From Limosilactobacillus oris DSM 4864 (lineage in GTDB: Bacteria > Bacillota > Bacilli > Lactobacillales > Lactobacillaceae), in the NCBI RefSeq assembly GCF_001434465.1, contig NZ_AZGE01000011.1, forward strand, positions 1 to 48,197: 48,197 bases of DNA. Reading direction: 5' to 3'. The notes under the pieces are model-generated. The model saw nothing but the letters and a program-made list of their open reading frames with translations. It searched no databases and had not been told where the DNA came from. Below are positions 1-48,197 of this stretch, piece after piece; the stretch's first letter is position 1; every line of letters begins with the position of its first letter. The position numbers were made by a program, and so were the translations under genes.

Positions 1-29
1 CTTTCGTCCAACTATGGGGGTTCACTTCA
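1..29. mobile_element. Terminal inverted repeat of an IS (left window end)
   Basis: Positions 2-29 are the exact reverse complement of 48170-48197. The outward end reads TGAAGTGAACCCCC followed by an AGTTGGAC core, which resembles the IS3-family IS150-group terminal repeats (TG start, CCCC, AGTTGGAC). The body of the element would lie to the left of the window. The family assignment comes from the repeat alone, since no transposase is in the window. Confidence 0.6.
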
Positions 30-228
30 TTAAGGTGGCTTGCTTTTTAGTAATGCTAATATCATGCAATCTCATCATTCGCAGGCGATCCCTTGTTAGC
101 CAAACTGTCAATAAAACGAATAGAATTAAGCAGGATTCAGGCAGGCGGCGACCTTTATGAAATATGAACTCGACTTGATAGACGCCCGAAACGAAGGGAT
201 GGAAAAGGACCAGCCCACCAGCAAGCAA
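22..228 (-). pseudogene. Possible remnant of a membrane-protein gene cut by the IS
   Basis: A 68-codon minus-strand frame with hydrophobic stretches (about residues 2-12 and 33-44) followed by a basic tail. Its last codons and stop are supplied by the IS terminal repeat. Just upstream (about 230-300) another frame also encodes a hydrophobic stretch, as if one membrane-protein gene had been frameshifted and then truncated by the insertion. No start codon with a good ribosome site is visible. I do not recognise the family, and it could be chance coding. Confidence 0.2.
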
Positions 229-387
229 AAAATATCAAACTCACTGCTAAGCTATTATACAATCTAGGAATTACTAAATCTGCAATCTTAGCGATGCCTA
301 TCAGCTGTTGTCTCCTGACTCGAACTTATAAGGTATTTGCTTAGGGTAGTTTCAATAACCGTTAAAAAGCAACCAGGATAGGTTGTT

Positions 388-424
388 AAAAGGCCCCGAC
401 GCAATAATTACGCCGGAGCCTTTT
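388..424 (-). terminator. Intrinsic terminator after the GH25 repeat gene
   Basis: Arms AAAAGGCCCCGACG and CGCCGGAGCCTTTT (plus strand) pair through a stem with two mismatch or wobble positions around an AT-rich loop. Read on the minus strand the stem is followed by a short T run. It sits just after the stop of the minus-strand gene ending at 434. Confidence 0.65.
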
Positions 425-433
425 AGTTTCGTT

Positions 434-2140
434 TTATAGTTTTCGCAAATCTGACCAATAGTCAATGCAATCGTTGTTCCCGTATTCATCAGAGCTATAA
501 CGATCAATTATTTGCAACTTGTCCCCCTGTGCAAGAGCACGTTGGATCTTAGCATCGGGCTTAAAGTTTACGTTAAATCCTGAGTTTGCACTTTCATATA
601 CATCAGGATAAATCTTAGCAATATCAGGGCGACTCACTTGATTAGCGACCTTGACCCGGGTAATCTCCCTTCCCTGAGTCGCATCAAATAAAATGACATA
701 GTGGTATGGTCGACCAACAATCTGATCACTAATATGCCAACCACTAGCTTGAATGCTACCATCCGGCTTCAAGGATAACGAATCAAGATAACCAGTATTC
801 TGTTGGAATGACTGTGCTGCAAAGAAATGATGAACGAAAGTTCCTTCACCAGACTGTTTATCATTCGTATACCGAGCAATCACTTGTAATTGGTGACCAT
901 TCTTCAAAGCTGATGTCAGAGCAGCATTATCTTTGATATTAAACGCCACGTCAAAACCACTCTGAGATGCACCATAAATATTCGGATTATCAGCAGCAAC
1001 ATCTGCTCGTGCGCGGCCATTAGTAACTTGCTGACGCCCAATTTCACGACCAGTGGTTGCATCAAGCAAAATAACATACATTGCTTGCGCACCAGCACTC
1101 CGACTATCCGCATACCAACCAGTTGCCCGAACCGTATCGCCATCAATTCTAAATGATTCTAAGCGTTGGTTACTCTGGTTATTATAAAAATTCTTGGACT
1201 GCTTAAACCAATAATCAGTAATATTTCCTTCACCAGTTTCAGAGTCACAATAGCGAGCCAGAACTCGTAATGAGTGGCCCTCTAACAGTGCCTTCTGTAG
1301 TCCACCATACTTAGCAATGTCAAAATCCGCAACAAAGCCAGCATTATTACTATTAATAACGTTTGGATAAAGCTTAGCAATATCAGGTCGACTTTCAGTT
1401 GATGCATTAACTCGTGCAACTTCCTTACCTGTTTGATCATCAATCAATAAAATTAGCTGGTTAGGTTCCACTAACGATTTATCAGCAGCATGCCAACCGC
1501 TTACCCGGAGGTGACCATTGTAGAGGCTAAAGTCATCAACAGCAGCAATATTATTGTTAAATGCCCGTGGAGTAAACCAGTAATCAATGTTTCCACCACC
1601 ATTGGGATCACTGTACCGACTGATTACCTGAACAGAGTCACCATTCATGATTGCCGCTCTTAGCTTATCATTCATGTTAAAAGAGACATTAAAACCTGAA
1701 TTGCCACTATTATAAACGTTGGCAAAAGCTCTCCCAACATCAGCACGACTAACATTATTAACGGTCTGACGGGCAATCTCTTTCCCGGTTGTTGAATCCA
1801 ATAAAATCAACTCATGCTTACCACGACCGATTGCTTGATTAGAAGCATGCCAACCTACAATTGTCACGCCACCGTTCGTAACCTGAAATCTATCTATGTT
1901 AGCGATGTTAGTATTAAAAGCAACACTGTTGAAATTGTGGTCATTATAATTACTATTACCATCATTCGAACTAGTATAGCGAATTAAAACTTTAATATGG
2001 TGACCATTAGCGATTGTATTTGCAAGGTTACCATTTAAGGCAAAGCTAGCGTTGAAACCCGAATCGCCAGCACCATAAATGCCATTATAAGCCTTCGCCA
2101 CATCTGGACGACTCACGGCACTAACTTGCTGACGTACCAA
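434..2140 (-). pseudogene. C-terminal repeat part of the frameshifted GH25 protein
   Basis: This is the detached C-terminal part of the GH25 lysozyme gene directly upstream. It holds four complete copies of the shared surface repeat plus the rest of a first copy. Each copy shows the landmark order GWHA (or GWYA/GWHI), an ILL/ILF-D strand, RPD(V/I), SGF, a RYS/RYT strand, and YWF. Upstream the reading frame continues in register (D-Q-D-T-G) to about 2160, where one extra base separates it from the lysozyme frame. There is no signal peptide and no ribosome site at its first ATG. Repaired, the whole protein would be about 938 aa with five repeats. It ends within a wall-binding-type repeat, with no LPXTG motif. 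Confidence 0.75.
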
Positions 2141-2159
2141 CTCGTTACCAGTATCTTGG

Positions 2160-3251
2160 TCAAATTAAAATTATAAAACGATTGGCCTTCCCCTGATTAT
2201 TATTATCGGCAAACCAACCGGCAACATCGAGGGTGTTGTTATTGGCGTTAATACTAAAGTTATCCAAGTTCGCCGCGCTAGTCGTCTGATGGCCGGCGTA
2301 GTTAGCAAACATCCCAAAGTCAATGGAGGCATCAATATTAGTACCATTCCAGTTGTCAGTATACTGCCAAGCACCGTAGCCCCGACTCTGGACGGTATTA
2401 CGGTAGTTCCCATAGGCAGCCACCCAGGTCCGTGCTCGCCCAACGGTGGAACTAACGTTATACTGCTGGTCATAGTACCAGCCAGTGTAGACCCCGTGGT
2501 TATTGAAGCCCAACGAACTCAGCGTTTGCCAGAAGACATTCAAATTATTGACAATCCCCGCGTATTGTGTCTGAGGAACGCTTTCGACATCCGCAATCAT
2601 CAGCGTATCATTCCCCAACCCAACCACACGGGCCATCCGGGCAAAGAGCTGGGCCTCTGCCTGAGCCTGTGCAGCAGTCGTGAAGCGGACAAAGTGGTAA
2701 GCCGAAACCGTCATCCCCGCCGCCTGGGCCCGGGAAACCTGCTGCTGAGCGTAACCATTGGTCCAGCCGGTACTTTCCGACAGCTTGACAACAACATTGT
2801 TGATTCCCTGGTTGTGGTACTGGCGGAACGTTTCTTCGGAAATGTTCGGCTGGTAGGCCGAGATGTCTAACGTGTCCGCAGTGGATAAATTGTTGGTTGC
2901 CGCGTAGGCCGCCGTCGTCACGGCATTAGCATTAACCGGTGCGGCACTCGCTTGCTGAACGTTCAGGGTCGTCGTTGCAGCAGCGGTCGTTTTGTCATTA
3001 GCCGCTGTGCCGCTGGTTTGTGTACCAGCCGTAACGGTGCTTTCCAGCATCGCGTTAGTCGTCGAATCAGTAGCATCGGCCGGAGTTGCAACTTGACTAG
3101 CCACCGCACTGACCTGGCTCGTCGTAGTAGCTGGCGTGGCATCATCGGCCTGTCCATTAACCGTACCAAACGCCATTACCCCAAAGGCGACTGCTGCACA
3201 GCACCATAGTTTTCCACTCTTGTACAATTTAAACCGTTTCTTGGCTTCCAT
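2160..3251 (-). CDS. GH25 lysozyme with KxYKxGKxW signal (truncated by frameshift)
   Basis: Secreted muramidase of glycoside hydrolase family 25, which cuts the MurNAc-GlcNAc bond of peptidoglycan. Residues 9-17 (KLYKSGKLW) match the KxYKxGKxW export signal, followed by a hydrophobic segment. A Thr/Ala-rich linker runs to about 125. The GH25 domain covers about 128-318, with Asp129 (DIS motif) and the Asp221-x-Glu223 pair (ADVES) as expected active-site acids. The first surface repeat starts at about 328 and stops at a premature TGA. The start chosen at 3251 follows AAGGAAG. An upstream ATG at 3287 has no ribosome site. The catalytic domain is intact, so a shortened lysozyme lacking the repeat array could still be made. 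The gene lies downstream of rmlD behind a terminator. Confidence 0.85.
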   Translation of the reverse strand: MEAKKRFKLYKSGKLWCCAAVAFGVMAFGTVNGQADDATPATTTSQVSAVASQVATPADATDSTTNAMLESTVTAGTQTSGTAANDKTTAAATTTLNVQQASAAPVNANAVTTAAYAATNNLSTADTLDISAYQPNISEETFRQYHNQGINNVVVKLSESTGWTNGYAQQQVSRAQAAGMTVSAYHFVRFTTAAQAQAEAQLFARMARVVGLGNDTLMIADVESVPQTQYAGIVNNLNVFWQTLSSLGFNNHGVYTGWYYDQQYNVSSTVGRARTWVAAYGNYRNTVQSRGYGAWQYTDNWNGTNIDASIDFGMFANYAGHQTTSAANLDNFSINANNNTLDVAGWFADNNNQGKANRFIILI

Positions 3252-3305
3252 CTTAACTTTCTTCCTTAACACTTTCTTATTCTGCATAAGAAAAATTATA
3301 AGGCT

Positions 3306-3338
3306 TTAAAAAGTAAAAATCCCGTTTGCAACGGGATT
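3306..3338 (-). terminator. Intrinsic terminator after rmlD
   Basis: A perfect 9-bp stem, AATCCCGTT with AACGGGATT, closes a 3-base loop. On the minus strand it is followed by TTTTTACTTTTT. It separates rmlD from the lysozyme gene. Next to it (3344-3354) lies a small TCTGTTACAGA hairpin on the minus strand that recurs after the flippase gene. Confidence 0.85.
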
Positions 3339-3359
3339 GTAAATATCTGTAACAGACAA

Positions 3360-4202
3360 TTAATCAACTTGTTTCAGAAAACTTTGCAGGGCTTCCTGCC
3401 AACTGATTGGTGTAAAGCCGGTGGCCTTGACCTTATCCAAACTCATGATGGAATGCCGGGGCCGGTATGCCTTTTGCGGATACTCTTCCGAGGTTACCGC
3501 TGCCACCTCTACCGGCTGGTCTTTCAAAATCTCACTGGCAAACTCATACCAAGAGCAGGAGCCATCATTGGATAACTGGTACAGGCCGAATGGAATCTGG
3601 TGTTGAACCGCGTAAAGCATAAACTCCGCCAGGGTCCGGGTCCAAGTTGGCCGGCCAACCTGATCCGCAACGACGGTCAGCCGGTCATGGTCCTTTGCCA
3701 GCCGCAACATTGTGTAGACAAAGTTTTTACCATACTGACCGAAGACCCAGGAAGTTCGAATGATGTAGTACTTATCCATGATCTGTTCTACCAGCTGTTC
3801 GCCCGCCAGCTTGGCCTTACCGTACTCGTTCTTCGGGTTGGTTGGCGCATCAACCTGGTATTCACCTTCATTGGTCCCGTCGAAAACGTAGTCGGTACTG
3901 ATATACACCAGAGTGGCACCCGCCTGTTGAGCGGCTTCGGCAACGTTCTTGGTACCGGCCTCGTTGACCGCCCAGTTCAAGTCTTTCTTTTCGTCTTCGG
4001 CTGGATCCACGGCGGTAAAGGCAGCACAGTGGAAGACGATTTCCGGCTGCTCCGTATTAAAGCGGGCGTCAACGGTAGCCTTATCGGTAATATCCATCGA
4101 CTGGGAGTCAAAGGCACTGTACTCAATTCCCTGCTCATCCAATAAGTGGCGGAGTTCGGTCCCCAGTTGCCCGTTAGCCCCAGTAATTAAAATTTTAGAC
4201 AT
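3360..4202 (-). CDS. rmlD: dTDP-4-dehydrorhamnose reductase RmlD
   Basis: Last step of dTDP-L-rhamnose synthesis: NAD(P)H-dependent reduction of dTDP-4-keto-L-rhamnose. At 280 aa it has the usual family length. The N-terminus is a Rossmann fold with GANGQLG (residues 8-14). The STDYVFDG segment at about 103-110 and the YGKAK motif further on give the short-chain dehydrogenase Tyr-x-x-x-Lys pair. The ATG at 4202 follows GGAAGGGAG at good spacing. It is the last gene of the rmlA-C-B-D order but is separated from rmlB by a hairpin with a T run, so it may be read at a lower level than the rest of the operon. Confidence 0.93.
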   Translation of the reverse strand: MSKILITGANGQLGTELRHLLDEQGIEYSAFDSQSMDITDKATVDARFNTEQPEIVFHCAAFTAVDPAEDEKKDLNWAVNEAGTKNVAEAAQQAGATLVYISTDYVFDGTNEGEYQVDAPTNPKNEYGKAKLAGEQLVEQIMDKYYIIRTSWVFGQYGKNFVYTMLRLAKDHDRLTVVADQVGRPTWTRTLAEFMLYAVQHQIPFGLYQLSNDGSCSWYEFASEILKDQPVEVAAVTSEEYPQKAYRPRHSIMSLDKVKATGFTPISWQEALQSFLKQVD

Positions 4203-4217
4203 AGGTTCTCCCTTCCG

Positions 4218-4256
4218 AAAAAAGAGGCTGCTGGTTCAACCCACAGTCTCTTTTTT
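4218..4256. terminator. Bidirectional terminator-like hairpin between rmlB and rmlD
   Basis: Arms AAAAAAGAGGCTG and CAGTCTCTTTTTT pair with one G-T wobble, giving A and T runs on both sides. Both neighbouring genes are read on the minus strand, so this is an internal, probably leaky, terminator. The following bases (AAGATAACGTGC, then CCCTGTCGAGGA, about 4264-4293) also occur at 38440-38610. The site therefore looks like a short member of the dispersed hairpin repeat described there. Confidence 0.6.
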
Positions 4257-4312
4257 CAATCCAAAGATAACGTGCTCGCCCCCCTGTCGAGGACTGGCTC
4301 GCACTTCCATTT

Positions 4313-5296
4313 TTACTTCAAAGCCGCCTTGGCCTTCAGTGGCTGCCACCAGTCTTCGTTGTCCTTGTACCAGTCAATCGTCTTCACGATTCCAGTATCA
4401 AAGGTGTATTCTGGCTTCCAGCCCAGTTCAGTTTCAATCTTCGTCGGGTCGATGGCGTAGCGCTTATCGTGGCCCAACCGGTCCTTGACGTACTTGATGT
4501 GGTCTTCGGAAATTCCCAGGTTATCCACGATCAGGTGAACGATCTCGTTGTTGGTCCGTTCGTTGTGGCCACCAACGTTGTAAATTTCACCCGGCTTACC
4601 ATCACGGAGGACCAGGTCAATCGCTTGGCAGTGGTCGGAAACGTAGAGCCAGTCACGGATATTCTTACCATTCCCGTAGATTGGCAGGTCCTTGCCTTCC
4701 ATCCCGTTAGAAGTCATCAGCGGAATCAGCTTTTCAGGGAATTGGTATGGCCCGTAGTTGTTGGAGCAACGGGTGATGTTAACGTTCAGACCGTAAGTCT
4801 CGTAGTAGGCCCGAACCATCATGTCAGCAGAGGCCTTGCTTGCGGAGTACGGTGAGTTTGGTTGCAGTGGCGATTCCTCGGTGAAGTAGCCGGTGGCTCC
4901 TAGGGTCCCGTAAACTTCGTCGGTGGAAACCTGCAGGAACTTCTCAACCCCCTCGCGCTTTGCCACGTCCAAGAGGGCCAGGGTCCCCTGGACATTGGTT
5001 TCCACGAAGACTTCGGGGTGGAGGATTGACCGGTCAACGTGCGATTCGGCCGCGAAGTTGACGATGTGGTCGATGTTGAATTCGTGCACCAGGTGGGTAA
5101 CAAGCTCCCGGTTGACGATGTTCCCCTTAACAAAGTGGTAGTGTGGGTTGTCCTTAACGTCGTCCAGGTTGTGGATGTTCCCCGCATAGGTTAAGAGATC
5201 AAGGTTGATCAGGTTGTCATCCGGGTGCTTTTCCAGCATGTAGTGAATAAAGTTAGAACCGATAAAGCCGGCCCCACCAGTAACTAAAATATTCAT
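4313..5296 (-). CDS. rmlB: dTDP-glucose 4,6-dehydratase RmlB
   Basis: Converts dTDP-glucose to dTDP-4-keto-6-deoxyglucose, the second step of dTDP-rhamnose synthesis. The 327-aa protein is an extended short-chain dehydrogenase. It has the NAD-binding GGAGFIGSN at residues 7-15, the STDEVYG loop with the family's Asp-Glu catalytic pair, and the YSASKA motif with catalytic Tyr and Lys. The ATG at 5296 lies 2 bases after the rmlC stop, and its GGAGG site lies inside the end of rmlC, so the two genes are translationally linked. Confidence 0.95.
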   Translation of the reverse strand: MNILVTGGAGFIGSNFIHYMLEKHPDDNLINLDLLTYAGNIHNLDDVKDNPHYHFVKGNIVNRELVTHLVHEFNIDHIVNFAAESHVDRSILHPEVFVETNVQGTLALLDVAKREGVEKFLQVSTDEVYGTLGATGYFTEESPLQPNSPYSASKASADMMVRAYYETYGLNVNITRCSNNYGPYQFPEKLIPLMTSNGMEGKDLPIYGNGKNIRDWLYVSDHCQAIDLVLRDGKPGEIYNVGGHNERTNNEIVHLIVDNLGISEDHIKYVKDRLGHDKRYAIDPTKIETELGWKPEYTFDTGIVKTIDWYKDNEDWWQPLKAKAALK

Positions 5297-5298
5297 GT

Positions 5299-5874
5299 TT
5301 ACTTGTCCTCCCCGTAAGTGAAGTTAATTTCGGCGTCCTTGAATGATGGGTGGTGCTGATCCTTTTCGGAGAGAATCAGGTGGTCAACCGGCATTGGCCA
5401 CTTGATGTCCAAGTCAGGGTCATCAAAGGCGATCCCGCGGTCGGCTTCCGGTGCGTAGTAGCCATCAACCTTGTAGGCCACGTTGACGTTAGGCGTCAGG
5501 GTAACGAAACCGTGTGCGAAGCCTTTAGGCACTAGGAGTTGACGATGGTTGTATTCACTCAGGATGAAGCCTTCCCACTTGCCATAAGCTGGTGAGCCCT
5601 TCCGAATATCAACGATAACGTCGTAAATCGCCCCGGTAACGGCCCGCAGCAACTTAGTTTGGGAGTACGGTGCCAACTGGTAGTGCATCCCCCGCAGGAC
5701 TCCTGGTTCCACGGACAGTGACTGGTTGTCCTGGGTAAATTCAACGTTGATGCCAGCTTCTTCAAACTTATTCTTCGTGTAGGTTTCGGTAAAGAAGCCC
5801 CGGTGGTCACCGAAGACGTCGGTTTCCACAATCTTGGCATCAGGCAATGACGTATCAATAACTTTCAATGACAT
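5299..5874 (-). CDS. rmlC: dTDP-4-dehydrorhamnose 3,5-epimerase RmlC
   Basis: Epimerises dTDP-4-keto-6-deoxyglucose at C3 and C5 to the L-rhamno form. It is a 191-aa cupin-fold enzyme of normal length. Recognisable segments are GDHRGFFTETY (residues 22-32), the RGMHYQ strand carrying the catalytic His, and PKGFAHGF in the second half. The ATG at 5874 follows AAGGAGCGAG. It lies between rmlA and rmlB in one transcript. Confidence 0.94.
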   Translation of the reverse strand: MSLKVIDTSLPDAKIVETDVFGDHRGFFTETYTKNKFEEAGINVEFTQDNQSLSVEPGVLRGMHYQLAPYSQTKLLRAVTGAIYDVIVDIRKGSPAYGKWEGFILSEYNHRQLLVPKGFAHGFVTLTPNVNVAYKVDGYYAPEADRGIAFDDPDLDIKWPMPVDHLILSEKDQHHPSFKDAEINFTYGEDK

Positions 5875-5888
5875 TAATTACTCGCTCC

Positions 5889-6758
5889 TTAATCTTCCTT
5901 AGCCAGCCGTAAGAGGTATTGGCCATAATCATTCTTCTTTAGCGGTTGAGCCAGCTTAACCAGCTGGTCCTTGTCGATGTAGCCCATCCGGTAGGCAATT
6001 TCTTCGAGGGCCGCGACCTTGAGATTCTGCCGCCGTTCAATCGTAGCAATAAAGTTGGCCGCTTCCAGCATGGAATCATGGGTCCCGGTGTCTAACCAGG
6101 CATAGCCCCGCCCCATCAGCTTGACGTCGAGCTTACCCCGGCGCAGGTATTCCTTATTGACGTCGGTAATCTCGAGCTCGCCCCGGGCAGACGGCTGAAT
6201 GTGCTTGGCAATATCAACTACGTCGTTATCGTAGAAGTATAGGCCGGTAACCGCATAGTTGCTCTTTGGGTGGGCCGGTTTTTCTTCGATTGATAACGCG
6301 TGCATCTGATCATCGAAGTCTACGACACCAAACCGTTCCGGGTCGTTGACGTGGTAGCCAAAGACGGTTGCCCCGTCGGTCTTCTTCGCCGCCGACTGAA
6401 CCAGGTCGGATAATCCGGCCCCGTAGTAGATGTTGTCGCCTAAGATCAGGCAGACGCTGTCGTCACCAATGAAATCTTCACCAAGGATGAAGGCCTCAGC
6501 CAGTCCGTTTGGTTTTTCTTGAACCTTGTAGGAAAAGTGCAATCCCAATTCTGAGCCATCGCCCAGTAGGTTCTTGAACAGTGGCATAAATTCCGGAGTA
6601 GAAATCACCAGGATGTCGCGAATCCCCGCCAACATCAGGGTTGACAAGGGGTAGTACACCATTGGCTTATCATAAACTGGAATCAGCTGCTTTGAAATTC
6701 CCCGGGTAATCGGGTACAGGCGGGTCCCCGACCCACCAGCTAAAATAATTCCTTTCAT
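5889..6758 (-). CDS. rmlA: Glucose-1-phosphate thymidylyltransferase RmlA
   Basis: Makes dTDP-glucose from glucose-1-phosphate and dTTP, the entry step of dTDP-rhamnose synthesis. The 289-aa protein starts [16 protein letters not shown], the nucleotidyltransferase signature, with the catalytic R and the [13 protein letters not shown] substrate loop nearby and LGDNIYYG in the middle. I place the start at 6758, preceded by a perfect AAGGAGG. The frame runs 18 codons further upstream, but that stretch has no family similarity and no ribosome site. First gene of the rmlA-C-B-D order. Confidence 0.95.
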
Positions 6759-6878
6759 AATGGCCTCCTTAAAATGCCAAAATCCATGTTTAATTTTAGC
6801 ACACTTGGGCACTTGAAATGATTAAAACTAGCTAAAAAACATGAAAGGAGCCATGACGTTTACTCAAATCTAGCCATG

Positions 6879-6912
6879 GAAAAAACAAAAGGCCAGGATT
6901 ACTCCCAGCCAA
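6879..6912 (-). terminator. Intrinsic terminator after the GH73 gene
   Basis: On the minus strand, GGCTGGGA and TCCTGGCC pair (two wobble pairs) around a 4-base loop, followed by TTTTGTTTTTT. It lies 7 bases after the stop of the glucosaminidase gene. Confidence 0.7.
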
Positions 6913-6918
6913 ATTTAG

Positions 6919-9243
6919 TTATTTAATTGTAACGTTGAGAATTGTAACGTTGAGTGGTTCAAACCAGTAATCAATGTGATTACCCTCACCGCTAGCAGAA
7001 TCACTGTAACGAGAAATCACTTGCAAGCGATGACCGCTAAGCGATGAATCCACTGGTAAGCTGACCTTAAAGCCGGATTGACCTGCATTATAGACAGCAA
7101 ACGCATTGGCGACATCCGGACGGGCAACGTTTTCTACCAATTGCCGTTCCACTTCTTTACCGGTAGTCCAATCATACAAAATGATAAAGTGATATGGCTT
7201 ATTAAGCCCTTGATCAGTAGCATGCCAGCCGGCAAGATCAAGCTGATTATTCTTCACTGCTACTTGGTCTAGACTAGCCAAGTTTTGATTAAAAGTTTGC
7301 GGTGCAAACCAATAATCAACAACGTTACCATTTCCGGCCGGGTCATCCGTGTAACGAGAAATGACCTGAATCTGATCACCGACCATTCCAGCCGTTAGCG
7401 GAACATTAATATCGAAGCCGGATTGGCCCGCATTGTAAATATTAGAATAAGCACGAGTGATATCTGTCCGTGCCTTATTTTCAACCCGGTAACGAGTAAT
7501 TTCTTTTCCTTTACTCTTATCAAACACAATAATGTAATGGTACTTCTTACCCACACTCTGGTCAGAAGCATGCCAACCTGAGATGTGTACTTGGTTCCCG
7601 CTTACCTTAAAGTTTTCCAAGTAAGCCCGGTTCTGGTTGAACGTCTTAGGAGCAAACCAGTAATCAACTGCATTTCCATTTCCGGCTGGATCATCCGTGT
7701 ACCGGGAAATTACTTGAATTTGATCGCCAGCCAATGCTGAACTAAACTTCAATTTCAAACTAAAACCTGAGTTAGCAGCATTATAAAGACCTGGGAATGC
7801 CCGTGCAACATCGTTTCGTGTCACACTGTTTACTAGGTAGCGCCCCAATTCAGTCTGCTTTGAGCCATCAAAGATGATGATATAGTGATACTTCTTACCT
7901 AAACTGTTATCAGCAGCGTGCCAACCAGAAATATTAATATTTCCGGTTGTCGCATCTAATGACATATTGTCAAGAGCGGCCATATTAGCGTTCAGCGACA
8001 CGGAATTAAATGACAGATCTTTGCCGCCATTAGGGTCACCCTTGGCATCATTAGTATAACGGGATACGACTTTGATATTTCTACCAGCAAAAGTGCTAGT
8101 ATACGGAATAGTTATATCAAAGCCGCTCCAACCAGCTGCACCAGTATTAGAATACAGATTCTGAATATCCTGTCGATAGGTTTTAGAAACATCTTGTCGG
8201 TATAATTCCTGATCTGTATTCCCGTCAAGTAATATAATAAAGTGATGCATATTACTATTAGATGCACTAGCAACGTGCCAGCCAGAAATATGGAGCTGGT
8301 CTCCACGTACTGACAAGTCATCAACATGGCCAGTATTGGTATCAAAGGCTTCTTGGTCCCAAGCAGTCAAGCCGTAGCGTTCAATCACAGAGTTCAGAGT
8401 AGTCGTGTAACTCGGGTCGGTTGCGTAACCGTCGGCCCGAATTAAGTAGGTCACATCGCGGTAGTTAGTCTTCCACAGCAAGTTGTGGTAACGGCTATTG
8501 GCAACCAGGAAGTAACCGTGGTCCTGAACGGACTGGGAGTTGTTGTCATAGGCTCGGAAAGCGTCGTTGATGATGACGCTCTGCCCACCGTAAACTTCCC
8601 GCGTTGGCAGGGTGACGCTATGGCCATTGTAGGAACCCTTGATTCCAAACAGGTTGTGGTATTGGGAAGCCAAACTGGATTGCCCCCAACCACTTTCGAT
8701 GATCGCTTGGGCAGCAGTCAAGGAAGGTAAGACCCCGTACTGTTTCCAGGTAGAGATAGCACCGTCATGAATTGAATCTAAAAAGGCCTTTTGGGCGGCG
8801 GTCAAACCTGCCGTGTTGAGGCTGGCTGCACCACTACCACCATTGGCAGCATTCACCGGTTCAGCAGTAACATTGTATTGGCTAGTAGAATAGCCGGGAT
8901 TCGTCTCCACAACCGGCTTGTTTGCGGCTGCCTGGACTGCACTGTTATCAAGGCTAACGGCTCCGTCATCATTACTGTTATTGGTAGTTTGGTTCGCAGC
9001 TACCGCACTTTGCGTGTAGACCTGGGCGGACGCTACACTTTGATTTTGGCTCGTACTTACATTTAAGATCTGAGAATTATTGTTTTGCGTATTTGCGTCA
9101 GTAGTAGCCACTACCTGGGCATTTGCATCGGCAGACTGGCTGCTATCGGCTTGGGCGTCAGCCTGGAAGAACAACAGAGACGCACCAAAGGTAAATAAAA
9201 CAGGTAATACGATTTTTACTCGTGATTGTTTCTTGTTTTTCAT
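6919..9243 (-). CDS. GH73 endo-beta-N-acetylglucosaminidase with four surface repeats
   Basis: Secreted peptidoglycan glucosaminidase. Residues 1-33 form a Sec signal peptide (basic start, hydrophobic core, AQA-type cleavage). Unlike its relatives it has no KxYKxGKxW motif. A Ser/Gln/Asn-rich low-complexity stretch runs to about 140. The GH73 domain covers about 145-295, with the catalytic Glu183 in AAQAIIESGWGQS and the YHNLFGIKG segment typical of the family. Four copies of the shared repeat fill about 305-774. Each runs from an L-D/E-x-(F/L/M) start through GWHA/GWHV, RxDI or RPDV, SGF and ISRY to YWF. The protein ends inside the last copy with no sortase motif. It lies between the NlpC/P60 gene and rmlA as a single-gene unit. 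Confidence 0.9.
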   Translation of the reverse strand: MKNKKQSRVKIVLPVLFTFGASLLFFQADAQADSSQSADANAQVVATTDANTQNNNSQILNVSTSQNQSVASAQVYTQSAVAANQTTNNSNDDGAVSLDNSAVQAAANKPVVETNPGYSTSQYNVTAEPVNAANGGSGAASLNTAGLTAAQKAFLDSIHDGAISTWKQYGVLPSLTAAQAIIESGWGQSSLASQYHNLFGIKGSYNGHSVTLPTREVYGGQSVIINDAFRAYDNNSQSVQDHGYFLVANSRYHNLLWKTNYRDVTYLIRADGYATDPSYTTTLNSVIERYGLTAWDQEAFDTNTGHVDDLSVRGDQLHISGWHVASASNSNMHHFIILLDGNTDQELYRQDVSKTYRQDIQNLYSNTGAAGWSGFDITIPYTSTFAGRNIKVVSRYTNDAKGDPNGGKDLSFNSVSLNANMAALDNMSLDATTGNINISGWHAADNSLGKKYHYIIIFDGSKQTELGRYLVNSVTRNDVARAFPGLYNAANSGFSLKLKFSSALAGDQIQVISRYTDDPAGNGNAVDYWFAPKTFNQNRAYLENFKVSGNQVHISGWHASDQSVGKKYHYIIVFDKSKGKEITRYRVENKARTDITRAYSNIYNAGQSGFDINVPLTAGMVGDQIQVISRYTDDPAGNGNVVDYWFAPQTFNQNLASLDQVAVKNNQLDLAGWHATDQGLNKPYHFIILYDWTTGKEVERQLVENVARPDVANAFAVYNAGQSGFKVSLPVDSSLSGHRLQVISRYSDSASGEGNHIDYWFEPLNVTILNVTIK
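6922..8325 (-). repeat. Four-copy surface repeat array in the GH73 protein
   Basis: About 117 aa per unit. GWHA/V occurs at the start of each of the four units. Units 2 and 3 share long stretches (KKYHYIIxFD, then RYTDDPAGNGN), suggesting duplication within this gene. Confidence 0.8.
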
Positions 9244-9367
9244 TGTTTAAAACTTTTCCCTCAAATCTTAAAAACTAATAATCTAACTTAAACACCATTG
9301 ACTATGGTACCATTGCAAAATTACAGCGAAGTTACAGTAAGTTTATAAAAGGACAAAAGGGTGAAAT

Positions 9368-9415
9368 AAAAACGGTAATCATCAACTATGTTTAATAGTC
9401 GATGATTACCGTTTT
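9368..9415 (-). terminator. Intrinsic terminator after the NlpC/P60 gene
   Basis: A long stem in which AAAACGGTAATCATC and GATGATTACCGTTTT match exactly, extended by ACTAT/ATAGT past one mismatch. On the minus strand TTTTTATTT follows. It is one of the strongest terminators in the window. Confidence 0.9.
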
Positions 9416-9452
9416 ATAATCTCCCAATTAGTAAACTTAAATCCCTAATGAG

Positions 9453-12400
9453 CTAGGCAAAGACCCGCCGGATTCCGGCAATTACATTCCGTTGACCGTT
9501 CAAGATCGGCTGAACCATAACCGATGGCGGCCAACTTTCGATTACCGTGTTTGGATCAAGCAGGATGGCAACGTGCCAAATCGTCCGCGTCCCTGGTTCG
9601 TAGTAGAAGACCAGGTCGCCCCGCTGACGGTCGTTCCAGCCAACATTGGCAAAGTGTGGATCCGCAAAGAGGTTCCGTGAGTTCCACTCGTTGCCCGGGT
9701 AGCCGTGGTGGGTCGAACTTGCGGAAGTCGGGTTGATTCCCGCCGCGTATAGCGCCTGCATAACTAAACCAGAACAGTCAACACCCCAGGCCGGCGCAGA
9801 AGAACAACCAGCCCACCATGGCTTGCCTAAGTATTGGTAAGCCGCGTTAATCATTGCTTCAATGTGGGCCTGCCGACCAGCCGCCGGGTTCGTCACCTGG
9901 AGCGGTTGAACGTAACTGTCAATCCCGTACCAGAGGTCATCAGAGTAGCCTAGCGCCCGCCAAGTTGGCAGGTCAACCCAGCCAGTTGCTGGCAGGCCGT
10001 GGCTCCGTTGAATATTCATGATGGCATAGGCATCTGACATCGTGTATTGGTTATGGATATTAGCGGTCCCTAACCGGCTCTTGATGAACCAAGTCTTGAC
10101 CCCTTCGTAGCCAGGGCCGATATTGTGACCAACTTCGGACTGGTTAGCCTGAATCTGCTTGTAGTTAATCTGGTACATCCAGGACGGATTCTGGTAGGCA
10201 TTTAGGTAACGATTATCCAGCCATAACTGACTGGTAGAACCTTCGCCATCAGCTTGGTTGCTGTAACGACTGATGATCCCGAAGCAATCGTGCATGATAC
10301 TTGGATCAACGACAAAACTAGTGTTAAACCGCGCTTGGCGAGCATTTAGGTAACTTCCTTGACTAGATGCCAAGTCAGGGCTGGCAATATTCGTAACTTC
10401 GTGCCGTGCAACTTCACGATTCTTAGAATAATCCCATAACAGAATAACATGGTGGGGCTGACCAACCACTGAATCTGCCACGTGCCAACCAGACGCAGAA
10501 ATAGTCGTACCGTTTTGACTAAGACTATCAAGCCAGCCGTTTTGCTGGTTCAGACTAATTTGATTATTAAACCAGTAATCAGATGTGGCAGTACCATAAT
10601 TATCATTATTGGAGTTGCTGTAACGACTAATGATAATAAAAGTATGATTCAACATTTCCGGGGTAATATCAAAAGTCGTGCTGAACCGTGTTTGTCCTGC
10701 GTTGGCAATATCAGTAATTTTTGCAATATCAGGACTTGCAGTTACTGGAACTAGCTGGTGGGCGACCTCATGATTAGCCGTCTTATCAAAGAGGATGATG
10801 TAGTGACCTGGCATGTATACCGAGGCGTCATCGGCGTGCCAACCGCTAACGTTAATCTTACGGTTAGCTGCATCAAGGTTAAACCGCTCTAGATAAGCCT
10901 TTTGCTTAACCGCAAAGTTGATTGTTTGGTTGCTAAACCAATAGTCTGACGTGGCTGTCCCGTACTTCTCGCTATCAGAATTACTATAACGACTGATAAC
11001 TTCCAGCTCATGACCAACCATCTCTGGAGTAATATCAAAACTCGTATTGAAGCGGGCCTTATCAGAATTTGTAATATGGGTGGCCTTCATAATATCTGGA
11101 CTAATCGTCACGGGCACTAACTTATGGGTGATTTCACGACCGGTAGTCTTATCGAAGAGGATGATGTAGTGACCTGGCATATATACCGAAGCGTCATCAG
11201 CATGCCAACCACTGACATAAACCTTATTGGCCGCCTTATCAATCCGAAAGTTCTCCAAGTATGCTTGCTGTTTAACCGGGAAGTTAACCGTTTGGTTGCT
11301 AAACCAGTAATCGGACGTCGCAGTACCATAACCCTCATCATTAGAATTACTGTACCGGCTGATCACTAATAAGTCGTGACCAACCATTTCGGAAACAATA
11401 TCGAACGAAACATTGAACCGGCATTGTCCTGCATTAGCGATGTTTCTGTAAGCAGTATGAGCAATATCAGTGCTGGCCACTGTTGCTACCTGCTTATGAG
11501 CAATTTCGTGATTAGTAGTTTTATCAAACAAAATAATGAAATGTCCCGGCATATAGATAGACGCATCATCGGCATGCCAACCGGAAATATTTACCTTACC
11601 TGCTGCTCGGTCAATCGTAAAGTTGTCCAAATGGGCAGCCTGGTTGACACTGAAGTTTAGCAATTCGTTATTAAACTGGTAATCAGAATGGTGGCCGTAA
11701 TCATCTTCACTAGTAGAATCACTATACCGACTAATGACCATCAATTGGTGACCAACCATTTCAGGCGTAATATCGAAACTCGTATTAAAGCGTGACTGTC
11801 CAGCGTTTGCAATTCCGGCTTGATACTTAGCAATATCCGGGCTAGCAACAGTTTTCACAATTTGATGGGCCAGTTCTTTCCCCGTCGTCTTATCGTACAG
11901 AGTAATAAAGTGGGTCGGCATCAACGCACTGGCGTCATCTGCGTGCCAGCCACTGATAATCACTTTCTTATTACCTTTATCTAAGTAAAACTGGTCTAGG
12001 TGTCCCTGCTTATTAGTGGTTAAATTTAACCGATTATTGTTAAACCAGTAGTCTGAGTAATGTCCACTATCATTGCCCTTTCCCGGCTGACTGTACCGAC
12101 TAATGATTTCCAGCTGGTGGTTAAGGATAGCCGGAGTTAAATCAAATTGAACGTTAAACCGGCTCTTCCCCGCATTGTAAACATTCTGGTAAGCACGAGC
12201 AATGTCAGGGCTGGCAACCGTCGCAACATCTTTCCGCGTTACTTCCTTATTAGTTGTCAAATCGAACAGGATTAACGTGTGGGTTGGTTCTGCCGCTGAC
12301 ATATCATCCGCGTGCCAGCCGGAAACATTAATCTTCTTGTTAGCCTTATCGACGGAGAAATTATCCAGATAGCCAGCATTTCCAGTCTTGTTAATCTTTA

Positions 12401-13388
12401 AGCCGCCCAGCCACAAATCAGAAGTATCACTATCCTGCTGGCCTGGCTTGTTATAGCGACTAACGATGGTGAACTCATCACCCATCATGTCTGGCATAAT
12501 CGTAAAGTTAGCCGTAAAGCGCGCTTGTGCACCGTTAGCGACCGTAGCGTAGCCAACTTTGGGTAAATCAGCACTGGCAACGTTCTCTACCGTCGTCCGA
12601 GCAACTTCCCGGCCCTTCGTCTTGTCCCAGAGGATAACCGTGTGTTCTGTCTTGCTAGCAGCCTGGTCATCGACGTGCCAGCCAGAAACTGTAATTTGGT
12701 TGCCGTCAACTTTAAACTGATCCAGCCAGCCGGCCTTAGTGGTTACAACTGGGAACCAGTAGTCAACACCACCAGTAGGGTTCCCAGCTGCGTCACTTGT
12801 GTAGCGTGAAACCAGCCGCAGGGAGTTAGCACCATTCAGCCGGTCAGCTGGTACCGCAATGGTAAAACCGCCCTGGCCAGCAATTGGTGCCTTGGGGTAA
12901 GCCTTGTCAATGTCGGGCCGTTCAACGGTCGTCACCTCATGCCGGTATAGCTCGTGGTTGTTGCCGCCATCAAGGATGATGACAAAGTGGTGCATCCCCT
13001 CCTGGTACTGGTTGGTCGCGTGCCAACCACCGAAGATGACGTTGCCATTTTTATCCATATTAGCCCCATCTAGGTTCCCGGCGTTGACCGGGGTCCGGTA
13101 GTCAACCTGCCGTTGCGGCTGTTGGTTGTTCTGTTTATCGTTCCCCGTTGCCGGGTTGGCCGGCTGGTCGGACTGGCTGGCTGCTTGGTCAGCTGTACCG
13201 GTCGCACTTTGGCCGTTAACCACCTGCGCCGTTTGTAACGGCTGACTTGCGGTTGCCGGGACCGCCTCATCAGCCGAAGCGGCACCCGCCATCACGGCCG
13301 TGCCGGCTGCCACCGCCAGAGTGGCAATCGCCATCGTACACCACTTTTTGCCGGCTTTGAACAGCTTGAAGTGTTTTTTCTCTTCCAT
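9453..13388 (-). CDS. NlpC/P60 peptidase with KxYKxGKxW-type signal and eight surface repeats
   Basis: A 1311-aa secreted cell-wall peptidase, the largest protein here. Residues 8-16 (KLFKAGKKW, with Phe for Tyr) are a KxYKxGKxW-type signal, followed by a hydrophobic segment ending near ASA-DEA. After a Gln/Asn-rich linker, eight copies of the shared repeat fill about residues 104-1066. Next comes a peptidoglycan-binding-like region (about 1090-1150, with GLPATGWVDLPTW), then a C-terminal NlpC/P60 domain. Its catalytic Cys is in GVDCSGLVMQALY (about 1205) and the His in TIWHVAIL (about 1272). These enzymes usually cut the D-Glu-diamino acid bond of the stem peptide. The ATG at 13388 follows GGGGGGAG. 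The frame also contains a TTG five codons upstream, but that lacks a ribosome site. Confidence 0.9.
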   Translation of the reverse strand: MEEKKHFKLFKAGKKWCTMAIATLAVAAGTAVMAGAASADEAVPATASQPLQTAQVVNGQSATGTADQAASQSDQPANPATGNDKQNNQQPQRQVDYRTPVNAGNLDGANMDKNGNVIFGGWHATNQYQEGMHHFVIILDGGNNHELYRHEVTTVERPDIDKAYPKAPIAGQGGFTIAVPADRLNGANSLRLVSRYTSDAAGNPTGGVDYWFPVVTTKAGWLDQFKVDGNQITVSGWHVDDQAASKTEHTVILWDKTKGREVARTTVENVASADLPKVGYATVANGAQARFTANFTIMPDMMGDEFTIVSRYNKPGQQDSDTSDLWLGGLKINKTGNAGYLDNFSVDKANKKINVSGWHADDMSAAEPTHTLILFDLTTNKEVTRKDVATVASPDIARAYQNVYNAGKSRFNVQFDLTPAILNHQLEIISRYSQPGKGNDSGHYSDYWFNNNRLNLTTNKQGHLDQFYLDKGNKKVIISGWHADDASALMPTHFITLYDKTTGKELAHQIVKTVASPDIAKYQAGIANAGQSRFNTSFDITPEMVGHQLMVISRYSDSTSEDDYGHHSDYQFNNELLNFSVNQAAHLDNFTIDRAAGKVNISGWHADDASIYMPGHFIILFDKTTNHEIAHKQVATVASTDIAHTAYRNIANAGQCRFNVSFDIVSEMVGHDLLVISRYSNSNDEGYGTATSDYWFSNQTVNFPVKQQAYLENFRIDKAANKVYVSGWHADDASVYMPGHYIILFDKTTGREITHKLVPVTISPDIMKATHITNSDKARFNTSFDITPEMVGHELEVISRYSNSDSEKYGTATSDYWFSNQTINFAVKQKAYLERFNLDAANRKINVSGWHADDASVYMPGHYIILFDKTANHEVAHQLVPVTASPDIAKITDIANAGQTRFSTTFDITPEMLNHTFIIISRYSNSNNDNYGTATSDYWFNNQISLNQQNGWLDSLSQNGTTISASGWHVADSVVGQPHHVILLWDYSKNREVARHEVTNIASPDLASSQGSYLNARQARFNTSFVVDPSIMHDCFGIISRYSNQADGEGSTSQLWLDNRYLNAYQNPSWMYQINYKQIQANQSEVGHNIGPGYEGVKTWFIKSRLGTANIHNQYTMSDAYAIMNIQRSHGLPATGWVDLPTWRALGYSDDLWYGIDSYVQPLQVTNPAAGRQAHIEAMINAAYQYLGKPWWAGCSSAPAWGVDCSGLVMQALYAAGINPTSASSTHHGYPGNEWNSRNLFADPHFANVGWNDRQRGDLVFYYEPGTRTIWHVAILLDPNTVIESWPPSVMVQPILNGQRNVIAGIRRVFA
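10191..13079 (-). repeat. Eight-copy surface repeat array in the NlpC/P60 protein
   Basis: Units of about 120 aa. Units 5, 6 and 7 are strikingly alike (GWHADDAS(I/V)YMPGH followed by ILFDKT), while units 1, 2 and 8 have diverged. This pattern suggests repeated internal duplication or homogenisation of the middle units. Confidence 0.85.
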
Positions 13389-13428
13389 TGTGTCTCCCCC
13401 CAACTTCTTGATTAAATTAACAAGGCTT

Positions 13429-13434
13429 ATTATA
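13429..13434 (-). promoter_or_regulatory. -10 box upstream of the NlpC/P60 gene
   Basis: A perfect TATAAT on the minus strand about 40 bases before the chosen ATG, with an A-rich stretch before it but no good -35 match. A perfect TATAAT at a similar distance (33 bases) also precedes the C39 gene (20605-20610). Confidence 0.4.
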
Positions 13435-13543
13435 CTCTCTTGCTTTTTTGAATTTTACATTTAACTAACAATTTCTGCATTGAATGAAAAAATTGCTTCT
13501 CTTCCGTTTGGAACTAATTAGCCAGACTCCCATAAAGCAACCT

Positions 13544-14386
13544 TTATCCACCTAACAGGCTGCTAATGCTGACGGTGTGCTCTTCGTTGTGACCATCCGC
13601 GGTCGTATCGCCCGCCGCTTGTGTCCAGTAGGTAACCTTATCACCATTGATTTGGAAGCGGATCGTGCTGTCGGCGGAATGATATTCATTGCTGACGTAG
13701 TAGGAATCACCGTCTTGCTCAACCGAGTTGACTTCTTCACTTGGGAAAACTAGCTTGTAGACCGCCCGGCCAATTTCGTCTGGATCCGCACTGCTACTGA
13801 AGGTAGCGGAACTACTACTTTCACTACTTGAATTGCTATCGCCGTTGTCTGCTTTTGTATAGCCAGTAGCCTGAATACCCCGCTGATCTGATGCCTTGGC
13901 CTGGTTAAACAAGTCCATGAACTGGAAATAAGTCATCTCTTTCCGCTTATGGCAGCCAACATCAGTGCCATATTCATATTTCGGTTTTTTTGCACTATCT
14001 GAAACGGAAAGATCACCACTGCCATCCAGCTCAGCGTCAAGGTGATAGTAGTCATCATCATAAAGATCGTGCATTTTGAGCTCGTACTCATCGTTTCCCC
14101 GCAATTTCCAGGTTCCGCGCTTAGCGTCACCATACCAGTATTCGGTATCACTCTTGGGGTTAGTTGAATTAACCTGCGGCGTGCAATACAGGAAAGTCCC
14201 ATCCTTCTTGAAATACCAATAACTGGGCTGCTTAGTACCATCCTTAGTCGTGTAATTGGTTTTATAGGCACCGGTTAGCGGCTGACCATTGTCTTTCGGT
14301 TTGCTTGTTTCCTCACCGCAAGCAGTTAAAACCAGTCCCAGCACAATTACTGTTAAGAATACGGACATCATTTTTGATTTTTTCAT
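13544..14386 (-). CDS. Lipoprotein of unknown function
   Basis: A 280-aa secreted lipoprotein. The N-terminal signal ends in a lipobox, VLTAC (Cys at residue 23), for lipidation and membrane anchoring. An N-terminal part (about 35-125) with aromatic-rich strands (YWYFKKDGTFLYC, GTWKL) looks like an all-beta extracellular domain. A Ser-rich linker (about 185-200) leads to a C-terminal domain with alternating strands (about 205-280). The ATG follows CAGGAG at good spacing. It sits between two repeat-protein genes and downstream of a perfect 15-bp hairpin. I do not recognise the family, and a role at the cell surface is the only safe statement. Confidence 0.8.
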   Translation of the reverse strand: MKKSKMMSVFLTVIVLGLVLTACGEETSKPKDNGQPLTGAYKTNYTTKDGTKQPSYWYFKKDGTFLYCTPQVNSTNPKSDTEYWYGDAKRGTWKLRGNDEYELKMHDLYDDDYYHLDAELDGSGDLSVSDSAKKPKYEYGTDVGCHKRKEMTYFQFMDLFNQAKASDQRGIQATGYTKADNGDSNSSSESSSSATFSSSADPDEIGRAVYKLVFPSEEVNSVEQDGDSYYVSNEYHSADSTIRFQINGDKVTYWTQAAGDTTADGHNEEHTVSISSLLGG

Positions 14387-14404
14387 TCTGTAATTCTCCT
14401 GTTC

Positions 14405-14448
14405 AGGTGGCTAATCAAGAGTTGAAAGCAATGCTTGATTAGCCACCT
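14405..14448 (-). promoter_or_regulatory. Perfect 15-bp inverted repeat before the lipoprotein gene
   Basis: AGGTGGCTAATCAAG (14405-14419) and CTTGATTAGCCACCT (14434-14448) match exactly around a 14-base loop. On the minus strand there is no T run after the stem. Instead the ribosome site of the lipoprotein gene follows within about 10 bases. It may be a rho-independent stop without a tail, an mRNA-stabilising or attenuating leader hairpin, or an operator. Confidence 0.5.
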
Positions 14449-14486
14449 AAGCTATTTTGATTCTTTTTCCGGTTTGGATTTACCGA

Positions 14487-15308
14487 TTACCATAGCTGAC
14501 CGATATGGAAGTCGTAGTCAGTACAATTTTCGTTGGCATCACGCGTGGCAGAATACCGTGAAATCAAGGTAAAATCGTGAGTCGGGTCAGCTCCGTTAAC
14601 CTTAAAGTAGGTGTCGAAGCCGGAATTACCGGCTCCCGCAATGTTTGGATACTTCTTGGCAATATCCGGCCGCGCAACGCTGCTAATCGACTGGCGGGCC
14701 ACTTCCTTGTGGAGGGTATTGTCAATGAGAATCAACGTCCGATAGAGTTCATTCAGGGAACTATCGGTGGCGTGCCAGCCGGTGACTCCCAGTGTATCCC
14801 ACGCATACCGCTCGCTCTCAAGTGCTCCCGCATTATCCTGAATAGCAGGTCGCGTCACTGGGGCAAACCAGTAATCAACGTAGTTACCATTGCCACCCTG
14901 ATCATCGGTCCACCGGCTAATAATGGTTAGCTGCCGAGCCTGAGTAAGGGCGGTATTTGGTGCAAAGGCCACCTTGAAGCCGCTCTGGTCAGCATTAGCG
15001 ACCCCCGGGAATGCCTTGCGAACATCAGGACGAGCCATTCCGGAGTTGACCAGCTGGCGGGCGATTTCTTTGCCAGTAGCTGGATTGATGATAATAATGT
15101 AATGGTATTGTTTGCCTAGGGCCTGGTTAGTGGCGTGCCAGCCGGCAACCACTAACTTACCGTTATAACTGCTGACGCCATCAAGGGCGGCCCGGTTGGA
15201 CTGATCCGTTAACAACCGCTGGGGAGCAAACCAGTAGTCAACATAGTCGGTATTGGCATCCTGGGACTTGCTCCAGCGTGAAATGATTTGGATGTTGTCG
15301 GTTGCCAT
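14487..15308 (-). pseudogene. C-terminal repeat part of the frameshifted coiled-coil surface protein
   Basis: Detached end of the gene starting at 17911. From this frame's first ATG at 15308 it holds the end of repeat 4 and complete repeats 5 and 6. The open frame continues without stops back to about 15525, covering the start of repeat 4 (AGWHAANQAVGRPYH). A one-base deletion there separates it from the upstream part. The first in-frame ATG has no ribosome site of its own, so independent translation is unlikely. Repaired, the full protein would be about 1141 aa with six repeats and no LPXTG motif. Confidence 0.75.
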
Positions 15309-15418
15309 TTCGGGCAGGAGGTCAAAGCTGGCATTAAAGCCAGACTTTCCGGCAGTTATGATTTGGGGAAATGCACGGGCAACGTCATTCCGTTCCGTTA
15401 AACTAACCGTTTTGCGCC

Positions 15419-17911
15419 CTAACTCACGGTGCTGCCTGGCGTCAAAGATAATAATCGTGTGATATGGACGCCCGACCGCTTGATTAGCAGCATGCCAGCC
15501 AGCGACTTGGAGCTGGTTGTTGGCAAACTGATCTGATCAAGGGCGGCCTTGTTATCATCAGTTAAGAGCCGGAGCGGGGCGAACCAGTAGTCCACATAGT
15601 CGGTATTGGCGTCCTGGGACTTGCTCCAACGTGAAATAATCTGGATATTATCGGTTGCCATTTCGGGCAGAAGGTCAAAGCTGACGTTGAAACCGGACTC
15701 ACCGGCGTTGAAAATTTGCGGGAAGGCTCTGGCGACGTCAGCTCGTTCGGCTGGGGTAACGCTAATCCGGGTTAACTCGCGATTCTGACTAGCATCGAAG
15801 AGGATAATCGTGTGATACTGGCGTCCAGCTGCTTGGTTAGTGGCGTGCCAGCCGGCAACGGTGAAGTGGTTGTTGATAACCTTGGCTTGGTCAAGGTAGG
15901 CATTATTGTCTTCGCCACTCATCATTAGTTTTGCCGGGAACCAATAGTCTACGTAGTTGGTATTGGTATCATTGCCACTCCAACGGGAAACGATTTGCAA
16001 CTGGTCACCAACCACGCCCGGGGTAACATCAAAGTCGGCGGAAAAGCCTGAATAGCCAGCATTATAGATTGTCGGGTAAACGGCTTGAACATCATTCCTT
16101 AAATCATTACCCGCGGTAGTTCGGCCAATTTCACAATGGCGGGTCGCATCAAACAGAATAATCGTATGGGTAGCGCCTGGAGCCTGGTTGGTAGCGTGCC
16201 AACCAGCAACATGTAATTTCCCGTTCACAAAAGCGCACTGGTCCAGCCAGGCGTGGCTACCCATATCGGCCTTAATCGGTCCAAACGAGTAATCAGCATT
16301 CAAACTTCCGGTATCATAACTATCGCCGTTTGTATAACGGGCGATGACCCCCAGAGGATCATTTAAATTCTTGAGGGGAATGTTTAAAACAACGCTAAAT
16401 TTAGCTTGATTACTATTAGCAATCTTCGGGTAGGCTTGTTGAGCATCCTGGCTGGCTAATGGCGCGTAGCTTGTTTCGGCAACTATCTCCCCAGTTTTTT
16501 GATCTTTGATGATAATGTAAGCATACTTTAATACTCGGCTAGCGTCGGCAACGTGCCAGCCTTCGAGGCCGAGGCGGGCCATTGTAGAGCCGTTTGAAGG
16601 GGTAATGATTACGGAAGTGAGCTTACCGTAATTTTCTTTGGCAAAATCCTTAGCGACGGTGTAGCTGAGGGTAATGGTTTGGTCGGGCGTATTGCTATAT
16701 ACCGTTTGAGCTGGAACCGATGGAACAATGTACTCGTCGCCAAAGTTCCAAGGAGCAGTAAAAGCAGGCCATTTTGATGTGGGCCATTCATAGCTAACTG
16801 GTCCATTTGTTGGAACCCGCTTAATCCCATCAAGTGTCCCCACTCGTAAAACAGGTCTTTGGGTACCATCCGGTAGATTGAAGATTATCGTCTGAGTAAC
16901 CTTTTTCTCGACCTTATACCATGGCGTATAGACGTCAATCATTCCATTTGCATTAGAGAGTTGAAGCTCTGCATTATTAAGTTTAGCCTGGAGGGTACTT
17001 ATTTTACTAGCTAGATTGACTTTAGTCGCTTGCTCATTTTTGAGTTGCGTCGTATATGTTTCAACCTGCTTTTGTGCTTGCTCGTACTTATCCTTATCCT
17101 CCGGTAGATATGGATTGTGGTCATTAGCAAGTGCCATCATCTGATTAGAAAGCTGTGTGCCCTTTTGGGTAAGCTCAACCGTTTTGGTTTCATGTATGAC
17201 TGCGTCTTGCTTTTCCTGAAATGCCTTATAGGCATCCTGATCTACCTTGTTCGCTTTATTGTACTCCTCTCTGAGCTCAGTATGACCTTGGTGGAAATAC
17301 AAGTCATATAATTTTTCACTCTGAACATGAGCCTTCTGATAAACGTCGTATAATTTATGCCACTCGCTTCTGAGCTCAGCAATGTGTGCAGACCACTCTT
17401 TCCTTTGCTCGATGTTTTCTTCTAACTGCGCGTGAAGATCTTTTTGCTTACTAAGCTTAGCTGATCTTAATTGGTTTAGTTGCTGGTTTCCTTGATTGAT
17501 TTGCTCTTGGTCATAAGTGACTGCTTGTTCATTCTTGGTTTGTTGTTCTTTTAGTTGCTCAATTCCGTTATTATATTCATTTATTTGCTGTTGCGCTTCC
17601 TGCGCCTGTTTTTCGTAAGAGGCCCGCGCGGCCTTGTTCATGTCCCCACTAATTACTTTAATCCGCGGATCATTGTCATCATCACTAGCGTTGCTTGCAC
17701 TAGTGTCCTCTGCCTGTTGAGTGGCGGTCCCGGTAACCGGGGCACTGAAGTTGCCGTCGTTGCTTACCTGTTGAGTTTCAGTCCCACTAACCGTGTCGGC
17801 ATGGGCAACCTGGCTGTTCACTGTCGTCCCTGCGACTGCAATGCTGGCAACCGTCAATGTGGCGACTACCCAGCGCTTGCCAGCTTTATACATTTTCTTA
17901 TGCTCAGTCAT
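15419..17911 (-). CDS. Coiled-coil surface protein with KxYKxGKxW signal and repeats (frameshifted)
   Basis: A large secreted protein without a recognisable enzyme domain, probably an adhesin or wall-structural protein. Residues 6-14 (KMYKAGKRW) are the KxYKxGKxW signal, and cleavage is likely near HADT (about 39). A long Gln/Glu/Lys-rich coiled coil spans about 90-323. A beta-rich domain at about 335-420 (KKVTQTIIFNLPDG at the start, TITLSYTV at the end) resembles Mub B2-like or mucin-binding repeats. Shared surface repeats begin at about 430 (GLEGWHVAD), with three complete before the break. After LDQIS the frame changes, and the last 30 or so residues are unrelated out-of-frame sequence. 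The ATG follows GGGAGGAAAG. The product as it stands loses repeats 4-6. Confidence 0.85.
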   Translation of the reverse strand: MTEHKKMYKAGKRWVVATLTVASIAVAGTTVNSQVAHADTVSGTETQQVSNDGNFSAPVTGTATQQAEDTSASNASDDDNDPRIKVISGDMNKAARASYEKQAQEAQQQINEYNNGIEQLKEQQTKNEQAVTYDQEQINQGNQQLNQLRSAKLSKQKDLHAQLEENIEQRKEWSAHIAELRSEWHKLYDVYQKAHVQSEKLYDLYFHQGHTELREEYNKANKVDQDAYKAFQEKQDAVIHETKTVELTQKGTQLSNQMMALANDHNPYLPEDKDKYEQAQKQVETYTTQLKNEQATKVNLASKISTLQAKLNNAELQLSNANGMIDVYTPWYKVEKKVTQTIIFNLPDGTQRPVLRVGTLDGIKRVPTNGPVSYEWPTSKWPAFTAPWNFGDEYIVPSVPAQTVYSNTPDQTITLSYTVAKDFAKENYGKLTSVIITPSNGSTMARLGLEGWHVADASRVLKYAYIIIKDQKTGEIVAETSYAPLASQDAQQAYPKIANSNQAKFSVVLNIPLKNLNDPLGVIARYTNGDSYDTGSLNADYSFGPIKADMGSHAWLDQCAFVNGKLHVAGWHATNQAPGATHTIILFDATRHCEIGRTTAGNDLRNDVQAVYPTIYNAGYSGFSADFDVTPGVVGDQLQIVSRWSGNDTNTNYVDYWFPAKLMMSGEDNNAYLDQAKVINNHFTVAGWHATNQAAGRQYHTIILFDASQNRELTRISVTPAERADVARAFPQIFNAGESGFNVSFDLLPEMATDNIQIISRWSKSQDANTDYVDYWFAPLRLLTDDNKAALDQISLPTTSSKSLAGMLLIKRSGVHITRLLSLTPGSTVS

Positions 17912-18011
17912 TTTGCTTTCCTCCCACCTAAAGATAAACGCTTTTCATTCTACCCCTCCCTTTTAAAATCTCAAGGTCTACACCCATATTTCCCTAGTTG
18001 CCGCATAAAAA

Positions 18012-18052
18012 ACTTTAAAATAAAAAGCGGTACCCGCAAATTTGCGAGCACC
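18012..18052 (-). terminator. Intrinsic terminator after the C39 gene
   Basis: On the minus strand, GGTGCTCGCAA pairs with TTGCGGGTACC (two wobble pairs) and is followed by GCTTTTTATTTT. It lies between the C39-peptidase gene and the promoter region of the coiled-coil gene. Confidence 0.75.
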
Positions 18053-18064
18053 ATCTCAGTTTAT

Positions 18065-20572
18065 TTAATAACTTAAAGCCCGTTGCGCGTCTGCGTTCCA
18101 GTGACCATAGAATTCACCATAGGACATCGCTTCCTTGCGGCCGGTCCACGGGTTGTTGTAGAAGAAACCATTAGCGTTGTAACCAGTCAGGGTGATGGCG
18201 TGGTTGACAAAGCCGTTCATGTTCGCCATCCACACTACGACCAGGTGGCCGATGTTGAGCTTGTCCTGGATAGCAGCTAGAGAAGCCCCAGTCATCACCT
18301 GGCTGGTGCCCAAGTGGCGCTGAACCACCGGCGCAATCCCGGTTGGGAAGACCCACCAGCCAGTAACGCTGTATGGGTTGCCAACAAAGCCGTAGTTACC
18401 ATTTGAACTTCGTGGCGTTTCATTGGCCACTTGGAACTTGTTGATATTGACCCCGGCGTAACGGAGCATCATCGTGACCGCCGTCATTTCGCACCCTGTC
18501 GGCAGCTCGGGGTTCTGGCAGATAACTTCGGCATTGTTGATTGCACCAATAATTCTCCCCGCAGCATCTCTCTGCAAAATTGCTCCTGAATTAACGAAGA
18601 AGCTGTTCGAGTAAGCGTCAACCGCATGACCATTACCATTGATATCGTCGGTAAAACGGTGAATAACGGTTACCCACTGGTGCCTCATATTATCTGGCAG
18701 ATCAAAGCCAAGCTGGTAGCCAGACGTACTGCTATTCAAAAGATAACCAGCATACTTAGCAATGTCCGGACGACTGCGATTAATATCTAAAACCCGCTGC
18801 CGGTATAACTCACGACCATTGTTGCCTAGGAAAATCAGGTATTGGTAGGGCTTATCCGCCACCGCGTTGCTTGCGTGCCAACCGCTCACGTACATCGTGT
18901 TGTTATACGGGTCGACGCTGACCTTGTCAAAGCCAGACTGGTTAGTATCATGACTGACGGTAAACTGGTCATCATCGTTAACGTTGCCATACTGGTCAGC
19001 AGAAAAACGGAGAACCAGACTGAGCTTCCCGTTAGCAACTGCCGGATTGACAAGCTTAATCAGGGTTGAAAAACCACTGACCGCACTCCCGTAGGTATGG
19101 GCATACACCTTGCCGACGTCAGGGCGGGCCGTCAGAGTAACCGCCTGGCGACCAATTTCCTTACCGTCGTTGAGGAGGATGAGGTAGGTATAGGGGCGGC
19201 CCGCCGAATAGTCGCTGACCATCCAGCCGCTGACCTTCAAGCCCGCCTTGGTCATCTCCTGCGATTCAATATTAAACGCCCGCTGGTTGAGCGTCGGAAG
19301 GGTGAACCAATAATCCGTGCACTGACCACCGCCACCATTGTCCTGGTCGCTGGTCGAATACCGGCTGACTACCGAGTAGGAATGGCCGCCAATCAGCTGA
19401 GCGTCGCCTAAATCAAAGCTGCCAGAAAAGCCGGACTGGCGGGCAGTTTTGAGATTATGGTAAATGTTTGCAATATCAGGACGGGCCACAGTTGTTGCTC
19501 TCGTCACCGCCACCTGACGCTTAGCAGTGTTATCAAACAAAATCAAAAAATGGTTTGATTCAAACTGTGAAATGTCATTGGCATGCCAGCCGCTGACCGT
19601 AATCTTTTTCCGGTCAGCAAGATTATAAGCGTCAAGGTAGCCAGCATTAACATAGTCTGTACTGGTGAACGGCGTAAACCAGTAATCAATGTTATCCGTA
19701 TTGCCATCAGCTGCTTTGCTATAACGGTCAACTATCTGCAATTGGTGATGGAAGTTCAGTCCCGCAATCTTAAATTGAGCTAAAAAGCCGGATTGACCCG
19801 CCCGATAAATTCCCGGAAAAGCTCGCGTAATATCCGGCCGAGCCACCATTTGCTGAATCAGCTGCCGGCCAACTTCCTTGCCAGTCGTCCGGTCAAGCAG
19901 GATAACGTAGTGATATGGCTTGTCCGCTGCCAAGTTAGTAGCGTGCCAACCAGCAACCTCTAATTCATCGTTTTTTACTACTGCCCGGTCTAAATTACCG
20001 ATGTTAGACCGATTAATCACAATCGGTGCGAACCAGTAATCGAAATTATTGACGTTGCCTGCCTGGTCAGCGCTATACCGACTGATAATTTGGACACTTG
20101 ATAAGTTTGCCAGCTGGTCCTTCAAATCAAAGTTCACGTTAAAGCCGGACCGCCCCGCACCGGCAACGTTGAAGGACCGTTGTATATCGGGACGTGCTAC
20201 GGCTTGATCAGTAACATTTTGCCGGGCAATTTCCCGATTGGTAGCTGGGTCAAGCGCGATGATATAGTGGTACGGCCGGTCAATCGACCCATTACTAGCA
20301 TGCCAGCCATCGACGTTTAACTGTCCCTGATCATTTACGGACTGACGATCCAAGTGCGCGTAATTCCCTTGATCTGCCAGATTGGGTTGCTCAGCTGCTT
20401 GCTCTTGTTTACTTTCCTGAACTTGCGCAGTAGGAGTAGTCGCTTCAGTAAAGGTAGCTGTGTCGGCATGAGCGGTAGCAGCTGCCATTATGACTCCCAT
20501 TGAAAGGACTGTCAGTGTCGCTACAAGCCAATGCTTTCCCGCCTTATATAACTTTTTGTGCTCCTTAAACAT
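18065..20572 (-). CDS. C39-like cysteine peptidase with KxYKxGKxW signal and five surface repeats
   Basis: An 835-aa secreted protein. Residues 7-15 (KLYKAGKHW) are the KxYKxGKxW signal, with cleavage near AHADT (about 38). Five shared repeats fill about 70-660. Unit 4 has GWMVSD instead of GWHA. The C-terminal 170 residues are a papain-fold domain of the peptidase C39-like group. The likely catalytic Cys is in LPTGCEMTAV (about 694), the His in VNHAITLTGY (about 791) and an Asn/Asp-type residue in YNNPW (about 806). The natural substrate is unknown, and a peptidoglycan or surface-protein peptide is likely. The ATG follows CGGGGGAG, and a TATAAT box lies at 20605-20610 on the minus strand. 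The five-repeat array is collinear with that of the M23 protein encoded at 22954-25566. Confidence 0.88.
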   Translation of the reverse strand: MFKEHKKLYKAGKHWLVATLTVLSMGVIMAAATAHADTATFTEATTPTAQVQESKQEQAAEQPNLADQGNYAHLDRQSVNDQGQLNVDGWHASNGSIDRPYHYIIALDPATNREIARQNVTDQAVARPDIQRSFNVAGAGRSGFNVNFDLKDQLANLSSVQIISRYSADQAGNVNNFDYWFAPIVINRSNIGNLDRAVVKNDELEVAGWHATNLAADKPYHYVILLDRTTGKEVGRQLIQQMVARPDITRAFPGIYRAGQSGFLAQFKIAGLNFHHQLQIVDRYSKAADGNTDNIDYWFTPFTSTDYVNAGYLDAYNLADRKKITVSGWHANDISQFESNHFLILFDNTAKRQVAVTRATTVARPDIANIYHNLKTARQSGFSGSFDLGDAQLIGGHSYSVVSRYSTSDQDNGGGGQCTDYWFTLPTLNQRAFNIESQEMTKAGLKVSGWMVSDYSAGRPYTYLILLNDGKEIGRQAVTLTARPDVGKVYAHTYGSAVSGFSTLIKLVNPAVANGKLSLVLRFSADQYGNVNDDDQFTVSHDTNQSGFDKVSVDPYNNTMYVSGWHASNAVADKPYQYLIFLGNNGRELYRQRVLDINRSRPDIAKYAGYLLNSSTSGYQLGFDLPDNMRHQWVTVIHRFTDDINGNGHAVDAYSNSFFVNSGAILQRDAAGRIIGAINNAEVICQNPELPTGCEMTAVTMMLRYAGVNINKFQVANETPRSSNGNYGFVGNPYSVTGWWVFPTGIAPVVQRHLGTSQVMTGASLAAIQDKLNIGHLVVVWMANMNGFVNHAITLTGYNANGFFYNNPWTGRKEAMSYGEFYGHWNADAQRALSY
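18587..20365 (-). repeat. Five-copy surface repeat array in the C39 protein
   Basis: Unit-specific features (unit 3 with ESNHFLILFDNTA, unit 4 with SGWM.SDY, unit 5 with ADKPYQ.LIF) recur in the same order in the M23 protein. The whole array was therefore inherited or exchanged as a block. Confidence 0.85.
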
Positions 20573-20604
20573 CTATTCTCCCCCGATTCTAATTTAATGC
20601 TTTT

Positions 20605-20610
20605 ATTATA
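20605..20610 (-). promoter_or_regulatory. -10 box of the C39 gene
   Basis: A perfect TATAAT on the minus strand, 33 bases before the ATG. No convincing -35 is seen. Confidence 0.4.
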
Positions 20611-20717
20611 CAGCATCGTAGTTTTTTACTCTGCATCCGTTAGCAATAAATCACATTAAATGAAAATTTCACTGAAATCGCATTACAATTTTTTACCATG
20701 TAACATAAACAATGCTG

Positions 20718-20766
20718 AAGCAAAAATGATTGTCAAGGTTCAAATGGTAAACTCTGCCAATCATTT
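20718..20766 (-). terminator. Intrinsic terminator after the GT2 gene
   Basis: On the minus strand, AAATGATTG and CAATCATTT enclose a partly self-pairing loop, and a T run follows. It closes the two-gene glycosyltransferase unit. Confidence 0.55.
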
Positions 20767-20796
20767 CAAGTAGTTATTAGCATAAAGGCTACTTAC

Positions 20797-21741
20797 CTAA
20801 TCCACAAAATCTCTTGGAAACATTATCATCAAGTAGCTAAAGAAAAATTTCTGCTTGGTGGTCAGTCGTGGCGGCGCTAGTCGTAAGCACAGCCTTATAT
20901 TATATCCGACAGAGCTCCGCTGCTTTAGCCGAGCGTATTCCTGAACATAACGCTGATCCATCCCAGTTAGCTGTCCCGGATACTCCCGGTTAAATTCATA
21001 GATAATATTAATCGCTTCCCGCGCCCGTTTTCGTTCCGGCTTCAAATGGGTCAAACGGTACAGAACGTGGCCCAGGGTATTCTTCTTACTGCTTCCCACC
21101 ACGTTGTCACCATGCTGCCGGTACTGAATCGTTGGCTGGTTAAGGTAGACCAGCTTGCCAAACGCAGCCGCAAGCAAGCCAATCCACCAGTCGTGCATAT
21201 AGACGTACCGATAATCAAGCGTTTTGAAATGAATTAATTGCTTCAACGCCTCGTTTATCATCATTGTGCAGCCAGTAACACAGTTAGAAAAGAGCAATAA
21301 CCGAAAATCCGTCCAGATGTTATCCCCATTCATCCGCCGAATTGGTTTGAGGTCTTGGTCAACAATTTCCAAGTCAGTAAAAACGCAAACTGGTCCCGGC
21401 TCATTCTGCTCTAATTTGGCTAACGTATCTTTTACCTTATCAGCTAGCCAAACGTCATCTTGGTCACTAAACATATAGCAATCAGCACTCGTCTTCTCCA
21501 GCAACTCCATAAACGAGCGTACCACCCCGACGTTCTCAACCCGCCCCTCGTTAAAGAAGACGATTCGGGGATTCTGGTTAGCATACTTCTTAATGATTTC
21601 CTGCGTGCGGTCGGTAGAACCGTCATCCCGGATATACAATGTCCAATTCGGATAGGACTGGTCAATAATTGACTGGATTTGTTCCGCCAAGTAGCGTTCC
21701 CCGTTATAGGTCGACATCAAAATTGCTACTTTCTTATTCAT
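20797..21741 (-). CDS. Family 2 glycosyltransferase (rhamnosyltransferase-like)
   Basis: A cytoplasmic inverting glycosyltransferase of the GT-A fold, 314 aa. The start VAILMSTYNGERYLAEQI is the GT2 nucleotide-binding signature. RDDGSTDRT (about 38-46) and SDQDDVWL (about 92-99, the DxD-type metal site) follow. The C-terminal half is basic with short hydrophobic patches that may touch the membrane. The overall layout resembles streptococcal and lactococcal rhamnosyltransferases, which fits the rml operon in the window, but the sugar is inferred. Its ATG overlaps the stop of the upstream GT4 gene (TAATG), so the two are translationally coupled. Confidence 0.85.
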   Translation of the reverse strand: MNKKVAILMSTYNGERYLAEQIQSIIDQSYPNWTLYIRDDGSTDRTQEIIKKYANQNPRIVFFNEGRVENVGVVRSFMELLEKTSADCYMFSDQDDVWLADKVKDTLAKLEQNEPGPVCVFTDLEIVDQDLKPIRRMNGDNIWTDFRLLLFSNCVTGCTMMINEALKQLIHFKTLDYRYVYMHDWWIGLLAAAFGKLVYLNQPTIQYRQHGDNVVGSSKKNTLGHVLYRLTHLKPERKRAREAINIIYEFNREYPGQLTGMDQRYVQEYARLKQRSSVGYNIRLCLRLAPPRLTTKQKFFFSYLMIMFPRDFVD

Positions 21742-22835
21742 TACTTCACCCCGTCTTTTTCCTTTAAAATGCTTGCAATTGCCTGGTTAAAGCGGTGGAG
21801 ATACTCCTGCGGCAATAATTTCTCAACAGTAGTCTGAATTTGCTTTTGTGCCGGCATTTTCTGTGGAGCATCAATTACCGCTTGCATTTTGGCAGCCAAG
21901 TCCTGATAATCGTGTAATTTATATAGGCTACCATTAGATGGTGTAACAAGCTCATTGGAACCGTCAATATCCGAGGCAATACAAAATACGCCATGCGACA
22001 TTGCCTCCGCCAGAACCATTGGATAGCCCTCAAAGTTGGAACAAAGGACCAACGCCGACGCCTGTTTGATTTGCTGCCATGGGTTGGCAACAAACCCCCG
22101 AAAACTGATTTGCGGCTCAAGATGCTGCTCTCGAACAAAGTCTTTGACTGCCTGAGCATTCGTCTCGTCACCATAGAGGTCTAGCCGCCACTCTCCCCGC
22201 AACAGTCGGCAAGCAGAAATTAAGTCTCGCAGGTTTTTCTGCCCATCCAGGTCCAACCGCCCCAGGTAGATGAAACGGGCTGGCCCAGCAAGCGGTCGTT
22301 GAACCACCGTCTGGTCAGTCGTAATTGGGTTGTAGATAGTATAAACATGCTCACGTGCAATCCCGGCCCGCACTAATTCTTCACTAATCGCATCACTAAT
22401 GGCCAAATAATCATCAGCAGCGTGCAAGAACAACGGACGTACTGGTTTCCGTTGGAGTGAATAGTGATACCAGGCAATGACCCTTGTTTTTAACTTTAAT
22501 AAATGCACAATCCGGTACGCTAAAAACCACATCACCGGGTTCGTTGAAATAATAAAGTCTGGTCGTTCCCGTTTAATTACCCGCAAAAGATACCCCGGCA
22601 GACAAGTTAGGTAGTACAACGTCCGGCCTAACCGGTAGTTGCTAATGCGCTTAATTGTTACTTTTTCCACCGGTTGTGCCCAGGCATAATCATTACTACC
22701 ACCAATCGAATATATCCGTAGCTGATAATCATGCCGGTTCGCTGATTGATTATAGGCGGTAAACAAGTTTTTAATTACGGTTTCCGTACCACCTTTTCCT
22801 GTCATAAAGGGGACTAAGAGCAAGCCTTTCTTCAT
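21741..22835 (-). CDS. Family 4 glycosyltransferase
   Basis: A retaining GT-B glycosyltransferase of about 364 aa, probably adding a sugar to the lipid-linked repeat unit. The N-terminus has the GKGGTETVIKNL acceptor-side glycine loop. The C-terminal half has IYLGRLDLDGQKN (donor-site start) and the E-x7-E motif in FEGYPMVLAEAMSHG. I choose the ATG at 22835 (MKKGLLLVPF), with GGAGGGA at proper spacing. The ATG at 22844 sits too close to that site, and the GTG at 22853 lies before it. It is the first gene of a two-gene unit, flanked on both sides by surface-hydrolase genes. Confidence 0.87.
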   Translation of the reverse strand: MKKGLLLVPFMTGKGGTETVIKNLFTAYNQSANRHDYQLRIYSIGGSNDYAWAQPVEKVTIKRISNYRLGRTLYYLTCLPGYLLRVIKRERPDFIISTNPVMWFLAYRIVHLLKLKTRVIAWYHYSLQRKPVRPLFLHAADDYLAISDAISEELVRAGIAREHVYTIYNPITTDQTVVQRPLAGPARFIYLGRLDLDGQKNLRDLISACRLLRGEWRLDLYGDETNAQAVKDFVREQHLEPQISFRGFVANPWQQIKQASALVLCSNFEGYPMVLAEAMSHGVFCIASDIDGSNELVTPSNGSLYKLHDYQDLAAKMQAVIDAPQKMPAQKQIQTTVEKLLPQEYLHRFNQAIASILKEKDGVK

Positions 22836-22891
22836 ATGATTCATTCCCTCCACTATTAACCTCTTGCATTATTTCACACTCATTCCTTCCT

Positions 22892-22936
22892 GTAAATAAA
22901 AAATGTGACGCTTCCCATCATAGAAAACGTCACATT
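22892..22936 (-). terminator. Intrinsic terminator after the M23 gene
   Basis: A perfect 9-bp stem, AATGTGACG with CGTCACATT. On the minus strand the run TTTTTTATTTA follows. Confidence 0.85.
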
Positions 22937-22953
22937 ATTAGCACTTATTAGTA

Positions 22954-25566
22954 TTAACCGTTCAGACCATTCCGGATGATTTCCAGTGGGTTCAGCCAAG
23001 TACCATCGTTGGTAAATGACTTAGCCAGGGCCCGGTTAAAGTTATGTTCACGGGTAATACCGATGTGAACGTGAGAGGTGTCACGGTTACCGATAACGTC
23101 CCCGACTTCGATCTTTTGACCCGGAGTAACGTTGATGTTACCACGGTTAGAGAAGGCTTCTTGGTAAACAATCAGGTATTCACCAGTGTCTTCCAAGACG
23201 TACCAGTCCAAGCCAGCTGTGTAGCCAACACCAACAATCGTCCCACTGTGGATAGCATGAACTTGAGTACCAGGGTGATCGTAAGCACCAAAGTCCAGAC
23301 CGTCGTGGAAGCCGTTTTGCCGGAATTCACCACCAGCATTAACCCCGAATAGTTGGGCGCCCATGAAGTGACCTTCACCAACGGATGGGAATGGCCATGC
23401 CCAGCGGTTGTTATGGATGGAAACTGGGTCAGACCACATATCCACTGCATTTCCGTTTCCATAAACATCATTCGTAAAACGGTGAATAATCCGGACAGTA
23501 TGGTGGTCTAGGCTAGAAGGAAGCGTAAAGCCAAGCTTAAACCCTGCCTTATCACTGTTAAGAATTTGTGGACATACCTTAGCAAGATCAGGACGGCTAT
23601 TGTTTGTGTCTAGAACCTGCTGACGGTAAATTTCTTTGCCAGTATTTTGATCAATAAAGATTAAGAACTGGTATGGCTTATCAGCTGTCTGTTCACTAGT
23701 ATGCCAACCGCTAACGTAGATACTGTTATCAAGCACATTAATTTCATCAAAAGCACCTGCACTAGTAGAGTAATCCTTACTCCACTGGTCTATGCAATCA
23801 GTATTTCCGTCCGCAGACTTAGAGAACCGAAGCAGGACCTGCATATTTCCAGTTAACTGAGTAGGGTTGAGTTTTACAACAGTGTTGAAACCACTATTAG
23901 CACTGTTGTATAAGTTAGGAAATGCCTTAGCAACATCCGGCCGAGCAATCAAGTCTACCTTTTGCCGTGCAACTTCCTTCCCATTGTTCATGATCAAAAC
24001 ATAGGCGTTGTTATAACCAGCAGCGTAATCACTAGCCATCCAACCGCTAACTTGTACCCCATCCTTGGTTGTCTTAATGCTGTCAATCGCACTAGCTTGC
24101 TGACTGTACTTAATAGGGTTAAACCAGTAATCAGTGTACTGACCACCGTCACCATTACCATCCGCACTTGTCGAGTAACGACTTACTACTGAATAGGAAT
24201 GCCCCGGTACAAGGTTAATTCCTGCTAAGTCAAAGCTGACCTTGTAGCCAGACTGGCCTGCGGTAGCAACAGATGGGAAAGCACGAGCAACATCTGGCCG
24301 AGCAACCGCCGCTGCTTTAACTGATGCCACTTGCTTATTTGCGGTATTGTCAAATAAAATCAAGAAGTGGTTGCTTTCCAACTTAGTAATGTCATCCGCA
24401 TGCCAGCCGCTAATGGTCAGTTGCTTACCGTTGCTGACATCGAAACTGTCTAAACTACCCTGATTAGTATAATTCCCAGTGGTGATTGGCGTGAAGTAGT
24501 AATCAACATTCTTGCCAAGGCCATCCTTGCTAGTTGAGTAACGACTTACTACTTGCAACTTATGGTTCAAGTTCAACTGTTTTAAGCTGAAGTGAACGTT
24601 AAAACCTGACTGTCCCGCCCCATCGATCTGGCTGTACGCACGAGCAATATCGTCCCGTTGCGTTCCGTCAGTAACTAATTGCTGTGCAACGGTTTGCCCA
24701 GTCGTTTGATCAATAATCATAATGATATGGTACGGCTTGTCAGCAGCTTGGTTAGTAGTGTTCCAGCCACCAATGTTTAATTGACCATCACTGACCGCAA
24801 CGGTGTCCAAGTAGCCGTAGTTTTTCCGGTCAATAGTAATTGGTGCAAACCAATAATCAACATTATTCTGGTTACCATATAAGTCGCTACTGTAACGACT
24901 GATGACCCGAATCGAACTAGTGTTGGCTAAAGCTTCTTTTGACAAGTTAAACTGAACGTTAAAACCTGACTGTCCTGCTCCATAAACATTATGGGCCTTT
25001 TGAACATCAGGACGTGCAACAGCATTATCAGTGATGTTCTGCCGCGCAATTTCCTTATTATCCTGATCCAAAATAATCACATAATGGTATGGCTTATCCT
25101 TAGAGTCGTTAGTAGCATGCCAGCCATTAATGTTTAACTGACCGTTAGTGTTTAATGAAGCATTATCAACGGCAGCGTAGTTACCATTATCCTTCGTATC
25201 ATAGGTAACCGTTTCTTGACTATTGTCAGTCGTTGCCTGCTTGTTGGCACCAGACTGGTCAGTAGTATTTTCAGTAGCTGAGTTTGCTTGGTTAGCAACC
25301 TTTTGTCCATTAGCTACTGCCTGACTAGTTGCTGGAGCATTAGTATCTTCTGTATTGTTAGTATTATTATCAGCATTTGAGCTGCCATTAGTGTTTGCGT
25401 TGTTTTGGTCTAGTGTTTGAACACTAGCTTGTTTTTGGTTAGTATTATCAATCTGGTCAGCAGAAACCTTACCGTGCATTAAGAACAATGCACTCCCACA
25501 GACGGTGATTGTTGGTAAAATTTTGCTTTTGAAATTTTTAAGGTTAAAAATAGTACTTTCCTCCAA
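22954..25566 (-). CDS. M23 metallo-endopeptidase with five surface repeats
   Basis: A secreted zinc endopeptidase of the lysostaphin/LytM group, expected to cut peptidoglycan cross-bridges or stem peptides. A hydrophobic signal lies at about 15-36 with VSA-DQ as likely cleavage site. There is no KxYKxGKxW. A Gln/Asn/Thr-rich stretch runs to about 128, and five shared repeats fill about 130-715. The C-terminal 150 residues are the M23 domain, with GFHDGLD (His754, Asp758) and SHVHIG (His832, His834) as zinc ligands and catalytic His. The start is odd. The frame opens with TTG at 25566, but a strong GGAGGA site overlaps that codon and points to an ATT codon at 25551, and there is no ATG before residue 30. 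The unit ends at a terminator. Confidence 0.88.
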   Translation of the reverse strand: MEESTIFNLKNFKSKILPTITVCGSALFLMHGKVSADQIDNTNQKQASVQTLDQNNANTNGSSNADNNTNNTEDTNAPATSQAVANGQKVANQANSATENTTDQSGANKQATTDNSQETVTYDTKDNGNYAAVDNASLNTNGQLNINGWHATNDSKDKPYHYVIILDQDNKEIARQNITDNAVARPDVQKAHNVYGAGQSGFNVQFNLSKEALANTSSIRVISRYSSDLYGNQNNVDYWFAPITIDRKNYGYLDTVAVSDGQLNIGGWNTTNQAADKPYHIIMIIDQTTGQTVAQQLVTDGTQRDDIARAYSQIDGAGQSGFNVHFSLKQLNLNHKLQVVSRYSTSKDGLGKNVDYYFTPITTGNYTNQGSLDSFDVSNGKQLTISGWHADDITKLESNHFLILFDNTANKQVASVKAAAVARPDVARAFPSVATAGQSGYKVSFDLAGINLVPGHSYSVVSRYSTSADGNGDGGQYTDYWFNPIKYSQQASAIDSIKTTKDGVQVSGWMASDYAAGYNNAYVLIMNNGKEVARQKVDLIARPDVAKAFPNLYNSANSGFNTVVKLNPTQLTGNMQVLLRFSKSADGNTDCIDQWSKDYSTSAGAFDEINVLDNSIYVSGWHTSEQTADKPYQFLIFIDQNTGKEIYRQQVLDTNNSRPDLAKVCPQILNSDKAGFKLGFTLPSSLDHHTVRIIHRFTNDVYGNGNAVDMWSDPVSIHNNRWAWPFPSVGEGHFMGAQLFGVNAGGEFRQNGFHDGLDFGAYDHPGTQVHAIHSGTIVGVGYTAGLDWYVLEDTGEYLIVYQEAFSNRGNINVTPGQKIEVGDVIGNRDTSHVHIGITREHNFNRALAKSFTNDGTWLNPLEIIRNGLNG
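23413..25179 (-). repeat. Five-copy surface repeat array in the M23 protein
   Basis: Units of about 118 aa. Unit 2 reads GWNT and unit 4 GWMA in place of GWHA. The order of unit-specific features matches the C39 protein's array. Confidence 0.85.
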
Positions 25567-25603
25567 ATATCAAACTTCGGTTGATTTATTAACGCTAACT
25601 AAT

Positions 25604-25632
25604 AAGATAACCGTCTTAGTCCCAGATTGCAA
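25604..25632 (-). promoter_or_regulatory. Candidate promoter of the M23 gene
   Basis: On the minus strand a TTGCAA -35-like hexamer and a TATCTT -10-like hexamer are separated by 17 bases, about 40 bases upstream of the coding start. Each matches its consensus at four of six positions. Confidence 0.35.
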
Positions 25633-25650
25633 ATCTTAATGCAATCATAA

Positions 25651-25695
25651 AAAACAGCTATAAATGCCTGATACGACAGCACTTATAGCTGTTTT
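25651..25695 (-). terminator. Intrinsic terminator after the flippase gene
   Basis: A perfect 13-bp stem, AAAACAGCTATAA with TTATAGCTGTTTT, followed on the minus strand by a T run. A smaller hairpin, AATCTG-TTA-CAGATT plus T run, lies just before it at 25724-25738. Confidence 0.85.
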
Positions 25696-25750
25696 GAACT
25701 AATCTAGTCAATATCTTTTAAAAAATCTGTAACAGATTAGCAATAATAAT

Positions 25751-27178
25751 TTATTTCCGTTTTGATGCTAATAGATTCTTTGCTTCATCTAAGATTGAGG
25801 CTTTAGTTACTACTAAGCCGATTGAGTAGATTAAGATTCCCACGACCACTTCCAAAATCAGATTAGAAACTGACATATTGATGATAAGACACAAGCGACT
25901 AACTACTAAGTACATTAATAAACCGCATAGGAAATATTTCCAGACTTCTTTGAACATCAACCGGCGACGGATTGTATGCCGAATCATTATAATCTGACTT
26001 GCAGCCACCAGGAACTCAGAGCAAACCGTTGCTACAGCTGCACCATTTGCTCCCCAACCGCCAATCAGAAAGAGGTTAAAGACGATGTTACTAACCGCAC
26101 CAATCGTCACAGAAGTTGTAAATTCCTTAACACGGTTAACCGGCATCAAATACTGTGCCCCAGTTACATTGCTCCAAGCAATCAAGACAATAATCGGGGC
26201 TTCTAAAAACATTATTTCACCAGCCATGTTAAAGTCGGCACCCAAAAACCATGGTGCAAAACTCTTGGCAATCGCCATCAGGCCAAACATCATTGGAATT
26301 GAAATTGCTGAAACAAAATTGAAAGACGAATAGAGACTTGCTCGAACCCCCTTGACATCCCCTTTAGCAAACTTGCTGGCAACGTGAGGTAACATCACCG
26401 TCCCCGTTGCCGTAACAATTGCCAAGACAAATTTGACAATTTTATCGGCCTGACCAAAGTTTCCCAGAGAAGCCTGAGTCGACATTCTTCCTAGCATCAA
26501 CCGGTTAAGGACAAGGTATACCTGAGTGGTGATGGTTGGAATGAAGAGAAGCAAGGCTGGATAGAAGTGGCTAAAAGGGTGCCATTCTCGAATCTTAACC
26601 CAGACAATGTTATCGCGAAGATATGGCCATAAGGTTAGATTTCCAAACAGCTGGGCTCCCCCAAGAATTAAAATGTACTTGCTCAAATCACCAGCATCCT
26701 TAACCACTGTAAAGATCAAGACAATTGACGCTAATTTTACTAGTGTATTACGCACCACGGTCACTCGGAAGTTTTCCAGGCCCATGAAATACCAAGAAAC
26801 ATCTAAACCAGCTGCAATAATCCACACGGCCTGGAGAAGAAAGTAGTGCTGAAAAGTCGTACTAAATAGAAAGACGGCCACAAGGTACGCAATTAATGAC
26901 GCAGAAATCGTCAATAATTGTAATGCCTCAACTCCCCAGAAAGTTCGCGACCGTTCATAGATATCTTCACGGTGATAGGCAACTTCCCGATTACCGTAGA
27001 GGGTAATCCCCATCTGCCCCATCAGGTAAAAGAAGGTCACCCAACTGTTAGTGTATTCATTGATTCCAACATCGTGCGCCCCCAGCACCCGTGAAATATA
27101 GGGTACCGTAATCAGGGGCAGAACCATATTGAGGATCTGGTAGCCAGCATTATAGAGATAATTTTTAATTACCTTCAT
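25751..27178 (-). CDS. Wzx-type polysaccharide flippase
   Basis: A 475-aa integral membrane protein with about 12-14 hydrophobic helices, of the polysaccharide transporter (PST/MOP) family. It is expected to flip lipid-linked repeat units to the outer face of the membrane. The N-terminus (NYLYNAGYQILNMVLPLITVPYISRVLG) is highly typical of lactobacillus and streptococcal EPS flippases. Its ATG lies 3 bases after the glf stop, so the two form one operon ending at the strong terminator downstream. It belongs functionally with the Wzy and Wzz genes 4-6 kb upstream. Confidence 0.92.
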   Translation of the reverse strand: MKVIKNYLYNAGYQILNMVLPLITVPYISRVLGAHDVGINEYTNSWVTFFYLMGQMGITLYGNREVAYHREDIYERSRTFWGVEALQLLTISASLIAYLVAVFLFSTTFQHYFLLQAVWIIAAGLDVSWYFMGLENFRVTVVRNTLVKLASIVLIFTVVKDAGDLSKYILILGGAQLFGNLTLWPYLRDNIVWVKIREWHPFSHFYPALLLFIPTITTQVYLVLNRLMLGRMSTQASLGNFGQADKIVKFVLAIVTATGTVMLPHVASKFAKGDVKGVRASLYSSFNFVSAISIPMMFGLMAIAKSFAPWFLGADFNMAGEIMFLEAPIIVLIAWSNVTGAQYLMPVNRVKEFTTSVTIGAVSNIVFNLFLIGGWGANGAAVATVCSEFLVAASQIIMIRHTIRRRLMFKEVWKYFLCGLLMYLVVSRLCLIINMSVSNLILEVVVGILIYSIGLVVTKASILDEAKNLLASKRK

Positions 27179-27181
27179 TGT

Positions 27182-28300
27182 TTACTCGTCGAACTCCTTT
27201 GCGACGGTCTTTAACGCTGCCGCGATGACTTGATCCATGTTGTAGTAACGGTACTGACCAAGCCGGCCGCCAAAGATAACGTTTGGTTGCTCCTTAGCCA
27301 GTTCTTGGTACTTCGCGTAGAGCTGATTATTTTCCTGGTTATTGACCGGGTAATATGGCTCGTCACCCCGGTGCCAGTCAGCTGGATATTCACGGGTCAC
27401 GATTGTCTTACCCTTGTCACCCTTGCCGAATTCGAAGTGCTTGTGCTCGATGACTCGCGTATAAGGCGTTTCGGCATCGGTGTAGTTGATTACCGCATTC
27501 CCCTGGTAGTTGCCCACTGGCTTTTCCTCAGTTTCAAAGCGGAGGCTCCGGTATTGCAGCTCACCCAGCCGGTAGTCAAAGAACTGGTCAATTGGACCGG
27601 TAAAGACGACCTTGTCGGCAGAGGCTAGATAGTCATCCCGGTGGTCGTAGAAGTCGGTGTTGACCGCTACGTCAATCAGGTCGCTCTCCAGCATTCGTTC
27701 GACAATCTGGGTGTACCCGCCCATTGGGATCCCCTGGTAACTGTCATTGAAGTAGTTATTATCGTAGGTTAGCCGAACCGGCAAGCGGCGGATGATAAAG
27801 GCCGGTAGCTCAGTAGCCTTCTGCCCCCACTGCTTCTCAGTGTAACCCTTGATCAGCTTTTCATAAATATCCCGGCCAATCAGCGAAATTGCCTGTTCCT
27901 CCAAATTTTGTGGCTTTTTCCCCGCCATCTCCTGCCGCTGTTCGTCGATTTTGGCAAGCGCCTCGGCCGGGGTCCGTACCCCCCACATCTCGTTAAAGGT
28001 GTTCATGTTAAAAGGCAGGTTGTACATTTCACCCTTGTAGTTGGCAACGGGACTGTTGGTGTAGCGGTTAAAATCAGCAAACTGGTTGACATAGTCCCAA
28101 ATCTTTTGATTAGAAGTATGGAAAATGTGGGCGCCGTACTGGTGGACCTGGATGCCGTCAACCTCCTTCGTATAGATGTTTCCGGCAATGTGGGGACGCT
28201 TTTCAATTACCTTGACGTGCTTGCCCCGCTTGGCCGCCTCATAAGCAAAGGTGGCACCAAACAGGCCGGCACCGACAACTAAATAATCGTACTTCTTCAT
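27182..28300 (-). CDS. glf: UDP-galactopyranose mutase
   Basis: A flavoenzyme that converts UDP-galactopyranose to UDP-galactofuranose, 372 aa, the usual length. An FAD-binding GAGLFGAT lies near the N-terminus. The family hallmark VHQYGAHIFHTSN and the KWG-like EKQWGQKA segment are present, as is the C-terminal GRLGQYRYYNMDQ. I choose the ATG at 28300 because AAGGAG lies 7 bases before it, while the in-frame ATG at 28306 directly abuts that site. UDP-Galf made here would feed the galactofuranosyltransferase-like gene at 32519-33523. Confidence 0.95.
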   Translation of the reverse strand: MKKYDYLVVGAGLFGATFAYEAAKRGKHVKVIEKRPHIAGNIYTKEVDGIQVHQYGAHIFHTSNQKIWDYVNQFADFNRYTNSPVANYKGEMYNLPFNMNTFNEMWGVRTPAEALAKIDEQRQEMAGKKPQNLEEQAISLIGRDIYEKLIKGYTEKQWGQKATELPAFIIRRLPVRLTYDNNYFNDSYQGIPMGGYTQIVERMLESDLIDVAVNTDFYDHRDDYLASADKVVFTGPIDQFFDYRLGELQYRSLRFETEEKPVGNYQGNAVINYTDAETPYTRVIEHKHFEFGKGDKGKTIVTREYPADWHRGDEPYYPVNNQENNQLYAKYQELAKEQPNVIFGGRLGQYRYYNMDQVIAAALKTVAKEFDE

Positions 28301-28457
28301 AACCATTCTCCTTATCCGTTCTAATTTCTTTTACTACAAATATTTTACTATTGTTTTAAATCTCGGCAACCACCCTGGTTTTCGATTGAATGCTGATTGC
28401 CGTTAATGTTACAATGCTTTATGATTCATGTCACCGTTCAGTTGCAAAGGCTGGCGG

Positions 28458-28487
28458 TGGACGAATATTTCTTGCAAATGCTATAAT
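28458..28487 (+). promoter_or_regulatory. Promoter of the small lipoprotein gene
   Basis: TGGACG and TATAAT are separated by 18 bases, and TGC directly precedes the TATAAT, giving an extended -10. It lies about 70 bases upstream of the plus-strand lipoprotein start and is divergent from glf. Confidence 0.65.
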
Positions 28488-28557
28488 TATACTATCAACA
28501 AGCCGATTAGTATAGTTACGGTAAAATTAAATTTTTTTATAGGAGAGACATCATCAT

Positions 28558-29004
28558 ATGAAGAAATTACAACGCCTCGTTTTCTCTGGACTATTAGTGT
28601 TGACTTTAGCGTTCGGGTTAGCCGGTTGTGGTTCTAACCATGATTCTTCAAAGTCATCCACTTCTAAAGACAAGGTCACTAAGGTGGTCAAGAAGAGCAG
28701 TAATAAAGATAAGTCTTCACACAAGAAGAGCAGTCAGAGCGAATCTGACGAAAATTCCAACTCTGCTAACAGCAATGCCACGACTAATGATAGCGAGAGC
28801 TCGACTTCTTCCAGCAGCCAATCATCTAGCCAAAAGCAATTGGGACTGAATGACGTCGCTGTCTGGACCGACGAAAACGGGATTACCCACCACGTTGACA
28901 GTGATGGGATAGACCGGCAGACTTCTCCTAACCAATCTGGAGTAACCTACAAGGACTGGTCCGGAAGCTTGCCAAGCAATGCGCAAATCGTTAAGCAAAA
29001 CTAA
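28558..29004 (+). CDS. Small Ser-rich lipoprotein
   Basis: A 148-aa lipoprotein, the only plus-strand gene within the polysaccharide region. The signal peptide ends in the lipobox LAGC (Cys at about residue 24). A Ser/Lys/Asn low-complexity stretch covers about 28-95. The C-terminal 50 residues form a small conserved-looking part (VAVWTDENGITHHVD, then VTYKDWSG). The ATG follows AGGAGAG, with a good promoter upstream. Function unknown. Its position inside the EPS locus with its own promoter suggests an insertion between two blocks of that locus. Confidence 0.82.
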   Translation: MKKLQRLVFSGLLVLTLAFGLAGCGSNHDSSKSSTSKDKVTKVVKKSSNKDKSSHKKSSQSESDENSNSANSNATTNDSESSTSSSSQSSSQKQLGLNDVAVWTDENGITHHVDSDGIDRQTSPNQSGVTYKDWSGSLPSNAQIVKQN

Positions 29005-29009
29005 ATATT

Positions 29010-29061
29010 GGTAATAAAAAAAAGAGTCATCTGTTGCAAAGATGACTCTTTTTTTATTACC
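29010..29061. terminator. Bidirectional terminator between convergent genes
   Basis: A nearly perfect 22-bp stem (GGTAATAAAAAA then AGAGTCATCT, pairing with AGATGACTCT and a T run) around a 7-base loop. It has A and T runs on both sides, so it ends both the plus-strand lipoprotein gene and the minus-strand glycosyltransferase gene, whose stop codon lies in its arm. Confidence 0.92.
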
Positions 29062-29863
29062 AGGGCTTAACGAACAAGTGCTTTATACGCTTAGCTGTAT
29101 CATGGAGCCATGGTGATGTTCTAAGTTTTCTCTCCGCCTGGTGATCAAGATAGTGGAAAAGCGGCATATAATGCTTTCTTAATCCCCGAGTATTCCACTT
29201 GTAAACCGTCGTGTTGATTACCGGAAACTCAGCACCATACCGCTCCACAATCTGGCGGCCAGCCTGAACATAATTCCAATTTTCGGATACACCATCGGAG
29301 ACATGGCAAACCCGAGCAGGTACGACATAATTTGTCTTACCAGCTATCTCAGCACGCAAGCATTCTTCAACCGCGTACAGGTGCCATCCCTTAATGTCGG
29401 AAAAAGGCTGTTGTTCCCAAGTATGACGATCCATTATGAAAAAGCACTCATCCACTGTTTGAACAGGAGTTGGTTTTTGAATTGCGTCACCCACTTTTTG
29501 TGGAACAGTCCCCTGTCGCATTGTGGTCAGGATATGGTACGCACCCACGTTTGCCGGAACTCCTGCAATCCCAACTATCCCACGATTAGGCAAACCAAGC
29601 GCTTGATTGACAATATCGTGGAGACTTTCCTTGTCTGTAAAACGAATATCCGGATGGAGAAAAATCAGGTGTCTCCCAGTTGACTTTTTCACTGCTGCAT
29701 TATAGGCTGCCCGAGCTGATTCGTATTGGTGATGATCATTTTGAATTTTTATCAGCTCGTAGTCAATATCCTGTTGCGTTTGTAAATTCTGTTTGAACTC
29801 CTTATAAACCGGTTCCTTATTCACAATCGTAATCAGTGAAAAGTCAGGTTTCTGCTGTTCCAT
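29057..29863 (-). CDS. Glycosyltransferase (GT2-like, Glyco_tranf_2_5 type)
   Basis: A 268-aa cytoplasmic glycosyltransferase. It lacks the classic GT2 start but shows ARAAYNAAVKKSTGRHLIFL followed by HPDIRF (about 72-77, DxD-like). In the middle, VDECFFIMDR and WHLYAVEECLRA resemble the acceptor-side segment of the Glyco_tranf_2_5 group, seen in streptococcal capsule loci. The ATG directly follows the TAA of the upstream DUF4422 gene (TAAATG). It is the last gene of the main EPS transcript. Confidence 0.78.
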   Translation of the reverse strand: MEQQKPDFSLITIVNKEPVYKEFKQNLQTQQDIDYELIKIQNDHHQYESARAAYNAAVKKSTGRHLIFLHPDIRFTDKESLHDIVNQALGLPNRGIVGIAGVPANVGAYHILTTMRQGTVPQKVGDAIQKPTPVQTVDECFFIMDRHTWEQQPFSDIKGWHLYAVEECLRAEIAGKTNYVVPARVCHVSDGVSENWNYVQAGRQIVERYGAEFPVINTTVYKWNTRGLRKHYMPLFHYLDHQAERKLRTSPWLHDTAKRIKHLFVKPW

Positions 29864-30640
29864 TTAGTTCCACCTTAAAATAGTATGTTTTATATCCCGT
29901 GCAGCATCAATTCGACTAGTTGCTGAACTATTATAGACTGGTAAATATTTAATCTTACCCTGCCTATGATGCAGCCACACATTTAAGAGCCGCTCACCCA
30001 GGAAACCAAATAAACGTTTTTGATAACCACTATAAGTTGAAATATCAACCTCTTTCTCTACGGCAAATAAAACCGTAAACAGCCACTTACTATACTCAGC
30101 AAGCTCTTTTTTTGTAGTATAAAACATATTATAGAAAGAGGCTTTACTCTGTCCCATCACCGCGTCAAAGTCGGCTAGATACTCAGGGAACAATTCAGCA
30201 ATAATCTTTCTGGTTGTTTTCAAGTCCTGCGGGTGATGACTGGACATAAACTGTTCCTTTACAGTTGGCTCAACCATCCGCATTGGTTGAGCCACAATCC
30301 AATCATAATCTAGTAAGTAGCGGTCCAGTTTCTCAGTTGATACAGGTCTTAATTTACCTGTAAACAAATCAGTAAATACCATGTGGTTGTATGAAGAGTA
30401 ATCAGCAAAATACCGTCGATAATGGCTAATGCCAACATTACTATCACTTTGATTCTTCCAAATCCAGTATATCCCGGTTAATTCACAATAACTTGCGTTT
30501 TTATCTGAAATGTTCTCACCAATGTTATCCTTTAAATAATTGTTTTGAGCCTGATTTTGGTTAGCACCAACTAATAACGCAGAGTAATGCTCCGGAAGCG
30601 GATAATCAAAGTCTTTATGTGTAATAACATACATTGTCAC
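29864..30640 (-). CDS. DUF4422 capsular polysaccharide protein
   Basis: A 258-aa protein of the DUF4422 family, which occurs in capsule and EPS loci and is thought to be a glycosyltransferase. Family landmarks are the N-terminal THKDFDYPLP, NIGENIS, YCELTGIYWIWKN and SHYRRYF (about 72-78). GTG at 30640 is a reasonable start (GGGGAAA nine bases before it), and ATG at 30634 is the alternative. A second family member lies at 34483-35244, so two different linkages may each use one. Confidence 0.82.
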   Translation of the reverse strand: MTMYVITHKDFDYPLPEHYSALLVGANQNQAQNNYLKDNIGENISDKNASYCELTGIYWIWKNQSDSNVGISHYRRYFADYSSYNHMVFTDLFTGKLRPVSTEKLDRYLLDYDWIVAQPMRMVEPTVKEQFMSSHHPQDLKTTRKIIAELFPEYLADFDAVMGQSKASFYNMFYTTKKELAEYSKWLFTVLFAVEKEVDISTYSGYQKRLFGFLGERLLNVWLHHRQGKIKYLPVYNSSATSRIDAARDIKHTILRWN

Positions 30641-30656
30641 GGTAAGTTTCCCCTAT

Positions 30657-31277
30657 CTACTTTGTAAAATGTCTTACGCTAGTAACAGAAAAAGAAAGAA
30701 TCATCCCAACCAAAACACCTAAAGCCGCACCAACTACTGCATACTTCTTGGCAGAAGGCTTGGTTATCGTATCCACATTCTCTTCATTAGCCTTGCTCAG
30801 CAAAGAAACACTCCCCGCGTTCTTATCAATTTGTGGAAGCTTCTTTTGGAAGGCTTTTCCCATAGCATTAACAATCGCAATCGATGTTTTGGCATCGTCC
30901 GTTTTGGCATGAATAGTAATAATTAATGATGTAGGCTTCGATGAACTGGTCACACTTTCTAAAATATCATCTGCTTTGTAGTCTTTCCTGATTTTCTTAG
31001 GCAAGTACTGACGAGCTGCTTTTGCCACTGCTTCATCTTTTAAAATTGATTGATAAGTAGGGATTAGTTCACGATCAGCTTCAACCAAGCTGCTTTTGTT
31101 AGTTGCCTTATTAAAACTGTGACTAACAATCATATTCCGAGAAGCAATATAGTCCGTGCTTTGACGGTGTTTAGCGACTAAACCAAAGGCTGCTCCAAAG
31201 ACAAGGCCAAACAAAATAATCACTAATAGATTCTTACCGATAATTTTCTTAATTTCACTTACACTATACTTTTTCAC
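30657..31277 (-). CDS. Wzz-like polysaccharide chain-length protein
   Basis: A 206-aa membrane protein of the chain-length determinant group. One membrane helix lies near the N-terminus (about 15-32) and one at the C-terminus (about 178-200), with an extracellular helical region between. It would set polymer length together with the Wzy protein. GTG start after AGGGA. The start overlaps the end of the Wzy gene by 14 bases. A partner tyrosine kinase (CpsD/EpsD type), normally next to such genes, is absent, and no C-terminal kinase domain is fused. Confidence 0.82.
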   Translation of the reverse strand: MKKYSVSEIKKIIGKNLLVIILFGLVFGAAFGLVAKHRQSTDYIASRNMIVSHSFNKATNKSSLVEADRELIPTYQSILKDEAVAKAARQYLPKKIRKDYKADDILESVTSSSKPTSLIITIHAKTDDAKTSIAIVNAMGKAFQKKLPQIDKNAGSVSLLSKANEENVDTITKPSAKKYAVVGAALGVLVGMILSFSVTSVRHFTK

Positions 31278-32490
31278 TTAGTACATCCCTTTCAGTTGCT
31301 GATTTACACGATGAGGTAACGACAACTCCATTTGCTAAGAAGGCCAGTAAAAACGGGTTGAACGATATTTCTAACAGGTGCTGGTCAATCAGACTACTCA
31401 ATGTAATCAGCAATATAATAGCTGGAAGCAAATAGCTTTGCCGCAGTTCTGCTCGTACAGAAATAATCACCATAATTCCAATTACTATAATACTTAAAAC
31501 CACACCATATACTACTAGTAGACGAATAAAGGAAGAATCAATAAAGAAATACCTCGCTTGATTATCTTTAAACATCTTTAATCCTTGAATACCTCCCCAA
31601 CCATGCTCAACTACTTTCTGGCTTAACAATTTAACAGGGTGCTGCTGAAAGGCAATGTTGCCATATAACAATCTGCCCGATAAAAGGTCATTTAGGTGCC
31701 AAAATATAGAATTAGCTGGGTTAAAGTAGACGGTCATTAGACCAAAAGCATACGGTAAAATCAGTGTTAATGACCAATAATTAGCAGCTAAGATACGACT
31801 TATACGATGCGTGCTATTTCCTGCTCTTTTAGCAACTAAAAGAATGGGAATAATCAATAAAATCAATATTGTATCTAACCTAGCATTGGTAACGGCATAT
31901 AGCGCCACAGCAATCACAGTAAATAATAGATATTGTCTTTTACCTATACGCTTATAATTAATAAATGCGTATGCAAGAATCAAATAAAAAACATAGGCTG
32001 CATAGTCTGTTGGGTACAGTACTCCTAACGCATACCGCATTATTTTACTATCAGTTCTGACATAGGAAAGATTCCTAATGATACCTAGTAAAGCATAAAC
32101 TGAAACTAATAAAATCAAGGTTAAATTAACTTTAAAATACTGGTGAATAATTTTATCAAAGTGAACTCCCTTAGCAGCAAAGATAAACGTTAGCATAATC
32201 ATTAAAACATTGTTATTAGTAACGCGCCACGAATAAACACCAATCGCTAGAACAAAAAATATGCCAGCCAGTTCATACCAACGATAGTTATCCAGAATAA
32301 AAATCTTCAATACAAGAATCCCTAGTATTAAATAGTTAATTCGGTTAAAATTTTTAACTGCTATATACTGAACAAATGTTGTATTAGCTAAAAAAGACAC
32401 TACCAAAGTAACTGTAAGGGCAAATAAATAAATGTTCTCACCACTTAGCTGTATCTGGTTAATTTGCTTAACTTTTCTGAGATAAAACAT
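31264..32490 (-). CDS. Wzy-like polysaccharide polymerase
   Basis: A 408-aa protein with about 10-12 hydrophobic helices and a larger hydrophilic loop in its second half (about 265-320), the usual shape of O-antigen/EPS polymerases. It is expected to join lipid-linked repeat units outside the membrane. Sequence motifs are weak in this family, so the call rests on topology and position between a glycosyltransferase and the Wzz-like gene. ATG follows AAGGA. The gene is visibly A/T-rich compared with recX or the rml genes. Confidence 0.8.
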   Translation of the reverse strand: MFYLRKVKQINQIQLSGENIYLFALTVTLVVSFLANTTFVQYIAVKNFNRINYLILGILVLKIFILDNYRWYELAGIFFVLAIGVYSWRVTNNNVLMIMLTFIFAAKGVHFDKIIHQYFKVNLTLILLVSVYALLGIIRNLSYVRTDSKIMRYALGVLYPTDYAAYVFYLILAYAFINYKRIGKRQYLLFTVIAVALYAVTNARLDTILILLIIPILLVAKRAGNSTHRISRILAANYWSLTLILPYAFGLMTVYFNPANSIFWHLNDLLSGRLLYGNIAFQQHPVKLLSQKVVEHGWGGIQGLKMFKDNQARYFFIDSSFIRLLVVYGVVLSIIVIGIMVIISVRAELRQSYLLPAIILLITLSSLIDQHLLEISFNPFLLAFLANGVVVTSSCKSATERDVLSEKV

Positions 32491-32518
32491 AAGCCAATTC
32501 CTTTACCAACTCAAGTGA

Positions 32519-33523
32519 TTATTGAGCAATCAGCTGGTTAACTGCTGAAGTAATAAAATCACCATTGCGTAACTTCTTAGCAAGTTCTTCTGTGTTTTCC
32601 TTCATCACTTGGTATTTCGATTGTAATTTCTTAATTTGAGTATCAATCTCTTCAAGACTGTTAATTGTAAACCCAACTTGATAGTGGTTAATAATATCTG
32701 CAATAGCCGCGTCTTCCCACGCAATAACCGGAATTCCAGCACTAATATATAGCGAAGCTTTATGAGGATTATTAATCTTCAAATATTCACCCACTGAACC
32801 GCTACAAGTTGTTACACTATTGCCATCCCAGATTAGGCCGTAACTTTCCTTTAATTTTCCTGCAATTTCCTCAGAAGAAAAATTCCCGCAATATTTAACG
32901 TTTGCTGGATAATTTTCTGCCCGATTCGACCCATAAATGTTAAGTGGTGTTTTAATATCTACTTTCTCAAGAAAAGTTGATTTCCCTAAATTGCCCGGAA
33001 AACAGATTTTGGCATAATCTGAAGCAGGAGCAAAACTGTAGTCATTAGCATAATCAAAGATTTGCAATTCAGTCATCGGCACTGTGACATTATGTTTAAT
33101 TAAAAACTGCTTCATTTTAGCATTATGAACCACTAATCCATCAGTGCGATTAAACAGGCTAATTTCCTGGTTTAAAATTTCTTCACGATGGGCAAATTGC
33201 CATCCCATAATATCATGAACAATAAAGTAAATCCGGCCATTAGGCACATATTTCCGGTATATATTAACCAATTTATTCATTACAAAGAAGTGAAGATTCG
33301 GATACTGAAAAAATAGTATCTCAGGGCGACTTTTTTTTATGTAGGACCTGAGTTTTGTATTAATAAACCAATATTTCTCAAATCTGTGTGAACCATCAAT
33401 TGCCATATCAAACGTTTGAAAATTCATTCTGCTTTTTAAGAAAAATTTGATATCTCTTTTGGCTTTATTACCGCCGCTACCTTTATCCTTATCAACAGAA
33501 GTAATCAGTACTTTCTTAACCAT
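32519..33523 (-). CDS. Galactofuranosyltransferase-like glycosyltransferase
   Basis: A 334-aa GT-B-like protein. The N-terminal SGGNKAKRDI, the central YFIVHDIMGWQF, and the C-terminal GLIWDGNSVTTCSGSVGEYLKINNPHK stretch are typical of the beta-1,6-galactofuranosyltransferase group found in lactobacillus and streptococcal EPS loci. It would use UDP-Galf made by Glf, encoded 4 kb away. ATG follows GGGGAAG. The gene is A/T-rich and sits 9 bases after the GtrB-like gene. The sugar specificity is inferred from family resemblance and from the presence of glf. Confidence 0.78.
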   Translation of the reverse strand: MVKKVLITSVDKDKGSGGNKAKRDIKFFLKSRMNFQTFDMAIDGSHRFEKYWFINTKLRSYIKKSRPEILFFQYPNLHFFVMNKLVNIYRKYVPNGRIYFIVHDIMGWQFAHREEILNQEISLFNRTDGLVVHNAKMKQFLIKHNVTVPMTELQIFDYANDYSFAPASDYAKICFPGNLGKSTFLEKVDIKTPLNIYGSNRAENYPANVKYCGNFSSEEIAGKLKESYGLIWDGNSVTTCSGSVGEYLKINNPHKASLYISAGIPVIAWEDAAIADIINHYQVGFTINSLEEIDTQIKKLQSKYQVMKENTEELAKKLRNGDFITSAVNQLIAQ

Positions 33524-33532
33524 TTTCTTCCC

Positions 33533-34462
33533 CTACTTTTTTTCTTTCACGATATAAATCGGCCGTTTCTTCGTCTGGATGTAAATCTTACCAATATAGC
33601 GACCAACGATTCCCAGACAGAATAGCTGTACGCCGCCAATAAAAAGCATGATACAAACTAACGACGCCCAGCCAAAAGCACTGCCAGCCGGTGCCATAAA
33701 ATGGCGAATAACCACTACAATAATACCGATTACGGCGATAAAAGCAGAAAGGCCGCCAATCCAAGTGGCAATTGACAACGGTGCTTCAGAGAAATCGGTA
33801 ATCCCGTCAATTGCGTACTTAAACAGTTTCCACGTCGACCAGTCAGTCGTCCCGGCAACCCGCTCGACATTCTTGTAGGGCAGGTACTTAGTCTTGAAAC
33901 CAACCCAGTTGAAGATGCCCTTTGAAAAACGGTTATACTCTTTTAGAGAAAGCACCGCGTCAACCATCTGCCGGGTCATCATTCGATAGTCCCGGGCGCC
34001 GGGAACAATCTTGGTATCAGAAATTTTGTTGATGACGTTATAGAACTGGTTGCTGAGGAAAGACTTAAACTTCGCCTCTCCCTTGCGGTCCGTCCGCCGC
34101 ATTCCCACACAGTCATATTCACCTGATGAAATTTCCTGATACATCTCAGGCAGGTATTCCGGCGGATCCTGCAAGTCGGCATCCATGACGACCACGTAAT
34201 CCCCGGTTGTCGCTTCAAGACCAGCATACAGGCCGGCCTCCTTACCGAAGTTCCGGGAGAATGATACATAATGAACCCGCTCTGGATTCTGGTCATGCAG
34301 CTTCCGCAATTCTGCCAAGGTCTGGTCGGACGAACCATCATTGACAAACCAGTATTCAGTTTCCACCGGCATTTGCCGAACTACTTTTTCGACTGCCGGA
34401 TAGAATAATGGAATGGTCTCCTGCTCATTATAGCAGGGAACCACAATCGATAGTTTCGCCAC
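33533..34462 (-). CDS. GtrB-like membrane glycosyltransferase (GT2)
   Basis: A 309-aa GT2 of the dolichol-phosphate-mannose-synthase/GtrB type. It starts LSIVVPCYNEQETIPLF, then NDGSSDQT (about 40-47), MDADLQDPPE (metal-binding DxD), and two C-terminal membrane helices (about 230-255 and 265-290). Such enzymes load a sugar onto undecaprenyl phosphate at the inner membrane face, for later transfer as a side branch. The usual flippase partner is GtrA, and a GtrA-like gene lies at 47689-48126. A GtrC-type transferase is not seen. Confidence 0.87.
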   Translation of the reverse strand: MAKLSIVVPCYNEQETIPLFYPAVEKVVRQMPVETEYWFVNDGSSDQTLAELRKLHDQNPERVHYVSFSRNFGKEAGLYAGLEATTGDYVVVMDADLQDPPEYLPEMYQEISSGEYDCVGMRRTDRKGEAKFKSFLSNQFYNVINKISDTKIVPGARDYRMMTRQMVDAVLSLKEYNRFSKGIFNWVGFKTKYLPYKNVERVAGTTDWSTWKLFKYAIDGITDFSEAPLSIATWIGGLSAFIAVIGIIVVVIRHFMAPAGSAFGWASLVCIMLFIGGVQLFCLGIVGRYIGKIYIQTKKRPIYIVKEKK

Positions 34463-34482
34463 ACTAACACCTCCCTGAAAAA

Positions 34483-35244
34483 CTAGGCATGTCCCGTGAT
34501 TTTACGCAGGATAAACTTGCCACCCTTCTTAAACCAGTTAGTATGCTCCATAAAGACGTACTTGACTTCAACAGTCGAATAATGTGGGTGCTGGTCAAGC
34601 CAAACGTCGAGTAAGAGTTCACTCAAGAATCCGTAGACCCGCTTTTCGTAAACTGAGTAATCACTAATGTCCGTCTGCGCTTCTACCTCAGCCAGGACAT
34701 CAAACATCCACGTGCAGTATTCATCTAACGGTTGTTTTTTCATCACGAACATATTAAACATATGTGCCCAGGTCCGCTTCATAACCTTTTCGAAGGACGG
34801 TAAGTAGTCTGGATACTTGTCCGCAATCACCCGCCGCATCACTTCAAAAGGTTCGTGGTGGTGGGCGTGCAGATAATGTGACTCGTTGCTTTCAATAAAG
34901 TAACGACGCTTGGGCGGTAAAATAATATCATGGTTGGACAGTAAACTTACTGCCTGTTCCTTGCTAAGTACACTGTCCAAACTCTTGCGGTGATTCATAC
35001 TCAAGTAGCGGCGATAGTGAACCAGACCCATTGCATCCACATCCAGGTTCTTCCAGCCCCAGTAAATAGCGGTCAGCTCATTATAGGTCGGGTTTTTGGT
35101 AGAGATATTGTCGCCAGTATTATCGCCCTGGAAAGTCTGATTAACGTCCGGGTGAAGCTCCTTGCCGACAAACACCGGCAGGTACAAGTCATCCTTTGGC
35201 ATCGCGTAGTTCTTGTGTGCAGCCACTAATACTTTAACGTCCAC
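34483..35244 (-). CDS. DUF4422 capsular polysaccharide protein (second copy)
   Basis: A 253-aa DUF4422 protein with the same landmarks as the copy at 29864-30640: VAAHKNYAMP at the N-terminus, NTGDNIS, YNELTAIYWGWKN and VHYRRYLS. It differs clearly in sequence from that copy, so they are old paralogs. It starts with GTG at 35244, seven bases after GGAG. It lies between the priming transferase and the GtrB-like gene, where a gene for the second sugar transfer is often found. Confidence 0.82.
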   Translation of the reverse strand: MDVKVLVAAHKNYAMPKDDLYLPVFVGKELHPDVNQTFQGDNTGDNISTKNPTYNELTAIYWGWKNLDVDAMGLVHYRRYLSMNHRKSLDSVLSKEQAVSLLSNHDIILPPKRRYFIESNESHYLHAHHHEPFEVMRRVIADKYPDYLPSFEKVMKRTWAHMFNMFVMKKQPLDEYCTWMFDVLAEVEAQTDISDYSVYEKRVYGFLSELLLDVWLDQHPHYSTVEVKYVFMEHTNWFKKGGKFILRKITGHA

Positions 35245-35263
35245 AGTTATACTCCTATCTCAG

Positions 35264-35917
35264 TTAGTATGCCCCGTTTGGCACGATCATTACTTTCACG
35301 GTTTCAAACATAATTTTCAGGTCCAGCCAAATCGACCGTTCTTGGATATAAGTTAAGTCTAGTTCCACCATCTCTGCGAAGTCGACGTCGTTTCGACCGC
35401 CAACCTGCCACATCCCAGTAGCCCCCGGCTTGACCATCAGCCGTTGCCGGTCATAAGCAGTGTACTGTTCGACCTCACTAACCAGCGGTGGACGAGGTCC
35501 AACAATACTCATCGAACCGCCAATCACGTTAATCAATTGCGGCAGTTCGTCCAGGCTGTACTTGCGAATCACCCGGCCGACCTTCGTAATCCGGGGATCG
35601 TTCTTCATCTTAAACATGGCCCCGTCAATCTCGTTCTGGGCTTGCAGCTTGGCTAACAATTCATCTGCATTGGTCACCATTGACCGAAACTTAAACATCT
35701 TAAAATGTTTGCCGTCCTTGCCGACCCGGGTTTGGGAATAAAAGACCGGGCCCTTTGGATCATTGACCTTGATACAGATTGCAATAATCAAAAAAACTGG
35801 GCTCAACAAAACTACCGCAATCGTTGAAGCGACAACATCAAATAAGCGCTTCACCGTCCGGTAGCCATATTGGTGATTCAATTTTTGTTCATTAATATGA
35901 ATACTTTTATTCTTCAT
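35264..35917 (-). CDS. Priming undecaprenyl-phosphate sugar transferase
   Basis: A 217-aa member of the bacterial sugar transferase family, which starts repeat-unit assembly by moving a sugar-1-phosphate to undecaprenyl phosphate. The N-terminus has KRLFDVVASTIAVVLLSPVF, a reentrant membrane helix. FKFRSMV, then KYSLDELPQLINV, SIVGPRPPL and the C-terminal GATGMWQVGGR are the family's catalytic blocks. It is a short form without the polytopic N-terminal part of WbaP/CpsE. It is the first gene of the EPS transcript. The ribosome site is weak (GAAGAG). The sugar used cannot be told from the sequence. Confidence 0.92.
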   Translation of the reverse strand: MKNKSIHINEQKLNHQYGYRTVKRLFDVVASTIAVVLLSPVFLIIAICIKVNDPKGPVFYSQTRVGKDGKHFKMFKFRSMVTNADELLAKLQAQNEIDGAMFKMKNDPRITKVGRVIRKYSLDELPQLINVIGGSMSIVGPRPPLVSEVEQYTAYDRQRLMVKPGATGMWQVGGRNDVDFAEMVELDLTYIQERSIWLDLKIMFETVKVMIVPNGAY

Positions 35918-35974
35918 TATCTTTTTCTCTTCTTAAAGTTAGGTATCCTATTAATAATACCAGTATTCCCACGC

Positions 35975-36775
35975 TTAGGAAAGACTTTCCTGGTTATCAT
36001 CTAACCAGCCTTGAACGGCGTCGAGGTCGAAGCCCTTACGAAACATCGCCTGTTTGAAGCGGCGTTCCCGGTCCATCCCCGTATAACGCCGGTACCGGCG
36101 CCAGACTTTCTCCGCCTGAGCAGCCAGCAAGTCGGCCTCCTGGTCCGGATCAGTTTCTGGAGTGACCGCCGCTTTAATCTGGTCATAGACCTCCCCGGAA
36201 TACCCCTTCATCATTAGCCCCTGCCGGACCTTTTGTTCCCGCCGGAATTCCGGCTGGTTATGGTAACGTTTGAAGAGCTTCCGGGCAAGTTTACTGGCGT
36301 TCGCCAGGCGGTCAGCTGGTGGAAATTCCTGCAGAGCGGTCTCAATCTCGTTTTCGCCAACCTTTTTCAAGCGAAGCTGCTGACGAATGACCCCCGGGCC
36401 TTTAAGCGTCGTCGTCATCATTGTCCGGACATAGGACCGGGCATACTGCTGATCATCAACTAGGTGCTGGTCCCGGAGTTTCGCCATGATTGGTCCAACG
36501 AACTCCGCCGGCGTCTCCAAGTCACGGAGCTTTTTGAGGACCTCACTCTCACTGCGCATTTGGTAGGACAGGTAGTCCAGGATTTTGCCATAGGCCCGCG
36601 CCTGCTGGTCAGCGGTCGTGATTGCCTCAACCTGGTCCTTATCCAGCTCCACGCCCCTCATCAGGCGGAACTTGACCAGGACACTTTCCGCCACCGGAAA
36701 GGCATAGTGACCGTCCAAGTACACATTATAGCGGCCCTGCCGCTTCTGTGCTTCGATTTTTGAAATCTTCGCCAT
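35975..36775 (-). CDS. recX: Regulatory protein RecX
   Basis: Modulator of RecA filament activity, 266 aa, the long Gram-positive form. N-terminal KISKIEAQKRQGRYNVYLDG is the family start. Three-helix RecX repeats follow (ILDYLSYQMRSESEVLKKL at about 86-104, then two more), ending with FRKGFDLDAVQGWLDD. The ATG follows GGGGGA. It is chromosomal backbone and marks the outer edge of the polysaccharide locus. Confidence 0.93.
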   Translation of the reverse strand: MAKISKIEAQKRQGRYNVYLDGHYAFPVAESVLVKFRLMRGVELDKDQVEAITTADQQARAYGKILDYLSYQMRSESEVLKKLRDLETPAEFVGPIMAKLRDQHLVDDQQYARSYVRTMMTTTLKGPGVIRQQLRLKKVGENEIETALQEFPPADRLANASKLARKLFKRYHNQPEFRREQKVRQGLMMKGYSGEVYDQIKAAVTPETDPDQEADLLAAQAEKVWRRYRRYTGMDRERRFKQAMFRKGFDLDAVQGWLDDNQESLS

Positions 36776-36818
36776 TTCTTAAAATTCCCCCTTCACTTTT
36801 ACCGCGCTCAGCCGTTTA

Positions 36819-36848
36819 TGTAAGTGTAAGCAGTGATCACCACTTACA
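36819..36848 (+). promoter_or_regulatory. Inverted repeat in the leader of the DUF1659 gene
   Basis: TGTAAGTG (36819-36826) and CACTTACA (36841-36848) match exactly, with a GTGATCAC palindrome overlapping the right arm. It lies 27 bases before the start codon of the plus-strand gene and could be an operator or a leader hairpin. Confidence 0.35.
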
Positions 36849-36874
36849 AAATCAAACTAAAAGGAGTGCTCACC

Positions 36875-37090
36875 ATGAGTAACGAACGTCAATTCAAATC
36901 AGCCAAACTGCAAGTAACCCTAGCCGGGGCCAAGCATCCCAAGGGCGCTACCCACATCCTGAATAACGTCAAGCAGGACTTGACCGCCGCCCAAGTTGCT
37001 TCCGTCACCGCTGCTCTGGAAAGTCTGACCGGCGAACAGTGCACGGGCGCTAATATTGTCACGACCGAACAATTCGCAATCGCACAGTAA
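36875..37090 (+). CDS. DUF1659 family small protein
   Basis: A 71-aa protein of the DUF1659 family, with no known function. The start at 36875 (MSNERQF) follows AAGGAG. The longer frame upstream overlaps the ribosome site and an inverted repeat. Key features are the VTLAGAKHPKGATHILNNVK region and LTGEQCTGANIVTTE near the end. It is followed 30 bases later by a DUF2922 gene. The two families are a common pair in Bacilli and are often found together. Confidence 0.85.
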   Translation: MSNERQFKSAKLQVTLAGAKHPKGATHILNNVKQDLTAAQVASVTAALESLTGEQCTGANIVTTEQFAIAQ

Positions 37091-37120
37091 TCTGAATAAT
37101 AGAAAGGAAGTCCGCCTACT

Positions 37121-37357
37121 ATGAAGACTCTCAACTTAACTTTCAAGAGCAACCGCGGCAAGAAGCACCTCTTAAAACTTAGCTACGCCAGCGAAAACCT
37201 CTCTGCCGAAACAGTCCGGCAGGCAATGGACCAGTTGTCCACCATCAATGCCTTCACCAACAAGGAGGGCGAAAACATTTACGCAACGCCGGTTTCCGCC
37301 AAGTACGTCGACACGGTTTCTACCGTTCTCTTTAACGACGAACGGCCGGCGGCATAG
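37121..37357 (+). CDS. DUF2922 family small protein
   Basis: A 78-aa protein of the DUF2922 family, partner of the DUF1659 protein just upstream. It starts MKTLNLTFKSNRGKKH and ends with the conserved-type KYVDTVSTVLFN. GAAAGGAAG serves as ribosome site. The gene ends at a hairpin with a T run. Function unknown. Confidence 0.85.
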   Translation: MKTLNLTFKSNRGKKHLLKLSYASENLSAETVRQAMDQLSTINAFTNKEGENIYATPVSAKYVDTVSTVLFNDERPAA

Positions 37358-37366
37358 CCATCCTTG

Positions 37367-37418
37367 TGGGGGGCGGGAAGACGAACTAGACAAGCTAGTT
37401 CTTTCCCGCTCCCTTTTC
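37367..37418. terminator. Hairpin terminator between DUF2922 and the YihY gene (dispersed repeat copy)
   Basis: GGGCGGGAA and TTCCCGCTC form the outer stem, and GAACTAG/CTAGTTC the inner stem. On the plus strand CCCTTTTCTTT follows. The minus-strand YihY gene ends inside the hairpin (its TAG is in the inner arm). The inner part is identical to the hairpin at 40534-40575, where the outer stem is changed to GGTGGGAC/GTCCCACTC. Confidence 0.75.
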
Positions 37419-38303
37419 TTTATGCCAGTGTTCCCGGTCAATCACCTGCCAGAAGTGTTCCCGCTCTTCCAGGACACCCTCGTGCGCTTCCTGGAGGGTC
37501 GCGTTGAGGACCGCCCCCAACATAATCACGTAGCCGGAGAGGTCCAGCCAAATCATCATCGCGATGAAAGCCCCAATCGTCTTATAAGAAACCACACTAT
37601 GCCGGAAGAAGACCGTGTAGTAGGAGAAGAGCCGGGAAAGGCCCATCCACAAAAGCGCCGCCAGGAGGGCCCCCGTCGCCGCGTAGCGTAAGCGGACCTT
37701 CGCATTAGGCACGAAATAGTACAGCAGGGTCAGGGCAATAAAGAGGACCGCCAGGGCAACCGGCCACCGGAGCGAGTTGAAGAGCGAAATATAACGCCGA
37801 TTAAACTGCAGCAGCGGTTGGATGCTATTGAGCACCTGCTCCCCAAAACCATAGAGCAGGACAATCGCGTAGATCAGGATGATCACGACAATCATCCAGA
37901 TAAAGGAGACCACCCGGTTAATGACTGGATTTTGGTTGCGGGCCACGTCATAGGTCAGGTTAACCGACCGCTGAAAGGCCGCGATTCCCTGGCTGGTCGA
38001 CCAGAGGGCAATCAGGGCCCCCGTTGTCAGCAGGCCCCCACTCCCCTGCCGCAGGAAGTCATAAATCAGTGGCTTGATAAAAACATAGACTGAGGACGGG
38101 ACGGCTGTCTGGAGGTAACTGAGGACCGTATCGGCGTCCAGGCCGACCATCGGCAGCAGGTTTCCAATCACCAGCACCGCCGGAAAAATCGACAGCAGGG
38201 TATAGTAAGCTAACATTGCCGCCGAGCTGGAAATCTGGGCCATGGTAAAGTGCCGCATTAACAACAGGACAAAGTTCTTCAATTTTCCCGGTTCGTTTTT
38301 CAT
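37395..38303 (-). CDS. YihY/virulence factor BrkB family membrane protein
   Basis: A 302-aa membrane protein with about six helices. SSAAMLAYYTLLSIFPAVLVIG (residues 27-48) is the family's N-terminal signature, and FNSLRWPVALAVLFIALTLLYYFVPN is the conserved core. Despite older labels (ribonuclease BN, BrkB) its function is not settled. The ATG follows AGGGAGG. The protein ends with a basic Lys/Gly-rich tail. Confidence 0.9.
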   Translation of the reverse strand: MKNEPGKLKNFVLLLMRHFTMAQISSSAAMLAYYTLLSIFPAVLVIGNLLPMVGLDADTVLSYLQTAVPSSVYVFIKPLIYDFLRQGSGGLLTTGALIALWSTSQGIAAFQRSVNLTYDVARNQNPVINRVVSFIWMIVVIILIYAIVLLYGFGEQVLNSIQPLLQFNRRYISLFNSLRWPVALAVLFIALTLLYYFVPNAKVRLRYAATGALLAALLWMGLSRLFSYYTVFFRHSVVSYKTIGAFIAMMIWLDLSGYVIMLGAVLNATLQEAHEGVLEEREHFWQVIDREHWHKEKGAGKN

Positions 38304-38377
38304 GCCGTCCTCCCTTGAATAACATAGGGCTATTATAGCAAAAAGACGACCAAAAGAGCAGGCCGGAATCTAAGCTG

Positions 38378-38424
38378 GATTAAAAAGGAGGCTGGGAGAA
38401 AACGATGGTTTTCTCACCAGCCTC
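38378..38424 (-). terminator. Terminator hairpin after the YjeM-type permease gene
   Basis: GAGGCTGGGAGAAAAC and GTTTTCTCACCAGCCTC form a 16-bp stem with one bulge. On the minus strand CCTTTTT follows. It belongs to the GAGGCTGG hairpin family also seen at 4218 and 40369. Confidence 0.7.
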
Positions 38425-38429
38425 TTGCT

Positions 38430-38610
38430 AGTTCTTAACTATTATAAAGATAACGTGCGAAACCAATAGGCTAACTGCGTGTCGTAACCACAGGGCTAGT
38501 GTCTAACGCCGCGAAGCAAGGCTATTTGCCTACGAACGCTAGCCGGCCCGTGCCGTGCCAACTATCGTTCTAGGTTAGCCATACGCCCTGTCGAGGAGGT
38601 TATTTCCCAC
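38430..38610. repeat. Intergenic dispersed repeat with nested inverted repeats
   Basis: A gene-free stretch between YihY and the permease. It starts AAGATAACGTGCG and ends CCCTGTCGAGGAGG, both shared (as a shortened version) with 4264-4293. Inside it, GGCTAAC pairs with GTTAGCC and GGGCTAG with CTAGCC, so an RNA copy would fold strongly. No open frame is convincing. It may be an immobile repeat element or an RNA. Confidence 0.5.
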
Positions 38611-38631
38611 TCACTTCATTTTAAAAACTAT

Positions 38632-40137
38632 TTATTTTTCGACTTTACCTTTCTTTACCGCAATTTGGTAGAAGACCAGAGCAACGATGGCGAAGAAGAT
38701 TGGTCCCGCCAGTGTCCAGAAGGCGGTCTGGTAATCCTTTTCCGTCAATGGCTGGATAAAGGTGAACAGGATCCCGATAATCAAAATCAGTTCCACGAAG
38801 ATTACCAAGACGTCAGTCCAAAAGCGGTTCTTAAAGGCAACGAACGGCCGGTCAAGGTCCTTCTTAGCCTTAAAGAATGGGAAGGCCCCAATCAGGAAGA
38901 TGTACGGGAAGGTCGCGGACACGTTGGCCATGTCGGTCAAAATCAGGTAGAACTTCTGGGCAGCCGAGCCACCGAAAGCGACCAAGAAGATGATAACACA
39001 AACAACGATGGCTTGCAGCCACATGGCGTTAGCCGGCATGTTGGCCTTGTTCAGCTTAGTCAGCTTCTTCGGCCACAGGTTCGGGTTGGATCCGAGGATA
39101 AAGGCCTTGATTGGCGAGTAGAGCAGGATAAACAGTGCCCCTAAGAATCCCAGAGTCTGCGCCAAAGCGACGATCCGGGTCATGACAACCCCGCAGGTCA
39201 ACGCGGCGGCGTGAGACCAGCCGAGGGCGTTCCCCAGGGCAATTCCCAGGTAGTTGAAGACTACATAGGTAACGTTTCCTAGGTTAACGCTACTCTTCGT
39301 CAAGTCCTGCTGGTAGTTGATGGACCAACCGAGCATAAAAATCATCAATACATAGGTCCCAATCGTGAAGATGCTGGCAATAATCAGGCCTTTCGGGAAA
39401 GTCTTTTCAGGGTTCTTCATGCTATCTGTAACGGACCCCAGTGACTCCATCCCCCCGTATGCGAAGATCGCGTAGACCACGAAAGAAATAATTGCAATTG
39501 GCGTTTGGAACTGCGGGTTTGGTGACGTGATAAAGGTGCTGGCACCGTGAATTGGCTGGGCCAGGACCCCCTTCTTGGCAATCAGGACAATCACGCTGAC
39601 AATCACGAAGATGATGTTAACGGCAATGGTGAAAATCCCACCAAGTGAGCCGACTTTGGCAATCGAGTTGATTCCCCGGGAACTCAGGTAGGTAATGAAA
39701 AGGATCATCAAGATCCCCAGTACCCCGATGAATTGGGTGGAATCAAGACCAAAGGCGTGCCACTGCTGGGTGGTGTCCTTACCGAAAATCAATGCAGACA
39801 AGGTGATCCAAATCCGTGAAGCGGTCGAAACCATCCAGACAATCCAGGATGCCAGCCACACGAACGTCCCGACAAAGGCAACCCGTTCACCAACGGAACC
39901 GGCCAACCAGGAGTAAATGCCCCCCTTAGCTTCTTTGAAGGTGGAACCATATTCCGCCATCATCAAGCCGCACGGGAAGAAGAAACAGATCCCAGCCAGT
40001 GCGTACCAGATAATACTACCGTAGCCCATTTGCAGATAAGCGTTCGAAACATTCCCGAAACCAAAGATCGCGGTAATGATCATCGTTACCAGGCCAAAGG
40101 TAGTAATGACTTTTTTATTACTACTTTGCTCTTCCAA
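38632..40137 (-). CDS. yjeM: APC-family amino acid permease, YjeM type
   Basis: A membrane transporter with about 12 helices, related to glutamate/GABA antiporters. The stretch TTFGLVTMIITAIFGFGNVSNAY at the start and YAIFAYGGMESLGSVTDSMKNPEKTFPKG in the middle are typical of the group usually labelled YjeM. The substrate is not proven. I place the start at a TTG (40137), eight bases after GGAGG. The frame extends five codons upstream to another TTG that precedes this site. Single-gene unit with a terminator downstream. Confidence 0.85.
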   Translation of the reverse strand: MEEQSSNKKVITTFGLVTMIITAIFGFGNVSNAYLQMGYGSIIWYALAGICFFFPCGLMMAEYGSTFKEAKGGIYSWLAGSVGERVAFVGTFVWLASWIVWMVSTASRIWITLSALIFGKDTTQQWHAFGLDSTQFIGVLGILMILFITYLSSRGINSIAKVGSLGGIFTIAVNIIFVIVSVIVLIAKKGVLAQPIHGASTFITSPNPQFQTPIAIISFVVYAIFAYGGMESLGSVTDSMKNPEKTFPKGLIIASIFTIGTYVLMIFMLGWSINYQQDLTKSSVNLGNVTYVVFNYLGIALGNALGWSHAAALTCGVVMTRIVALAQTLGFLGALFILLYSPIKAFILGSNPNLWPKKLTKLNKANMPANAMWLQAIVVCVIIFLVAFGGSAAQKFYLILTDMANVSATFPYIFLIGAFPFFKAKKDLDRPFVAFKNRFWTDVLVIFVELILIIGILFTFIQPLTEKDYQTAFWTLAGPIFFAIVALVFYQIAVKKGKVEK

Positions 40138-40152
40138 TTCTAATGCCTCCAA

Positions 40153-40364
40153 TAATAAGTGCAGATATAATGAATATTCTTAGTATAATCGTCTTTTTGT
40201 ATAATAAAACATTTTCAACGATATTCTAACCTAATTTTAATATAAATATTCATATTAGGATGGCTGTTTATACATTGTAATTTGGATAATTGCCTTTATT
40301 CCGGTAAATATTCGTATAAAGATACATTGAGTGACATGCATAAAAATCAGAAATAAAAGTTATT
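40153..40364. promoter_or_regulatory. A/T-rich upstream region of the permease with three AATATTC boxes
   Basis: AATATTC occurs at 40173-40179, 40245-40251 and 40307-40313 in an otherwise A/T-rich region before the permease gene. TATACT on the minus strand (just after 40179) may be its -10 box. The repeated boxes could be regulator-binding sites. No gene is seen here. Confidence 0.3.
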
Positions 40365-40394
40365 AAAAGAGGCTGGGCATAAACCCAACCTCTT
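40365..40394 (-). terminator. Terminator-like GAGGCTGGG hairpin
   Basis: GAGGCTGGG and CCCAACCTC pair with one wobble around a 6-base loop. On the minus strand CTCTTTTAATAACTTTT follows. It is a likely end of the zinc-ribbon operon transcript. Confidence 0.6.
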
Positions 40395-40399
40395 CAATA

Positions 40400-40580
40400 T
40401 TTTAAAGTTAGTAATGCCTCAGCGCAGTAACTGGCTGGCAGTTCAAACGCTGATGAATCAGCATTTGACCAACCCTAAATAGGCTAGCTGCGCAGCGTAG
40501 CCATTCTTCCTACAGGCTAGTTGCGCGTCGACGGAGGTGGGACGACGAACTAGACAAGCTAGTTCTGTCCCACTCTCTTA
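40400..40580. repeat. Intergenic dispersed repeat with terminal hairpin
   Basis: A gene-free stretch after the zinc-ribbon operon. It contains the palindrome GGCTAGCTGCGCAGCGTAGCC region (40484-40504) and ends in the hairpin 40534-40575, whose inner part (GAACTAG, 5-base loop, CTAGTTC) is identical to that at 37367-37418. It is the same family as 38430-38610 in layout. Confidence 0.55.
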
Positions 40581-40590
40581 GTTCCATTTA

Positions 40591-41691
40591 CTAATCTACT
40601 TCGCCTTCTGAATTTGGTTTCTGCATTTTAACCCCATCGACCTTGAATATGTCATAGCCAAAGTTCACCGCACCGTCGACATCATCACCTGGGAAATAAA
40701 TTGGCAAACTATTGTCATCATTCCCGGTTTCTGGATCCGTATATTGAGCAACCCACTTATACTCGGTCTTATAACGATACTTGCGGTGGTGCTTCTTATG
40801 ATGTTTCTTTTTCACCTTCACCTGTACCGCCTCGTAGTCGTAGGCACGAGTATCGGCTTGATCCCAATTAATGTGCAATTTCCCATTCTTATTAACATGC
40901 CACATTCCCACGGTTCGATAGTTTCCCGTCTTACTATTGTTGTAAGCCGTCGCATTATCATCCCGCCAGTAAGGGTTAACGTTCACGCCAAGCGTACCAT
41001 CCGAATTAAATTTCAGAAAGACGGTTGAGTATTCCTCCGGGTAACCCTTATCATGATCAGGAATTTGGTTGCAGAAATCATCATCCGCATCACTTGTATC
41101 ATCACCCGGGCGGTTCTTGAAATAGGAATAACAATAAATCTTGTCATTTAACTGGTCCTTTACAAAGGCTTGACCGAGCCGGTTACTGGAGAAGGAAAAA
41201 TTATGCGCACTGACAAAATTGACACCGCCGATTACGAACAGTAGCACTTCAGCAATCCCGACAATTATAATCCGTTGCTTTTTACTTCCCTTAACCAGCA
41301 GCCAGGTCAGTCCTGCCAATGCAACTCCTAAAACAAGGTAACTAGGCAGTACAATTCCCGTAATTTGGCTTGTCAAGCCAGCGCCTACCTTTTCGTAGGC
41401 ATCAATCAGTGACGGCTCCCGCTGATTTAAAATCGCGTGGTAGTCTTGGTTAGCAATCATAATAAATACTAAACTGGTCAGTGCAACAATTAACGCTACC
41501 ACGATTCCCGCGTACCATTTCCAATCCTGTTTCTTAAATGGGTGCAATCCCAGTCCCTGGAAGTCAAAATGCTTCGTCATTTGTTGGCGCCGGTGCGGCC
41601 GAGTCGCCGGTAATTCCTGCCCACAATGGGGACAAAAGCGGGCTCCCTGCTTATAGTTTTTCCCACAATGGGGACACTTTCCTAATTTCAT
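40591..41691 (-). CDS. Zinc-ribbon membrane protein E
   Basis: A 366-aa membrane protein. The N-terminus carries a double CxxCG zinc ribbon (CPHCG at 5-9, FCPHCG at 19-24). A linker leads to helices at about 58-80, 110-135 and 140-162. The C-terminal half (about 170-366) is extracellular-looking, with Asp/Asn-rich strands and a Lys/His-rich stretch (KKKHHKKHHRKYRYK). Its wording around GNYRTVGMWHVNKNGKLHI suggests a lipocalin-like or beta-sandwich domain. The ATG follows AAGAGG. Last gene of an operon of similar proteins. Function unknown. Confidence 0.82.
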   Translation of the reverse strand: MKLGKCPHCGKNYKQGARFCPHCGQELPATRPHRRQQMTKHFDFQGLGLHPFKKQDWKWYAGIVVALIVALTSLVFIMIANQDYHAILNQREPSLIDAYEKVGAGLTSQITGIVLPSYLVLGVALAGLTWLLVKGSKKQRIIIVGIAEVLLFVIGGVNFVSAHNFSFSSNRLGQAFVKDQLNDKIYCYSYFKNRPGDDTSDADDDFCNQIPDHDKGYPEEYSTVFLKFNSDGTLGVNVNPYWRDDNATAYNNSKTGNYRTVGMWHVNKNGKLHINWDQADTRAYDYEAVQVKVKKKHHKKHHRKYRYKTEYKWVAQYTDPETGNDDNSLPIYFPGDDVDGAVNFGYDIFKVDGVKMQKPNSEGEVD

Positions 41692-41700
41692 TTTTACCTC

Positions 41701-42483
41701 TTATTGTTGATATAATTTTCCGTATTGAAAGACTGCCTGCTGGTTGGCGTGACCAGTAATTGTCACTAAGTAGCCCTTATGAGAGTGACTAGGATCCAAA
41801 TCATCGTCAGTCTGATTCGTCCGGTAACCAATTACATAATTCCCGTTGTTTAACCGCTGTCTAATCTTTTCCTGGATTAAGTTCAGCTGCGAGTCGTATT
41901 GGTACTGCCCTGGGTCGTCATCATCAAGTGCATAGTGCTTAAAGCCTAAGTGGACGGGATCTTCTTTAGATAGTTTCTGCTTACCTTCAATTACAGAAGG
42001 CTCGTGATAACTGGGTTTATACGTACCTTCTTTCATCCCCACGTACTTTGCAATACCGCGATAGGTTAACCGCCCATTGTCTAACTTCAGGTCACCTAAT
42101 TCCGTATCGCCTAAATTATAGATTGCCGTGTAAAATTCATTATTCTTGTAGAAAAAGCGGTAGGCATAGGTAACTTTGGTGCTGTCGTCAAGCCGGTCGA
42201 CGGTCTGGTTATCAGGAGTGACTAACCAAATAATATCGCTGTCTTCCTTGGTAATACTTAGACGATGGTTGTCGTAACTGGAACAGGCCAACCAACTAAT
42301 GGCGACGATAACTACCCCAACAATGATGGAGAAACCAATCCGCCGCCAAAACGACCGCTGGTGTCCTTGGTAGCTAACCGGTTTGACAAATTCAGCTTGC
42401 GGAGCAATATACTTGGTACCACATTGGGGACAAAAGCTCTGGTCCGCCTTGAGCGCGTGACCACAGTGAGAACATTTTTTCAT
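41701..42483 (-). CDS. Zinc-ribbon membrane protein D
   Basis: A 260-aa protein with an N-terminal zinc ribbon (CSHCG at 4-8, FCPQCG at 18-23), one membrane helix at about 46-67, and a large outside domain (about 70-260) containing NGRLTYRGIAKYVGMKEG and a C-terminal YLVTITGHANQQ strand. The topology is a cytoplasmic metal-binding head, one helix and an extracellular sensor-like part. Its ATG overlaps the stop of the upstream gene (ATGA). Function unknown. Confidence 0.82.
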   Translation of the reverse strand: MKKCSHCGHALKADQSFCPQCGTKYIAPQAEFVKPVSYQGHQRSFWRRIGFSIIVGVVIVAISWLACSSYDNHRLSITKEDSDIIWLVTPDNQTVDRLDDSTKVTYAYRFFYKNNEFYTAIYNLGDTELGDLKLDNGRLTYRGIAKYVGMKEGTYKPSYHEPSVIEGKQKLSKEDPVHLGFKHYALDDDDPGQYQYDSQLNLIQEKIRQRLNNGNYVIGYRTNQTDDDLDPSHSHKGYLVTITGHANQQAVFQYGKLYQQ

Positions 42484-43541
42484 TCTGCTTCATCCTCCCT
42501 TTCATTAATCACAAACCGTGTTCGTAACATGACGTAAAAGTAGGTGAAGAAGGCCGCACCCATTAAGATAAAGATGGCAATCAAAATTGGCCACGCGTTA
42601 CCCATCCGGCTACCAAACGAGAGATAGATTCCTTGAAGCAGTAACGCAACGACTAACAGGCAGCCTGCCATCTCACGTTGCTGTTTCCCAAGACGAAGGG
42701 GATTGCTCCACCATTCCGTTGCCATGACAAGGAGAGGACACAGGATCAGTCCCGCTGCCAGGTAGATTTTCGCCATGCACAGTCCACAGCCCCCGACCAG
42801 AACTAGGAGGGCCAAGTAAAAGCGCCAGCTTATTTTATAACCATGTTCATGGGCCAAAAGGTACCAATTGTGACCACCATCTAAGCTAAAGCGCCGACCT
42901 AAAAATGGTGCGCCAACCAAAATGATTACGGCGATTAAGAAACCGATAATTCCCAAAGCTAGTGCTACTAGAACTAGAACAGCAACCACAGTCATACCAA
43001 TTATTGCCCAATGCAGTTGCCGCGCCTGTTTGCCTGTTGCTGGTTTGCCAGTTACAAGCATCGTCATGAAATAATCTAAGATTAAAGTTACGATAGCTAT
43101 GAAATAAAAAACCAGGCTAAAAATAAGAGCAAGGCTGCTACCATCCTCACCAACAAATAGCACACTAGCAATTGAGCCAGCTACCAGTAGCATTGCTATT
43201 CCGACGATTGTCGTTCCGACACCCGCTCGTCGGTGATTGAAGCCACGCGTGATTCCCGTAATTAACATGAAAACTCCTGGAATAGCGACGCAAGCAATAA
43301 TTATTAACCCAGTCATTGCGGAATCAATGATTGCAGACGAAACCATCGTGGTCAAAGTATCAACACTGCATGAGATTCCGGCTGCTACTCCTCCAATTAA
43401 CGTCAGGTAAAACCCCAACCAAAACTGCGGAGTAATTTCAAACGCCCTGGCTGTTTTGGCCCGTTCAACCTTAACACCGCAGCGCGGACAAAAAGCGGCG
43501 CCAGGGTTGAGCTTGGTACCGCAGTTACTACAAAACTTCAT
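42480..43541 (-). CDS. Zinc-ribbon polytopic membrane protein C
   Basis: A 353-aa protein with an N-terminal zinc ribbon (CSNCG at 4-8, FCPRCG at 18-23) followed by about nine or ten hydrophobic helices from residue 40 to the end. No transporter motif is recognised. The ATG follows AGGAAGGAAG. It is coupled to gene D through an ATGA overlap. Function unknown, probably a partner of the other zinc-ribbon proteins in the operon. Confidence 0.8.
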   Translation of the reverse strand: MKFCSNCGTKLNPGAAFCPRCGVKVERAKTARAFEITPQFWLGFYLTLIGGVAAGISCSVDTLTTMVSSAIIDSAMTGLIIIACVAIPGVFMLITGITRGFNHRRAGVGTTIVGIAMLLVAGSIASVLFVGEDGSSLALIFSLVFYFIAIVTLILDYFMTMLVTGKPATGKQARQLHWAIIGMTVVAVLVLVALALGIIGFLIAVIILVGAPFLGRRFSLDGGHNWYLLAHEHGYKISWRFYLALLVLVGGCGLCMAKIYLAAGLILCPLLVMATEWWSNPLRLGKQQREMAGCLLVVALLLQGIYLSFGSRMGNAWPILIAIFILMGAAFFTYFYVMLRTRFVINEREDEAE

Positions 43542-43558
43542 TTTTTCTTCCTTCCTAC

Positions 43559-43864
43559 CTATTTTTGCCGATTAGAAACGGCATTAACCAAAATACCAAT
43601 AACGTATAACCCAACAACCAGCCACGGAATAATTTGTACCATGTGAGCCAAGTTCTCCAAATCGTTCAGGGAGGTATCACCCGAAAGCGCTGCAACTGCT
43701 GTCCGGCCTACAACTTCAGCTGCATTCGCAAACACATATGAATAGGCAAGCCCGTAAACGGCCGCAAGGAGAACACCCAAAGTCTTCAGAACTCCGCCGC
43801 CAACATGGTGGGTGGCTCCCTTAATAATCCCACCGATAACCGCGGGGACCCCAATCAGTAGCAT
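43559..43864 (-). pseudogene. C-terminal membrane part of zinc-ribbon protein B
   Basis: A 101-codon frame with three hydrophobic helices. Its upstream frame joins that of zinc-ribbon gene B if the six-G run at 43871-43876 (C run on the plus strand) is one base shorter. The join would then read NLWG-FVMLLIGVPAVIGG, a continuous membrane helix. There is no ribosome site before the ATG at 43864, and it overlaps the end of gene B by 44 bases. It is best read as the detached end of a 384-aa protein. Separate translation by coupling cannot be excluded. Confidence 0.6.
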
Positions 43865-44714
43865 AACGAACCCCCCAAAGGTTCAGGTATGATGCCCCAT
43901 TTAAGCCTCCGCTTTGGAGGACGGAAAGGCCTTGGCTGAGCAAACTCCCCGTCTCATCTTTAGTCATAAAGTACATAATTGCCCCGAGCAAGGTCCCAAC
44001 AATTCCCAAAATAGTTTCTCCATTCCATGAAAAGCCTGTCGACTGGGAAACTGTGGCCGCCGTTGGTTGGGCAGTTACTGCCGTCTTTTGCGCTTTCGAA
44101 TCAGCTTTTTCTTGCGGCTGGGTAGGTACTTTCCCCTCAGTCTGCGATTGGGAATGCTGACCACTGCGTAGTGACTGATACATTTCCACCGCCGAATCAC
44201 GAAATTCCTTGGTATGTTCCTTATTCTGCAGGTAATTGTCTACGGCTTCATCCCATTTGAAACGCTTCTCATTCGAAAGCAATGGGAACAAGTAGACCAT
44301 TACTAGAAAAATAATCAGCAGGTACCAGCGAAGGGCAGGAAAAACAACAGCCAGAAAGTAAAAGAAGAACATCGTCAAGGCATTATCCTTCACAAATTGT
44401 AAAACCTGGTTGAAGTGTGCCCGGGTAAAGGCTAACCGGGCGAAGACGTTCACCTTATTATTCTGGCGTTCTGCTTTTAAGCGGCTCTCTAAAGCAGCAT
44501 ATTGTTTTTGCAGGCGCTCATGCTCCACCGAAGAAACGGTTGCTGGATGATCATGTGCCTTCCTTGCTGCTTCCCGCTCCTGATTTGCTGACTGTGATTT
44601 ATCCTGCGCTTGTTCTTTATTTGAGGTAGGGACACTACTTACCGGGGCGCCGCACTGCTCACAAAACTTTTGCTCAGGCCGCAATTTAGCCCCACACTTT
44701 TCACAAAAATTCAT
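43821..44714 (-). CDS. Zinc-ribbon membrane protein B (frameshifted at a G run)
   Basis: 297 aa as read. N-terminal zinc ribbon (CEKCG at 4-8, FCEQCG at 18-23), a Lys/Gln/Glu-rich helical linker (about 30-80), membrane helices at about 118-150, a Gln/Ala-rich stretch (about 185-225), and a further helix at about 230-248. The last 15 residues (VRYATDWGPRGYRWDY) look out of frame. With one G less in the six-G run the protein continues into the membrane segment encoded at 43559-43864. The start at 44714 follows AGAGGAG. The upstream extension of the frame lies in the previous gene. Confidence 0.78.
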   Translation of the reverse strand: MNFCEKCGAKLRPEQKFCEQCGAPVSSVPTSNKEQAQDKSQSANQEREAARKAHDHPATVSSVEHERLQKQYAALESRLKAERQNNKVNVFARLAFTRAHFNQVLQFVKDNALTMFFFYFLAVVFPALRWYLLIIFLVMVYLFPLLSNEKRFKWDEAVDNYLQNKEHTKEFRDSAVEMYQSLRSGQHSQSQTEGKVPTQPQEKADSKAQKTAVTAQPTAATVSQSTGFSWNGETILGIVGTLLGAIMYFMTKDETGSLLSQGLSVLQSGGLNGASYLNLWGVRYATDWGPRGYRWDY

Positions 44715-44739
44715 CAAGTTCTCCTCTTTCGTAGGCTGG

Positions 44740-45345
44740 TTAATTGTTATCAATTGTTGCGTGGATGTCTTGTGCTTTGGCCTTAATCTCACTGACTGCA
44801 TGGTGACTGTTAACATAGTTGATAATGTCATGCAGCTTAACGGTTAAAAGGGGATCCTTATCCTTATTCTGGTTAACAGTGGTGACGTGATAGTAGCTTA
44901 CCGTCCCATCAGCACCAACGGTATAGGTCGGAGTATCGCCTCCTGCCATATCAGAAGGATGCAGACTCCAGCAGACACCACGGCCAGGGTCAGACAGGTG
45001 CTCAGTATTGTTGCTTTGAAACAGGTCAATTCCATTTGCATTGTAAATGCTGTGCCAGTCACCCTGGTCACTAAGTTTATCCTTGGCATAATACATAATG
45101 GCCGCTGCCGTCTGCATTGGTGTGATTGTGTTATAGTCCAGCCGGTCAGTGTCAGTGCTGGTCGACGAAGAACTTGTGCTAGTAGCAGAAGCTGATGATG
45201 AACTGCTCTGCCGCACCGGCGCTTTTGTACTCGTTCCTTGGCTGCTGTCTACGGATGGTTTGCTAAAAGTTCGCCCAGCAAAATAAGCCCCGGTCAGCAC
45301 TAACACAACTGCGATAACTGTAATAACAATATTTTTAGTTTTCAT
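44740..45345 (-). CDS. Membrane-anchored extracellular protein of the zinc-ribbon operon
   Basis: A 201-aa protein with an N-terminal membrane helix (about 7-25), a Ser/Thr-rich linker (about 33-66) and an outside domain (about 70-200). That domain is similar to the C-terminal domain of the neighbouring zinc-ribbon protein A: both have AAAI(M/L)YYAK, an aromatic strand with VGADGTVSYY or MGSDGQTVYYY, and an ending of the form I-x-x-Y-V-x-x-HHA. It lacks the zinc ribbon. The ATG follows AGGAGGAG, 8 bases after gene A. Function unknown. Confidence 0.8.
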   Translation of the reverse strand: MKTKNIVITVIAVVLVLTGAYFAGRTFSKPSVDSSQGTSTKAPVRQSSSSSASATSTSSSSTSTDTDRLDYNTITPMQTAAAIMYYAKDKLSDQGDWHSIYNANGIDLFQSNNTEHLSDPGRGVCWSLHPSDMAGGDTPTYTVGADGTVSYYHVTTVNQNKDKDPLLTVKLHDIINYVNSHHAVSEIKAKAQDIHATIDNN

Positions 45346-45353
45346 AGCTCCTC

Positions 45354-46112
45354 CTAATTGAATTTAATGTTTCCGGCAATTTGGTTGACTTGGTCCATAG
45401 CATGGTGGTCAATGACATACTGTTCAATCTCATTTAACGAAACGGTATCGTCAGGTTCAATGCTGTCATCAGGGCTTGGGCCGAGACGGTAGTAGTACAC
45501 CGTCTGGCCATCACTTCCCATGACGTAGCCACTTGCTCCGCCAAAGAACAACCCCGTAGGATAATAAGCATGCATAGTTCCATCGCCTCGTTCGGTGGCT
45601 TGATCTGTCAAACTATCAGAGGTCACCTTAGTAGACTTGGCTAAAGCACCACGGTAAAGTTCTCCCCAAAAATTATTTGATTCGTTTTCTTTGGCATAGT
45701 ATAAGATTGCAGCTGCTTTCTGTTGATCATTGAAGATTGGTCGACTCGCTGACCTGCTAGTACTGCTGTTTTTCTTGCCAATAGTCCTAGCTGGCTTTTC
45801 ACTTGTCGTCGTTGCTGAATCGGTGCCGTTTCCTTGCATCCCCAACATAAAGGCAATTGCCGCAAGGAGAGCGATGATTACGATGACTAGGATTATTTGT
45901 GCCTTTTTCCCCGTTTTCTTGCTACTCCCGTTCGGTGATGACGGTGTTGGCTGATGGGTAGCAGTGCCTGCTTCCAATTGATCCGTCGATTTAACTTGTT
46001 CTTCTGATGTTACCTGTCCTTTTTTATCCGTAGAATGGCCTAGCTTGGTTCCGCAATACGGGCAAAAGTCTGCCGCCGTGGAAACCTTCTTGCCACAATT
46101 CGGGCAAAACAT
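45354..46112 (-). CDS. Zinc-ribbon membrane protein A
   Basis: A 252-aa protein with an N-terminal zinc ribbon (CPNCG at 3-7, FCPYCG at 17-22), a polar linker, one membrane helix (about 73-92), a short Ser/Thr-rich part and a C-terminal outside domain (about 125-250) shared with the next gene's product. The start at 46112 follows GGGGGAATTAAT. The 21 codons upstream in frame have no ribosome site. It is the first gene of a six-gene operon in which five proteins carry the same kind of zinc ribbon. Function unknown. Confidence 0.82.
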   Translation of the reverse strand: MFCPNCGKKVSTAADFCPYCGTKLGHSTDKKGQVTSEEQVKSTDQLEAGTATHQPTPSSPNGSSKKTGKKAQIILVIVIIALLAAIAFMLGMQGNGTDSATTTSEKPARTIGKKNSSTSRSASRPIFNDQQKAAAILYYAKENESNNFWGELYRGALAKSTKVTSDSLTDQATERGDGTMHAYYPTGLFFGGASGYVMGSDGQTVYYYRLGPSPDDSIEPDDTVSLNEIEQYVIDHHAMDQVNQIAGNIKFN

Positions 46113-46214
46113 ATTAATTCCCCCAATCCGTTTAATAAACACGCCCCCTAGTTTACTAAAATCCCTTGCACCCAAGTTGCATTAAAGTGCGGTACCGTGC
46201 ATTCAACGTAATTT

Positions 46215-46263
46215 TTTCCATAAAAAAAGCGGCAGCCCACTAGCCTAATAGTGAACTGCCACT
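46215..46263 (-). terminator. Intrinsic terminator after map
   Basis: On the minus strand, GGCAG..CACTA and TAGTG..CTGCC pair with a small internal loop, followed by GCTTTTTTTATGG. It lies 14 bases after the map stop. Confidence 0.8.
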
Positions 46264-46276
46264 CAATTCTACATAT

Positions 46277-47131
46277 TTATTTAAATTCTTCCGCAATTTC
46301 CCGGGAAATTTTTGCGTAGTGTTCCAGGTACTTAGCGTAGTTATCGTTGTACATGTACTTGGCATCAGCTTCAGGATCCTGGGAGGTCAAAATCTTCGGC
46401 CCATCAGCGGTTACCACCAGGGTATGCTCGTACTGACAGGACCAGCCACCATCAGCGGTCTTCGCTAACCAGCCACTCGGGTCACTTGTGTCGGCTTCCC
46501 ACGTTCCGGTGTTGATCATCGGTTCAACCGTGATGGTCATCCCCTTCTTGAGACGCAGGCCCTGACCATGCTCACCATAGTGCGGTACCATTGGGTCTTC
46601 GTGCATTGTCGGCTGGATTCCGTGACCGACGAATTCGCGGACGTCACCGTAGCCATTTTCGTCTTCCGTGTAGTGTTGGATGACCGCACCAATGTCCCCG
46701 ATTCGGTTGCCAGGGACACACTGGTCAATTCCCATGAAGAGTGACTTCTTGGTCACGTCCATTAACTGTTGAATTTCCGGCTTAACCTCACCGACCGCAT
46801 ACGACCAGCAGGAATCACTGAAAAAGCCGTCGACGCTAACCACCGTATCAACCTTCACCAGGTCCCCCTTCTTCAATACCAGGTTCTTACGGGGAAAACC
46901 ATGACAAATCTCATCGTTGACACTGACACAGGTTGCGTACTTGTAACCCTCAAAGCCAATTTGCTCGGCCTTAGCCCCAGCAGCTTTGAAGTATTTCCGG
47001 GCAAATTCCTCGATCTTCCAACTTGAGATGCCCGGCTTGATAAATTCCCGAATTCCCAGGTGCATCGCTGCTAAAGCGGCCCCGGCTTTTTCCATCGCGT
47101 CAATTTCGCGTGGTGACTTTAATGTAATCAT
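46277..47131 (-). CDS. map: Methionine aminopeptidase, type I
   Basis: Removes the initiator methionine from new proteins in the cytoplasm. 284 aa, a little longer than the usual type I enzyme because of a C-terminal extension (about 255-284, ending HYAKISREIAEEF). The five metal ligands are visible in order: Asp in VKVDTVVSV, Asp in FFSDSCW, His in VGHGIQPTMHEDP, Glu in TITVEPMI, and Glu in YEHTLVVT. The start at 47131 (MITLKSPREI) follows AAGGAGA. The frame continues 19 codons upstream without family similarity. The gene is read away from the flavodoxin gene. Confidence 0.94.
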   Translation of the reverse strand: MITLKSPREIDAMEKAGAALAAMHLGIREFIKPGISSWKIEEFARKYFKAAGAKAEQIGFEGYKYATCVSVNDEICHGFPRKNLVLKKGDLVKVDTVVSVDGFFSDSCWSYAVGEVKPEIQQLMDVTKKSLFMGIDQCVPGNRIGDIGAVIQHYTEDENGYGDVREFVGHGIQPTMHEDPMVPHYGEHGQGLRLKKGMTITVEPMINTGTWEADTSDPSGWLAKTADGGWSCQYEHTLVVTADGPKILTSQDPEADAKYMYNDNYAKYLEHYAKISREIAEEFK

Positions 47132-47200
47132 TCTCGGATCTCCTTTTTGACATTCTACCTCTAATAGTATACCACTTGTCCCCATCATTGCCCCAAACCA

Positions 47201-47209
47201 TGCTATACT
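47201..47209 (+). promoter_or_regulatory. Extended -10 box of the flavodoxin-gtrA unit
   Basis: TGC followed by TATACT, 31 bases before the flavodoxin ATG. A good -35 is lacking, which an extended -10 can tolerate. Confidence 0.45.
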
Positions 47210-47240
47210 TGTAGGGATTAATAAATTGGAGGCACACGTA

Positions 47241-47696
47241 ATGAAAGCACTCGTAGTTTACGCAACCATCACTGGAAACAACGAAGACGTTGCCGACCTG
47301 GTCACCGAATCACTAGAAGACCGCGACGTTGACGTTGAAATGACCGAAATCTCCCTCGCGGACCCCGCAGACTTCGAAGACGTCGATATCTGTGTAGTCT
47401 GCCCATACACCTACGACGAGGGCGCCCTGCCGGACGAAGGAATGGACTTTTATGAGGACCTGCAAGAAGAGGAACTGACTGGCAAAGTCTATGGCGTTGC
47501 CGGTTCTGGCGATACCTTCTACGGCGATGACTTCTGCAAGGCCGTCGATGAATTCGGCAAGGTGCTGGCGGACACCGGCGCTACTAAGGGCAGCGAAAAC
47601 GTCCACGTCAACCTGGCCCCCGCTGAAGACGACGTTAAGAAGCTGGACCAATTTGCCGCAGAGCTAGTCAAGAAAGCGCAGGCACTCAATGATTAA
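47241..47696 (+). CDS. Flavodoxin
   Basis: A 151-aa acidic FMN protein for low-potential electron transfer. The start MKALVVYATITGNNEDVADL has the phosphate-binding loop (ATITGNN). The first isoalloxazine loop is near CPYTYDEGALPD (about 54-65), and the second in GSGDTFYGDDFCKA (about 89-102). ATG at 47241 follows GGAGG at 8 bases. A TTG five codons upstream would overlap the ribosome site. Its end overlaps the GtrA-like gene by 8 bases. The protein is markedly rich in Asp and Glu. Confidence 0.93.
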   Translation: MKALVVYATITGNNEDVADLVTESLEDRDVDVEMTEISLADPADFEDVDICVVCPYTYDEGALPDEGMDFYEDLQEEELTGKVYGVAGSGDTFYGDDFCKAVDEFGKVLADTGATKGSENVHVNLAPAEDDVKKLDQFAAELVKKAQALND

Positions 47697-48126
47697 GCAA
47701 CTCTGGGAAAAGTATAAGCACATCATCGCTTACCTCTTCTGGGGCGTTGTGACAACCGTTATCAACCTGGCCGTCTTTCAAATTTTGAGTTCCGGGATTC
47801 ACTGGAATTACCAGCTGGCGAACGTAATCGCCTGGTTCGTCTCCGTCCTGGTCGCCTACTTTACCAACAAGGTGTGGGTCTTTGGCTCCCACTACACCAC
47901 GGTCAGCGACTTTCTCGTTGAAATGCTGCGCTTCTTCTTCTACCGGGCACTAACCCTGGTGATCGATATTGTCATCACCTTCATCGGGATTTCCGTCCTC
48001 GGCTTCAAGGATCCAATGGGCCAGTTTATCGTCAAAGTCATTGATAACGTGATCGTAATCATCGCCAACTACGTCTTCTCGAAGTGGTTAATTTTCAAGG
48101 ATAATAAGCAAATTGAGGATCAATAA
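47689..48126 (+). CDS. GtrA-like membrane protein
   Basis: A 145-aa protein of the GtrA family with four membrane helices. It starts KHIIAYLFWGVVTTVINLAVF and includes VAYFTNKVWVF (the N-K-x-W-x-F motif seen in the family) and the C-terminal NYVFSKWLIF. GtrA proteins are thought to help move undecaprenyl-phosphate-linked sugars across the membrane. The ATG overlaps the flavodoxin stop. A likely partner, the GtrB-like transferase at 33533-34462, is in the window but not adjacent. Confidence 0.88.
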   Translation: MIKQLWEKYKHIIAYLFWGVVTTVINLAVFQILSSGIHWNYQLANVIAWFVSVLVAYFTNKVWVFGSHYTTVSDFLVEMLRFFFYRALTLVIDIVITFIGISVLGFKDPMGQFIVKVIDNVIVIIANYVFSKWLIFKDNKQIEDQ

Positions 48127-48139
48127 CAAGAAATAAGCA

Positions 48140-48169
48140 CGAACCATCCTCCAGCGAGGTTGAATGGTT
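48140..48169 (+). terminator. Possible terminator hairpin clipped by the IS end
   Basis: AACCATCCTC and GAGGTTGAATGGTT can form a stem with a small bulge just after gtrA. The T run expected after it is missing because the IS terminal repeat begins at once (48170). Confidence 0.35.
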
Positions 48170-48197
48170 TGAAGTGAACCCCCATAGTTGGACGAAA
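48170..48197. mobile_element. Terminal inverted repeat of an IS (right window end)
   Basis: An exact inverted copy of positions 2-29. The flanking bases (TTA after the left copy, GTT before the right copy) do not match, so the two ends do not look like the two sides of a single insertion with a target duplication. They look like two separate copies of one IS. Confidence 0.6.

Follow-up and report, generated by a model that had tools for sequence, protein, structure and literature searches.

An Ig/FNIII-like repeat on secreted wall hydrolases of Limosilactobacillus oris: a probable wall-binding module that tracks dTDP-rhamnose genes

Lactobacilli export many surface proteins that lack a recognised anchor. 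In the window analysed here, a 48,197-nucleotide stretch of Limosilactobacillus oris DSM 4864 (contig NZ_AZGE01000011.1), 33 copies of one module of about 115 aa (range 109-123 aa) are spread over six exported proteins, whose genes are interleaved with rmlACBD and further polysaccharide genes (Table 1). Catalytic domains of these proteins were assigned from Pfam, as was the KxYKxGKxW signal, which is present in four of the six and absent from the GH73 and M23 proteins. Neighbouring module envelopes are separated by -2 to 4 residues. Two of the genes are frame-broken in this assembly, the GH25 gene near 2140-2160 (ORFs 2160-3287 and 434-2140) and the coiled-coil gene near 15530 (ORFs 15419-17911 and 14487-15308); both are single frames in the relative L089, where the coiled-coil protein is one 1152-aa frame with six modules. 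The genes at 4313..5296 and 5889..6812, named from established family knowledge, we take to be rmlB (dTDP-glucose 4,6-dehydratase) and rmlA (glucose-1-phosphate thymidylyltransferase). Three proteins within 29057..35917 had no Pfam match at E 0.001.

Table 1. Module proteins, module copies and polysaccharide genes of the window
Feature	Position	Strand	Support
GH25 lysozyme, KxYKxGKxW signal, 5 modules, frame-broken	434..3287	-	PF01183 1.1e-29, PF19258 1.3e-9
GH25-protein modules	449-796, 803-1171, 1196-1549, 1556-1906, split copy 1913-2137 + 2163-2276	-	profile
rmlD, dTDP-4-dehydrorhamnose reductase	3360..4202	-	PF04321 9.2e-108
rmlB (presumed)	4313..5296	-	relatives adjoin rmlC in other genomes
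rmlC, dTDP-4-dehydrorhamnose 3,5-epimerase	5299..5874	-	PF00908 2.7e-69
rmlA (presumed)	5889..6812	-	relatives adjoin rmlC in other genomes
GH73 glucosaminidase, 4 C-terminal modules, immediately upstream of rmlA	6919..9243	-	PF01832 6.7e-35
GH73-protein modules	6949-7281, 7285-7629, 7633-7983, 7990-8334	-	profile
NlpC/P60 protein: KxYKxGKxW signal, 8 modules, then weak PG_binding_1 and NlpC/P60 domain	9453..13403	-	PF00877 5e-8, PF19258 2.8e-12
NlpC-protein modules 1-4	10203-10541, 10560-10901, 10917-11267, 11283-11639	-	profile
NlpC-protein modules 5-8	11658-12008, 12024-12380, 12390-12734, 12738-13085	-	profile
Coiled-coil protein, KxYKxGKxW signal, 6 modules, frame-broken	14487..17911	-	Pfam scan, module profile
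Coiled-coil-protein modules	14505-14834, 14853-15194, 15216-15527, 15572-15907, 15929-16255, 16268-16597	-	profile
C39-like peptidase protein, KxYKxGKxW signal, 5 modules	18065..20572	-	PF13529 1.5e-22, PF19258 5.5e-11
C39-protein modules	18599-18937, 18941-19276, 19286-19648, 19664-20002, 20012-20365	-	profile
GT2 glycosyltransferase	20797-21741	-	PF00535 1e-24
GT4 glycosyltransferase	21741-22853	-	PF13692 3.5e-23
M23 peptidase protein, 5 modules	22954..25566	-	PF01551 2.6e-8
M23-protein modules	23416-23760, 23767-24096, 24106-24462, 24478-24822, 24829-25182	-	profile
Flippase-like protein (Polysacc_synt)	25751-27178	-	PF01943 2.4e-20
glf, UDP-galactopyranose mutase	27182-28306	-	PF03275 1.1e-88
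Remaining polysaccharide cluster	29057..35917	-	glycosyltransferases, two DUF4422 proteins
Priming sugar transferase (Bac_transf)	35264-35917	-	Pfam

A profile search of the window's translated ORFs returned 34 matches above 20 bits, comprising 31 complete copies (98-159 bits) and three partial ones. Two of the partial matches (2163-2276 and 1913-2137) are halves of one copy parted by the frame break in the GH25 gene, and the third (15216-15308) covers the end of a copy whose own frame continues back as far as 15527. The profile scores are partly circular because the 29 seeds, chosen by a GW-type motif, are the window's own copies; all complete copies lie at E 1.3e-31 or lower, and chance is therefore excluded. 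The family phrog_35916, which is independent of this profile, matches all six protein frames scanned (2.5e-60 or lower). The sequence-only reading that 33 copies stand in six proteins beside rml and other polysaccharide genes is confirmed. Its further statement that the proteins carry no recognisable anchor holds for C-terminal sorting motifs, none of which was found in the six proteins, where two LPxT-like strings (residue 1137 of the NlpC protein and residue 796 of the coiled-coil protein) have no anchor after them, and is weakened by a PG_binding_1 match (PF01471, 3.7e-4, under the cut-off) in the NlpC/P60 protein. The module also occurs beyond this locus, on six other contigs of the genome. 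The genome-wide total is 81 matches on seven contigs, counting pieces of split copies separately, with 34 on the window's contig and 47 elsewhere. Further partners in this genome are YkuD, Amidase_5, a Beta-lactamase2 protein and a sub-threshold M23 domain (Pfam), and some carriers have MBG-type domains (Pfam) or coiled-coil stalks (by eye).

Judged by sequence, the module is already published: in the GH70 glucansucrases of Lactobacillus it is called the "RDV repeat" or FNIII-like unit (PMC11299179, partial text). It has no Pfam or NCBIfam model. Among the nine window ORFs, no above-cut-off Pfam or NCBIfam model is best placed on the module except NAGLU_N, for which the whole-protein score is above the cut-off yet no single stretch passes, and no Pfam family is matched at E 0.1 by more than one of 31 single modules. 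The strict published consensus, R(P/N/S/T/Q)DV-x11-12-(S/A)G(Y/F)-x17-22-R(Y/F)S, is found in 5 of the 31 complete window copies and our relaxed version in 23; the strict form is mostly missed in other module sets as well (57/162, 29/85, 40/158, 14/49 and 0/9). The predicted fold is an Ig/FNIII sandwich, with the GH73 copy at 7285-7629 modelled at pLDDT 96.3; a fold match to an Enterococcus phage endolysin has TM 0.78. Modelling thus favours the Ig-like fold that had been proposed from the letters, and the sequence and fold searches made gave no sign of the actinobacterial link proposed with it. When window copies, other Lactobacillaceae genera, Limosilactobacillus-type phages and family f3 (Enterococcaceae by inference) are compared, the commonest residue is the same in all four groups at D6, G19, W20, E44, R47, R55, D57, S71, G72, F73, R93 and D106, with frequencies of 68-100% within each group. 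In the window copies G19 and W20 reach 100% and D6 81%; at position 58 three groups have V, and half of the window copies have I. A 55/72 charge swap is present in seven of the eight modules of the NlpC protein.

The module also forms the non-catalytic part of phage endolysins, which is a new observation. In nine of nine viral contigs from one scan, a GH25-like domain (by eye) is combined with two modules and a tail of about 33 aa; Pfam shows the same layout on contig C45 of this genome, and a holin gene lies directly upstream of the module endolysin in both places scanned, one in this genome (L119) and one on a phage contig (L102). Tblastn finds the module in 46 phage records, of which 43 are named Enterococcus; of the 30 phage records among the matches listed, 26 carry an amidase, endolysin, lysin or muramidase annotation. 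In f3, eight of the 24 module-bearing genomes were inspected, and the partners recognised by eye are Ami2, CHAP/NlpC, lysozyme, GH25, amidase_3 and tail lysozyme. Because phage endolysins carry the module as a non-catalytic part, the cell-wall binding role suggested earlier gains support, and the repeat is very probably a wall-binding module.

A second new observation is that the module tracks dTDP-rhamnose genes. Within the genus, rmlC is present in 21 of 24 module-bearing genomes, the present one included, vs 8 of 26 module-free genomes (p=5.5e-5), and in a family sample in 20 of 24 vs 115 of 372 (p=4e-7). The co-occurrence predicted for rml and glf loci therefore appears for rmlC and fails for glf, which does not discriminate (19/24 vs 23/26, p=0.46); with glf equally common in module-free genomes, galactofuranose is not supported as a determinant. 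In 15 of the 20 module-bearing genus members having full rmlC, a module lies no further than 2.6 kb from that gene. Outside the genus, 8 of 15 module-bearing genomes, from four genera, have module frames at most 10 kb away from an rml gene, making five genera in all. Over 25 such stretches from 23 genomes, the window excluded, module and rml genes share a strand in 23 and are less than 300 bp apart in 15. Both deep lineages of RmlC contain linked rows (11/13 and 13/23), and well supported branches of the RmlC tree force at least four label changes. On an rpoB tree covering the 46 of 50 genomes with rpoB, about 5.4 independent pairs agree vs 0.1 opposite, of 9-10 pairs, a borderline result (median p 0.0625, range 0.004-0.63). 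The order-level association (29/31 vs 154/364) adds little because it is driven by f3, a family in which genomes lacking the module often have rmlC as well; in family f4 many genomes likewise have rmlC without the module. Exceptions of the other kind, which speak against a strict rhamnose ligand, are a genus member with 27 copies (G010, 93% complete) and a member of another genus with six (G333), both without rmlC and with weak RmlD-family matches only, and four genomes with 1-3 copies each and no rmlC (G001, G015, G090, G111). G002 has three rmlC copies, and for two of them (L067, L068) the stretch on their contig holds no module. Since glf is often near modules too (the window, L042, L045, L063, L084), the modules are linked to the polysaccharide cluster as a whole.

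From the computed homology, architecture, predicted fold and genomic association we infer wall binding and a rhamnose-containing ligand. The best overall explanation, to which we give an even chance, is an Ig/FNIII-like wall-binding module with a rhamnose-containing secondary wall polysaccharide as its likeliest ligand; for the ligand taken by itself, a rhamnose-containing polymer is a plausible candidate that falls slightly short of even. Arrays of about two to eight modules, nearly linker-free, would keep secreted peptidoglycan hydrolases on the wall non-covalently and would hold other exported proteins there in the same way, without a covalent anchor, while phages of these bacteria would equip their endolysins with two modules to the same end. 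In the window, the polymer gripped would be the product of the 3.3-36 kb cluster, and hydrolases with a matching grip would be co-inherited, and probably co-transcribed, with the polymer genes. More tentatively, the RDV/FNIII module could be a rhamnose-polymer lectin serving a general non-covalent display of about a dozen hydrolases and other proteins through a polymer of the same locus. Such a system would be inherited together with that locus in several genera, and phages would exploit it for their endolysins.

An appreciable, if lesser, possibility is that the ligand is a conserved component of the wall, either peptidoglycan itself or a teichoic acid, and that adjacency to rml reflects a shared variable island or operon. 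The core residues are near-constant across genera whose polysaccharides probably differ, and EpaU, which is encoded in the E. faecalis EPA locus and binds the EPA polymer through its wall-binding domain, varies in that domain with the strain's polymer (PMC13343894, partial text), so that a near-constant core motif would fit a conserved ligand better. The module-rich genomes without rmlC, the modules on six other contigs, the proximity of glf and the lysis of several genera by EfAmi1, which has one module (PMC10167349, partial text), point the same way. Against this stand the recurrence of the linkage in five genera and two RmlC lineages, the discrimination by rmlC and not by glf, itself a polysaccharide gene, and the eight rmlC stretches of module-free genus members, none of which holds a relative of the five hydrolase domains of the window.

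The remaining explanations are improbable to differing degrees. Ligand-free structural spacers, FNIII-like linkers pushing catalytic domains outward, would suit the rod suggested by the short gaps and variable copy number, and a linker role has been proposed for FNIII domains of carbohydrate-active enzymes (cited in PMC11299179, partial text), where it is considered less likely; we think it improbable, as there is little to space in phage endolysins, where only the tail of about 33 aa lies beyond the modules, the modules are terminal in the GH73 and GH25 proteins, and the motif is retained across great distances together with the 55/72 charge swap. A role as an adhesin towards host tissue or mucus would agree with the MBG-type domains or coiled-coil stalks of some carriers and with adhesion through FNIII domains (PMC11299179, partial text), and is highly improbable given that host adhesion is useless to phage endolysins and that most of the partners in which Pfam finds a catalytic domain act on peptidoglycan. 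Binding of alpha-glucan made by GH70 glucansucrases, which themselves have five copies, is the least credible: glucan binding was earlier suggested for GH70 auxiliary domains (PMC11299179, partial text), and open frames matching both module and GH70 lie on the same contig with equal length for both matches (1597 aa in G030, 1603 aa in G021, 1609 aa in G029), whereas GH70 is unrelated to module presence in the genus (4/24 module-bearing vs 6/26 module-free), was not found in this genome, and the module is present on Enterococcus phage lysins.

A wall-binding module of this kind would offer a testable anchor for at least a dozen proteins per genome and a reason for the RDV repeats on glucansucrases, and would connect host autolysins and phage endolysins through one binding unit. 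It predicts that wall turnover and lysin sensitivity are controlled by polysaccharide type and, if the ligand is proven, could serve as a tool for surface display in commensals and for targeting lysins to them.

Among known systems, the RDV repeat of GH70 enzymes is homologous to the module, whose profile matches the GH70-holding frames above, and the two share the conserved D and GW and the Ig/FNIII sandwich, with a layout of D, GW, R-x-D-V, SGF and R(Y/F)S that most window copies follow only in the relaxed form; the RDV repeats, invariably five, stand ahead of a sugar polymerase, whereas here four to eight copies are on wall hydrolases beside rml (PMC11299179, partial text). The C-terminal domain of Enterococcus phage amidase endolysins (EFDG1, iF6, EfAmi1) is also homologous (module profile vs EfAmi1, E 3e-13), with one or two copies and on phage enzymes; phrog_35916 is the counterpart for the GH25-type phage endolysin, and the module domain is missing from the EfAmi1 crystal (PMC10167349, partial text). 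EpaU/AtlE (PMC13343894 and PMC9510096, partial texts) is a GH25 autolysin with C-terminal wall-binding repeats inside a rhamnopolysaccharide locus, just as the window has hydrolases in a rhamnose cluster. Compared by description, it differs in having six OB-like repeats of about 74 aa instead of Ig/FNIII-like units of 109-123 aa, one hydrolase at the locus instead of six module proteins, and a teichoic-acid-like decoration, not the rhamnan, as ligand. By analogy, EpaU is a functional precedent for the module, built from different repeats.

The six exported proteins encoded on the minus strand of the window have in common one module of 109-123 aa, the RDV module, for which the best reading is that of a predicted wall-binding module, its ligand most likely being a secondary wall polymer, often one with rhamnose in it. 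When the window's own copies are made into a profile, this gives 31 complete and three partial matches. Two of the partial matches are halves of a single copy in the GH25 gene, and the third is the terminal piece of a coiled-coil gene copy whose remainder lies in a different frame. The 33 copies counted in the sequence-only reading are thus recovered as 31 complete copies, one split copy and one frame-shifted copy. Neighboring module envelopes are separated by -2 to 4 residues, and the mean identity of complete copies is 39% within proteins versus 34% between proteins. The frame breaks in the two genes could be real or could be assembly errors of a repeat-rich region; as a GH25 protein with five modules and a coiled-coil protein with six are each encoded in one unbroken frame at the related locus L089, the breaks are perhaps local to this genome or its assembly. 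Relatives of the window GH73 protein come from Limosilactobacillus at 10 of 11 named loci. Genome-wide, there are 81 module matches over seven contigs, the window's contig accounting for 34, and the partners on the other contigs are the Pfam domains YkuD, MBG, Amidase_5, Beta-lactamase2 and M23 (sub-threshold), together with GH25 in a phage endolysin.

The module genes are interleaved with a polysaccharide cluster comprising the dTDP-rhamnose genes rmlD-B-C-A, two glycosyltransferases, a flippase-like protein, the UDP-galactopyranose mutase gene glf, more glycosyltransferases, two DUF4422 proteins and a priming sugar transferase. The GH73 gene lies immediately upstream of rmlA and the GH25 gene immediately downstream of rmlD, with a single strand used throughout.

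Features of the window by position
Position	Strand	Feature	Remark
434-25566	minus	Six exported proteins	GH25, GH73, NlpC/P60, coiled-coil, C39 and M23 proteins with the RDV module
2140-2160		Frame break	In the GH25 gene
13544-14386		Lipoprotein-like protein	Between the NlpC and coiled-coil genes; sub-threshold similarity to Lreu_0056-like
~15530		Frame break	In the coiled-coil gene
reaching ~36 kb		Polysaccharide cluster
28558-29004	plus	ORF	Left out of the analysis
30657-33523		Three successive proteins in the polysaccharide cluster	No Pfam match at E 0.001; one may be a polymerase
40591-44831		Four adjacent genes	Zinc-ribbon domain near the start of each; looks like a local family expansion

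The sequence-only reading proposed that the module binds the rhamnose/galactofuranose polysaccharide of the same locus and predicted its co-occurrence with rml and glf, of which the rml part is supported and the glf part is not. In a genus set of 50 genomes, the window's own among them, rmlC is present in 21 of 24 module-bearing genomes (including one, G004, with an rmlC fragment, so that the full gene is found in 20) and in 8 of 26 module-free genomes (p=5.5e-5), whereas glf is no different in the same set, with 19/24 against 23/26. Among genus genomes at least 90% complete, rmlC is found in 19/21 with the module and 8/20 without (p=9e-4). The same direction is seen in the family sample (20/24 module-bearing versus 115/372 other genomes, p=4e-7) and the order sample (29/31 versus 154/364, p=1e-8), where at most 11 candidates were scored per genome, so that copy numbers are minimum values and a weakly matching module could have been overlooked; the p-values of all three samples ignore relatedness. 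In the order sample, 24 of the 31 module-bearing genomes belong to family f3, in which rmlC is also frequent in module-free members (f3 and f4 we take to be Enterococcaceae and Streptococcaceae, respectively). In an rpoB phylogeny with 46 genomes of the genus, about 5.4 of 9-10 independent pairs run in the same direction and about 0.1 in the opposite one (median p 0.0625).

Several module-bearing genomes depart from this pattern. G010 and G333, with 27 and six copies, respectively, have no rmlC, and their RmlD-family matches (1e-16 and 3e-14) lie far below that of the window's true rmlD (9e-108) and are, from these scores, taken for other short-chain dehydrogenases. The rmlC gene is likewise absent from G001, G015, G090 and G111, with 1-3 module matches each. 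Such genomes imply that rhamnose is not absolutely required, that the ligand has been lost there, or that another ligand is used.

Linkage is stronger evidence on the ligand than the presence tests. Among the 20 module carriers of the genus whose rmlC is complete, the module lies within 2.6 kb of this gene in 15 and about 10 kb from rmlD in G039; the stretches examined around rmlC in G025, G034 and G037 contain no module, and the 3.5-kb contig of G019 is too short to judge. In other genera, 8 of 15 module-bearing genomes, belonging to four genera, have a module frame no more than 10 kb from an rml gene, the stretch of G111 being left out, and no rml gene occurs in the stretches examined of G083, G090, G099, G129, G333 and G363, several of which stop at contig ends. 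In two of these eight genomes, G155 and G241, the gene of a GH73-type module protein shares its strand with rmlB and is some 60 bp away from it. As measured between stop-to-stop frames, the gap between module and rml is below 300 bp in 15 of 25 stretches, and the two are co-directional in 23 of the 25. RmlC forms two deep lineages with linked rows on both (11/13 and 13/23), in a tree that enters G039 as linked and omits its repeat L084. L067 and L068, two additional contigs of G002 that have rmlC but no module in the stretch, are omitted from it as well. The idea that polysaccharide loci always carry hydrolases was addressed with the window's own catalytic domains as queries, which unrelated hydrolases would escape; in the eight rmlC stretches of module-free genus members, none of the five hydrolase domains of the window finds a relative (E 1e-4). 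As glf is likewise often close to modules, linkage is to the whole cluster, rmlC being set apart by the presence test. Some of the gene names outside the window were read by eye. G021 has two separate rml operons (L048, L049), and both have GH25 and GH73 module proteins as flanking neighbors. At L169 of G453 and on contig 23 of G725, both of family f3, a three-module protein is encoded about 16-17 kb from rmlC, the G453 protein being amidase-like by eye.

Phage endolysins bear on wall binding itself. All nine viral contigs found in one IMG/VR scan encode a GH25-like protein in which two modules are followed by some 33 aa of tail, and contig C45 of the window's genome has the same GH25 and two-module endolysin architecture. 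A holin lies upstream of the module endolysin in both places scanned against PHROGs (L119 and L102), where the entry for the GH25-type module protein, phrog_35916, has no function assigned. The module is matched in 46 GenBank phage records, 43 of them Enterococcus, and of the 30 phage records listed, 26 have an amidase, endolysin, lysin or muramidase annotation. The phage-type amidase EfAmi1 of E. faecium carries one module (profile E 3e-13); its authors supposed that this domain binds carbohydrate, and it is missing from the crystal (PMC10167349). At L168 (G620), an 858-aa frame has the module inserted in a protein resembling, by eye, a phage tail lysozyme, and given this carrier the module may be used at phage entry besides lysis. 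The phage record PQ554527.1, labelled Acinetobacter, encodes an endolysin with the module that is otherwise Enterococcus- and Listeria-associated, and its host label may be wrong.

The dominant residues are identical in host, phage and family f3 copies of the module. At positions 55 and 72 of 465 distinct copies, a basic residue at 55 accompanies Gly72 in 415 and a non-basic residue at 55 accompanies Arg or Lys at 72 in 42, with neither position basic in eight and both in none; these are counts over related copies and not a probability. The swap is seen in 21 protein frames, including two of family f3, and this residue pattern suggests one obligatory positive charge placed at either position.

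Two points are new, namely that the RDV module is homologous to the binding domains of phage endolysins and that it is repeatedly linked to rml operons, in five genera; neither was found stated in the portions of the literature searched. EpaU, the autolysin of the E. faecalis EPA locus, is a proven case of the general principle that a hydrolase encoded in a polymer locus binds that polymer, and its wall-binding domain varies by strain and matches the polymer (PMC13343894). The core motif of the RDV module is nearly constant, a difference from EpaU that counts against the rhamnose-polymer reading. As EpaU has OB-like repeats of about 74 aa, compared with 109-123 aa for the window modules, it is, as far as tested, an analogue and not a relative.
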